Below are positions 1 through 64,000 of a stretch of DNA of 64,000 nucleotides, piece after piece. The DNA is taken from contig NC_134017.1 in assembly GCF_040712315.1 (NCBI RefSeq), forward strand, positions 11,128,001 to 11,192,000, in the 5' to 3' direction. Both the position numbers and the translations under genes were made by a program. This stretch comes from Castanea sativa (taxonomy: Eukaryota; Streptophyta; Magnoliopsida; Fagales; Fagaceae). How positions within the stretch are numbered: position 1 is the stretch's first letter; each line of letters starts with the position of its first letter. The notes below the pieces were generated by a model that saw only the letters and a program-made list of their open reading frames with translations, did not search any database and was not told where the DNA came from.

Positions 1-269
1 GCCGTCTACCCTAATCTGGACTTGTCCAAGATCATCATAGATGACACCGTTCCACCGACTCCGAGGGGAGATGACACTGTCAGTGATGAGACTGACCAGT
101 CTGCCCATACTGTTAAGCAGGAAGTGAGGGACATCGATGCTGAGGTTGTTGTCCAACTTGCCTTGAAGGCTCGGTGGCTCCTGTGGTCCCGTCTGTTGTT
201 AATGGCACATCTACTGAGGATGGTCCGTCTACTATGGATCCGACCACTTTTGTTATTCCTCTGTCTTGA
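1..269 (+). pseudogene. C-terminal end of the antisense ORF of Tat-type element 1
   Basis: The frame is open from the first base and reads a low-complexity, acidic C-terminus (AVYPNLDLSKIIIDD, then PPTPRGDDTVSDETDQ). Near position 165-170 the sense shifts frame: the continuation rich in P, S, T and V (GTSTEDGPSTMDPTTF) lies in the third frame and ends at TGA 267-269. The frame that stays open to 324 turns into a Leu/Arg-rich shadow. The ORF is on the strand opposite to the gag-pol remnants at 1101-5700 and beyond the 3' end of the integrase. That is where Tat-lineage Ty3/gypsy elements carry their antisense ORF, whose function is unknown. The N-terminus lies outside the window. The assignment rests on position and composition, and a host gene end is less likely. 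Confidence 0.55.
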
Positions 270-529
270 CCTCTGCCCTTCTCCTTTTGTATTTAAATCT
301 CCTTTTTACAAGTTTTATGTGTAAGACAATGATGGATACCCTTTTTTTGGCCTTTATGTAAAAACATTTACCTTTAGAGTTTATATCTATTACTTTGTAT
401 CCGTCGCTTACACTTGTTTTGTTTGTTTTTTTTTTTCTCATAATTATATACATGCCCCCGTCATATTTGTGCCATTGACATTCCACTTCATTCGTTTGTA
501 GCAATTTTTATGTGTTATACTTGCGTGTA
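270..529. other. AT-rich stretch between antisense ORF and 66-bp repeats
   Basis: Low-complexity, T-rich sequence directly after the antisense ORF stop. It probably holds that ORF's 3' untranslated region. No coding or structural signal is visible. Confidence 0.4.
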
Positions 530-945
530 GGGCTAAACATAATCTGAAACCAGGTACCCATCGATATCCATGATCATCCGTCCAGACCGTAGGTAAGACT
601 TTAACATGATTTGAGACCAAGTACCTATTGTTACACTTGGTCATCCGTCCACCCTGCAGGTAAGACTTAACATGATTTGAGACCCGGTACCTGTCGGTAT
701 CCTAGGTCGTCTGTCCACCCCGTAGGTAAGACTTTAACATGATTTGAGACCAGGTACCCGTCAATACACTTGGTCGTCCATCCACCCTATACGTAAAACT
801 TAACATGATTTGAGACCTGGTACCTATCGGTATCCTAGGTCGTCCATTCAACTCGTAAGTAGGACTTAACATAATTTGAGACCAGGTACCCGTCGGTATC
901 CTTAGTGCCCCGTAGTAGGACTTAACATAATTTGAGAGGCAATTC
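530..945. repeat. 66-bp tandem repeat in the 3' untranslated region of element 1
   Basis: The marker GATTTGAGACC (or AATTTGAG) recurs at about 541, 608, 673, 741, 807, 873 and 929, so the period is 65-68 bp with a shorter last unit. Each unit also carries a GGTACC core and GGTCGTCCGTCCACC-like blocks. Six to seven diverged units lie between the integrase end (1101) and the antisense ORF end (269). Tat and Ogre elements are known for hypervariable tandem repeats in exactly this interval. The units do not obviously align with the large satellite of this window, although length class and position are alike. Confidence 0.85.
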
Positions 946-1100
946 AATGAATGGTATATAGCAGGGCAACGTTTTTGATAATCCGTCCAAGTCTTATTAA
1001 TAATAAAAGAGCTTAAAAGAAACATAATATCCTTAAAATTTCAACATCTTTGACATAAAAAATAAAGGAAAGCAATAAAATAAACCGCATCCAACTACTA

Positions 1101-2330
1101 TTAGTAGTATTTTCTTAGGTGCTCAGTATTCCATGGGTGATGGGGCTTTTGTCCATCGAGCATTTCTAGGTGGTAGGTCCCCTTTCTATGGTAGTTGATG
1201 ATCATGTAAGGTCCTTCCCAGCTGGGGCCTAACTTGTCCTACGCGGGGTCTTTGGTAGCCGTTGTTACCTTCCTTAGGACCAAGTCCCCGACCTGAAAAT
1301 GATAAGGCCTAACCTTGGTGTTATGGTACTTTGCCATCAGATCCTAGTAACGAGTCGTCCTCTGTTCTGCCGCTATTCTAACTTCGTCAAGAAGGTCTAA
1401 TTGTAAGCGCATCCCCTCTTCATTCTTTTCTTCATTATAGTTTGACATTCAATAGTTGGTCAGTCCAACTTCTGCTGGGATGACGACTTCATTCCCGAAC
1501 GCAAGGCGGAAAGGTGTCTCCCCTCTAGGTGTCTAAGCCATCATCCTATATGCCCATAGGACTCTGGGTAGCTCGTCCGACCATATACCCTTTACCCCCT
1601 CAAGCCGAGTCTTAATCATCTTGAGTAGGGATTAGTTTGTAACCTCAACTTGTCCGTTGGCCTGGGGTTGAGCGGGAGAAGAGTAGTAGTTCTTGATCCC
1701 TAGCTGTTGGTAGAAGTCCTACGTCATTATCGAATTGCTTTCCATTGTTTGAGACAAAGACACAAGGGATTCCAAAACGGCAAATGATACTTTTCCAGAT
1801 GAAGTTTCAGATATTTTTCTCTGTGATAGTGGCCAATGGTTCTACCTTGACCCATTTGGTGAAGTAGTCGATCCCTACAACAAGGAACTTGAGCTGTCGT
1901 ACTGCCACGAGGAAGGGTCCGACTATGTCCAACCCCTATTGGGCGAATGGCTAACAGGCGCTCATTGGTGTAAGCTCCTCCGATGGTTGTCGTATGATGT
2001 TACTGAAGCATTGGCATTTGTTGCATGCCTTCATGTAGGACTGGGTGTCCTTTTGCATAGTAGGCCAATAGTATCTGGCTCGTATTAGTTTATGAACCAG
2101 TGATCATGCCCTCGAGTGGTTCCCGCACACTCCTTCACATACTTCTCTCATGACATAGTCTGTTTCGGTAGGGGCTAGGCACCTCAGATATGGTCAAGAG
2201 AAACCCCTTTTGTAAAGGACATCCCTAATTATCACAAAACGTGACGACTGTGCCTTCAATCTACGGGAAGCGTTGCGGTCTTCTGGTAGTGTCCCATTCC
2301 TAAGGTAGGATACGAAATGGCATCGTCTAG
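1101..2330 (-). pseudogene. Ty3/gypsy integrase (element 1), inactivated
   Basis: Read on the minus strand this is a full plant gypsy integrase broken by stops and at least one frameshift. An HHCC-type region (EGVCGNH, then ACNKCQC) precedes the catalytic core. The first catalytic Asp is in GLDIVGPF (codon 1927-1929), directly after a stop replacing Trp (1936-1938). The second sits in SNNGKQF, where the normal Asp is Asn (codon 1747-1749). The Glu is kept in NGQVEVTN (codon 1644-1646). The C-terminal domain follows (WEGPYMI, LRKYY) and ends at TAA 1101-1103. The enzyme would insert element cDNA into the genome. It cannot be functional here. It follows RNase H, the gypsy order (Copia would put integrase before RT). 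Confidence 0.9.
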
Positions 2331-2817
2331 TCGGTTCCCAAGAGGATCACATATACTTCTACTTTGTCAATGGCAAAGGAATATTGGACAAAAGATAATA
2401 CCTGACTAGTGACGTCCTCACACTTTGCGGATGCAGCTTTGGCTAAACAGTTTGCCTGCTCATTCTCTTCCCCTAGGATCTGCACAAACTTGGCTGAGAA
2501 TCCCTCACTCATCTTTCTTTTGACCATGTTCAAATATTCCTTCATCTGCTCCCTTTTGCCTCGTAGTCGTTGTTGATGTGCCCGACAACAACCTGCGAAT
2601 CATAATGTATGACCCTTGACACAGCCCCTGCGGCTTTAGCTAAGTCGAGGCTCGAGAGGACCGCTTCGAATTCTGCCTCATTGTTGGTCGTCGAGAATTG
2701 GAGGTGAATTGCATATTCTACTGTATCTCCTTCTGGCAACTGCAGCAGGACCCCAGCTCCTCCGGCCCATTGATTAAACGAACCATTTGTCCATATCATC
2801 CATGCCATCGGTTCCAC
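2327..2817 (-). pseudogene. Second, archaeal-type RNase H (aRNH) of element 1
   Basis: Two abutting minus-strand frames (2542-2817, then 2327-2545) together read as the extra RNase H that marks the Tat lineage. Visible motifs are WTNGSFN followed by GGAGVLL, then FSTTNNEAEFEAV, then YDSQVVVGHI. The family usually has Asp-Gly-Ser at the first site, and here the Asp is Asn, which removes a metal ligand. A one-base frameshift near 2542-2545 separates the core from the C-terminal helix (EYLNMVKRKM, LGEENEQANCLAKAA). Its place between the RT-linked RNase H and the integrase is typical of Tat, which makes it the best lineage marker in the window. Confidence 0.88.
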
Positions 2818-2899
2818 CTCTTCGTCTACTTTTGTTGTGAACTCGGCAATGAAATTAGCTAAAGCATGTGCCTTAATTGCAGTTTTGGGCCGATATTGG

Positions 2900-3560
2900 A
2901 CGTCGAACTCACTAAATTCTATCGCCCATAGAACTAGTCACCCTACTGCCTCTAGGTTGTTCATCACCTTCCACAGTGGTTTGTTTGTTTGGACCACTAT
3001 GGTATGCGTTTGGAAGTATGACCTAAGTTTTTGGGCAGCTGTGATTAGTGCAGCCCCCCGAAGTGCTCGACTGGTGTAGTAGATGGGTAACTGCACTTGG
3101 TCTTCCTCTCGTATGAAAGCAAAGCTGACGGCAGTTAGGGACACACCTAAGTAGAGGGAGAGCTCTTCACCAGTTTGGATGGACTGAGCAAAGGTGGGGA
3201 TGCAAGGTATGTCTTTAGTTCTTCAAAAGCCTTCATTAGCACCTTGAAGAATGGCAGACACTTATCCATCACCTTGGAGATGAACCTGTTAAGATCTACA
3301 ACCTTACCATTCAGGCTTTGCACCTCCTTGACATTTTTTGGAGGAGCCACCTCTATTATTGCTCGAACCTTGTCAATATTAGCATCCACACCACGCTATG
3401 ATACCATAAAACCCAAGAATTCTCATGATGCCACACCGAGCACACACTTACTAGGGTTGAGCTTTATATCGTAGAGGTGAAGGGTATCAAATGTTTCACG
3501 AAGGTTGTCTAAGTGGTTAACTTCCCGTGCGCTTTTTACGAGCATGTCTTCTATGTACAC
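2900..3560 (-). pseudogene. Remnant of reverse transcriptase end and RT-linked RNase H (element 1)
   Basis: On the minus strand, in order: the RT catalytic loop as YIEDMLVKS (3546-3557 encodes YIED where YVDD is usual), a stretch with HLDNLRETFDTLHLYDIKLN, then the thumb (IDKVRAIIEVAPPKNVKEVQ) and the RNase H region (PIYYTSRALRG, then TAAQKLRSYFQTHTIVV). Several stops and frame changes break it. The palm upstream of the catalytic loop is missing: the DVFAW block that precedes it in gypsy pol lies only a few bases away, at about 3570-3585. The remnant is clearly gypsy and dead. Confidence 0.85.
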
Positions 3561-3569
3561 TTCCCGTCC

Positions 3570-3870
3570 AAGCAAAGACGTCCCAATTATCTTTTAGGAA
3601 AAGGGCAACTCTCTACGAACTTAAGGGATAGCCTGCATGCAGATAGGAGTGACTCAGCCTAGGACGTCATCATCCAAGGAGACCTCCTCTAAGTCTTCCG
3701 TCGGCTCTACTGCAACCCCCTTCTTTCTTTGATGTTAAAAGCTTGTAGGTGATCATCCATTTCCAGCATGGCAACATAAAATTTGTGGGCAGCCATTTGG
3801 TCCCCTCGCGCTTCTCCTATCCCGTATTCCATTGGGAACTTTACTAGCAAATGGTACATGGACATAGCTG
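3570..3870 (-). pseudogene. Protease-RT linker and first RT residues (element 1), many stops
   Basis: Minus-strand reading gives the linker region (KFPMEYGIGEARGDQMAAHK, then VAMLEMDDHL) with several stops, ending in a DNWDVFAW-like block at about 3570-3590 that marks the N-terminal edge of gypsy RT. The sequence then jumps into the catalytic loop. The order matches the Tat-type polyprotein. No function remains. Confidence 0.7.
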
Positions 3871-4265
3871 CCTTTCATGAATTAAGCATAGGTCGACCAA
3901 TGATGGTGTTGTAGGCAGAGGAGCAATCAACCACTAGGAAACTGACTTCCTTAGTGAGCTGCTGAGGGTACATCCTAATAGTTACCGGTAAGGTGATGGT
4001 CCCTACAAGGAAGACCTTTGTGCTGCCGAAACCTACTAGCAGTGCGTCTGAGGGTAGGAGACGCTCTCTATCAATCCTCATCTGTTGGGTAGTAAAGGAT
4101 ATTTATCGAGCTCTCATTATCTACTAAAACTTGTATGGTATTGAAGTCGACAATTGACAAGCTAATAACCAAGGCATCGTCATAAGGGTGGTGCAGTATT
4201 CTAGCATCTTCTTTTGTGAAGCTGATGGTAGGGTTGTTAACCCTGGTTGCTTTAGGAGGCCGTCC
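3871..4265 (-). pseudogene. Aspartic protease of element 1, mutated
   Basis: Minus-strand reading shows the retropepsin-like active site as LVDNESSINILYY. The catalytic Asp codon is 4119-4121, and the usual DNGSS reads DNESS, so the glycine of the active-site turn is lost. Downstream follow SDALLVGFGSTKV, LTKEVSFLVVD and the end motif AYNTIIGRPMLNS that closes the plant gypsy protease domain. A frame change separates the active site (about 4110-4230) from the rest (3875-4081). The protease would process the Gag-Pol polyprotein. Gag lies immediately upstream on the same strand. Confidence 0.85.
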
Positions 4266-5700
4266 AGAAATTTAGACGTTTCCCACCATGCATAAATATA
4301 TCTTCCTTGCATTTTTAGATGGTCTTGCCATGGTGTTTCCTCCTATGATTACCCTAATCTCTCCAAGTGGGGCTCTGGGTCTTTCCTCGGCTCTTCTGTT
4401 AGGTTCGGGGTCCCTTGGTGGGTTTTCTCCACCCCAGACGAACCACTGTAACTTCTCTTGCTTGATGAGGGCTTCGATTTGCTGCTTAAGGTTGTAGCAT
4501 TTAGAAGTAGCGTGCCCATGGTCTCGGTGGAAACGACAGTATTTGTTCCGGGGTCTTTTATTTGGATCACCCTTCAACTTATCTGGCTAGGTCAATGCCG
4601 CGTCGTCTCTTATATGCATGAGTTGTTAATCCAATGGAATATTCAAAGGAGTGAAGTTCGTCACTCACCCTTGCTAAGGCCTTGACCTTTTGTCGTCCCT
4701 TCAATAGATCGTTTGGGTTGACTTCCAGCCTTTGTCTAGGTGAAAGTCATCTTGTCTTTCTCTCTTTCTCAGAACGTCCCCCCAGGCTATCATTGCATCT
4801 TCGACATTCATGTATTTCGTGGCTTTGTACAGCGTTTCGACCATTGTCTTTGGGTCATTTTTGTAGAGGGAGAAGAGAAACTCACCTGGCCACAACCCAC
4901 GGGTGAAGGCAGTGATGAGAACTTTGTCGTCAGCTTCGTCAATCAAGAGGGCCTCTTTGTTAAAATGGGTTACGTATGACCTCAAGCTTTCATCTTCCCA
5001 CTTCATAATGCTCAGTATGGGCGCTAAGGATCTTCTGTGTCTTTGTCCCTAGATGAAGTATGTGACAAAGTGTCCACTCAACTCTTTGAAGGTGGAGACA
5101 ATGTTCGGGATAAGTTTGCTGAACAATACCCTTGTCGGCCCCCTTAATGTGGTAAGGAACTCCTTGCAGGTGCATGAGGGTTTTGAATGACTCTAGGTGG
5201 TCGAGTGGGCCCCTTAATCCATCGTACGCCTCTACCTGTGGCATCTGAAACTTTGTTGGAAGGGGGAAAGAAGTCACCTAGGCGGTGAATGGAGAGTCCG
5301 TCCAGTGGACCAACTTGTCCAAATTGGTGGACACCCGTCCCCTCGTGGCATTCATCATCATATCCATCTTCTCCTTCATCATCTGCATATCTTGGGCCAT
5401 GCGCATCGCACTTGCTTCAATCTCAGAGGGGCAGCTAGTATCCTCCAGACCGTCCCTTCTACTAGGGATGTTGCTTTCTTCCTGGTCTTCCCTCTTTTTT
5501 CTGTCCCCCGTTGGTAGGTGACTACCATTCTGCTCGTCAACATCCCGCTTGTTGCGTTGGCCTTGCTCATTCCTTTGGTTTAGCTATTGCTCTAACTCCT
5601 AGTTATGTTGGGTGAGTCGCTCTACCACTATAGCTAGGCTTTACACCTGTCTCTCTAGGGCGTTGGAGGGATTCCCTGTTTCCTGGTTGATGGTAGCCAT
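4266..5700 (-). pseudogene. Gag of Tat-type element 1, broken
   Basis: The likely start is the ATG at 5698-5700 (MATINQETGNPSN), 66 bp inside the putative primer-binding site. The minus-strand reading gives a charged N-terminus, a Met-rich helix (MRMAQDMQMMKEKMDMMM), then PLPTKFQMPQVEAYDG and LDHLESFKTLMHLQG, which start the plant retrotransposon gag domain. It continues as WEDESLRSYVTHFNKEALL and ends with a zinc-binding-like motif CRFHRDHGHATSKC near 4530-4550. Stops and frameshifts occur at several points, and the block around VPYHIKGADKG looks shortened against related gags. Gag would form the virus-like particle. This copy is not coding-competent. Confidence 0.88.
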
Positions 5701-5765
5701 TGAATGCATCTAGATCATGCAACTCTTTTGTCTTAAAAGTGGTGATACGGTTAATCACAATTGTT

Positions 5766-5784
5766 GTCTCCACAAACGGTGCCA
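5766..5784 (-). other. Putative primer-binding site of element 1
   Basis: The minus strand reads TGGCACCGTTTGTGGAGAC, close to the TGGCGCC-type primer-binding sites of many plant gypsy elements, and lies upstream of the Gag start. On the 5' side the minus strand ends in ATCA two bases earlier, a possible LTR end. Only about 60 bp of possible LTR follow before the foldback element at 5849, so the 5' LTR seems truncated. Confidence 0.5.
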
Positions 5785-5848
5785 ACTGATGAATGGACCA
5801 AACAGAAGGCACTAATGTGGTACCAACCAAAAACCCTCTGAACGAACC

Positions 5849-6335
5849 CTAAGGGGGAACAACATGGTTCCCCTGCTGCCCCTGAAAACAAAAATATTCA
5901 CAAGCAGCTTCGTTTAGAAAACCTTGCTGGCTTTGCAGGGATCTCAAAGAGAAAACAAACTTGCTCTACTTGTACACCACACCCAAAAAAAAAATGGTTT
6001 GTACATCTTCTCTTTCGATGTTGTCATTTTTTGTTGGTTTTTTTTTAATAAAATTTATTTCAAGGATATGAAATTGGCTAATGAATATTGTGGGTTTTGT
6101 TCACTGTCCAAATGGGTTTTAAGGGGTTCTATTCGTTTTGGATTTGGTTATTTCAAATGGGTTCTTTTGGGTGTTGAAGATATGTTAGAATCCGGATTTG
6201 GGTGTTCAAATATGTAGATTTTGTGTATCATTTTTTTGATCTCTTTGCAAAGCCACCAAGGTTTTCTGATCAAAGCTGCCGATGAATATATTTTATTTTC
6301 AAGGGCAGTAGGGGAACGACGTCATTCCCCTTAGC
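5849..6335. mobile_element. Foldback/MITE-like element with ~100-bp inverted repeats
   Basis: The left arm (5849-5955) starts CTAAGGGGGAAC and contains GGTTCCCCTGCTGCCCCTG and AAAACCTTGCTGGCTTTGC. The right arm (6232-6335), read in reverse complement, gives CTAAGGGGAATG, CGTTCCCCTACTGCCCTTG and AAAACCTTGGTGGCTTTGC in the same order with similar spacing. Identity is roughly 80% by eye. The interior of about 275 bp has no coding signal. I could not find a convincing target-site duplication, so the superfamily is open and the outer ends may be off by a few bases. Confidence 0.75.
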
Positions 6336-6425
6336 TGCTTTTTTTTTTTTTAATAACAGTTTTGCTTTTTTTAATTACAAAATTGAAACTTAGAAACTGA
6401 AATGACAAAACTAAAACTTAGAGGA
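6336..6425. other. Short T- and A-rich spacer
   Basis: It contains a T-run at about 6338-6351 and AT-rich sequence before the duplicated gene segment. Nothing else is visible. Confidence 0.5.
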
Positions 6426-7719
6426 ATGGAGACTCAGTCTTCAGCTCTGCAACCTTAGCCACCACCAAAAGAGTCATTTGCTCGGCGTTACAAGTTTCTC
6501 TGGCCTATGCTTTTGGCTGTCAACCTTGCTGTTGGAGGTTCCATTCTTTTTCATATTCATCAGCTTTGTAATTCACTATTTATCTTAATTTCCTATACAT
6601 TTATGTATGTGGGTGTTTATTAGTATAAAGATTTATTAAATTTATAAAATGATGTAATCGGTTTTGAGAGATTTTAGCTTAAAAGAATGGTTTTTTAAGA
6701 CTATTGATTGCTTTTCTTGATATTGTTTGTTGATGGGTATTCTGTTGTTAGGATAGGGATTATGGTTTTAGCATCATTTTATGAGGATTTCTTGATACAA
6801 TCAATCATAGGGGGTAGTTTCTGATTAATGGTTTTGGAGAGAAGTGAATGTGATTAATGGAATTTTGTGTTCCAAGGTTGAGCTTGTGTGGGATTTATGA
6901 TTCTTTCTAGTTGAGAAATTGTGTGAGAATACTCACACAATTTTCAGTATGAGTATTACTCTAGCCTCTATGGATTAAGATCTTAATTGTTTATGTGACA
7001 TCTAATTACTAAAGCTCTTGCTCTTTGCTCCTCCTGTGTGCTAAAGAATCTAGAAACGCAATATAGGGCTAATACACTGTTCTATTTTTTTAACAAGTAA
7101 ATTATATATTTATATATACTATTTGGAAATAAACATTTAATGTCTTGCGTGGGATTTATGATTCTCCTTTTCTTCTCCCCAAGCACAAAGGGGGTTTATA
7201 AAAAGCTTATTTCTAGTCCCCAAAACCCTCCCCTCCCAATTGGTTGAAGTAGAGGCAAGATCACTACTTGAATATCACGTGGTTACTTAAACTTTTAGTT
7301 TGCTACAGGTTTCGATCCATGCATGTTTATAAAAGGATGCAGATTCCTTCATTTTGCAAATCCTGGAGTTTTTTGTCTATGAAATTTCTTCTTGTTTTGT
7401 TAAAATGGTAGTAACTGCAATAGCTCAAGGCATTCTTCATTGTATTAGTAAAGCCTTATGGTTGCCTAATCAGAGTAATGTGTTTGGATATTTATCATTA
7501 ATCTTATAGCCAATGACCAAGTAAAAGACTTATTTGTCTATCTTTCTAAGTCACAAACCATAATCGCAATCCTTTTCCCTCTAGCATAATCGGTATTGAT
7601 TATTGTGATGTGGAAAAATACATAAACATAGTCATTACAAAAGGTGGGAGAAAAAGATACACACAAAATGCAATTCTTGCATAATTTTTAACTGGCCAGC
7701 TAAAGCTCTACTACTTGAT
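6426..7719 (+). pseudogene. Copy 1 of a small membrane-protein gene: exon 1 plus intron only
   Basis: This segment is a diverged direct duplicate of 14956-16222. From ATG 6426 it reads METQSSALQP and then stops at TAG 6456-6458. Past the stop the frame continues as KESFARRYKFLWPMLLAVNL, the same basic-then-hydrophobic start as copy 2. The rest is intron-like and matches copy 2 with small indels up to CTACTTGAT near 7719, where the copies part. The charged second exon of copy 2 is absent here, so copy 1 is a dead partial duplicate. Confidence 0.75.
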
Positions 7720-8087
7720 ATGATTGAAATCATATACCAGTAATCTTTGGCTTTATCCATGTCTATGATAAGGCAATGAGCAATATGTTGAATAGGCAAA
7801 GTATCAATTTCTTTGGGTGTACATGGTATCTTGCATACTGTAACAATAAGTATGTAAGAGTCATTCAAATGGCTCATTAGGAGCTTATAATAATATAGGT
7901 GAGTGGCAACATATTCTCTTTGCTCAAACTCACTCACCTGCTTAACTAATCCCTGAACAAATATTGATGGCTTTATAATTAGGCGTAAGGAGGCCCACCA
8001 CTCATCTCTCTCAGACCCTACAAAAGTGGTATCTTTGTGCACTATGTACAATCTTTTTAATATATAGGACCTACATCTGATGATCAT
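7635..8087 (-). CDS. Unrecognised 150-residue open frame, doubtful gene
   Basis: A minus-strand frame of 150 codons starting MIIRCRSYILKRLYIVHKD. I do not recognise it. Its last ~28 codons lie inside the duplicated intron of copy 1 (7635-7719), so at least that part is unlikely to be protein. The remainder has mixed composition with no transmembrane segment or motif that I can name. It stands out only because long frames are rare in this AT-rich sequence. It may be a fragment of an unrecognised repeat. Confidence 0.15.
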   Translation of the reverse strand: MIIRCRSYILKRLYIVHKDTTFVGSERDEWWASLRLIIKPSIFVQGLVKQVSEFEQREYVATHLYYYKLLMSHLNDSYILIVTVCKIPCTPKEIDTLPIQHIAHCLIIDMDKAKDYWYMISIISSSRALAGQLKIMQELHFVCIFFSHLL

Positions 8088-8358
8088 TTTTAATATCTTG
8101 TTTGTGTCTTAGTCAGGTTTGAGAAAGAAAAATTGGAGTATACAAGAAGACTTCAGGGGTAGTAAATCTGGTTTCGTTAAATTTACATGGAAGTTGATTG
8201 AGTGGTCTGATGAAGGAAATATATTATTTGCATGATATGGTCTTATATAGTTTGAGAGGTATTAATTACTAGCTTTGTGGTCAAACTTTCTCTTTTATCC
8301 ACTCTCTGTTTTTGTGTAGCTTTTCTATATAAGTTGATAGTTTTTAATATACATATAA
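8088..8358. other. No recognisable feature
   Basis: AT-rich sequence without a convincing frame, repeat or RNA gene. Confidence 0.4.
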
Positions 8359-8472
8359 GATAGACAACTGTATTTTCATTTTGCTTTGCCCTAAAGTAGT
8401 GAAAGAATGCACACAATGTTCTTGTTCTTGTTTAACTTGGTCAAAAAAGAAATTGTTGTTACTGCATTTGTT
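8359..8472 (+). repeat. Dispersed direct repeat B, copy 1
   Basis: It shares TTTTCATTTTGCTTTGCCCT and the following TAAAGTAGTGAAAG with 13149-13264, with the similarity continuing through ATGTTCTTG and AACTTGG. The two copies flank the helicase pseudogene on either side in the same orientation. The origin is unknown. Confidence 0.75.
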
Positions 8473-8534
8473 GATGGAGGCAGTAGTGGTCTTCGTTTAA
8501 GGATATAGCAGGCGTGCTATAATGTGGAGCTATT

Positions 8535-8985
8535 GTCATTCAAGCTTCAGCAAGATGCTAGGACTCTCACATGAAACCTTTTACCTATTGGATCATTTAA
8601 GCCTTTTTAATTCTATCTTACATCTTGTTAACATAATATTATGTTTCTTCTATCTTGGCGGAAAATTTTTATTTAATTTTTGATGTTTGGTATGGTGGAA
8701 AAGGCAGGCTAGGTCTTTTACATGGGAACTCCCACCAACTGGATCATTTAAGTTTTCTGAATTTTATCTTACAGCCGACATTATATTAAGTACCTTTTTT
8801 ATGGGTGGAAAACGTTTTCTACATTTTCCAACGTTTGGAATAATATGGTTCTCGTCTTTAAAGCTTCAACTGAAGGTTGCTAAGGCTCTTACATGGACCC
8901 TTTTACCTATTAGATTGTTTAAGCTTTTTGAATTATATTGTATAGTTCGTTGACATAATGTTATGTTTCATTTATTTTGATAGAA
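8535..8985 (+). repeat. Three degenerate ~160-170-bp tandem units
   Basis: Units begin near 8551, 8708 and 8878 with GCTAGG or GCTAAGG, then CTCTTACATG, CCTATTGGATC (or AGATTG), TTTAAGC and a TTCTATCTTAC-like block. Units 1 and 3 also share GTTRACATAATRTTATGTTTC. Spacings are 157 and 170 bp. They are too diverged for a recent satellite. A 71-bp partly open frame there is chance. Confidence 0.6.
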
Positions 8986-9296
8986 ACTACAAATATAGAC
9001 TTTTACACATAGATTTCTTATAGAAATATCACAATTGGAGTTTAACCTAAGTATTAATTTTGTCTTTGAATTTTTGATTTCAACAATCAACACCTTGTAC
9101 ATTAGGTTTGTAAGAAATGAAAACATTTGATAGTGTTTTTTTTTAGGCTTTAATTGAAAATACTAATAACAAGTAGGCCCAATTTCTATTTTGTTCTTGT
9201 ATAGTCTAATTTCTTTAAGATCTCAACATATGGGATTTGATGCAGACATTTTACTGATAGGTTTGATTTTCCAGATTGGTTAAATTGCTGGAGGAT

Positions 9297-9301
9297 ATCA
9301 T
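9297..9301 (+). other. Left 5-bp target-site duplication (ATCAT)
   Basis: ATCAT directly precedes the TGTCACG start of the solo LTR and is repeated after its end at 11733-11737. Five bases is the usual LTR-retrotransposon duplication length. Confidence 0.92.
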
Positions 9302-11732
9302 TGTCACGTCCCAGTTAGTCCAAAAGAAAGAAAAAAAAAAGAAGTCAGAATTTTTAAGTGTCCCACATGCTCCCACCTACCCACAATTCTCCACCACTCA
9401 TTTCACACTATCCCTTTTCTCTCTTTTGGCCGGTCAACAAGGGTCCTCTACTCTTTGTTTTCTTTTTCATCTTCTCACAAAGACAAACACTCATCTCACT
9501 CTCCCTTACACTCTCCCACCGATACCTCCATGCCACCATCTCCACCATCATTTTTCCGGCAATGTCACCGGAAAATCCTTAGGAATCTCTAAGCACCTTC
9601 ATCATTTTATTTGAGGTAAAAATTTCTAATCTTTTGGTGGGTTTTACACTTTTTCTTGAGGATAATTTTTATCTAAGCTTTGATAATGATACCCATGTGA
9701 TTTATGAGCATTGAAAGTGATATTTATGTGTTTTTATGTATGGGTTTTGTATTGGTGGAATTTTTGATGAGTGGGGATATATATTTTGTGCTAAAATGGC
9801 TATTCAAGGTTTATGTATGGTGGAAAAATTTAGGAGTTTTAAGATATAATGTATGATGGTTGGTAAATTTAATTTTGCCATTATCATTGGGTTTATTTGG
9901 AGTTAGTGAAATTCTAAATTTCTTGTCTTGGAAGATATGTTGATTTTTGCTTTCATGGATCTTTTAATGATGTAGTGTAAATCTTATGAAAACTAGTCAT
10001 AATGTTGGAGATATTATGAAATGGGTTAACTTTATAAATTGGAGTTGATACCTTGTGAATAAATTTGTTGAGAAACTTTGGGAATGATATATATTATTAT
10101 TGATGAGGTTAAATAGTAGGCTTGCCTAATTAAGTGTTTATTTTGCAAATCCTAAATTTTGGTTAGATAGAATTTCAAGTTTTAGACTTATTGTGATAGG
10201 TTTACATGATATTGTTTAGGTTCTAGCTAATCTCCTTGTAGCTTGGAGAGTTAGGCTTTTGTGGTTGCGAGGTAAGTAGCTTCTTAATGGGATATTTTTG
10301 GGAAATTACCATATTTCACAAATGATGTTTTTGGGTCAAACACATTTTGGAAAATTATATATGGATATATGTTTTCTTAAAATTGTCCTATTGTGACCCT
10401 ATTACATATTATTATATATAAAAATGCATCATATTTGGTATTGCATTTGGGGAAATGCATGAATTGTTGATATGGAAAAATGAGCATCTTTTATTTAATA
10501 TTTGATAAGTAAATTATGGATTCTATGGTATAATAGAAAATTTAAAGATGCTTATCTTGTCTTAGTACTTGAGAAATTGATAGAAAATCTTTTTGGCAAG
10601 AATGATGTTGAAAACCTTACAAACTTTGTGGAAGTAGATTATTTAAGGTTTTTCTGAAACTACTTGGATATAAACTGTGTTTCAAAGTAATGTAACTTGT
10701 GAGCATTATGTAGTTTTAACACCATGCCATGTGTGATTTTCCGGTGATCACCCTATTTGGTTTTCGTAGTCTTTATGACAACAGAATCAAATCTAGGTCA
10801 GTGCTCTTTCATTTTGGATGACGCGTTCTTCCCTGCTGTCCATGGAGGGGAGAGGTTCCTTAATTGTGTGTGGGTGAGGCTGCTATCCATGGGGCCAAGA
10901 GACCACATGCAAGAGAGGGCCTATTTGACGCGCTCTCTCTACTGCTCATGGGGGGAGAGAAAAACCTTGAGGGTATGGGTGAGGCCGCTGTCCATGGGCC
11001 TAAGAGTCTGCATACCAGAGAGGACAATATCATGCCAGTTGTGAATGGGTGGATCTCCTGACCGGTATATATGGTAGTGTGGTATATTATTGTGATAATT
11101 TATCTTATGTTAGACATTATGGCTTTGGAATTTATATTGTTAGTGCTCACAGATTATAGTATATTGCTTCAAGGTAGTTACTTAGAGAAATTTGGTATTT
11201 TACTATTTAACCATTCTTGTCATATTATTATTATTGATGATAAAACTTGCATTTCCCTCACCCCATTAATTATGCTACTTACTGGGCCCTGTCTCATTCC
11301 ATTATTTTTTATAAACTTTTCATAGTAGGCAACAATATTTTGAGACATCTTTTGGTAGCTAATAGTAGTTAGACTAACTACTGATGGAGGCTGAACTTTT
11401 GTAATGGAGCTATTTGATGATGTACATTTAGAATAGGCTTGACTCATTCTTTTGTATATTATAGTGGTTGTGACTATATTCCCTTTGATGGGACAAGCTG
11501 TTGATATGTAATTATTATTCAGACCTCTATTCTTTTGTGGCCAATGATTTTTGTAATTAATTCTTAGAGCTCTGACTTACTTTGAGAGTATATTCAATGG
11601 AATTATTAAGATAATTCTTAATGTCGATACTTGATAGGATTTATGTGGATTGAATTGTCAAAAAGTAAAAATTTATAGGTACTTGAGATGTCTTTCTCAC
11701 GCTTTGAACCCTTTGGGGTTTGGGGCGTGACA
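9302..11732. mobile_element. 2,431-bp solo LTR inserted in a helicase exon
   Basis: It begins TGTCACGTCCCAG and ends TGGGGCGTGACA, giving imperfect inverted ends with TG...CA termini and ATCAT on both sides. Removing it and one ATCAT restores an uninterrupted helicase frame, so both ends are exact. Inside I find no gag, pol, primer-binding site or second LTR. There is a pyrimidine-rich, CACC/CTCC-rich stretch at about 9360-9580 and AT-rich sequence elsewhere. A long LTR with these ends is most like a Ty3/gypsy family with large LTRs, but I cannot name it. A solo LTR arises by recombination between the two LTRs of a complete element. Confidence 0.9.
10820..11025. repeat. Two ~107-bp direct repeats inside the solo LTR
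   Basis: Unit 1 starts GACGCGTTCTTCCCTGCTG at 10820 and unit 2 GACGCGCTCTCTCTACTGC at 10927. Both continue with a G-rich GGGGAGAG block, TGGGTGAGGC, GTCCATGGG-like sequence and a closing AGAGAGG-like end. This is a GC-rich island in an otherwise AT-rich LTR. Confidence 0.75.
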
Positions 11733-11737
11733 ATCAT
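11733..11737 (+). other. Right 5-bp target-site duplication (ATCAT)
   Basis: It matches 9297-9301 exactly and continues in frame into helicase codons. Confidence 0.92.
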
Positions 11738-12819
11738 AGATGGCAGCCGAATACTGATCTTCATGAATACCAAGGAAGGATGTGATCAGGTCACCCAGCA
11801 ACTTTGCATGGATGGTTGGCAAGCTCTTTCAATTAATGGAGATAAAAGTCAAGCAGAAAGGGATTGGGTCCTCTCAGAGTTTAAAGCTGGCAGGAGTCCT
11901 ATTATGACTGCAACAGATGTTGCAGCTTGTGGTTTGGGAATGGAGATAAAACTTTAATGCTTGTTCAAAGGCTTGATAGAAGTTCATTTTTAGTACAGGA
12001 AATTGTGTTGGTAAACAATAACTAATAGCACTCATCATCATCAATATCAACTCATTTTGGAAAGAAATAATTATCTAGATATTCTCGTTGTCACTATTTT
12101 AAGTCTTCTTTTAATTTTATCAATTTTATAGAGAACTTTTTTAGTATTGATCATGCTTTTCATTGATTAAATAGATGCGAGCCATTTCACTCAGCTCTTT
12201 GCTGCATATGTTGGAGATCTACCTTTATTTCCTATTTGCACTCATATATTATATTTTCTATTCTGATGCTGCTACTTGGTCATTTTGAAAAATTCATGTT
12301 TTTAGTTATTGCTTTGCTATATTTAGTGGTCTCTAATTGTCTCTTGAACATCTTTTTTTTTATCTAAGTTGTTATTTGTCACGTGGATTTTGCTTGCATG
12401 TCTATTGAGCCACTTGTTTTCATGTCTATGAATATTGCCCTTGAACACTTATTTTCAGCTACAGCAACACTTGTGCATGCAGAAATGTATTAAGGACTTA
12501 AGGTCATAGGTTCTCTGATCTAAATAAGATTCTGATGTGAGAGGTTGTTATCCTACTGCATTTCTTATGACTTGTGATGTGCTTTGGTTTTGGGGCAGAT
12601 GTGAAGGACGTGAATTATGTGATCAATTATGACTTCTAGGAGTATATTCACTGCATTGGTTGAACTAGAAGGGCTAGGGCAAAAGGAACTGCATTAACTT
12701 TCTTCACAGCTGGAAACACCATATTTGCTAAGGAACTCATCTGCATACTTGAAGAAGCTGGATAGAAGGTCAGTCCTGAATTAGCTACAGTGGGGCATGG
12801 TGCACCTCCTCCCCCTTAG

Positions 12820-13148
12820 ATTAGTTTTGACTAGTTTGAATACTCTTAGGTGGTGTTTATATGCATGAGTGTGTGTACTTGGTTACTGAAATAAATTGTT
12901 TCAGTGAATATCAATCAATTAGGTCATGGGGGTTTTTGAGATTGTGGGATTGGTTATGGTGGTGGTCGCACGTTGTATTTTGCGGGAACATTAGCATGTA
13001 TGATTAGAAAATAGGAGTTAAAATGTCTTTTCTTCTTTCAACTTTAATTTATGTTGATTTTTTGTTCAATTACGTAGAGGACTAACTATAGTTAGTGGTG
13101 GACTATGTAAGATAAAACATCTGTTTATATCATAAAGGTTTTGAGGAA
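12820..13148. other. Downstream of helicase pseudogene, no clear feature
   Basis: AT-rich. It probably includes the old 3' untranslated region of the helicase copy. Nothing else is supported. Confidence 0.4.
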
Positions 13149-13264
13149 GATGATAAACAATTGTATTTTCATTTTGCTTTGCCCTAAAGTAGTGAAAGTA
13201 TGTGCAAAATGTTCTTGTCCTCAATTAACTTGGCCAAAATAGAAATTTTTGTGGCTGCTTTTGT
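13149..13264 (+). repeat. Dispersed direct repeat B, copy 2
   Basis: Counterpart of 8359-8472 in the same orientation, about 4.8 kb away. It ends just before the Copia RT remnant. Confidence 0.75.
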
Positions 13265-13269
13265 CCTTA

Positions 13270-13490
13270 TTTAGTGGGGATAAATACATATTTCTAGTTT
13301 TATATGTAGATGAAATTTTACTTGCAATTAGTGATTTTAGTTTGCTAAATGAGAGAAAATAGTCTCTCTCAATATTCTGAGATGAAGGATTTTGGACAAC
13401 CTTTTTGTGTCATTAGCATTGCCATTTCTGAGATAGATCACAAAGAAAGTTAGGATTGTCTCAAAAGGCCTACATTGAAAGACTACTATT
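13270..13490 (+). pseudogene. Copia reverse transcriptase fragment
   Basis: The frame reads FLVLYVDEILLAISDFSLLN, the Copia RT catalytic loop with YVDE in place of YVDD, then EMKDFGQPFCVIS and a LSQKAYIERL-like end in a shifted frame, as in the RT region where EMKDLG and GLSQKAYI are usual. Stops and shifts interrupt it. No gag or integrase remains next to it. It belongs with the LTR at 13920. Confidence 0.75.
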
Positions 13491-13919
13491 CATGGGTCTC
13501 ATTGCACTTTTTGGTACAATTCATAAGCCTCATTGTACTATTTTAGCTAACTAATAGCTTTATTTACAGTACTTTCTGCAAAAACTTTTCAATTTCAACT
13601 AATAAGTTGTTCCCAAATGGACTCAAATTATAAATATAAAGATGGTTTTATTCGTGGGTGAGATATGAAGGGGTACTCAAATGGCTAATAAGTAGTCTAT
13701 TCATGAAGAATTAATGGCTCATAAAATACTCACAGAGGGAGTACCATACATTGTAATACATGGAAGTACTTGTTAAGAGTATTACTACCATGATTTATGT
13801 ATTGGATTGTTTATTTGAGTGAGAGCATTTCACAACAAGATGGCATAGGTAATATCTTTATATTAGTATGACTATCACTCATCAAGTTATTTAAATGTCA
13901 TGTGGGCCAAATGGGAGAA
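13491..13919 (+). pseudogene. Degenerate Copia 3' internal region ending in a polypurine tract
   Basis: No continuous frame is left. Its end reads GGGCCAAATGGGAGAA directly before the TGTAAG start of the next feature. That looks like the CAAGTGGGAGA-type polypurine end that precedes the 3' LTR in plant Copia elements. Confidence 0.5.
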
Positions 13920-14366
13920 TGTAAGATTATCTCTATTAGGAGGCTTATGGTCCGCATAAAATTAACTCTAATTGATTAATTATAATATACATAGATTTAT
14001 TTTAGAGTGATAGATAAAGACCCATCTTTTTGGAGTGTATTTGTTAACATCACTTAAAATGTCACTTAGTGAATAGATGTTATTTAGTCAATAAACACTT
14101 TAAAGTAACTCTTAATTAAACTTTTTGATGGTAACTTTTCGAAGGAAGGAATATATATTAAAGAGAACAAACATTAAATTGGAAGAGTCCCTATAATAGC
14201 CTTCAGAAGTCTGTGTTTTCTATCAAAGAGTTTTTAAGGCATTGGCCACAGACTAGAAAAATTCATTCACAAATCATTCTTTTGCAATGTGATTTTCTGT
14301 ACAAATCATTTGAACAACATGACTAGAGGTATTTTATTTTTCTTCAACTGTTTTAGATTTCTTACA
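13920..14366 (+). mobile_element. Copia 3' LTR, ~447 bp
   Basis: It starts TGTAAGATTATC right after the polypurine-like tract and ends GATTTCTTACA, so the termini are inverted (TGTAAGA against TCTTACA). The length is typical of Copia. The left flank of the original element is gone, so no target duplication can be tested. The right boundary is the weaker one. Confidence 0.55.
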
Positions 14367-14955
14367 TCCAATTGATGCTTACAGTCATTGTGTTGGGAGG
14401 TGTTGGTCATTCTAATCTTTTTGTTATTTGCTTTAATTGTGGGTAAATATGCAAGATGGGTTTTGATTTTGTGTGATTTTGTAAATTAATTTGAGTGGAA
14501 TTAATTATGTACCATCTTCCAAGAGAGGATTAGATTTAGCTTCTCATCTCTTCATTTTCAATCTTAATTTTATGTAAAATGTATTAGTAGAATTCTCAAC
14601 GACTGTCAATCTTTTCAACTAAAAATTCTATACTTTGACTCAGTCATTGAAATGCTTTTTTGAATTCGCCATCATAATGGTTGTGTTAGGCATAGTAGTG
14701 AGCTAGGTAATTAGAGTTATGGATTCAAAAATTTATTATTTTGTAATTATAAATTAACTAATTATGTTTTGTTACTTCTATCTTCTTAATGTAAAAAGAG
14801 GAGAAATTTCACTCGATTTTTTTTTTTTGAAAAATTTCAATTAATATTATTAAGTTATAGTTCGGCATTGTGGTCTTTCATAAACAGCCCAGTTAAAACA
14901 ATTTCAAGAGCAGTAGCACCCATAGAAACCCAACGAGTTTTCTTCACCATCAGCA
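14367..14955. other. No recognisable gene; upstream region of copy 2
   Basis: AT-rich, with a T-run near 14817-14828. The last 90 bp before ATG 14956 would be the leader or promoter of the small-protein copy. No motif is clear. Confidence 0.4.
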
Positions 14956-16392
14956 ATGGAGATTCAGTCTTCAGCTCAGCCACCACAAAAAGAGTCATTT
15001 TCTTGGCGTTACAAGTTTCTCTGGCCTATGTTTTTGGCTGTCAAACTTGCTGTTGGAGCCTTGGTGGTCGCATTCTTTTTTTTTATTCCTCAGCTTTGTA
15101 ATTCAGTATTTATCTTAATTTCCTATATGTTTATGTATGTGGGTGTTTATTAGTATACAAAGTGATCAAATTTATAAAATGATGCAATAGGTTTTGAGAG
15201 ATTTCAGCTTAAAAGAAAGGTTTTTTAAGATTATTGATTGCTTTTCTTGACATTGTCTGTTGATGGGTATTCTGTTGTTAGGATAGGGGTTATGATTTTA
15301 GCATCATTTTCTGAGGATTCCTTGATACAATCATAGGGGGTCGTTTCTGATTAATGGTTTTGGAGAGATGTGAATGCGATAAATGGAATTTGGTGTTTCA
15401 AGGTTGAGCTTGTGTGGATTTATGATTCTCCTTAGCAAAGAAATTGTGTGAGAATACGTTGACTATAGCCTCTATGGATTTAGATCTTAATTGGTTATGT
15501 GACATCTAATTACTAAAGTTCTTGCTCTTTGCTCCTCCTGTGCACTAAAAAATCTAGAAACGCAATATAGGGTTAATACACTATTCTATTTTTTTGATAA
15601 GTAAATTATATATTTATATATACTGTTCGGAAATAAACATTTTGTCTTGTATGGGATTTATGATTCTCCTTTTCTTCTACCCAAGCACAAAGTGGGTTTA
15701 TAAAAAGCTTATTTCTGGTCCCCAAAACCCTTGGTTCCCTCCCAGTTAGTTGAAGTAGAGGCAAGATCACTATACTTGAATACCATGTGGTTACTTAAAC
15801 TTTTAATTCAGTACAGCTTTTGATCCATGAAATGTTTATAAAAGGATGCATATTCTTTCATTTTGGAAATCTGGGAATTTGTTGTTGATGAAATTTCTTC
15901 TTGTTTTATTAAAATGGTAGTAACTGCAATAGCTCAAGGCATTGTTCACTGTATTAGTATAGCCTTCGGGTCAGAGTGATGTTTTTGGCTATTTATCATG
16001 AAATACGGCCAACGATCAAGTAAAATACTTGTTTGTATATCATTCTAAGTGACAAACAATAGTTACGAATGATGATCCTTTTTACTCTAGCATAATCGGT
16101 ATGGATTATTGTTATGTGAGAAAATACATCAGTATAATCATTACAAAAGGTGGGAGAAAGAGACACAAAATGCAATTCTTGCATAATTTTTAACTGGTTG
16201 GCTAAAGCTATACTACTTGATGTGAAGTTGCGGGAATCAATTCCAGAGGATCAGCAGCGCAAACTTTTCAAGTGGATATTGGAAGAGAAAAGGAACATCA
16301 AACCAAAAGATCCTGAAGAAAAGAAGCACATTGATGAAGGGAAAGCCGCTATGAAATAGTTTATTCGAGCGAAACCTATCCCTAGTATCTAA
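14956..16392 (+). pseudogene. Copy 2 of a small plant membrane-protein gene, two exons, late stop
   Basis: Exon 1 starts at ATG 14956 (MEIQSSAQPPQKESFSWRYK), followed by a hydrophobic segment (WPMFLAVKLAVGALVVAFFF) that looks like one membrane span. The frame then runs into intron-like sequence to TAG 15151-15153. About 1.1 kb later, from about 16223, exon 2 reads VKLRESIPEDQQRKLFKWIL, then EEKRNIKPKDPEEKKHIDEG, a highly charged helix. A TAG at 16357-16359 cuts it, and the next codons still read FIRAKPIPSI up to TAA at 16390-16392. This suggests a Gln codon became a stop. I recognise the layout as a short conserved plant protein but cannot give it a name. The splice sites are not clear, and loss of 10 residues could be tolerated, so decay is likely but not certain. 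Confidence 0.6.
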
Positions 16393-17018
16393 TTATTTAA
16401 CACTTGTTCTCAAATTTAGAGATTACTATAAATGAATATTTTCTTTCATTTTACATGGAAGTTAAGTTTATCCTTATGTCAAATCTCTTCAAAGTTCTTT
16501 AAAACATTGTTGTTCAATGCAAACGATAATGTTAAAAATAGTCAGCAAAATATACCACCAAGTGGCAACTGGATACACTTGCTTTGCTAATTGAAGAGCA
16601 GATGACTCCTTTCTCTTTTGCATGTAACAAATATTGCATCATAAGATATTCTGTTTTAGGTGAGGACTCAAGGGGATCATATTCATAGAGGGTAGGGTCA
16701 TAACTTAGCCCAAATCACTAAAATTGATGGCTAAGCCATCAGCCCTCAACTAAAAGATAACAACTGAAAATGATAATAACAAATAGCTATCTTCTTCATT
16801 GTTTTCAATGACCATAGGATACAATTGCTGACCATTACCTTTATCAAATAGCCCAGCCAAGCCCACAATAGTTACTACTATTATGTTTATGTTGGTGGGC
16901 TGGACTGGGATTAGTTTACTATCCTCTTTCAAACCAGCCCTTGTGATGTACCACTCACATCGACGAGATCTAAAAGCCTTTGGAATCCTAGCTTAAAGTA
17001 AAATACTAAAATGATGTA
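16393..17018. other. No recognisable gene
   Basis: AT-rich intergenic sequence between exon 2 and the LTR. The minus-strand 60-codon frame at 16750-16932 has no support. Confidence 0.4.
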
Positions 17019-17023
17019 CTATT

Positions 17024-17773
17024 TGTAAGTGCACAATTACACCTGGCCCCAAGAACAGTTACGGGCTCAGGCCCAATGAGCCTTAAACAATATGAATTTG
17101 TAAAATGTGGGCTTGAAACCCAGGTTAGAAGTGTGTGAGGATTAAATGACAAGCCAAAGATTGCAAATACTCAAAAACAACGGGGAATATTGTAAATCAA
17201 CCTCCTCGGACGAAGCCAAGGGTTGTTCTTATATTATCTCTTTTTCTTTATTCTTTTCCTTTTTGATTACAAAGTCCTTTCCTCCCCTTTGTTTCAGTTC
17301 TAGGTCCCTCCTTAAATACTCTTTTTTTGATACTTTATACATGTGTTGCCCCAACTCCCCCTTAGCCTAGATATTTCTTTTCTCAGTGCCTTTGAATAGT
17401 AACCAGAAGTTTCCCTTCCACTGTTCAGGTATCACTTCCCCATTAATGCGGCTAGGGTGGTAGGTGCAGAGTCTTTAATGTGGAGGTGGCAGCCTTTATC
17501 TTTGGTATTTCTCTAATATCGGGGCTTCCAGGACATTCAAGGGTTCGCCCCTTTTAACCAATAGTCTTGACTGTGTCATTCCCTAACCTTTACCATGAAG
17601 CCCGGGTTCTCCGGTATCCGTCCGAGGAGAAGTTCACCCTCGGCTGGATCCTCGGATCCTCGGCGTATGGGCCGACCCATAGTACTAACAATTCTAAACC
17701 CAGGAGCAGGTCGGCCTTCTTAACACGGCCCAAAAGGCCCACAATCCCATCAGGATCTTTTTACCCCCCTACA
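17024..17773 (-). mobile_element. LTR of Tat-type element 2, ~750 bp (3' LTR on the minus strand)
   Basis: It starts TGTAAGTGCACAATTACACC and ends TTTTTACCCCCCTACA, so the ends are TGTA...TACA. Directly after it the plus strand reads ATAGCCCCTCAAAA, so the minus strand has a TTTTGAGGGGCTAT polypurine-like tract next to the LTR, as expected for a minus-strand element. The LTR is GC-richer than its flanks and contains GTCCGAGGA at 17620-17628 and its reverse complement at 17204-17212. The same nonamer follows at 17802-17810. The plus-strand ORF that follows is the antisense ORF of this element. The five bases before the LTR (CTATT) would be its target duplication, but the partner end is not in view. 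Confidence 0.75.
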
Positions 17774-18281
17774 ATAGCCCCTCAAAACTCTAATTTTCAA
17801 CGTCCGAGGAGAAAAATAGGGTTTTGATCCGACGAGAACCCACTCCACACATTTTGTGAATGATTGCACGTGTGGAAGTCGTTTCGCGTTCCAGGAGATG
17901 CCACCTGGCGGTTTTATTTTCAAAAACGCGCGCATTCATTACTGTAAGTTGCACTTTGTCCCCCACGTTCAATGGTGAGATGAGCATCCAACGGTCCTTA
18001 TCATTCCACGAAAATTTGGGCGGGACGAACATAATTTCGAGGCCGCTTTTCCGCACATCGTGACGCTTCGGGAAATCGCGCCTTCATTTAATTCCCCAGG
18101 GGCTAATCCCATCAAAACATCAGCAATCATACTTTACCTGCAGAAAACCGTGGAAACTTGCACACCTTCAACTTTGTAAGTTCTTACTCTTTCTATTCTT
18201 AACCTTTTCTTCTCGGCCCTTGTCCTCGGCTGACCCTAAAAACGTTCTCCCTCTTAGAGTTTAATCTTTCGTTCCTCTGTA
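17774..18281 (+). other. Leader and promoter region of the antisense ORF
   Basis: It starts with the polypurine-tract complement and holds the GTCCGAGGA copy at 17802. It is GC-richer than host sequence and has pyrimidine-rich stretches before ATG 18282. A transcript of the antisense ORF would start here or in the LTR. No TATA box is convincing. Confidence 0.4.
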
Positions 18282-20794
18282 ATGGGAAGATTCAAGTGTC
18301 TAGTTGATACCGTCGCCGGGATGGAAGGCTTTAGGGCCAAATATCACATTCCCGGTGATGTAGGGTTAAAATACTGTCCGGCAGAAGCCGTGGCCGGTTC
18401 TAAGAAAGAGGGAGAGGTTATCATCCCAATGATAGCCTTTATAGAGCGTGGGATGACCCTCCCAATGAGACCTGTAACTAGGGAATACCTTCGCAACCAT
18501 CGGTTGTGTCCCGACCAGTGCCTCCCAAACGTTTTTAGAGTTTTGGGTAGTGTCGATGCTCTGAACGAGCAAATGGGTTTGAACCTCACCTGGCACGATG
18601 TCGTTTTTCTATAGGAATCCCACAAACTTTCCAATGTAGGTTACTACATTAAATCTCGCTCCAATGTCGTTAGGCTAATCTCCTGTCTGCCCAAATCCAA
18701 CAAAGGCATGAAGGACGACTTCCTGATCGTCTCTGGGAACTGGCACGACGGCCTCCACTGTCCAGTGGAGTGGGGGGTCCCAGGTGCGATGCCATAGGAT
18801 TAATCTCCCCACAACACAACTTCCTCTAACACACACAAAAATGCGTATTCGTATTTACTTAAGCTTATTACATATCTGTGTGAATCTAACCAGGCTTGTT
18901 TGTTTTGACATCTCCTTTGCAGATAAACAACACGTGCGCCCTCGTTTGAGTCATTGTAACGTCGCAGACCTAAACTGAGTACTGCGCTCTGAGGTGTTCA
19001 TTAGTGAAGACCTACAACTTAGGGCCGCCCATCTGATCCTAGGGTACAAGCCTATCTCCTCGGACTTCCAGGAGATAGAAAACGCCATAATCGCAGGTGA
19101 CCGAAGACGGAGGAGAATAAACGTAGCCCGGCCCAACTTTTTAGACGACCGCGATCTCCCCGACGCCCCTCACACCGTGTTGCACAACCAGCCCATAGCG
19201 GCAGTTCCCCTCGCCATACATTCTCAGGGCATTGCCATCCCAGAGGAGCGAGTGTCCTCTTCCAACACTTTGGACGAGGAGATAGAACAATTTCAGTTCG
19301 AGGGCTCTCCACGTCCCCGCGGAAACCCATTTGTTATCCTCTCCGACGAGGAGGAAGAAGAAGAAGCCCAGGCCTCAGGGATTGAAGGTCTAGTGATAGC
19401 GCGTCCAGACGATAGTTCAATCGAAGAAGAAATGGACACGCTTAAGGATCTCATGTCCGACAGAGGTGCCCGGGTGGCAAAGAAGAGCACAAGGGGGTCC
19501 CAAGCTCATCCTGCCTTGCCACCACCTCCTCCTCCTCCTCCAGCCGACACTAAACCTCCCACCGACGATCCTAAGAAGAAGAGAAAGGTGGATGCCGAGG
19601 TGGCTGGTGGGGAGAAGGCAAAGAAAATAAAGCAGCAACCACCGCTGGCCCAGCAGCAGAAGCCAGACAAAGGCAAAGGGCGCGCCCGCTCGGTTGAGAG
19701 TGGGGAGATCAGAGAAGTGGCTGAGGTGCGACAAGCGCCAACCGTCTGGTCTCCTGACTTGAGACTGGACGGCGCCCCTATTCCCTGCCACTCCAGCATC
19801 AGAGCAGTGCAACAAGGGCATGCCCACCACGTAGCCGAGGTGCTGGAGCGGTCTCTTCTGCTGCCCAAGGACATGGAGTCTTTGGAGAAGATGGGTCATC
19901 CGCAGCTATTCCTCTCGTTAAAAAGGGGTTTAGCTCTGGTAAGCTCCAATTGTACACTTTTACTTTCTACATTTATTTATAAGCATTTCATTGCATGTAA
20001 CCTTCTTAACCCTTTTTCAGTCCATCCAAGAAGTTTTTGCGGCCAAGAAGTTCGTGGAGGACTCTCGAAAGCGTGCTGGGATGGAGCAGGAGTTGAGGCA
20101 AGAAGCAGAGAAGTCTCTGGGCCAGGCCCTGGCAGAGAAAGGAAGGCTCACTTCACAGCTGGCCGATCTGAAGAGAGAGAGAGACGGCGACAAGGCCAGC
20201 TTGAAGACAATGGAGAGTCAGGTGGAGGCACAGCGTAAGCTCCTCTGTCAAAAGGAGGACGAGGTTGCCTAAATCCAACAGGCACGCTCCGATCTTGAAA
20301 AGGAGCTTGCGCTGGCTAAAGAGGAAGCTCACGCCCACAAGCGCGCCATGGATGCCGCGAAGAAGGCCAGTTACCAAGAGGGGGTCATCAAAACCCAAGA
20401 GGAGCTGACAGAAGCTTTCGCGGCCTTGTGCCGTGAATACTGTCAGCAAGTCTGGAGGGAAGCCATGAATATGGCAGGGGTTCCTTAAGTTTCTGAATTG
20501 AGGAAGCCCAAAAATATTTGGCTTCCCCTAGACATTCAAGAAATTGAAGACCCTCCTGCCCCTGCCTCTCCCACTCTTCCTCCGGTGGTTCAAGAGCTTG
20601 CTCCTACTCCTACAGAACTTGAAGGTTCCCATAAAGAGGAAGACAAGCGTGATGATGCCGAGAAGGAGGAGACCCCAAGCCTGGAGCCCCTCATGCCTTC
20701 AACAAACAAAGGGAAACCAGCCTTATCAACCTTTGAAATGGATTTGAAGAATACTGAGGATGGCAGCAGCTCCCATCAAGCTCCCCTTCCCTAG
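18282..20794 (+). pseudogene. Antisense ORF of Tat-type element 2 (three exons, four stops)
   Basis: The parts join into one gene with three coding segments. Exon 1 (18282 to about 18780) reads MGRFKCLVDTVAGMEGFRAK and, beyond a stop at 18612-18614, LSNVGYYIKSRSNVVRLISC, a plant-mobile-domain-like fold. After an intron ending TTTGCAG near 18921, exon 2 (stop at 18976-18978, then open to 19938) has an acidic run (SDEEEEEEAQ), a proline run, and PKKKRKV at 19570-19590, an SV40-type nuclear import signal. An intron runs from GTAAGC at 19939 to TTTTTCAG at about 20021. Exon 3 is a coiled coil (QELRQEAEKSLGQALAEKGR), has stops at 20270-20272 and 20486-20488, and ends in an acidic tail (LEGSHKEEDKRDDAEKEE) at TAG 20792-20794. 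The function of this ORF in Tat elements is unknown. A nuclear, self-associating protein fits. This copy is dead. Confidence 0.78.
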
Positions 20795-21079
20795 CTTAGG
20801 GTCCAGTCTATGAATTTTTATATCTCTCTTCTTTGTATATGCTTAATGAAAAAACGCCTTCATTATTACTGCCTTTGCTTTACGTTATTTTCTTTATGTT
20901 TGCCATGAAAGTTCATAATAACAAGTAGTTACAGGGAATATCACTCCACCATGCAAACCATTATGACTTCAAAAATTATCATATAACTTTAGATATTAAA
21001 GAGTGTCACCGTGTAAATAACTCACATAAAGATCAAACTTTTATAACCTGAACAGATTCGACACTTCAAAAATAAAGAA
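20795..21079. other. 3' end of antisense ORF transcript and edge of the satellite
   Basis: AT-rich, with AATGAA near 20846 as a possible polyadenylation signal. Beyond about 20930 it contains phrases that weakly resemble satellite sequence but no clear unit. Confidence 0.4.
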
Positions 21080-24000
21080 CCGAAGATCCAATTTTAACAA
21101 ATGAAGAAATAATAATTTCCTTAACATGTGTGACAAGGGCAAGGACACCAACAAGATTTTGTGATCCGAGGACTGTACTTGGACAAGTTCTTGTTTGGTT
21201 ATTGATGGTCATAACTTCAAACGTTAAATTTCCCAAAGTAAGAGGTCCGAGGACCCGACATAACTGAGGTTCTGTATAACAAATGATAAAATATCAATTT
21301 CCACAAGGTTCATGGTCCGAGGACGACACTTAACCAAGTTTCTGTTTGATTCTCAAAGATAGTAACTTCAAATGTTAATTTTCCCAAAGTAGGAGGTCCG
21401 AGGACCCGGCATAACCAAGGTTCTGTTTAACAAATGATAAGATATCAATTTCCACAAGGTTTTTGATCCGAGGACTACACTTAACCAAGTTTCTGTTTGA
21501 TTCTTAAAGATAGTAACTTCAAATGTTAATTTTCCCAAAGTAGGAGGTCCGAGGACCCGACATAACTAAGGTTCTGTTTAACAAATGATAAGATATCAAT
21601 TTCCACAAGGTTTGTGGTCCGAGGACTGCACTTAACCAAGTTTCTGTTTGATTCTTAAAGATAGTAACTTCAAATGTTAATTTTCCCAAAGTAGGAGGTC
21701 CGAGGACCCGGCATAACTAAGGTTCTGTTTAACAAATTATAAGATATCAATTTCCACAAGGTTTGTGGTCCGAGGACTGCACTTAACCAAGTTTCTGTTT
21801 GATTCTTAAAGATAGTAACTTCAAATGTTAATTTTCCCAAAGTAGGAGGTCCGAGGACCCGGCATAACTAAGGTTCTGTTTAACAAATGATAAGATATCA
21901 ATTTCCACAAGGTTTGTGGTCCGAGGATTGCACTTAACCAAGTTTCTGTTTGATTCTTAAAGATAGTAACTTCAAATGTTAATTTTCCCAAAGTAGGAGG
22001 TCCGAGGACCCAGCATAACTAAGGTTCTGTTTAACAAATGATAAGATATCAATTTCCATAAGGTTTATGGTCCGAAGACTGCACTTAACCAAGTTTCTGT
22101 TTGATTCTTAAATATAGTAACTTCAAATGTTAATTTTCCCAAAGTAGGAGGTCCGAGGACCCGGCATAACTAAGGTTCTGTTTAACAAATGATAAGATAT
22201 CAATTTCCACAAGGTTTGTGGTCCGAGGACTGCACTTAACCAAGTTTCTGTTTGATTCTTAAAGATAGTAACTTCAAATATTAATTTTCCCAAAGTAGGA
22301 GGTCCGAGGACCCGGCATAACTAAGGTTCTGTTTAACAAATGATAAGATATCAATTTCCACAAGGTTTGTGGTCCGAGGACTGCACTTATACAGGATTCG
22401 CTATCATGCTTAAAGATAGTAACTTCAAATGTTAATTTTCCCAAAGTAGGAGGTCCGAGAACCCGGCATAACTAAGGTTCTGTTTAACAAATGATAAGAT
22501 ATCAATTTCCACAAGGTTTGTGGTCCGAGGACTGCACTTAACCAAGTTTCTGTTTGATTCTTAAAGATAGTAACTTCAAATATTAATTTTCCCAAAGTAG
22601 GAGGTCCGAGGACCCGGCATAACTAAGGTTCTGTTTAACAAATGATAAGATATCAATTTCCACAAGGTTTGTGGTCCGAGGACTGCACTTAACCAAGTTT
22701 CTGCTTGATTCTTAAAGATAGTAACTTCAAATATTAATTTTCCCAAAGTAGGAGGTCCGAGGACCCGGCATAACTAAGGTTCTGTTTAACAAATGATAAG
22801 ATATCAATTTCCACAAGGTTTGTGGTCCGAGGACTGCACTTAACCAAGTTTCTGCTTGATTCTTAAATATAGTAACTTCAAATGTTAATTTTCCCAAAGT
22901 AGGAGGTACGAGGACCCGGCATAACTAAGGTTCTGTTTAACAAATGATAAGATATCAATTTTCACAAGGTTTGTGGTCCGAGGACTGCACTTAACCAAGT
23001 TTCTGTTTGATTCTTAAAGATAGTAACTTCAAATGTTAATTTTTCCAAAGTAGGAGGTCCGAGGACCCGGCATAACTAAGGTTATGTTTAACAAATGATA
23101 AGATATCATTTTCCACAAGGTTTGTGGTCCGAGGACTGCACTTAACCAAGTTTCTGATTGATTCTTAAAGATAGTAACTTCAAATGTTAATTTTCCCAAA
23201 GTAGGAGTTCCGAGGACCCGGCATAACTAAGGTTCTGTTTAACAAATGATAAGATATCAATTTCCACAAGGTTTGTGGTCCGAGGACCGCACTTAACCAA
23301 GTTTCGTTTGATTCTTAAAGATAGTAACTTCAAATGTTAATTTTCCCAAAGTAGGAGGTCCGAGGACCCGGCATAACTAAGGTTCTGTTTAACAAATGAT
23401 AAGATATCAATTTCCACAAGGTTTGTGGGTCGAGGTCTTCTGTTAATCTAGTTTAGGTTTGATTCTTAAAGATAGTAACTTCAAATGTTAATTTTCCCAA
23501 AGTAGGAGTTCCGAGGACCCGGCTTAACTAAGGTTCTGTTTAACAAATGATAAGATATCAATTTCCACAAGGTTTGTGGTCTGAGGACTGCACTTAACCA
23601 AGTTTCTGTTTGATTCTTAAAGATAGTAACTTCAAATGTTAATTTTCCCAAAGTAGGAGGTCCGAGGACCCGGCATAACTAAGGTTCTGTTTAACAAATG
23701 ATAAGATATCAATTTTCACAAGGTTTGTGGTCCGAGGACTGCAATTAACCAAGTTTCTGTTTGATTCTTAAAGATAGTAACTTCAAATGTTAATTTTCCC
23801 AAAGTAGGAGGTCCGAGGACCCGGCATTACTAAGGTTCTGTTTAACAAATGATAAGATATCAATTTCCACAAGGTTTGTGGTCCGAGGACTGCACTTAAC
23901 CAAGTTTCTGTTTGATTCTTAAAGATAGTAACTTCAAATGTTAATTTTCCCAAAGTAGGAGGTCCGAGGACCCGGCATTACTAAGGTTCTGTTTAACAAA

Positions 24001-24589
24001 TGATAAGATATCAATTTCCACAAGGTTTGTGGTACGAGGACTGCACTTAACCAAGTTTCTGTTTGATTCTTAAAGATAGTAACTTCAAATGTTAATTTTC
24101 CCAAAGTAGGAGGTCCGAGGACCCGGCATAACTAAGGTTCTGTTTAACAAATGATAAGATATCAATTTCCACAAGGTTTGTGGTCCGAGGACTACACTTA
24201 ACCAAGTTTCTGTTTGATTCTTAAAGATAGTAACTTCAAATGTTAATTTTCCCAAAGTAGGAGCTCCGAGGACTCGGCATAACTAAGGTTCTGTTTAACA
24301 AATGATAAGATATAAATTTCCACAAGGTTTGTGGTCCGAGGACTGCACTTAACCAAGTTTCTGTTTGATTCTTAAAGATAGTAACTTCAAATGTTAATTT
24401 TCCCAAAGTAGGAGGTCCGAGAACCCGGCATAACTAAGGTTGTTTTTAACAAATGATAAGATATCAATTTCCACAAGGTTTGTGGTCCGAGGACTGCACT
24501 TAACCAAGTTTCGTTTGATTCTTAAATATAGTAACTTCAAATTTTAATTTTCCCAAAGTAGGAGGTCCGAGGACTCGGCATAACTAAGG

Positions 24590-27500
24590 TTCTTTTTAAC
24601 AAATTATAAGATATAAATTTCCACAAGGTTTGTGGTCCGAGGACTGCACTTAACCAAGTTTCTGTTTGATTCTTAAAGATAGTAACTTCAAATGTTAATT
24701 TTCCCAAAGTAGGAGGTCCGAGGACCCGGCATTACTAAGGTTCGTTTAACAAATGATAAGATATCAATTTCCACAAGGTTTGTGGTACGAGGACCGCACT
24801 TAACCAAGTTTCGTTTGATTCTTAAAGATAGTAACTTCAAATGTTAATTTTCCCAAAGTAGGAGGTCCGAGGACCCGGCATAACTAAGGTTCGTTTAACA
24901 AATGATAAGATATCAATTTTCACAAGGTTTGTGGTCCGAGGACTGCACTTAACCAAGTTTCGTTTGATTCTTAAAGATAGTAACTACAAACGTTAATTTT
25001 CCCAAAGTAGGAGGTCCGAGGACTCGGCATAACTAAGGTTCGTTTAACAAATGATAAGATATCAATTTCCACAAGGTTTGTGGTCCGAGGACTGCACTTA
25101 ACCAAGTTTCGTTTGATTCTTAAAGATAGTAACTTCAAATGTTAATTTTCCCAAAGTAGGAGGTCCAAGGACCCGGCATAACTAAGGTTACTGTTTAACA
25201 AATGATAAGATATCAATTTCCACAAGGTTTGTGGTCCGAGGACTGCAAATAACCAGCATTCGTATTGAATCATAAAAAAATGAAATACAAATGTTAATTT
25301 TCCCAAAGTAGGAGGTCCGAGGGCCCGGCATAGCTAAGCAGCGGTGTAACAAATCATAAGATATTAATATCCACAAGGTTTGTGGTTCGAGGACTGCACT
25401 TAACCAAGTTTCTGTTTGATTCTTAAAGATAGTAACTTCAAATGTTAATTTTCCCAAAGTAGGAGGTCCGAGGACCCGGCATAACTAAGGTACTGTTTAA
25501 CAAATGATAAGATATCAATTTCCACAAGGTTTGTGGTCCGAGGACTACACTTCACCAAGTTTCTGTTTGATTCTTAAAGATAGTAACTTCAAATGTTAAT
25601 TTTCCCAAAGTAGGAGGTCCGAGGACCCGGCATAACTAAGGTTCTGTTTAACAAATGATAAGATATAAATTTCCACAAGGTTTGTGGTCCGAGGACTGCA
25701 CTTAACCAAGTTTCTGTTTGATTCTTAAAGATAGTAACTTCAAATGTTAATTTTCCCAAAGTAGGAGGTCCGAGGACCCGGCATTACTAAGGTTCTGTTT
25801 AACAAATGATAAGATATCAATTTCCACAAGGTTTGTGGTACGAGGACTGCACTTAACCAAGTTTCTGTTTGATTCTTAAAGATAGTAACTTCAAATGTTA
25901 ATTTTCCCAAAGTAGGAGGTCCGAGGACCCGGCATTACTAAGGTTCTGTTTAACAAATGATAAGATATCAATTTCCACAAGGTTTGTGGTACGAGGACTG
26001 CACTTAACCAAGTTTCTGTTTGATTCTTAAAGATAGTAACTTCAAAAGTTAATTTTCCCAAAGTAGGAGGTCCGAGGACCCGGCATAACTAAGGTTCTGT
26101 TTAACAAATGATAAGATATCAATTTTCACAAGGTTTGTGGTCCGAGGACTGCACTTAACCAAGTTTCTGTTTGATTCTTAAACATAGTAACTTCAAATGT
26201 TAATTTTCCCAAAGTAGGAGGTCCGAGGACCCGGCATAACTAAGGTTCTGTTTAACAAATGATAAGATATAAATTTCCACAAGGTTTGTGGTCCGAGGAC
26301 TGCACTTAACCAAGTTTCTGTTTGATTCTTAAAGATAGTAACTTCAAATGTTAATTTTCCCAAAGTAGGAGGTCCGAGGACCCGGCATTACTAAGGTTCT
26401 GTTTAACAAATGATAAGATATCAATTTCCACAAGGTTTGTGGTACGAGGACTGCATTTAACCAAGTTTCTGTTTGATTCTTAAAGATAGTAACTTCAAAT
26501 GTTAATTTTCCCAAAGTAGGAGGTCCGAGGACCCGGCATAACTAAGGTTCTGTTTAACAAATGATAAGATATCAATTTTCACAAGGTTTGTGGTCCGAGG
26601 ACTGCACTTAACCAAGTTTCTGTTTGATTCTTAAAGATAGTAACTTCAAATGTTAATTTTCCCAAAGTAGGAGGTTCGAGGACCCGGCATAACTAAGGTT
26701 GTTTTAACAAATGATAAGATATCAATTTTCACAAGGTTTGTGGTCCGAGGACCGCACTTAACCAAGTTTCGTTTGATTCTTAAACATAGTAACTTCAAAT
26801 GTTAATTTTCCCAAAGTAGGAGGTCCGAGGACCCGGCATAAGTAAGGTTCGTTTAACAAATGATAAGATATAAATTTCCACAAGGTTTGTGGTCCGAGGA
26901 CCGCACTTAACCAAGTTTCGTTTGATTCATAAAGATAGAAACTTCAAATGTTAATTTTCCCAAAGTAGGAGGTCCGAGGACCCGGAATTACTAAGGTACT
27001 GTTTAACAAATGATAAGATATAAATTTCCACAAGGTTTGTGGTACGAGGACCGCACTTAACCATGTTTCGTTTGATTCTTAAAGATAGTAACTTCAAATG
27101 TTAATTTTCCCAAAGTAGGAGGTCCGAGGACCCTTCATAACTAAGGTTCTGTTTAACAAATGATAAGATATCAATTTTCACAAGGTTTGTGGTCCGAGGA
27201 CTGCACTTAACCAAGTTTCTGTTTGATTCTTAAAGATAGTAACTTCAAATGTTAATTTTCCCAAAGTAGGAGGTTCGAGGACCCGGCATAACTAAGGTTC
27301 TGTTTAACAAATGATAAGATATCAATTTTCACAAGGTTTGTGGTCCGAGGACTGCACTTAACCAAGTTTCTGTTTGATTCTTAAACATAGTAACTTCAAA
27401 TGTTAATTTTCCCAAAGTAGGAGGTCCGAGGACTCGGTATAACTAAGGTACTATTTAACAAATGATAAGATATAAATTTCCACAAGGTTTGTGGTCCGAG

Positions 27501-30500
27501 GACTGCACTTAACCAAGTTTCTGTTTGATTCTTAAAGATAGTAACTTCAAATGTTAATTTTCCCAAAGTAGGAGGTCCGAGGACCCGGCATAACTAAGGT
27601 TCTGTTTAACAAATGATAAGATATCAATTTCCACAAGGTTTGTGGTCCGAGGACTGCACTTAACCAAGTTTCTGTTTGATTCTTAAAGATAGTAACTTCA
27701 AATGTTAATTTTCCCAAAGTAGGAGGTCCGAGGACCCGGCATAACTAAGGTTCTGTTTAACAAATGATAAGATATCAATTTCCACAAGGTTTGTGGTCCG
27801 AGGACTGCACTTAACCAAGGTTCTGTTTGATTCTTAAAGATAGTAACTTCAAATGTTAATTTTCCCAAAGTAGGAGCTCCGAGGACCCGGCATAACTAAG
27901 GTTCTGTTTAACAAATGATAAGATATCAATTTTCACAAGGTTTGTGGTCCGAGGACTGCACTTAACCAAGTTTCTGTTTGATTCTTAAAGAGAGTAACTT
28001 CAAATGTTAATTTTCCCAAAGTAGGAGGTCCAAGGACCCGGCATAACTAAGGTTCTGTTTAACAAATGATAAGATATCAATTTCCACAAGGTTTGTGGTC
28101 CGAGGACTGCACTTAACCAAGTTTCTGTTTGATTCTTAAAGACAGTAACTTCAAATGTTAATTTTCCAAAAGTAGGAGGTCCGAGAACCCGGCATAACTA
28201 AGGTTCTGTTTAACAAATGATAAGATATCAATTTCCACAAGGTTTGTGGTCCGAGGACTGCACTTAACCAAGTTTCTGTTTGATTCTTAAAGATAGTAAC
28301 TTCAAATGTTAATTTTCCCAAAGTAGGAGGTCCGAGGACCCGGCATTACTAAGGTTCTGTTTAACAAAGATAAGATATCAATTTCCACAAGGTTTGTGGT
28401 ACGAGGACTGCACTTAACCAAGTTTCTGTTTGATTCTTAAAGATAGTAACTTCAAATGTTAATTTTCCCAAAGTAGGAGGTCCGAGGACCCGGCATAACT
28501 AAGGTTCTGTTTAACAAATGATAAGATATCAATTTTCACAAGGTTTGTGGTCCGAGGACTACACTTAACCAAGTTTCTGTTTGATACTTAAAGATAGTAA
28601 CTTCAAATGTTAATTTTCCCAAAGTAGGAGGTCTGAAGACCCGGCATAACTAAGGTTCTGTTTAACAAATGATAAGATATCAATTTCCACAAGGTTTGTG
28701 GTCCGAGTACTGCACTTAACCAAGTTTCTGTTTGATTCTTAAAGATAGTAACTTCAAATGTTAATTTTCCCAAAGTAGGAGGTCCGAGGACCCGGCATAA
28801 CTAAGGTTCTGTTTAACAAATGATAAGATATCAATTTAGATATGGTTTTTGGTCCGAGGACGGCACTTAACCAAGTTTCTGTTTGATTCTTAAAGATAGT
28901 AACTTCAAATGTTAATTTTCCCAAAGTAGGAGGTCCGAGGACCCGGCATAACTAAGGTTCTGTTTAACAAATGATAAGATATCAATTTCCACAAGGTTTG
29001 TGGTCCGAGGACAGCACTTAACCAAGTGTCTGTTTGATTCTTAAAGATAGTAACTTCAAATGTTAATTTTCCCAAAGTAGGAGGTCCGAGGACCCGGCAT
29101 AACTAAGGTTCTGTTTAACAAATGATAAGATATCAATTTCCACTAGGTTTGTGGTCCGAGGACTGCACTTAACCAAGTTTCTGTTTGATTCTTAAAGATA
29201 GTAACTTCAAATGTTAATTTTCCCAAAGTAGGAGGTCCGAGGACCCGGCATAACTAAGGTTCTGTTTAACAAATGATAAGATATCAATTTCCACAAGGTT
29301 TGTGGTCCGAGGACTACACTTCACCAAGTTTCTGTTTGATTCTTAAAGATAGTAACTTCAAATGTTAATTTTCCCAAAGTAGGAGGTCCGAGGACCCGGC
29401 ATAACTAAGGTTCTGTTTAACAAATGATAAGATATAAATTTCCACAAGGTTTGTGGTCCGAGGACTGCACTTAACCAAGTTTCTGTTTGATTCTTAAAGA
29501 TAGTAACTTCAAATGTTAATTTTCCCAAAGTAGGAGGTCCGAGGACCCGGCATTACTAAGGTTCTGTTTAACAAATGATAAGATATCAATTTCCACAAGG
29601 TTTGTGGTACGAGGACTGCATTTAACCAAGTTTCTGTTTGATTCTTAAAGATAGTAACTTCAAATGTTAATTTTCCCAAAGTAGGAGGTCCGAGGACCCG
29701 GCATAACTAAGGTTCTGTTTAACAAATGATAAGATATCAATTTTCACAAGGTTTGTGGTCCGAGGACTGCACTTAACCAAGTTTCTGTTTAATTCTTAAA
29801 GATAGTGACTTCAAATGTTAATTTTCCCAAAGTAGGAGGTCCGAGGACCCGGCATAACTAAGGTTCTGTTTAACAAATGATAAGATATCAATTTTCACAA
29901 GGTTTGTGGTCCGAGGACTGCACTTAACCAAGTTTCTGTTTGATTCTTAAACATAGTAACTTCAAATGTTAATTTTCCCAAAGTAGGAGGTCCGAGGACC
30001 CGGCATAACTAAGGTTCTGTTTAACAAATGATAAGATATCAATTTCCACTAGGTTTGTGGTCCGAGGACTGCACTTAACCAAGTTTCTGTTTGATTCTTA
30101 AAGATAGTAACTTCAAATGTTAATTTTCCCAAAGTAGGAGGTCCGAGGACCCGGCATAACTAAGGTACTGTTTAACAAATGATAAGATATCAATTTCCAC
30201 AAGGTTTGTGGTCCGAGGACTACACTTCACCAAGTTTCTGTTTGATTCTTAAAGATCGTAACTTCAAATGTTAATTTTCCCAAAGTAGGAGGACCGAGGA
30301 CCCGGCATAACTAAGGTTCTGTTTAACAAATTATAATATTTATATTTTGACAAGGTTTTTGTTCAGAGGACTTATCTTAACCATGTTTATGTTTGATTTT
30401 TTAAGATAGTAACTTCAAATGTTAATTTTTCCAAATTAGGAGGTCCGAGGACCCGCATTACTAAGGTTCTCGTTTAACAAATGATAAGATATCAATTTCC

Positions 30501-30900
30501 ACAAGGTTTGTGGTACGAGGACCGCATTTAACCAAGTTTCGTTTGATTCTTAAAGATAGTAACTTCAAATGTTAATTTTCCCAAAGTAGGAGGTCCGAGG
30601 ACCCGCATAACTAAGGTTCTGTTTAACAAATGATAAGATATCAATTTTCACAAGGTTTGTGGTCCGAGGACCGCACTTAACCAAGTTTCGTTTGATTCTT
30701 AAAGATAGTAACTTCAAATGTTAATTTTCCCAAAGTAGGAGGTCCGAGGACCCGCATAACTAAGGTTCCGTTTAACAAATGATAAGATATCAATTTTCAC
30801 AAGGTTTGTGGTCCGAGGACCGCACTTAACCAAGTTTCGTTTGATTCTTAAACATAGCAACTTCAAATGTTAATTTTCCCAAAGTAGGAGGTCCGAGGAC
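24590..30900. repeat. Local four-unit (~600-bp) higher-order repeats in the satellite
   Basis: A fixed order of variant units recurs: u1 with GATATAAATTT, u2 with GGCATTACTAAGG plus GGTACGAGG, u3 with ATCAATTTTCACAAGG, u4 with ATCAATTTTCAC plus TTAAACATAGTAAC. Runs are seen from about 25600, 26200 and 26810 (periods near 600 bp), with further full or partial copies at about 24590, 27410, 29380 and 30430. A longer block, marked by GACTACACTTCACC at 25541 and 29310, recurs 3,769 bp apart, close to 25 units. Ordinary units separate some copies. Confidence 0.7.
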
Positions 30901-33299
30901 CCGGCATAACTAACGTACTTTATAACAAATGAAAAGATATCAAATAACAAAAGGTGTGTGGTCTGAGGACTGCACTTAACCAAGTTTCGTTTGATTCTTG
31001 AAGATAGTAACTTCAAATGTTAATTTTCCCAAAGTAGGAGGTCCGAGGACCCGGCATAACTAAGGTTCTATTTAACAAATGATAAGATATCAATTTCCAC
31101 AAGGTTTGTGGTCTGAGGACTGCACTTAACCGAGTTTCTGTTTGATTCTTGAAGATAGTAACTTCAAATGTTAATTTTCCCAAAGTAGGAGGTCCGAGGA
31201 CCCGGCATAACTAAGGTACTGTTTAGCAAATGATAAGATATCAATTTCCACAAGGTTAGTGGTCCGAGGACTGCACTTCACCAAGTTTCTGTTTGATTCA
31301 TAAAGATAGTAACTTCAAATGTTAATTTTCCCAAAGTAGGAGGTCCGAGGACCCGGCATAACTAAGGTACTGTTTAACAAATGATAAGATATCAATTTCC
31401 ACAAGGTTTGTGGTCCGAGGACTGCACTTAACCAAGGTTCTGTTTGATTCTTAAAGATAGTAACTTCAAATGTTAATTTTCCCAAAGTAGGAGGTCCGAG
31501 GACCCGGCATAACTAAGGTTCTGTTTAACAAATGATAAGATATCAATTTCCACAAGGTTTGTGGTCCGAGGACTGCACTTAACCAAGTTTCTGTTTGATT
31601 CTTAAAGATAGTAACTTCAAATGATAATTTTCCCAAACTAGGAGTTCCGAGGACCCGGCATAACTAAGGTTCTGTTTAACAAATGATAAGATATCAGTTT
31701 CCACAAGGTTTGTGGTCCGAGGACTGCACTTAACCAAGTTTCTGTTTGATTCTTAAAGATAGTAACTTCAAATGTTAATTTTCCCAAAGTAGGAGGTCCG
31801 AGGACCCGGCATTACTAAGGTACTGTTTAACAAATGATAGGATATCAATTTCCACAAGGTTTGTGGTACGAGGACTGCACTTAACCAAGTTTCTGTTTGA
31901 TTCTTAAAGATAGTAACTTCAAATGTTAATTTTCCCAAAGTAGGAGGTCCGAGGACCCGGCATAACTAAGGTTCTGTTTAACAAATGATAAGATATCAAT
32001 TTCCACAAGGTTTGTGGTCCGAGGACTGAACTTAACCAAGTTTCTGTTTGATTCTTAAAGATAGTAACTTCAAATGTTAATTTTCCCAAAGTAGGAGGTC
32101 CGAGGACCCGCATAACTAAGGTTCGTTTAACAAATGATAAGATATCAATTTCCACAAGGTTTGTGGTCCGAGGACGGCACTTAACCAAGTTTCTGTTTGA
32201 TTCTTAAAGATAGTAACTTCAAATGTTAATTTTCCCAAAGTAGGAGGTCCGAGGACCCGGCATAACTAAGGTTCTGTTTAACAAATGATAAGATATCAAT
32301 TTCCACCAGGTTTGTGGTCCGAGGACGACACTTAACCAAGTTTCTGTTTGATTCTTAAAGATAGTAACTTCAAATGTTAATTTTCCCAAAGTAGGAGGTC
32401 CGAGGACCCGGCATAACTAAGGTTCTGTTTAACAAATGATAAGATATCAATTTCCACCAGGTTTGTGGTCCGAGGACCGCACTTAACCAAGTTTCGTTTG
32501 ATTCTTAAAGATAGTAACTTCAAATGTTAATTTTCCCAAAGTAGGAGGTCCGAGAACCCGGCATAACTAAGGTTCGTTTAACAAATGATAAGATATAAAT
32601 TTCCACAAGGTTTGTGGTCCGAGGACCGCACTTAACCAAGTTTCGTTTGATTCTTAAAGATAGTAACTTCAAATGTTAATTTTCCCAAAGTAGGAGGTCC
32701 GAGGACCCGGCATAACTAAGGTTCTGTTTAACAAATGATAAGATATCAATTTCCACAAGGTTTGTGGTCCGAGGACCGCACTTAACCAAGTTTCGTTTGA
32801 TTCTTAAAGATAGTAACTTCAAATGTTAATTTTCCCAAAGTAGGAGGTCCGAGGACCCGGCATAACTAAGGTTCTGTTTAACAAATGATAAGAGATCAAT
32901 TTCCACAAGGTTTGTGGTCCGAGGACTGCACTTAACCAAGTTTCTGTTTGATTCTTATAGATAGTAACTTCTAATGTTTATTTTCCCAACGTAGGAGGTC
33001 CGAGGACCCGGCATAACTAAGGTTCTGTTTAACAAATGATAAGATATCAATTTCCACAAGGTTTATGGTCCGAGGACCGCACTTAACCAAGTTTCGTTTG
33101 ATTCTTAAAGATAGTAACTTCAAATGTTAATTTTCCCAAAGTAGGAGGTCCGAGGACCCGCATAACTAAGGCTCGTTTAACAAATGATAAGATATAAATT
33201 TCCACAAGGTTTGTGGTTCGAGGACCGCACTTAACCAAGTTTCGTTTGATTCTTAAAGATAGTAACTTCAAATGTTAATTTTCCCAAAGTAGGAGTTCC

Positions 33300-36200
33300 G
33301 AGGACCCGCATAACTAAGGTTCTGTATAACAAATGATAAGATATCAATTTCCACAAGGTTTGTGGTCCGAGGACCGCACTTAACCAAGTTTCGTTTGATT
33401 CTTAAAGATAGTAACTTCAAATGTTAATTTTCCCAAAGTAGGAGGTCCGAGGACCCGCATAACTAAGGTTCCGTTTAACAAATGATAAGATATCAATTTC
33501 CACAAGGTTTGTGGTCCGAGGACCGCACTTAACCAAGTTTCGTTTGATTCTTAAAGATAGTAACTTCAAATGTTAATTTTCCCAAAGTAGGAGGTCCGAG
33601 GACCCGCATAACTAAGGTTCTGTTTAACAAATGATAAGATATCAATTTCCACAAGGTTTGTGGTCCGAGGACCGCACTTAACCAAGTTTCGTTTGATTCT
33701 TAAAGATAGTAACTTCAAATGTTAATTTTCCCAAAGTAGGAGGTCCGAGGACCCGGCATAACTAAGGTTCGTTTAACAAATGATAAGATATCAATTTCCA
33801 CAAGGTTTGTGGTCCGAGGACCGCACTTAACCAAGTTTCGTTTCGATTCTTAAAGATAGTAACTTCAAATGTTAATTTTCCCAAAGTAGGAGGTCCGAGG
33901 ACCCGCATAACTAAGGTTCTCGTTTAACAAATGATAAGATATCAATTTCCACAAGGTTTGTGGTCCGAGGACCGCACTTAACCAAGTTTCGTTTGATTCT
34001 TAAAGATAGTAACTTCAAATGTTAATTTTCCCAAAGTAGGAGGTCCGAGGACCCGCATAACTAAGGTTCTCGTTTAACAAATGATAAGATATCAATTTCC
34101 ACAAGGTTTGTGGTCCGAGGACCGCACTTAACCAAGTTTCGTTTGATTCTTAAAGATAGTAACTTCAAATGTTAATTTTCCCAAAGTAGGAGGTCCGAGG
34201 ACCCGCATAACTAAGGTTCTCGTTTAACAAATGATAAGATATCAATTTCCACAAGGTTTGTGGTCCGAGGACCGCACTTAACCAAGTTTCGTTTGATTCT
34301 TAAAGATAGTAACTTCAAATGTTAATTTTCCCAAAGTAGGAGGTCCGAGGACCCGCATAACTAAGGTTCCGTTTAACAAATGATAAGATATCAATTTCCA
34401 CAAGGTTTGTGGTCCGAGGACCGCACTTAACCAAGTTTCGTTTGATTCTTAAAGATAGTAACTTCAAATGTTAATTTTCCCAAAGTAGGAGGTCCGAGGA
34501 CCCGCATAACTAAGGTTCGTTTAACAAATGATAAGATATCAATTTCCACAAGGTTTGTGGTCCGAGGACCGCACTTAACCAAGTTTCGTTTGATTCTTAA
34601 AGATAGTAACTTCAAATGTTAATTTTCCCAAAGTAGGAGGTCCGAGGACCCGCATAACTAAGGTTCGTTTAACAAATGATAAGATATCAATTTCCACAAG
34701 GTTTGTGGTCCGAGGACCGCACTTAACCAAGTTTCGTTTGATTCTTAAAGATAGTAACTTCAAATGTTAATTTTCCCAAAGTAGGAGGTCCGAGGACCCG
34801 CATAACTAAGGTTCCGTTTAACAAATGATAAGATATCAATTTCCACAAGGTTTGTGGTCCGAGGACCGCACTTAACCAAGTTTCGTTTGATTCTTAAAGA
34901 TAGTAACTTCAAATGTTAATTTTCCCAAAGTAGGAGGTCCGAGGACCCGCATAACTAAGGTTCTCGTTTAACAAATGATAAGATATCAATTTCCACAAGG
35001 TTTGTGGTCCGAGGACCGCACTTAACCAAGTTTCGTTTGATTCTTAAAGATAGTAACTTCAAATGTTAATTTTCCCAAAGTAGGAGGTCCGAGGACCCGC
35101 ATAACTAAGGTTCCGTTTAACAAATGATAAGATATCAATTTCCACAAGGTTTGTGGTCCGAGGACCGCACTTAACCAAGTTTCGTTTGATTCTTAAAGAT
35201 AGTAACTTCAAATGTTAATTTTCCCAAAGTAGGAGGTCCGAGGACCCGCATAACTAAGGTTCGTTTAACAAATGATAAGATATCAATTTCCACAAGGTTT
35301 GTGGTCCGAGGACCGCACTTAACCAAGTTTCGTTTGATTCTTAAAGATAGTAACTTCAAATGTTAATTTTCCCAAAGTAGGAGGTCCGAGGACCCGCATA
35401 ACTAAGGTTCCGTTTAACAAATGATAAGATATCAATTTCCACAAGGTTTGTGGTCCGAGGACCGCACTTAACCAAGTTTCGTTTGATTCTTAAAGATAGT
35501 AACTTCAAATGTTAATTTTCCCAAAGTAGGAGGTCCGAGGACCCGCATAACTAAGGTTCCGTTTAACAAATGATAAGATATCAATTTCCACAAGGTTTGT
35601 GGTCCGAGGACCGCACTTAACCAAGTTTCGTTTGATTCTTAAAGATAGTAACTTCAAATGTTAATTTTCCCAAAGTAGGAGGTCCGAGGACCCGCATAAC
35701 TAAGGTTCTGTTTAACAAATGATAAGATATCAATTTCCACAAGGTTTGTGGTCCGAGGACCGCACTTAACCAAGTTTCGTTTGATTCTTAAAGATAGTAA
35801 CTTCAAATGTTAATTTTCCCAAAGTAGGAGGTCCTCGGACCCGGCATAACTAAGGTTCTGTTTAACAAATGATAACATAACAATTTCCACAATGATTTCG
35901 GTCCGAGGACGACACTTAACCAAGTTTCGTTTGATTCTTAAAGATAGTAACTTCAAATGTTAATTTTCCCAAAGTAGGAGGTCCGAGGACCCGCATAACT
36001 AAGGTTCCGTTTAACAAATGATAAGATATCAATTTCCACAAGGTTTGTGGTCCGAGGACCGCACTTAACCAAGTTTCGTTTGATTCTTAAAGATAGTAAC
36101 TTCAAATGTTAATTTTCCCAAAGTAGGAGGTCCGAGGACCCGCATAACTAAGGTTCTCGTTTAACAAATGATAAGATATCAATTTCCACAAGGTTTGTGG

Positions 36201-39200
36201 TCCGAGGACCGCACTTAACCAAGTTTCGTTTGATTCTTAAAGATAGTAACTTCAAATGTTAATTTTCCCAAAGTAGGAGGTCCGAGGACCCGGCATAACT
36301 AAGGTTCTGTTTAACAAATGATAAGATATCAATTTCCACAAGGTTTGTGGTCCGAGGACCGCACTTAACCAAGTTTCGTTTGATTCTTAAAGATAGTAAC
36401 TTCAAATGTTAATTTTCCCAAAGTAGGAGGTCCGAGGACCCGCATAACTAAGGTTCCGTTTAACAAATGATAAGATATCAATTTCCACAAGGTTTGTGGT
36501 CCGAGGACCGCACTTAACCAAGTTTCGTTTGATTCTTAAAGATAGTAACTTCAAATGTTAATTTTCCCAAAGTAGGAGGTCCGAGGACCCGCATAACTAA
36601 GGTTCTCGTTTAACAAATGATAAGATATCAATTTCCACAAGGTTTGTGGTCCGAGGACCGCACTTAACCAAGTTTCGTTTGATTCTTAAAGATAGTAACT
36701 TCAAATGTTAATTTTCCCAAAGTAGGAGGTCCGAGGACCCGCATAACTAAGGTTCTCGTTTAACAAATGATAAGATATCAATTTCCACAAGGTTTGTGGT
36801 CCGAGGACCGCACTTAACCAAGTTTCGTTTGATTCTTAAAGATAGTAACTTCAAATGTTAATTTTCCCAAAGTAGGAGGTCCGAGGACCCGCATAACTAA
36901 GGTTCCGTTTAACAAATGATAAGATATCAATTTCCACAAGGTTTGTGGTCCGAGGACCGCACTTAACCAAGTTTCGTTTGATTCTTAAAGATAGTAACTT
37001 CAAATGTTAATTTTCCCAAAGTAGGAGGTCCGAGGACCCGCATAACTAAGGTTCCGTTTAACAAATGATAAGATATCAATTTCCACAAGGTTTGTGGTCC
37101 GAGGACCGCACTTAACCAAGTTTCGTTTGATTCTTAAAGATAGTAACTTCAAATGTTAATTTTCCCAAAGTAGGAGGTCCGAGGACCCGCATAACTAAGG
37201 TTCTGTTTAACAAATGATAAGATATCAATTTCCACAAGGTTTGTGGTCCGAGGACCGCACTTAACCAAGTTTCGTTTGATTCTTAAAGATAGTAACTTCA
37301 AATGTTAATTTTCCCAAAGTAGGAGGTCCGAGGACCCGCATAACTAAGGTTCCGTTTAACAAATGATAAGATATCAATTTCCACAAGGTTTGTGGTCCGA
37401 GGACCGCACTTAACCAAGTTTCGTTTGATTCTTAAAGATAGTAACTTCAAATGTTAATTTTCCCAAAGTAGGAGGTCCGAGGACCCGCATAACTAAGGTT
37501 CCGTTTAACAAATGATAAGATATCAATTTCCACAAGGTTTGTGGTCCGAGGACCGCACTTAACCAAGTTTCGTTTGATTCTTAAAGATAGTAACTTCAAA
37601 TGTTAATTTTCCCAAAGTAGGAGGTCCGAGGACCCGCATAACTAAGGTTCTCGTTTAACAAATGATAAGATATCAATTTCCACAAGGTTTCGTGGTCCGA
37701 GGACCGCACTTAACCAAGTTTCGTTTGATTCTTAAAGATAGTAACTTCAAATGTTAATTTTCCCAAAGTAGGAGGTCCGAGGACCCGCATAACTAAGGTT
37801 CCGTTTAACAAATGATAAGATATCAATTTCCACAAGGTTTGTGGTCCGAGGACCGCACTTAACCAAGTTTCGTTTGATTCTTAAAGATAGTAACTTCAAA
37901 TGTTAATTTTCCCAAAGTAGGAGGTCCGAGGACCCGCATAACTAAGGTTCGTTTAACAAATGATAAGATATCAATTTCCACAAGGTTTGTGGTCCGAGGA
38001 CCGCACTTAACCAAGTTTCGTTTGATTCTTAAAGATAGTAACTTCAAATGTTAATTTTCCCAAAGTAGGAGGTCCGAGGACCCGCATAACTAAGGTTCCG
38101 TTTAACAAATGATAAGATATCAATTTCCACAAGGTTTGTGGTCCGAGGACCGCACTTAACCAAGTTTCGTTTGATTCTTAAAGATAGTAACTTCAAATGT
38201 TAATTTTCCCAAAGTAGGAGGTCCGAGGACCCGCATAACTAAGGTTCCGTTTAACAAATGATAAGATATCAATTTCCACAAGGTTTGTGGTCCGAGGACC
38301 GCACTTAACCAAGTTTCGTTTGATTCTTAAAGATAGTAACTTCAAATGTTAATTTTCCCAAAGTAGGAGGTCCGAGGACCCGGCATAACTAAGGTTCGTT
38401 TAACAAATGATAAGATATCAATTTCCACAAGGTTTGTGGTCCGAGGACCGCACTTAACCAAGTTTCGTTTGATTCTTAAAGATAGTAACTTCAAATGTTA
38501 ATTTTCCCAAAGTAGGAGGTCCGAGGACCCGCATAACTAAGGTTCTCGTTTAACAAATGATAAGATATCAATTTCCACAAGGTTTGTGGTCCGAGGACCG
38601 CACTTAACCAAGTTTCGTTTGATTCTTAAAGATAGTAACTTCAAATGTTAATTTTCCCAAAGTAGGAGGTCCGAGGACCCGCATAACTAAGGTTCGTTTA
38701 ACAAATGATAAGATATCAATTTCCACAAGGTTTGTGGTCCGAGGACCGCACTTAACCAAGTTTCGTTTGATTCTTAAAGATAGTAACTTCAAATGTTAAT
38801 TTTCCCAAAGTAGGAGGTCCGAGGACCCGCATAACTAAGGTTCGTTTAACAAATGATAAGATATCAATTTCCACAAGGTTTGTGGTCCGAGGACCGCACT
38901 TAACCAAGTTTCGTTTGATTCTTAAAGATAGTAACTTCAAATGTTAATTTTCCCAAAGTAGGAGGTCCGAGGACCCGCATAACTAAGGTTCGTTTAACAA
39001 ATGATAAGATATCAATTTCCACAAGGTTTGTGGTCCGAGGACCGCACTTAACCAAGTTTCGTTTGATTCTTAAAGATAGTAACTTCAAATGTTAATTTTC
39101 CCAAAGTAGGAGGTCCGAGGACCCGCATAACTAAGGTTCGTTTAACAAATGATAAGATATCAATTTCCACAAGGTTTGTGGTCCGAGGACCGCACTTAAC

Positions 39201-42200
39201 CAAGTTTCGTTTGATTCTTAAAGATAGTAACTTCAAATGTTAATTTTCCCAAAGTAGGAGGTCCGAGGACCCGCATAACTAAGGTTCCGTTTAACAAATG
39301 ATAAGATATCAATTTCCACAAGGTTTGTGGTCCGAGGACCGCACTTAACCAAGTTTCGTTTGATTCTTAAAGATAGTAACTTCAAATGTTAATTTTCCCA
39401 AAGTAGGAGGTCCGAGGACCCGCATAACTAAGGTTCGTTTAACAAATGATAAGATATCAATTTCCACAAGGTTTGTGGTCCGAGGACCGCACTTAACCAA
39501 GTTTCGTTTGATTCTTAAAGATAGTAACTTCAAATGTTAATTTTCCCAAAGTAGGAGGTCCGAGGACCCGCATAACTAAGGTTCCGTTTAACAAATGATA
39601 AGATATCAATTTCCACAAGGTTTGTGGTCCGAGGACCGCACTTAACCAAGTTTCGTTTGATTCTTAAAGATAGTAACTTCAAATGTTAATTTTCCCAAAG
39701 TAGGAGGTCCGAGGACCCGCATAACTAAGGTTCCGTTTAACAAATGATAAGACATCAATTTCCACAAGGTTTGTGGTCCGAGGACCGCACTTAACCAAGT
39801 TTCGTTTGATTCTTAAAGATAGTAACTTCAAATGTTAATTTTCCCAAAGTAGGAGGTCCGAGGACCCGCATAACTAAGGTTCCGTTTAACAAATGATAAG
39901 ATATAATTTCCACAAGGTTTGTGGTCCGAGGACCGCACTTAACCAAGTTTCGTTTGATTCTTAAAGATAGTAACTTCAAATGTTAATTTTCCCAAAGTAG
40001 GAGGTCCGAGGACCCGCATAACTAAGGTTCTCGTTTAACAAATGATAAGATATCAATTTCCACAAGGTTTGTGGTCCGAGGACCGCACTTAACCAAGTTT
40101 CGTTTGATTCTTAAAGATAGTAACTTCAAATGTTAATTTTCCCAAAGTAGGAGGTCCGAGGACCCGCATAACTAAGGTTCTCGTTTAACAAATGATAAGA
40201 TATCAATTTCCACAAGGTTTGTGGTCCGAGGACCGCACTTAACCAAGTTTCGTTTGATTCTTAAAGATAGTAACTTCAAATGTTAATTTTCCCAAAGTAG
40301 GAGGTCCGAGGACCCGCATAACTAAGGTTCGTTTAACAAATGATAAGATATCAATTTCCACAAGGTTTGTGGTCCGAGGACCGCACTTAACCAAGTTTCG
40401 TTTGATTCTTAAAGATAGTAACTTCAAATGTTAATTTTCCCAAAGTAGGAGGTCCGAGGACCCGCATAACTAAGGTTCTCCGTTTAACAAATGATAAGAT
40501 ATCAATTTCCACAAGGTTTGTGGTCCGAGGACCGCACTTAACCAAGTTTCGTTTGATTCTTAAAGATAGTAACTTCAAATGTTAATTTTCCCAAAGTAGG
40601 AGGTCCGAGGACCCGCATAACTAAGGTTCTCGTTTAACAAATGATAAGATATCAATTTCCACAAGGTTTGTGGTCCGAGGACCGCACTTAACCAAGTTTC
40701 GTTTCGATTCTTAAAGATAGTAACTTCAAATGTTAATTTTCCCAAAGTAGGAGGTCCGAGGACCCGCATAACTAAGGTTCTCGTTTAACAAATGATAAGA
40801 TATCAATTTCCACAAGGTTTGTGGTCCGAGGACCGCACTTAACCAAGTTTCGTTTGATTCTTAAAGATAGTAACTTCAAATGTTAATTTTCCCAAAGTAG
40901 GAGGTCCGAGGACCCGCATAACTAAGGTTCCGTTTAACAAATGATAAGATATCAATTTCCACAAGGTTTGTGGTCCGAGGACCGCACTTAACCAAGTTTC
41001 GTTTGATTCTTAAAGATAGTAACTTCAAATGTTAATTTTCCCAAAGTAGGAGGTCCGAGGACCCGCATAACTAAGGTTCTGTTTAACAAATGATAAGATA
41101 TCAATTTCCACAAGGTTTGTGGTCCGAGGACCGCACTTAACCAAGTTTCGTTTGATTCTTAAAGATAGTAACTTCAAATGTTAATTTTCCCCAAAGTAGG
41201 AGGTCCGAGGACCCGCATAACTAAGGTTCCGTTTAACAAATGATAAGATATCAATTTCCACAAGGTTTGTGGTCCGAGGACCGCACTTAACCAAGTTTCG
41301 TTTGATTCTTAAAGATAGTAACTTCAAATGTTAATTTTCCCAAAGTAGGAGGTCCGAGGACCCGCATAACTAAGGTTCTCGTTTAACAAATGATAAGATA
41401 TCAATTTCCACAAGGTTTGTGGTCCGAGGACCGCACTTAACCAAGTTTCGTTTGATTCTTAAAGATAGTAACTTCAAATGTTAATTTTCCCAAAGTAGGA
41501 GGTCCGAGGACCCGCATAACTAAGGTTCTCGTTTAACAAATGATAAGATATCAATTTCCACAAGGTTCGTGGTCCGAGGACTCGCACTTAACCAAGTTTC
41601 GTTTGATTCTTAAAGATAGTAACTTCAAATGTTAATTTTCCCAAAGTAGGAGGTCCGAGGACCCGCATAACTAAGGTTCTCGTTTTAACAAATGATAAGA
41701 TATCAATTTCCACAAGGTTTGTGGTCCGAGGACCGCACTTAACCAAGTTTCGTTTGATTCTTAAAGATAGTAACTTCAAATGTTAATTTTCCCAAAGTAG
41801 GAGGTCCGAGGACCCGCATAACTAAGGTTCTCGTTTAACAAATGATAAGATATCAATTTCCACAAGGTTTGTGGTCCGAGGACCGCACTTAACCAAGTTT
41901 CGTTTGATTCTTAAAGATAGTAACTTCAAATGTTAATTTTCCCAAAGTAGGAGGTCCGAGGACCCGCATAACTAAGGTTCTCGTTTAACAAATGATAAGA
42001 TATCAATTTCCACAAGGTTTGTGGTCCGAGGACCGCACTTAACCAAGTTTCGTTTGATTCTTAAAGATAGTAACTTCAAATGTTAATTTTCCCAAAGTAG
42101 GAGGTCCGAGGACCCGCATAACTAAGGTTCTGTTTTAACAAATGATAAGATATCAATTTCCACAAGGTTTGTGGTCCGAGGACCGCACTTAACCAAGTTT

Positions 42201-45200
42201 CGTTTGATTCTTAAAGATAGTAACTTCAAATGTTAATTTTCCCAAAGTAGGAGGTCCGAGGACCCGCATAACTAAGGTTCTCGTTTAACAAATGATAAGA
42301 TATCAATTTCCACAAGGTTTGTGGTCCGAGGACCGCACTTAACCAAGTTTCGTTTGATTCTTAAAGATAGTAACTTCAAATGTTAATTTTCCCAAAGTAG
42401 GAGGTCCGAGGACCCGCATAACTAAGGTTCGTTTTAACAAATGATAAGATATCAATTTCCACAAGGTTTGTGGTCCGAGGACCGCACTTAACCAAGTTTC
42501 GTTTCGATTCTTAAAGATAGTAACTTCAAATGTTAATTTTCCCAAAGTAGGAGGTCCGAGGACCCGCATAACTAAGGTTCTCGTTTAACAAATGATAAGA
42601 TATCAATTTCCACAAGGTTTGTGGTCCGAGGACCGCACTTAACCAAGTTTCGTTTGATTCTTAAAGATAGTAACTTCAAATGTTAATTTTCCCAAAGTAG
42701 GAGGTCCGAGGACCCGCATAACTAAGGTTCTCGTTTAACAAATGATAAGATATCAATTTCCACAAGGTTTGTGGTCCGAGGACCGCACTTAACCAAGTTT
42801 CGTTTGATTCTTAAAGATAGTAACTTCAAATGTTAATTTTCCCAAAGTAGGAGGTCCGAGGACCCGCATAACTAAGGTTCTCCGTTTAACAAATGATAAG
42901 ATATCAATTTCCACAAGGTTTGTGGTCCGAGGACCGCACTTAACCAAGTTTCGTTTGATTCTTAAAGATAGTAACTTCAAATGTTAATTTTCCCAAAGTA
43001 GGAGGTCCGAGGACCCGCATAACTAAGGTTCGTTTTAACAAATGATAAGATATCAATTTCCACAAGGTTTGTGGTCCGAGGACCGCACTTAACCAAGTTT
43101 CGTTTGATTCTTAAAGATAGTAACTTCAAATGTTAATTTTCCCAAAGTAGGAGGTCCGAGGACCCGCATAACTAAGGTTCGTTTTAACAAATGATAAGAT
43201 ATCAATTTCCACAAGGTTTGTGGTCCGAGGACCGCACTTAACCAAGTTTCGTTTGATTCTTAAAGATAGTAACTTCAAATGTTAATTTTCCCAAAGTAGG
43301 AGGTCCGAGGACCCGCATAACTAAGGTTCTCGTTTAACAAATGATAAGATATCAATTTCCACAAGGTTTGTGGTCCGAGGACCGCACTTAACCAAGTTTC
43401 GTTTGATTCTTATAGATAGTAACTTCAAATGTTAATTTTCCCAAAGTAGGAGGTCCGAGGACCCGCATAACTAAGGTTCTCGTTTAACAAATGATAAGAT
43501 ATCAATTTCCACAAGGTTTGTGGTCCGAGGACCGCACTTAACCAAGTTTCGTTTGATTCTTAAAGATAGTAACTTCAAATGTTAATTTTCCCAAAGTAGG
43601 AGGTCCGAGGACCCGCATAACTAAGGTTCTCGTTTAACAAATGATAAGATATCAATTTCCACAAGGTTTGTGGTCCGAGGACCGCACTTAACCAAGTTTC
43701 GTTTGATTCTTAAAGATAGTAACTTCAAATGTTAATTTTCCCAAAGTAGGAGGTCCGAGGACCCGCATAACTAAGGTTCTCGTTTAACAAATGATAAGAT
43801 ATCAATTTCCACAAGGTTTGTGGTCCGAGGACCGCACTTAACCAAGTTTCGTTTGATTCTTAAAGATAGTAACTTCAAATGTTAATTTTCCCAAAGTAGG
43901 AGGTCCGAGGACCCGCATAACTAAGGTTCGTTTAACAAATGATAAGATATCAATTTCCACAAGGTTTGTGGTCCGAGGACCGCACTTAACCAAGTTTCGT
44001 TTGATTCTTAAAGATAGTAACTTCAAATGTTAATTTTCCCAAAGTAGGAGGTCCGAGGACCCGCATAACTAAGGTTCTCGTTTAACAAATGATAAGATAT
44101 CAATTTCCACAAGGTTTGTGGTCCGAGGACCGCACTTAACCAAGTTTCGTTTGATTCTTAAAGATAGTAACTTCAAATGTTAATTTTCCCAAAGTAGGAG
44201 GTCCGAGGACCCGCATAACTAAGGTTCCGTTTAACAAATGATAAGATATCAATTTCCACAAGGTTTGTGGTCCGAGGACCGCACTTAACCAAGTTTCGTT
44301 TGATTCTTAAAGATAGTAACTTCAAATGTTAATTTTCCCAAAGTAGGAGGTCCGAGGACCCGCATAACTAAGGTTCTCGTTTAACAAATGATAAGATATC
44401 AATTTCCACAAGGTTTGTGGTCCGAGGACCGCACTTAACCAAGTTTCGTTTGATTCTTAAAGATAGTAACTTCAAATGTTAATTTTCCCAAAGTAGGAGG
44501 TCCGAGGACCCGCATAACTAAGGTTCTCGTTTAACAAATGATAAGATATCAATTTCCACAAGGTTTGTGGTCCGAGGACCGCACTTAACCAAGTTTCGTT
44601 TGATTCTTAAAGATAGTAACTTCAAATGTTAATTTTCCCAAAGTAGGAGGTCCGAGGACCCGCATAACTAAGGTTCTGTTTAACAAATGATAAGATATCA
44701 ATTTCCACAAGGTTTGTGGTCCGAGGACCGCACTTAACCAAGTTTCGTTTGATTCTTAAAGATAGTAACTTCAAATGTTAATTTTCCCAAAGTAGGAGGT
44801 CCGAGGACCCGCATAACTAAGGTTCCGTTTAACAAATGATAAGATATCAATTTCCACAAGGTTTGTGGTCCGAGGACCGCACTTAACCAAGTTTCGTTTG
44901 ATTCTTAAAGATAGTAACTTCAAATGTTAATTTTCCCAAAGTAGGAGGTCCGAGGACCCGCATAACTAAGGTTCTCGTTTAACAAATGATAAGATATCAA
45001 TTTCCACAAGGTTTGTGGTCCGAGGACCGCACTTAACCAAGTTTCGTTTGATTCTTAAAGATAGTGTCTTCAAATGTTAATTTTCCCAAAGTAGGAGGTC
45101 CGAGGACCCGCATAACTAAGGTTCCGTTTAACAAATGATAAGATATCAATTTCCACAAGGTTTGTGGTCCGAGGACCGCACTTAACCAAGTTTCGTTTGA

Positions 45201-48200
45201 TTCTTAAAGATAGTAACTTCAAATGTTAATTTTCCCAAAGTAGGAGGTCCGAGGACCCGCATAACTAAGGTTCCGTTTAACAAATGATAAGATATCAATT
45301 TCCACAAGGTTTGTGGTCCGAGGACCGCACTTAACCAAGTTTCGTTTGATTCTTAAAGATAGTAACTTCAAATGTTAATTTTCCCAAAGTAGGAGGTCCG
45401 AGGACCCGCATAACTAAGGTTCTGTTTAACAAATGATAAGATATCAATTTCCACAAGGTTTGTGGTCCGAGGACCGCACTTAACCAAGTTTCGTTTGATT
45501 CTTAAAGATAGTAACTTCAAATGTTAATTTTCCCAAAGTAGGAGGTCCGAGGACCCGCATAACTAAGGTTCCGTTTTAACAAATGATAAGATATCAATTT
45601 CCACAAGGTTTGTGGTCCGAGGACCGCACTTAACCAAGTTTCGTTTGATTCTTAAAGATAGTAACTTCAAATGTTAATTTTCCCAAAGTAGGAGGTCCGA
45701 GGACCCGCATAACTAAGGTTCGTTTAACAAATGATAAGATATCAATTTCCACAAGGTTTGTGGTCCGAGGACCGCACTTAACCAAGTTTCGTTTGATTCT
45801 TAAAGATAGTAACTTCAAATGTTAATTTTCCCAAAGTAGGAGGTCCGAGGACCCGGCATAACTAAGGTTCCGTTTAACAAATGATAAGATATCAATTTCC
45901 ACAAGGTTTGTGGTCCGAGGACCGCACTTAACCAAGTTTCGTTTGATTCTTAAAGATAGTAACTTCAAATGTTAATTTTCCCAAAGTAGGAGGTCCGAGG
46001 ACCCGCATAACTAAGGTTCCGTTTAACAAATGATAAGATATCAATTTCCACAAGGTTTGTGGTCCGAGGACCGCACTTAACCAAGTTTCGTTTGATTCTT
46101 AAAGATAGTAACTTCAAATGTTAATTTTCCCAAAGTAGGAGGTCCGAGGACCCGCATAACTAAGGTTCTCGTTTAACAAATGATAAGATATCAATTTCCA
46201 CAAGGTTTGTGGTCCGAGGACCGCACTTAACCAAGTTTCGTTTGATTCTTAAAGATAGTAACTTCAAATGTTAATTTTCCCACAGTAGGAGGTCCGAGGA
46301 CCCGCATAACTAAGGCTCGTTTAACAAATGATAAGATATCAATTTCCACAAGGTTTGTGGTTCGAGGACCGCACTTAACCAAGTTTCGTTTGATTCTTAA
46401 AGATAGTAACTTCAAATGTTAATTTTCCCACAGTAGGAGTTCCGAGGACCCGCATAACTAAGGTTCGTTTAACAAATGATAAGATATCAATTTCCACAAG
46501 GTTTGTGGTCCGAGGACCGCACTTAACCAAGTTTCGTTTGATTCTTAAAGATAGTAACTTCAAATGTTAATTTTCCCAAAGTAGGAGGTCCGAGGACCCG
46601 CATAACTAAGGTTCCGTTTTAACAAATGATAAGATATCAATTTCCACAAGGTTTGTGGTCCGAGGACCGCACTTAACCAAGTTTCGTTTGATTCTTAAAG
46701 ATAGTAACTTCAAATGTTAATTTTCCCAAAGTAGGAGGTCCGAGGACCCGCATAACTAAGGTTCCGTTTAACAAATGATAAGATATCAATTTCCACAAGG
46801 TTTGTGGTCCGAGGACCGCACTTAACCAAGTTTCGTTTGATTCTTAAAGATAGTAACTTCAAATGTTAATTTTCCCAAAGTAGGAGGTCCGAGGACCCGC
46901 ATAACTAAGGTTCGTTTAACAAATGATAAGATATCAATTTCCACAAGGTTTGTGGTCCGAGGACCGCACTTAACCAAGTTTCGTTTGATTCTTAAAGATA
47001 GTAACTTCAAATGTTAATTTTCCCAAAGTAGGAGGTCCGAGGACCCGGCATAACTAAGGTTCTCGTTTAACAAATGATAAGATATCAATTTCCACAAGGT
47101 TTGTGGTCCGAGGACCGCACTTAACCAAGTTTCGTTTGATTCTTAAAGATAGTAACTTCAAATGTTAATTTTCCCAAAGTAGGAGGTCCGAGGACCCGGC
47201 ATAACTAAGGTTCCGTTTTAACAAATGATAAGATATCAATTTCCACAAGGTTTGTGGTCCGAGGACCGCACTTAACCAAGTTTCGTTTGATTCTTAAAGA
47301 TAGTAACTTCAAATGTTAATTTTCCCAAAGTAGGAGGTCCGAGGACCCGCATAACTAAGGTTCCGTTTAACAAATGATAAGATATCAATTTCCACAAGGT
47401 TTGTGGTCCGAGGACCGCACTTAACCAAGTTTCGTTTGATTCTTAAAGATAGTAACTTCAAATGTTAATTTTCCCAAAGTAGGAGGTCCGAGGACCCGCA
47501 TAACTAAGGTTCGTTTAACAAATGAAAAGATATCAATTTCCACAAGGTTTGTGGTCCGAGGACCGCACTTAACCAAGTTTCTGTTTGATTCTTAAAGATA
47601 GTAACTTCAAATGTTAATTTTCCCAAAGTAGGAGGTCCGAGGACCCGCATAACTAAGGTTCGTTTAACAAATGATAAGATATCAATTTCCACAAGGTTTG
47701 TGGTCCGAGGACCGCACTTAACCAAGTTTCGTTTGATTCTTAAAGATAGTAACTTCAAATGTTAATTTTCCCAAAGTAGGAGGTCCGAGGACCCGCATAA
47801 CTAAGGTTCTGTTTAACAAATGATAAGATATCAATTTCCACAAGGTTTGTGGTCCGAGGACCGCACTTAACCAAGTTTCGTTTGATTCTTAAAGATAGTA
47901 ACTTCAAATGTTAATTTTCCCAAAGTAGGAGGTCCGAGGACCCGGCATAACTAAGGTTCGTTTAACAAATGATAAGATATCAATTTCCACAAGGTTTGTG
48001 GTCCGAGGACCGCACTTAACCAAGTTTCGTTTGATTCTTAAAGATAGTAACTTCAAATGTTAATTTTCCCAAAGTAGGAGGTCCGAGGACCCGCATAACT
48101 AAGGTTCTGTTTAACAAATGATAAGATATCAATTTCCACAAGGTTTGTGGTCCGAGGACCGCACTTAACCAAGTTTCGTTTGATTCTTAAAGATAGTAAC

Positions 48201-51200
48201 TTCAAATGTTAATTTTCCCAAAGTAGGAGGTCCGAGGACCCGGCATAACTAAGGTTCGTTTTAACAAATGATAAGATATCAATTTCCACAAGGTTTGTGG
48301 TCCGAGGACCGCACTTAACCAAGTTTCGTTTGATTCTTAAAGATAGTAACTTCAAATGTTAATTTTCCCAAAGTAGGAGGTCCGAGGACCCGCATAACTA
48401 AGGTTCTCGTTTAACAAATGATAAGATATCAATTTCCACAAGGTTTGTGGTCCGAGGACCGCACTTAACCAAGTTTCGTTTGATTCTTAAAGATACTAAC
48501 TTCAAATGTTAATTTTCCCAAAGTAGGAGGTCCGAGGACCCGGCATAACTAAGGTTCTGTTTAACAAATGATAAGATATCAATTTCCACATGGTTTGTGG
48601 TCCGAGGACCGCACTTAACCAAGTTTCGTTTGATTCTTAAAGATAGTAACTTCAAATGTTAATTTTCCCAAAGTAGGAGGTCCGAGGACCCGGCATAACT
48701 AAGGTTCCGTTTAACAAATGATAAGATATCAATTTCCACAAGGTTTGTGGTCCGAGGACCGCACTTAACCAAGTTTCGTTTGATTCTTAAAGATACTAAC
48801 TTCAAATGTTAATTTTCCCAAAGTAGGAGGTCCGAGGACCCGGCATAACTAAGGTTCTGTTTAAAAAATGATAAGATATCAATTTCCACAAGTTTTGTGG
48901 TCCGAGGACCGTACTTAAACAAGTTTCTGTGTGAGTCTTAAAGATAGTAACTTCAAATGTTAATTTTCCCAAAGTAGGAGGTCCGAGGACCCGGCATAAC
49001 TAAGGTTCTGTTTAAAAAATGATAAGATATCAATGTCCACATGGTTTGTGGTCCGAGGACCGTACTTAACCAAGTTTCGTTTGATTCTTAAAGATAGTAA
49101 CTTCAAATGTTAATTTTCCCAAAGTAGGAGGTCCGAGGACCCGCATAACTAAGGTTCTCGTTTAACAAATGATAAGATATCAATTTCCACAAGGTTTGTG
49201 GTCCGAGGACCGCACTTAACCAAGTTTCGTTTGATTCTTAAAGATAGTAACTTCAAATGTTAATTTTCCCAAAGTAGGAGGTCCGAGGACCCGCATAACT
49301 AAGGTTCTCGTTTAACAAATGATAAGATATCAATTTCCACAAGGTTTGTGGTCCGAGGACCGCACTTAACCAAGTTTCGTTTGATTCTTATAGATAGTAT
49401 CTTAAATTGTTAATTTTCCCAAACTAGGAGGTCCGAGGACCCGGCATAACTAAGGTTCTGTTTAACAAATGATAAGATATCAATTTCCACAAGTTTGTAG
49501 TCCGAGGACTGCACTTAACCAAGTTTCTGTTTGATTCTTAAAGATAGTAACTTCAAATGTTAATTTTCCCAAAGTAGGAGGTCCGAGGACCCGCATAACT
49601 AAGGTTCCGTTTAACAAATGATAAGATATCAATTTCCACAAGGTTTGTGGTCCGAGGACCGCACTTAACCAAGTTTCGTTTGATTCTTAAAGATAGTAAC
49701 TTCAAATGTTAATTTTCCCAAAGTAGGAGGTCCGAGGACCCGCATAACTAAGGTTCCGTTTAACAAATGATAAGATATCAATTTCCACAAGGTTTGTGGT
49801 CCGAGGACCGCACTTAACCAAGTTTCGTTTGATTCTTAAAGATAGTAACTTCAAATGTTAATTTTCCCAAAGTAGGAGGTCCGAGGACCCGCATAACTAA
49901 GGTTCGTTTAACAAATGATAAGATATCAATTTCCACAAGGTTTGTGGTCCGAGGACCGCACTTAACCAAGTTTCGTTTGATTCTTAAAGATAGTAACTTC
50001 AAATGTTAATTTTCCCAAAGTAGGAGGTCCGAGGACCCGCATAACTAAGGTTCGTTTAACAAATGATAAGATATCAATTTCCACAAGGTTTGTGGTCCGA
50101 GGACCGCACTTAACCAAGTTTCGTTTGATTCTTAAAGATAGTAACTTCAAATGTTAATTTTCCCAAAGTAGGAGGTCCGAGGACCCGGCATAACTAAGGT
50201 TCTCGTTTAACAAATGATAAGATATCAATTTCCACAAGGTTTGTGGTCCGAGGACCGCACTTAACCAAGTTTCGTTTGATTCTTAAAGATAGTAACTTCA
50301 AATGTTAATTTTCCCAAAGTAGGAGGTCCGAGGACCCGCATAACTAAGGTTCGTTTTAACAAATGATAAGATATCAATTTCCACAAGGTTTGTGGTCCGA
50401 GGACCGCACTTAACCAAGTTTCGTTTGATTCTTAAAGATAGTAACTTCAAATGTTAATTTTCCCAAAGTAGGAGGTCCGAGGACCCGCATAACTAAGGCT
50501 CGTTTAACAAATGATAAGATATAAATTTCCACAAGGTTTGTGGTTCGAGGACCGCACTTAACCAAGTTTCGTTTGATTCTTAAAGATAGTAACTTCAAAT
50601 GTTAATTTTCCCAAAGTAGGAGTTCCGAGGACCCGCATAACTAAGGTTCGTTTAACAAATGATAAGATATCAATTTCCACAAGGTTTGTGGTCCGAGGAC
50701 CGCACTTAACCAAGTTTCGTTTGATTCTTAAAGATAGTAACTTCAAATGTTAATTTTCCCAAAGTAGGAGGTCCGAGGACCCGGCATAACTAAGGTTCTC
50801 GTTTAACAAATGATAAGATATCAATTTCCACAAGGTTTGTGGTCCGAGGACCGCACTTAACCAAGTTTCGTTTGATTCTTAAAGATAGTAACTTCAAATG
50901 TTAATTTTCCCAAAGTAGGAGGTCCGAGGACCCTAAGATAACTAAGGTTCGTTTAACAAATGATAAGATATCAATTTCCACAAGGTTTGTGGTCCGAGGA
51001 CCGCACTTAACCAAGTTTCGTTTGATTCTTAAAGATAGTAACTTCAAATGTTAATTTTCCCAAAGTAGGAGGTCCGAGGACCCGCATAACTAAGGTTCGT
51101 TTAACAAATGATAAGATATCAATTTCCACAAGGTTTGTGGTCCGAGGACCGCACTTAACCAAGTTTCGTTTGATTCTTAAAGATAGTAACTTCAAATGTT

Positions 51201-54200
51201 AATTTTCCCAAAGTAGGAGGTCCGAGGACCCTAAGCATAACTAAGGTTCTCGTTTAACAAATGATAAGATATCAATTTCCACAAGGTTTGTGGTCCGAGG
51301 ACCGCACTTAACCAAGTTTCGTTTGATTCTTAAAGATAGTAACTTCAAATGTTAATTTTCCCAAAGTAGGAGGTCCGAGGACCCGCATAACTAAGGTTCG
51401 TTTAACAAATGATAAGATATCAATTTCCACAAGGTTTGTGGTCCGAGGACCGCACTTAACCAAGTTTCGTTTGATTCTTAAAGATAGTAACTTCAAATGT
51501 TAATTTTCCCAAAGTAGGAGGTCCGAGGACCCGGCATAACTAAGGTTCTCGTTTAACAAATGATAAGATATCAATTTCCACAAGGTTTGTGGTCCGAGGA
51601 CCGCACTTAACCAAGTTTCGTTTGATTCTTAAAGATAGTAACTTCAAATGTTAATTTTCCCAAAGTAGGAGGTCCGAGGACCACGCATGACTACTCGTCT
51701 CAAAGACGAATGAAAAGATCTCAATTTCCACAAGGTTTGTGGTCCGAGGACCGCACTTAACCAAGTTTCGTTTGATTCTTAAAGATAGTAACTTCAAATG
51801 TTAATTTTCCCAAAGTAGGAGGTCCGAGGACCCGGCATAACTAAGGTTCGTTTAACAAATGATAAGATATCAATTTCCACAAGGTTTGTGGTCCGAGGAC
51901 CGCACTTAACCAAGTTTCGTTTGATTCTTAAAGATAGTAACTTCAAATGTTAATTTTCCCAAAGTAGGAGGTCCGAGGACCCGGCATAACTAAGGTTCGT
52001 TTAACAAATGATAAGATATCAATTTCCACAAGGTTTGTGGTCCGAGGACCGCACTTAACCAAGTTTCGTTTGATTCTTAAAGATAGTAACTTCAAATGTT
52101 AATTTTCCCAAAGTAGGAGGTCCGAGGACCCGCATAACTAAGGTTCTGTTTAACAAATGATAAGATATCAATTTCCACAAGGTTTGTGGTCCGAGGACCG
52201 CACTTAACCAAGTTTCGTTTGATTCTTAAAGATAGTAACTTCAAATGTTAATTTTCCCAAAGTAGGAGGTCCGAGGACCCGCATAACTAAGGTTCCGTTT
52301 AACAAATGATAAGATATCAATTTCCACAAGGTTTGTGGTCCGAGGACTGCACTTAACCAAGTTTCGTTTGATTCTTAAAGATAGTAACTTCAAATGTTAA
52401 TTTTCCCAAAGTAGGAGGTCCGAGGACCCGCATAACTAAGGTTCTCGTTTAACAAATGATAAGATATCAATTTCCACAAGGTTTGTGGTCCGAGGACCGC
52501 ACTTAACCAAGTTTCGTTTGATTCTTAAAGATAGTAACTTCAAATGTTAATTTTCCCAAAGTAGGAGGTCCGAGGACCCGGCATAACTAAGGTTCGTTTA
52601 ACAAATGATAAGATATCAATTTCCACAAGGTTTGTGGTCCGAGGACCGCACTTAACCAAGTTTCTGATCGATTCTTAAAGATAGTAACTTCAAAAGTTAA
52701 TTTTCCCAAAGTAGCAGTTCCGAGGACCCTGCATAACTAATGTTATTATTAACTAATGATTAGTTATCAATTTACAAAAGGTTTGTGGTCCGAGGACCGC
52801 ACTTAACCAAGTTTCGTTTGATTCTTAAAGATAGTAACTTCAAATGTTAATTTTCCCAAAGTAGGAGGTCCGAGGACCCGCATAACTAAGGTTCCGTTTA
52901 ACAAATGATAAGATATCAATTTCCACAAGGTTTGTGGTCCGAGGACCGCACTTAACCAAGTTTCGTTTGATTCTTAAAGATAGTAACTTCAAATGTTAAT
53001 TTTCCCAAAGTAGGAGGTCCGAGGACCCGCATAACTAAGGTTCTCGTTTAACAAATGATAAGATATCAATTTCCACAAGGTTTGTGGTCCGAGGACCGCA
53101 CTTAACCAAGTTTCGTTTGATTCTTAAAGATAGTAACTTCAAATGTTAATTTTCCCAAAGTAGGAGGTCCGAGGACCCGCATAACTAAGGTTCCGTTTAA
53201 CAAATGATAAGATATCAATTTCCACAAGGTTTCGTGGTCCGAGGACCGCACTTAACCAAGTTTCTGTTTGATTCTTAAAGATAGTATCTTCAAATGTTAA
53301 TTTTCCCAAAGTAGGAGGTCCGAGGACCCGGCATAACTAAGGTTCTGTTTAACAAATGATAAGATATCAATTTCCACAAGGTTTGTGGTCCGAGGACCGT
53401 ACTTAACCAAGTTTCTGTTTGACTCTTACAAATAGTAACTTCAAATGTTAATTTTCCCAAAGTAGGAGGTCCGAGGACCCGGCATAACTAAGGTTCTGTT
53501 TAACAAATGATAAGATATCAATTTCCACAAGGTTTGTGGTCCGAGGACCGTACTTAACCAAGTTTCTGTTTGACTCTTACAAATAGTAACTTCAAATGTT
53601 AATTTTCCCAAAGTAGGAGGTCCGAGGACCCGGCATAACTAAGGTTCTGTTTAACAAATGATAAGATATCAATTTCCACAAGGTTTGTGGTCCGAGGACC
53701 GCACTTAACCAAGTTTCGTTTGATTCTTAAAGATAGTAACTTCAAATGTTAATTTTCCCAAAGTAGGAGGTCCGAGGACCCGCATAACTAAGGTTCTGTT
53801 TAACAAATGATAAGATATCAATTTCCACAAGGTTTGTGGTCCGAGGACTCGCACTTAACCAAGTTTCGTTTGATTCTTAAAGATAGTAACTTCAAATGTT
53901 AATTTTCCCAAAGTAGGAGGTCCGAGGACCCGCATAACTAAGGTTCTCGTTTAACAAATGATAAGATATCAATTTCCACAAGGTTTGTGGTCCGAGGACC
54001 GCACTTAACCAAGTTTCGTTTGATTCTTAAAGATAGTAACTTCAAATGTTAATTTTCCCAAAGTAGGAGGTCCGAGGACCCGGCATAACTAAGGTTCCGT
54101 TTAACAAATGATAAGATATCAATTTCCACAAGGTTTGTGGTCCGAGGACTGCACTTAACCAAGTTTCGTTTGATTCTTAAAGATAGTAACTTCAAATGTT

Positions 54201-55000
54201 AATTTTCCCAAAGTAGGAGGTCCGAGGACCCGCATAACTAAGGTTCGTTTAACAAATGATAAGATATCAATTTCCACAAGGTTTGTGGTCCGAGGACCGC
54301 ACTTAACCAAGTTTCGTTTGATTCTTAAAGATAGTAACTTCAAATGTTAATTTTCCCAAAGTAGGAGGTCCGAGGACCCGGCATAACTAAGGTTCCTGTT
54401 TAACAAATGATAAGATATCAATTTCCACAAGGTTTGTGGTCCGAGGACCGCACTTAACCAAGTTTCGTTTGATTCTTAAAGATAGTAACTTCAAATGTTA
54501 ATTTTCCCAAAGTAGGAGGTCCGAGGACCCGCATAACTAAGGTTCTCGTTTAACAAATGATAAGATATCAATTTCCACAAGGTTTGTGGTCCGAGGACCG
54601 CACTTAACCAAGTTTCGTTTGATTCTTAAAGATAGTAACTTCAAATGTTAATTTTCCCAAAGTAGGAGGTCCGAGGACCCGCATAACTAAGGTTCGTTTA
54701 ACAAATGATAAGATATCAATTTCCACAAGGTTTGTGGTCCGAGGACCGCACTTAACCAAGTTTCGTTTGATTCTTAAAGATAGTAACTTCAAAATGTTAA
54801 TTTTCCCAAAGTAGGAGGTCCGAGGACCCGGCATAACTAAGGTTCTCGTTTAACAAATGATAAGATATCAATTTCCACAAGGTTTGTGGTCCGAGGACCG
54901 CACTTAACCAAGTTTCTCGTTTCGATTCTTAAAGATAGTAACTTCAAATGTTAATTTTCCCAAAGTAGGAGGTCCGAGGACCCGCATAACTAAGGTTCGT
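33300..55000. repeat. Homogenised core of the satellite with toggling CTG/CCGG sites
   Basis: Over about 145 units nearly all bases agree, while four sites vary freely: GGTT(CTG, CG, CCG or CTCG)TTT, GGAC(T or C)GCAC, TTT(CTG or CG)TTTG and GACCC(GG or G)CAT. These sites account for the change from 151 to 148-150 bp. A few noisy units (48840-49060, 52660-52790, 53280-53600) interrupt the block. Confidence 0.85.
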
Positions 55001-56621
55001 TTAACAAATGATAAGATATCAATTTCCACAAGGTTTGTGGTCCGAGGACCGCACTTAACCAAGTTTCGTTTGATTCTTAAAGATAGTAACTTCAAATGTT
55101 AATTTTCCCAAAGTAGGAGGTCCGAGGACCCGGCATAACTAAGGTTCTCGTTTAACAAATGATAAGATATCAATTTCCACAAGGTTTGTGGTCCGAGGAC
55201 CGCACTTAACCAAGTTTCTCGTTTGATTCTTAAAGATAGTAACTTCAAATGTTAATTTTCCCAAAGTAGGAGGTCCGAGGACCCGGCATAACTAAGGTTC
55301 GTTTAACAAATGATAAGATATCAATTTCCACAAGGTTTGTGGTCCGAGGACTGCACTTAACCAAGTTTCGTTTCGATTCTTAAAGATAGTAACTTCAAAA
55401 TGTTAATTTTCCCAAAGTAGGAGGTCCGAGGACCCGCATAACTAAGGTTCCGTTTAACAAATGATAAGATATCAATTTCCACAAGGTTTGTGGTCCGAGG
55501 ACCGCACTTAACCAAGTTTCGTTTGATTCTTAAAGATAGTAACTTCAAATGTTAATTTTCCCAAAGTAGGAGGTCCGAGGACCCGCATAACTAAGGTTCT
55601 CGTTTTAACAAATGATAAGATATCAATTTCCACAAGGTTTGTGGTCCGAGGACCGCACTTAACCAAGTTTTCGTTTGATTCTTAAAGATAGTCACTTCAA
55701 ATGTTAATTTTCCCAAAGCAGGAGGTCCGAGGACCCGCATAACTAAGGTTCGTTTAACAAATGATAAGATATCAATTTCCACAAGGTTTGTGGTCCGAGG
55801 ACCGCACTTAACCAAGTTTCTCGTTTGATTCTTAAAGATAGTAACTTCAAATGTTAATTTTCCCAAAGTAGGAGGTCCGAGGACCCGGCATAACTAAGGT
55901 TCTCGTTTAACAAATGATAAGATATCAATTTCCACAAGGTTCAGTGGTCCGAGGACCGCACTTAACCAAGTTTCCGTTTGATTCTTAAAGATAGTAACTT
56001 TCAAATGTTAATTTTCCCCAAAGTAGGAGGTCCGAGGACCCGGCATAACTAAGGTTCTCGTTTAACAAATGATAAGATATCAATTTCCACAAGGTTTGTG
56101 GTCCGAGGACCGCACTTAACCAAGTTTCCGTTTGATTCTTAAAGATAGTAACTTCAAATGTTAATTTTCCCAAAGTAGGGAGGTCCGAGGACCCGCATAA
56201 CTAAGGTTCCGTTTAACAAATGATAAGATATCAATTTCCACAAGGTTTGTGTTCCGAGGACCGCACTTAACCAAGTTTCTCGTTTGATTCTTAAAGATAG
56301 TAACTTCAAATGTTAATTTTCCCAAAGTAGGAGGTCCGAGGACCCCCGCATAACTAAGGTTCTGTTTAACAAATGATAAGATATCAATTTCCACAAGGTT
56401 TGTGGTCCGAGGACTCGCACTTAACCAAGTTTCTGCTTGATTCTTAAAGATAGTAACTTCAAAATGTTAATTTTCCCAAAGTAGGTAGGTCCGAGGACCC
56501 GTGGTGAGATAACTAAGGTTCTCCGTTTTAACAAATGACAAGACATCAATTTCCACAAGGTTTCGTGGTCCGAGGACTGCACTTAACCAAGTTTCTCGTT
56601 TTTGATTCTTAAAGATAGTAA

Positions 56622-56821
56622 NNNNNNNNNNNNNNNNNNNNNNNNNNNNNNNNNNNNNNNNNNNNNNNNNNNNNNNNNNNNNNNNNNNNNNNNNNNNNNN
56701 NNNNNNNNNNNNNNNNNNNNNNNNNNNNNNNNNNNNNNNNNNNNNNNNNNNNNNNNNNNNNNNNNNNNNNNNNNNNNNNNNNNNNNNNNNNNNNNNNNNN
56801 NNNNNNNNNNNNNNNNNNNNN
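56622..56821. other. Assembly gap of 200 N
   Basis: Exactly 200 undetermined bases. A round number suggests a scaffolding placeholder rather than a measured size. The satellite on its left is cut in mid-unit and the right flank carries no satellite. Confidence 0.98.
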
Positions 56822-57475
56822 CAACCAGTTGGTCCCATCATACTACAAACGGAGGGAGGTGAGAGAGACAGCTAGATAGCAGCATTTCATCAATAAAAGC
56901 AGACCATTTTAATGGCACTAACAGTTACAGAAATGGACAGGCAACAAATGGCAAAACACCATCACTTTCATTGGAATTTCTTTTCCGATATGTTGGCTGT
57001 TGGCACCCATTATCAGAGAAAGAGCTGGTTTCTTTTCCAGTGAATTGGCAATGAAACTAATTTTCAAAGTGGTCCATTAGCTAAAATTGATATTAAAAAA
57101 AAATCAATAAAACTCGTTCATGAGAATTTTTTGATTTTAGGCCGCCAGCATAAACAGACTCACGCCCAATTTTATAACATATTTACACGTCAATTTGTGA
57201 TGATTACAGTAATTGCTGAAAACAAAAGCACACCCGAGTGCAAAATAACGCTTAAGTATGTTGTGAATTTAAATATATAATTAGGTGTTCCTAACATTAT
57301 TATTATCATTATTTTAAGAAAACTAGCATTATTCTTTTAAAATGTTGATATATTATTTGATGGTTGAATAAGAAATCTGTTAATATAGCACTCACCTTTA
57401 AAAGTTGATTGGTGTCTTAATTAATAATAAAAAGTTATCATCGTGAGGCAAGCATTAAATAGGTTGAAACTTTCT
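56822..57475. other. Unassigned AT-rich sequence after the gap
   Basis: I see no gene, tandem unit or retroelement coding sequence. An A-run of about 24 bases closes it at 57476-57499 and could be the tail of an unrecognised retroposon. Confidence 0.4.
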
Positions 57476-57499
57476 AAAAAAAAAAAAAAAAAAAAAAAA

Positions 57500-58016
57500 C
57501 CTAACCTGTCTGCATGTTTTTCAAGTCTTAATCGTGTTACTCCTGTAAGATTTGTGAGATTTTGTACCTTCTAACTCTATCAAGCACCTACCAGAGATCG
57601 AATCCATATTGTTAGTACTAGCGTAGTAAAGTTGTAGCCAAGCCTTCAGCTATCAAGTGTACTAAAGATCAAGGCATGAGCAAGTGGTTCATGTGAGAAC
57701 AAATCCAGATCAAAGAAATTTGTGGAGTTTAGAGCCTAGTTTTGTGCTTGTGTTAGATTTACTACGAATTGGTATTCTTGAGCTGTAAATCTCGTTGGTA
57801 TATTGGATTGTTCACTTGGGATAGTTGCCCCATGGTTTTTTACCTGTGAAACAAGTTGTTTTAGATTTGATTTCACAGGTAAATCCCAGATCTTGTGTTA
57901 TTTACTTTTCCGTTGTGTTTGACACATGTGTTGAATGTTTAACCTAAATCTGAATAATTAACCTAAAGTAACTACGCGGACTATAAATTAGGTTAAACAT
58001 ATTGTGTTTTCTAGGG
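57500..58016 (+). mobile_element. Probable Copia LTR/leader remnant
   Basis: The stretch from about 57760 to 58000 (GAGCTGTAAATCTCGTTGG, GTTGCCCCATGGTTTTTTAC, TTCACAGGTAAATCCCAGAT) has the look of the 3' part of a plant Copia LTR, and a Copia gag start follows at 58017. No LTR boundary or primer-binding site can be fixed. Confidence 0.35.
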
Positions 58017-58215
58017 GCTAAATCCTTACAGCTTCCTAATCCTTCCTTACTTCATAGTGATGATAGTCATGGCACATTGCTATCAACACAGCCACTTGCT
58101 AGAGGAGAAAATTATCCAACTTGGACAAATAAATTTATGTTTGTAAATAGATCCATTCTTATTCCAAATTGTCTTCTCCATAGTTCAATTATTGGACCAC
58201 AGTTCAATTCATGAT
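58017..58215 (+). pseudogene. Copia Gag N-terminus remnant, copy 1
   Basis: The frame reads NPSLLHSDDSHGTLLSTQPL, then GENYPTWTNKFMFVN, the N-terminal domain found at the start of Copia polyproteins (usual form HPSD.PGTLLVS.PL.G.NY..W). After NRSILI the similarity stops. A diverged second copy lies at 61135-61290. The frame is truncated and not functional. Confidence 0.7.
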
Positions 58216-59080
58216 AAACATTCTCCACATATTAAAAAAATATATTTAACAAAAAGAAAATGTGCCATCGTCATCAAAATTAATGGATTTGTATCGTATC
58301 GATTGGTAAGGTCCAAAGGATTCCATGTCAATCACCATAGCGCAAGTATGATTATATTCCTTGCACCATTTCAAATATTCACCCTAATTTGTCTTGTATT
58401 GTTCATTTCCACGCGGTTTAACAATTCTTGATGGTAAACACAAATTAGATTCTTTGAAATTTCAGCTCTTGTACTTCTTTTCTTCTTTCTCTCTTCCTTA
58501 TCAATCATGTCTCCTTTTATATTTTCTTTGTCGTACCATCCAACCATATGAACTTTTCTTTTTTATTTATTTATGTTTTTTACAAAATTATTCGTTAGTG
58601 TGCTATATCTTGGTATGACCTTTTTAATCTCCTTCATTCCCCCATCATTTAAGATATGTAAATTAATGCGAAGAGGTTTATATCTCAACTGACTCCTTTT
58701 ATTATTTCTAGTGGAGAAATCTAAGTTCCCAACCCCCTTTCTTCTAATTATTGAATTATTTATAAAACAAAAATAAGGAAATAAATATATGTATGATTGA
58801 ATTTTTTTTTTTTTTTATAGAAACAATGTATGATTGATTAAGGCTGTAATTGGTGAATACATTATCTACTAACATATTAGGCTATAAATTAGTTTACATT
58901 TATTATGGCTCTTAAAGAAATAATTCTAAAATAATATACATGTATTAATCGTTATTAAAATATTTAATTTTCTTAAGTGGAAACAACTTTTGCTTATGGT
59001 ATTCACAATTTTGCTTATCATTAATAAATGCCTACAAAATTTTATTACATTAACATTAAAAAGCTATCGAGTTACAAAGG
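58017..59080 (+). repeat. Direct duplication, copy 1 (partner 61140-62440)
   Basis: Shared stretches, in order: Copia gag start, CTTCTCCATAGTTCAA, AAAATTAATGGATTTGTA, the site TTTCAAATAT (58369-58378), GGTAAACACAAATT, TTATCAATCA, ATATGAACTTT and TTAACATTAAAAA. The copies differ by many substitutions. Copy 1 has unique AT-rich sequence at about 58760-58980, and copy 2 has a MITE insertion. Confidence 0.8.
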
Positions 59081-59219
59081 CCGCCACAAATCGGCTGGGT
59101 TTGACTTGGTTAGACTAGATTTTGTGTACAAATGGTCCATTTAAACACCCTATTTTAGATCTAAGTGTTAGTTCGCTAGATTTCCAATCTGGTAAAGCTG
59201 AGACCGGTCCAAGTTTAAT

Positions 59220-59232
59220 AATCTTTTGCTAT
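59220..59232 (+). other. Left 13-bp target-site duplication of SINE
   Basis: AATCTTTTGCTAT, repeated exactly at 59411-59423 on the other side of the SINE. Confidence 0.88.
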
Positions 59233-59410
59233 ACCACTGCCAATACTGCCTTGGTGCGATAGTTACTCCGCGAAGTATAAGTTAAGTGCTTGTGGTGTGT
59301 AGAGGGAGAAGGGGCAAAGGCAGGGGTTCGAGTCTCAGGAGGAAATTTAAGCGCGCGTATATACTTAGATTAGGTTAGAATAGAAATTTTATCTTGTATA
59401 AAAAAAAAAA
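59233..59410 (+). mobile_element. tRNA-derived SINE, 178 bp
   Basis: A 13-bp perfect duplication flanks a short element ending in an A-tail (59400-59410). It carries an RNA polymerase III B box, GGTTCGAGTCTC at 59325-59336, and an A-box-like TGGTGCGATAGTTACTCCG near 59252-59270. The 3' end ATCTTGTATAAAAAA is a common end of plant SINEs. There is no coding capacity, as such elements depend on LINE machinery. The exact, long duplication suggests a fairly young insertion. Confidence 0.88.
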
Positions 59411-60400
59411 AATCTTTTGCTATGGTATTTATAATTGCAATATCTCCTCTATCATTTATTCTTTTGCAAATTCTTTCACTTTGTGCAGAAGTGTGTAATG
59501 TGCTCTATTGAATCTTTTAAATTACTCAAATCACAATCTCTCGTCTGTACTAGGTGTTGGTCATAACTTTCCATGCCTTGTCGTGTCTTTTTCTTTAGTA
59601 ATCAATAACATCCACTGATGATTCTTCTATATATAATGCCTACTAAAAGTTCTCCATTACATGTATTTTATTGAGTCAAGAGTTAGAAATATTCTGCCAT
59701 ATAAGATTATTCCGCTGCACAATTACCCATATAATTTATTTAACTGATGCAAATGCTTTTCCGTTGGATATGTTTTAGGCTATAATGTTACTTAATTTCG
59801 TAAACTTGTCTAATTTTTTGGTAGGTTGATTATGTCTAAAGTTAAAAAGAGAAGGAGAAGGCTAACTAAAACTTTTGATGGTCATGAAACGACAGATGAT
59901 GAGTTATCTGGTAATTAGGATGTAAATGAAAACATAATTCCAAACGACAAGTATTTACTTAATTCGGAGAGTTTGAGACAGCCTATGTTTAGGATGTGTT
60001 TTTTTTTCTTTTTAGTCATAGTGGGTCTCAACTCTCAAGTCTCAATCGCTTTGATTATGAATGCTCAGGGTGTTTATAGATATGTTAAAGGAAAGCGAGA
60101 GATTTGAGTATTAAACGCAGCATGCGTTGGATGATGAAAACATGTTATTAAAGCAAACGGTGTCGTCGAATGCTTCAAATTTACAGGCGTGCACATGTAC
60201 ATTAAGAACGAGTGTTGCGTGGCTTAAGTGACTCACGAGAAGATCACATGAGGCTTATAGAAGTTTTGTTAGTATAATTGGTCAAATGTAAAATTAATTA
60301 GAGTCTTGTAACAATAGTTAGCTACGGTTTAGGGGGAGTTAGTGATATTTTCTATTTTCTTTTAGTCTTGGATTAGTGTATAAATAGAAGAGCTTAATCA
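59411..60400. other. Unassigned sequence between SINE and hAT MITE
   Basis: It starts with the right SINE duplication (59411-59423). A 28-codon frame at about 59832-59918 (MSKVKKRRRRLTKTFDGH) has no support. From about 60290 it resembles Copia LTR-like sequence that continues at 60989 past the MITE. Confidence 0.4.
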
Positions 60401-60988
60401 ATAATCATTAGGGGTGGCAATTCGTGTTCGCGTGTCGGGTTCGTTATGAGTATTCGACTACATAGGTCAATACTAACCCGACATGTTTATTAAACGGGTC
60501 AAGATTCCTCGGCCTAACCTGACCCATTTATTGACAGGTCAGTCGTGTCAACCTATTTATCAGATTTTTTATCAAAAATAAAAAATAAAAATTAATGAAA
60601 AAACAAACAAATAAATATTTTTAATATAAAATTTAAAATTAACGAGTAATTTGCATCACAAATAATCATTCAAAATTAAAGCATATCCCAATATCTGAAA
60701 TAATCAATCACAATATGTCAAAGAATATAAATCACAACAACTAATAAGTTCATATACCTAGAGTTTGAAGGGTATATTGGTAAAATATCATTTAATTAAA
60801 CGGGTCGGACGGGTCAAGCGGGTCCTATGTGTTTCGACACTGGCTTGACCCATTTATTAAACGGGTTAGCCATGTCAACCCGAATATGACACGAACCCGT
60901 TAAGCCTCGACCCATAACCTCGCTAATTTCGTGTCGTGTCGTGTCGGGTTCGCGGGTCGTGTCAAATTTTGCCACCCCTAATAATCAT
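60401..60988. mobile_element. hAT-type MITE with 8-bp target duplication (element 60409-60980)
   Basis: The 572-bp element starts TAGGGGTGGCAATTCG and ends AATTTTGCCACCCCTA, so the inverted ends are TAGGGGTGGCAA and TTGCCACCCCTA. ATAATCAT precedes (60401-60408) and follows (60981-60988), the 8-bp duplication typical of hAT. Both subterminal regions are full of GTGTCGGGTTCG- and ACCCGTT-like words in opposite orientation, giving long imperfect foldback arms. It has no transposase. Confidence 0.93.
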
Positions 60989-61134
60989 AATGTAATTTTT
61001 CTCTTTTTCAATAATATAGATCTCTAACTCTATTTAAGAGCGAGTGACTCTTCACATGATATAGCTCTAATTTTTCTCATCAATGACTTCGAAGCATTAA
61101 TACTATTGCACTTTTGACAAGTAAGCTCTCATCG
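60989..61134 (+). mobile_element. Probable Copia LTR end and leader, copy 2
   Basis: AT-rich LTR-like sequence (TTTTTCAATAATATAGATC) continues across the hAT MITE and leads to ATGGCGGAGGATGCTTCTAA, a Copia gag start. No precise boundary can be given. Confidence 0.35.
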
Positions 61135-61290
61135 ATGGCGGAGGATGCTTCTAATCCTTCCTTCACGGTGGTGATAGTCCTAACACATTGCTAGTAACAC
61201 AACCAATTATTGAAGGGGAATATTATCCAACTTTTACAAGAATCTATGATCATGGTATTGCTAACCAAAAATAAAATAAATTTTGTAACA
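61135..61290 (+). pseudogene. Copia Gag N-terminus remnant, copy 2
   Basis: ATG 61135 reads MAEDASNPS and then shifts frame. The downstream frames still show NTLLVTQPIIEGEYYPTFT and a LLTKNKINFV-like end. It is the better-preserved start but has at least two frameshifts. It is homologous to 58017-58215. Confidence 0.65.
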
Positions 61291-62440
61291 AGATCCACTC
61301 CTATCCAAATTTGTCTTCTCCATAGTTCAAATTCATGGACCACCACGATTCAATTCATATAATATACATCCTTCACATACTAAAATCAATATTTATCCCA
61401 AAAAAAAAACTACATGAAACATGCCATAATAGTCAAAATTAATGGATTTGTACCATACCGATATGTGAGGTCGAATGAGTTCGTATAAGTCACCAAACTA
61501 GTATGATTATGTCCACTACAACATTTCAAATATGGCCAAAATGAGCATTTGCTCCTTTCGTCCAAAACATAAACAAGTAGCAAAATACCACATTGTTTTA
61601 AACTCGATTTTCTAAAAATCGAGTTTCAATAAATAAAAAAACTCAATTTTAAGAAAATCAAGTTATGGGCAAAAAACTTTTTTTATTTTTATTTGTAAAT
61701 TACATGGAACTCAAATTCCATATAACATTTTACAAGTAACTTGATTTTTTCATTAAATCGAAGTTTTTAAATTGGCTTCGATTGTTTAAAAATCGAGTTT
61801 GAAAATAAAGGTGCATTTTACTAGATAGTTGAGAACATGAGCATTTTGTCTCTATACTTGTTTTGAAGTAGAAAGGAGAAAATGTCCATTTTGACTTTTC
61901 AAATATCCACCCTAATTATCTTGTGGTAGTCATTTTCACGTGTTTTGATAATTCTAGATGGCAAACACAAATTGAGTTCATAGAAATTTCGCCTCTTTTA
62001 CTTCTTTTCTACTTTCTTATCAATCACGATTCCCTTTGTATTTTTTTTGTCTCACCGTCCACTCATATGAACTTTACTTTTTTGTTTGTTAATTTATATT
62101 CTTTGTAAGATGATTCATTGGTGTGCACATGTATCGTTGTATGATCGTTTCAATTTCCTTCATTCTCCCAACATTTATAATATTTAAAATGATGCCAAGA
62201 GTTTTATATCTAAATAGACACATTTTATTATGTTTAGTGAAGATACCTAAGTTTCAAATATCTCTTCTCTTAATTATCAAATTATTTCTAATAACTTTTG
62301 CTCATTATTAATAAAAGAAAAAATCCCAGCGACAAAACCATTTAATTACCTCTAAATAAAATGACCATAAAATTTAATCATGTTAACATTAAAAAAATTA
62401 ATTACTTATTATCAATAAGGAACTAAGGATTACAAAGCTC
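61140..62440 (+). repeat. Direct duplication, copy 2 (partner 58017-59080)
   Basis: Same order of shared phrases as copy 1, about 3.1 kb to the right in the same orientation. It contains the 363-bp MITE at 61534-61896, which copy 1 lacks. Confidence 0.8.
61524..61906. mobile_element. Mutator-type MITE with 10-bp target duplication (element 61534-61896)
   Basis: The element begins GGCCAAAATGAGCATTTGCT and its reverse-complement end begins AGTCAAAATGGACATTTTCT, diverged inverted repeats of about 60 bp. TTTCAAATAT lies on both sides (61524-61533 and 61897-61906). The unoccupied duplicate at 58369-58378 has this decamer only once, so the duplication is confirmed inside the window. A 9-11-bp duplication points to Mutator-like elements. 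There is no coding capacity. The interior has further foldback words (AAAATCGAGTTT, AAACTCGATTTT). Confidence 0.92.
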
Positions 62441-62790
62441 AAAAGAAGTGCCAATCGCCCACAATGTCAAGCTGCTTTCATCACTATGTTCAAGAAGAAT
62501 ACATTAATTATCATTTTCCCAATAAATAAAGCTAATAAAAATGAAAAGTATAACATAAATTTTTTCACAAAATTTGTGAACCCATTCAAAACAGAAAATA
62601 ATAAAATAGAAAGTGCAATTAGTGCTTTATGACTAAATAAAAGTAGAGCCCACATGTCAAGTTGAAAGATACCAATAAGATTCGGTAGAACCCAATTACA
62701 CCACGTAGCCCATGAGATTCTTTTGCCCAAAGACTTAACCAGAAGTTTACCATATTATATGGATTTAAATTAGAAAGCCTTCTAACTTTC
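62441..62790. other. Upstream region of the receptor-like protein
   Basis: AT-rich with no frame that I can support. It would hold the promoter of the next gene. Confidence 0.4.
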
Positions 62791-62792
62791 TC

Positions 62793-62800
62793 TATATAAA
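62793..62800 (+). promoter_or_regulatory. TATA box of the receptor-like protein gene
   Basis: TATATAAA (within CTCTATATAAAGG), about 94 bp before the preferred start codon, a normal distance for a plant core promoter plus leader. Confidence 0.6.
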
Positions 62801-62893
62801 GGCTCGTGGACCTATAACTTTCTTGTCTTGGGTACTAACACACAAGTTGGTTTACCTAGAAAATTAAAAGTAGGAGTTTCACAAAATTTCTCT

Positions 62894-63300
62894 ATGGGGT
62901 GGCCTTTAGTTAAATCTTTGCTGTGGTCTTTACTACTCTTTGTTCAAATTCATGAGCACAGAGCTTGTATTGAGGAAGAAAGGATGGGTCTCCTAGAATT
63001 GAAAGCCTTTCTAAAATCCCACACTAATTATACCAAGCCCCTTCTTCCGACATGGGTTTATGAGACAAAGGGTGGGTGTTGTAGTTGGGAGTGGGTCAAC
63101 TGTAGCACCAACACTGGTCACGTGATCAATCTCACGCTCTCCTATATAAACCCCTATATAGAGAAAAAGCAAGGCTATGTGAGGGGGACTTGGTTTCTTC
63201 AGCAGTGTCCTTGTTGCAGCCTTTCAAGGAGCTAAAGAATTCTTGATTTATCTGACAACGGAATTGCTGGTTGGTTAGGGAAATGAAGGTAATGTGAGCT
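62894..63300 (+). pseudogene. LRR receptor-like protein, 5' exon only, frameshifted
   Basis: I choose ATG 62894, not 62828, because it starts a good secretion signal (MGWPLVKSLLWSLLLFVQIH). Then comes the N-terminal LRR cap: CIEEERMGLLELKAFLKSH, LPTWV, CCSWEWVNC, GHVINLTLS. This is the start of the receptor-like proteins related to Cuscuta receptor 1 and to RLP cluster genes, extracellular LRR proteins with one membrane span that act in perception. After YINPYIEKK the frame is lost and stops at 63233-63235. The expected text continues in other frames: LLQPFKEL, then RILDLSDNGIAGWLG, up to AATGAAGGTAATGTG, a likely exon end and GT donor near 63288. At least two frameshifts are needed, so this is a pseudogene or carries sequence errors. 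Further LRR exons are not found before 64000. Confidence 0.75.
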
Positions 63301-63645
63301 CTTACATCTACTATCATACACCCCACTCCTAACACACACACACCACAAAAGAGACTTTATGTTTTTTTTGTTTTTTTTTAAGAATGGTAAGTATTTTTAA
63401 CATACACTGGGAGATGAGGGAAATTTTTTTAAAGAACTTTATGCTTAATAGGAAAGGCTTTGGGAACATGGTAAGATTTGATTAAATATCCCTTAATCAA
63501 ATTAAAAATATAATAGGTTTGTCATCGGCTCTCAATTTGATTAATTAATTTTATTTTAGAGGAATAGTCATTTTAATCATTAGATTAGATATAAGTTCTC
63601 TATTCTAAACCTTTTTTTTTTTTGGAGGAAGTTTCATTTACTTGT
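63301..63645. other. Intron or flank after the receptor-like exon
   Basis: AT-rich with T-runs at 63364-63379 and 63610-63622. No LRR sequence or other feature is visible. Confidence 0.4.
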
Positions 63646-63649
63646 GTAT

Positions 63650-63850
63650 GTGCGCAGTTCGGTCGGCTCGGTTTTTTTTCAAATTTGCTACCGAACCGAT
63701 AGGGATCGGTTTTGTAATAATTAAAACCGATGCATATCGATTAGGGTCGTTTTTCAACCTATAGTGGTGCGGTTTGATCAGCTCGGTTTAATCGGTTTTG
63801 GTTGGTTTGAAACATTACGAATCTGTTTTTGTTTTTGTTTTTTTAATAAA
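63650..63850. mobile_element. Possible MITE fragment with GGTTCGGT-like words
   Basis: GTTCGGTCGGCTCGGTTTTTT, CCGAACCGATAGGGATCGG, AAAACCGATGCATATCGAT and GGTTTAATCGGTTTTGG are repeated CGGTTT words in both orientations, as in many plant hAT-type MITEs. The outer inverted ends and target duplication are not clear, and the window ends soon after. Confidence 0.4.
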
Positions 63851-64000
63851 ATAAATTTATTCATCCTATAAAAAAAATCTATTCAACAGCAACTTTATAA
63901 ATAAAAAATAAAAAATAAAAAATCTGTTCCCCCAAACATAAACAGTAATGATCCAAAACCTGTGCAAAAAATGGGCCGGATCCAATTACAAAAAAGAGGC

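Follow-up and report, generated by a model that had tools for sequence, protein, structure and literature searches.

A long satellite array that stands in line with part of a retrotransposon raises the question of whether the satellite grew within the element or came to lie beside it, and, if it grew there, at which stage. The locus lies in the window, i.e., the whole stretch of 64,000 nucleotides of the chestnut Castanea sativa that was analysed (contig NC_134017.1, positions 11,128,001 to 11,192,000). Read along the plus strand, it opens with an LTR of 750 bp (17024-17773), which is the 3' LTR of a Tat-clade (Retand-like) element lying on the minus strand. Its ends read TGTA..TACA, and its minus strand contains TATAA and AATAAA. 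This LTR has 39 near-full-length genomic matches besides itself, at 91-94% identity (best 40 scored of 5738 candidates). Just inside it lies a purine-rich stretch on the minus strand (17774-17790), read from the sequence as the polypurine tract; the same stretch adjoins the 3' LTR of a second element on contig C1, described below. The untranslated region from LTR to antisense gene (17774-18281) is 80.7-98.4% identical in 20 of 20 copies. It is followed, all on the plus strand, by the broken, TRP28-like antisense gene (18282-20794), a 363-bp spacer (20795-21157), which matches 39 genomic places besides itself at 76-94% identity (best 40 scored of 303 candidates), and the 151-bp array. The array opens with an element-type first, or edge, unit (21158-21289), recognized by its identity to the edge units of family copies, and continues through part A, with units that differ from each other (21290-33000), and part B, with near-identical units (33001-56621), into an assembly gap of 200 N (56622-56821), beyond which the end of the array and the pol half of the element are hidden. 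The order given by the initial annotation, with LTR, polypurine tract, antisense gene and array in line, is confirmed from the sequence. Integrase, 5' LTR and target duplication are not visible in the window copy, whose array runs into the gap, and the family pol sequence has no blastn match anywhere in the window. The explanation held here, with high confidence as a whole, is that the window contains the 3' half of a Retand-like chestnut retrotransposon (Tat clade) from a single old insertion, and that the satellite grew from a short repeat array carried within this retrotransposon family.

The element half beside the array is decayed. The antisense gene has the position and strand that had been assigned to an open reading frame, but an intact frame it is not: it is a broken gene with in-frame stops before its natural end at 18612, 18976, 20270 and 20486, and with two intron-like interruptions (18784-18922 and 19939-20020), which leave three probable exons (18282-18783, 18923-19938 and 20021-20794). 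Castanea sativa proteins align to parts of exons 2 and 3 at 49-72% identity, some of them spanning the second break, and for the first exon, 1309 of 1312 candidates are relatives. Compared with the Pfam family Transposase_28 (PF04195, TRP28), the first exon yields an E value of 0.0043 and 17.7 bits, below the cut-off of 26.2; five of ten scanned relatives match the same family, every one below cut-off, and precomputed annotation assigns PF04195 to one of 120 listed relatives. For the TRP28 domain of Retand elements (PF04195), DNA binding is predicted in a recent survey (PMC11963269).

Several features bear on the lineage. The pol frame of one relative contains RVT_1, RNase H, Integrase_H2C2 and rve in this order, with no chromodomain listed at E 0.001, and Pfam recognizes the integrase core domain and the zinc-binding domain in the pol frames of two loci. 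In one copy (L009), the POL-3'LTR region covers about 4.7 kb between the integrase frame's end and the LTR; the survey gives 2.9-6.6 kb for Retand elements (PMC11963269). Retand LTRs of 315-1194 bp and a 5-bp target duplication are likewise matched by the 750-bp window LTR and by ATGTA at the C1 element. The family is therefore called Retand-like (Ty3/gypsy, Tat clade), a name given from architecture only. In oaks, Retand and Ogre are described as the commonest Gypsy lineages (PMC10988972).

The satellite, put at about 36 kb by the initial annotation, is a real array: Tandem Repeats Finder reports 236.4 copies of period 151 with 96% matches at 21158-56621. However, because its right end is the 200-N gap, 35.5 kb is only a minimum length, and the integrase side is unseen. 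The 151-bp unit is a decayed dimer of 81 + 70 bp (alignment score 47, compared with a best of 13 in 500 shuffles), both halves of which begin with GGTCCGAGGAC. Outside CTG/CCGG sites, the units of part A (to ~33.0 kb) carry a mean of 2.6 changes each, with 7 of 78 units free of them; units free of them number 116 of 157 in part B. Higher-order repeat structure is weak (lag 4, z ~3, in part A); this weak four-unit order fits block exchange. The antisense gene of the window has decayed while the core of the array is nearly uniform, an observation counted here towards growth after insertion. A decayed piece of the repeat, 28 bp long, is present in the spacer (21092-21119), where its score of 31 under a stricter alignment was reached in none of 500 spacer shuffles; a profile search of the array flanks found no significant decayed units, and a first, looser alignment found none there either. 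Nine-mers common to unit and element number 7 against 5.6 expected, which is not above chance.

Part B differs from part A in a peculiar manner. From ~33.0 kb onward, 601 of 699 changes fall in 21 of the 151 positions, namely at three CTG sites and one CCGG site with their neighbours, and the eight columns in which the two parts are more than 25% apart all lie in or beside these sites. Two or more changes at CTG/CCGG sites are found in 156 of 157 units of part B versus 28 of 78 in part A, which is patchy in this respect (33 of 78 units are unchanged there); the fourth site in part B is a mixture of spellings. The forms typical of part B are rare in 28 short arrays elsewhere in the genome (CCG at site 1 in 2/175; TTTCG at site 2 in 7/209), and ordinary forms dominate the samples of the long array on C1 (TTTCG in 2/36; site 1 mostly CTA). 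Most changes beyond ~33.0 kb are thus likely artefact-like miscalls at CTG/CCGG sites. They probably represent nanopore error at CHG-methylated cytosines that was left uncorrected, identical units having blocked polishing by short reads. A real sequence subfamily was considered for part B as well and is unlikely, given that the changes are bound to these sites and rare both in the 28 short arrays and in the C1 samples. Counter to this rejection, the part-B form of sites 1 and 2 combined is also present beyond the window: it has 273 occurrences genome-wide, and among the first 100 places listed, 42 are outside, distributed over C1 to C4 as scattered sites or small groups. Context-bound miscalls in such arrays can mimic a sequence subfamily in assemblies, which is a warning. 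The length of the window array rests on an assembly with miscalls in the inner two thirds of the array, and this counts against the explanation favoured here.

Where the array belongs in the family was addressed in the Castanea sativa genome (716 Mb in 13 contigs), the only Fagaceae genome in the survey. The 28 fetched relatives comprise 20 copies selected by satellite (of ~31 clusters counted by eye) and eight selected by spacer, regardless of satellite. The repeats had been supposed to sit between integrase and antisense gene, and the search for partners in the same genome agrees: the 151-bp array adjoins the integrase side in 28 of 28 copies. LTR, untranslated region, antisense gene and array follow each other in the same order and orientation in all 20 satellite-selected copies; the stretches of the eight spacer-selected copies are too short for antisense gene or LTR and show the spacer instead. 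A match of more than 100 bases to the window-type spacer is present in 16/20 and 8/8 copies of the two sets, respectively, and was not found in L021, L022, L025 and L026 of the first set. On the other side, 52-66 bp separate the end of the pol frame from the array in eight of ten loci examined, and in two the frame ends earlier. The five diverged copies, L018, L021, L022, L025 and L026, hold the array at the same place too.

The arrays of these 28 copies are short, 522-3,071 bp with a median of 1,270, or 3.5 to 20 units. In 23 of 28, the length equals a whole number of units plus 0.34-0.48 (five do not fit), which in these samples shows arrays with mostly fixed ends whose copy number changes by whole units. 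Growth of the repeats from below 1 kb to over 35 kb, as initially proposed, is hence supported as growth, but the ordinary arrays measure 0.5-3.1 kb and not only less than 1 kb. Two further possibilities had been named against an origin within the element, and neither materialized in the samples. Complete copies with unrelated sequence at the place of the array did not turn up: 20 of 20 places selected by integrase, blind to the satellite and not fetched before (from the best 40 scored of 3,450 candidates), carry the satellite beside the integrase in the expected orientation. Likewise, no array shown to stay clear of the element was seen among the clusters of satellite that were sampled from C1. 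A 20-base pattern taken from the unit has 2,717 + 2,489 genomic occurrences (reversed control 0), 199 of them in the window; its first 100 listed places are all on C1 and form 30 clusters, each at most 1,681 bases wide. Among 20 of these 30 clusters, 19 reach the pol side of the element, and the twentieth is satellite throughout the 601 bases read. No relatives were confirmed in the viral contig and genome contig collections.

Within the window array, the edge unit indicates where the growth happened. It has a mean identity of 94% (82-99%) to the edge unit of 23 copies, a mean that leaves out the diverged copies L018, L021, L022, L025 and L026 (77-81% to their edge units), and 85% to the unit of its own array. 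Since the edge unit follows the family rather than its own array, growth occurred inside the element. Across 198 inner units of the short arrays, identity to the window unit averages 96.6%, and some of those in L010, L011 and L014 match it exactly.

At least two retrotransposon-derived arrays exceed 5 kb: that of the window (at least 35.5 kb) and one on C1 (57.1 kb by its edges). The C1 element (91,517,843 to 91,585,139, minus-oriented) belongs to a diverged branch, its antisense gene being 81% and its LTR 69% identical to those of the window. Its parts are arranged as ATGTA, 5' LTR, pol/integrase, array, antisense gene, 3' LTR and ATGTA, the latter completing a 5-bp target duplication; the 5' LTR ends at 91,518,535, next to a primer-binding-like stretch. 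The array (91,523,928 to 91,580,989) comprises 57,062 bp by its edges, or about 380 units, and was sampled rather than read through: all 19 sampled stretches, each 300-400 bases long, consist of satellite and contain no N, and the same is true of both edges. Between the two LTRs, the K2P distance is 0.031 over 656 aligned bases. At a substitution rate of 1.3e-8 per site and year, this corresponds to an insertion age of about 1.2 million years, and to a greater age at slower rates. At three unit positions, 22 of 22 sampled C1 units carry one base and 88-100% of 75 part-A window units another; the C1 bases are minority forms in the short arrays (e.g., 40 of 155 units at one position). Because the units differ at these three positions, the variants suggest that the two growths were independent and set out from different starting units.

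In the samples, the ordinary state of family members is a short 151-bp array of ~3 to 20 units between integrase end and spacer. In the window copy, the inner units multiplied to more than 230 with the edge unit retained, a length that is subject to the assembly, and a second, apparently independent growth produced the 57 kb inside one complete insertion on C1. Growth most likely took place in the chromosome, after insertion, through recurrent unequal exchange or slippage among units that are almost identical, and reverse transcription was probably not the stage at which it occurred. It might instead be argued that a giant element transposed, with the array long already in the inserting RNA, as the C1 copy is complete at its ends, has a target duplication and carries LTRs only 3.1% apart. 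However, eight same-strand LTR pairs (hand-paired, among the LTR matches listed) span 11.1-12.3 kb compared with 67.3 kb for the C1 element, which makes a 67-kb transcript unlikely as the inserting form, and the arrays of 28 copies do not exceed 3.1 kb. A genomic RNA of 67 kb would, to our knowledge, lie far beyond those of known elements, and transposition of a giant element is considered very unlikely.

Somewhat less unlikely, but still improbable, is that the window length is mostly an effect of assembly, a modest array having been inflated by repeat-confused long reads. The array does stop at a 200-N gap, and part B, which contains miscalls, hardly varies; yet part A alone provides 11.7 kb of differing units, nearly fourfold the length of the longest among the 28 short arrays, duplicated error patterns in part B do not go beyond shuffles (longest run 4; shuffles with a mean of 3.4 and a maximum of 5), and in the second long array, on C1, the four sites show ordinary forms almost exclusively. 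The least credible alternative reverses the direction of descent: an older, separate satellite would have existed, an ancestor of the element would have captured and spread a piece of it, and the long arrays would be remnants beside element pieces. Such capture is named as an alternative in principle by Vondrak et al. (PMC7004042), putative centromeric units of oak are similar in size, at 146-157 bp, in a comparison by size only (PMC13042303), and one of the 20 sampled C1 clusters is satellite only in the stretch read. This is outweighed by a long window array that opens with the family's own edge unit, by a C1 array that lies between the spacer and pol sides of its element and is enclosed by a target duplication, and by the 19 clusters that touch the element and the five diverged copies with the array at the same place, so that capture appears very improbable compared with growth from the family's own short array.

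A possible function of the array is suggested by a dyad motif. Each 151-bp unit contains one perfect dyad, GGTCCGAGGACC, and one copy altered in its last base. The dyad core, TCCGAGGA, is the most repeated 8-mer of the stretch from LTR to antisense gene, where the motif recurs four times (at most twice in 300 shuffles) and is the sole recurring motif. Conceivably, the array could be a platform of putative sites bound by the protein that the element itself encodes in antisense, an idea to which very little probability is assigned. If true, a DNA-binding regulator together with a tunable number of sites would allow array length to dial the activity of the element, with runaway length as a by-product. 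Conservation gives mixed evidence for a dyad kept by selection as a putative protein-binding site: in the array itself, conservation of the core is no higher (31 changes at 20 sites versus 108 at 110), and three GTCCGAGGA-type sites in LTR and untranslated region are not better conserved in 21 copies (1209 of 5000 random triples are as good) and are better conserved in four diverged copies, L018, L021, L025 and L068 (122 of 5000).

How this case relates to known systems can be stated at several levels. Tat elements of Coffea reportedly gave rise to a satellite with an 82-bp repeat from their 3' non-coding end, and Macas et al. are said to have described, in 2009, hypervariable 3' UTRs of Tat elements and a satellite that stems from the 3' non-coding end; judged by titles and description, the chestnut satellite has this 3' non-coding origin in common with both. 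A close parallel is Lathyrus sativus, for which nine satellites from Tat-clade repeats are reported, FabTR-51 and eight others, with arrays of up to 174 kb for FabTR-51 (PMC7004042). As in chestnut, the Ogre-derived satellites of Lathyrus exist as short arrays downstream of gag-pol in fixed orientation, of which a fraction expanded (PMC7004042). The evidence of that study is pooled from reads, whereas the chestnut case consists of two single insertions, one of which retains its two LTRs and the target duplication; and the long arrays of Lathyrus lie mainly in primary constrictions, whereas the C1 array of chestnut is 0.38 Mb from the contig end, placed without a centromere map (PMC7004042).

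For Retand elements, Vicient (2025) describes tandem arrays between POL and 3' LTR together with a TRP28 antisense ORF, and recently active elements in 34 species, with Fagales not among the orders named there (PMC11963269). Compared with the figures given there, the chestnut unit is longer (151 bp versus 8-100 bp) and far more often repeated (more than 230 units versus at most 85) (PMC11963269). Putative centromeric satellites of Fagaceae have units of 146-157 bp in oak (PMC13042303) and 79/80 bp in beech, and among the matches listed, no paper dealt with this repeat or with a chestnut satellite derived from Retand. The initial annotation had seen a snapshot of satellite birth in the window; growth inside the element is supported, but it is growth in an old, decayed insertion, and the birth of satellites out of Tat-clade repeats has been published before, in the Lathyrus paper (PMC7004042). 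The chestnut case itself is new and includes one unusually complete locus. As LTR divergence dates the host insertion and array variants record the array's own growth, the rate and place of satellite birth could become measurable per locus in a tree genome. Read-based work has demonstrated on statistical grounds the seeding of satellites by Tat-clade repeats, and the single insertions of chestnut show it.

The nine-base motif GTCCGAGGA is common to the LTR (17202, 17620), the UTR (17802) and the antisense gene (19057) of the minus-strand, Retand-like element, as well as to each half of the 151-bp repeat unit, i.e., it occurs twice per array unit. Its count in the element is four, compared to at most two in shuffled sequences (n = 300). 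The antisense gene itself is interrupted by two intron-like gaps, 18784-18922 and 19939-20020, the latter of which is also left out by Castanea protein models. If these gaps are introns, the antisense gene would be transcribed on its own from the antisense strand. Within the array, miscalls cluster at CTG and CCGG sites in the part with near-identical units (33001-56621), which probably represents a scar left by CHG methylation on nanopore base calling.

To the left of the element lies a direct duplication of ~1.3 kb (6440-7723 and 14963-16225; copies 86% identical). Pol protein comparison also places a more distant gypsy element at 1104-3563 on the minus strand (35–44% pol protein identity), and a tandem repeat call detects its short array (536-903; 66-bp unit, 5.5 copies) directly beyond integrase. 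The layout, with an array past integrase, is like that of the Retand-like family, but the array of this second element is unexpanded.

On contig C1 of the same genome, all 601 bases past the last exact unit match in one sampled satellite cluster (C1:3737884-3738484) are satellite, and this cluster is perhaps another longer array. The 67-kb family member (C1:91517843-91585139) sits ~0.38 Mb from the contig end, unlike the long Ogre-derived arrays of Lathyrus sativus, for which a centromeric preference is reported (PMC7004042).
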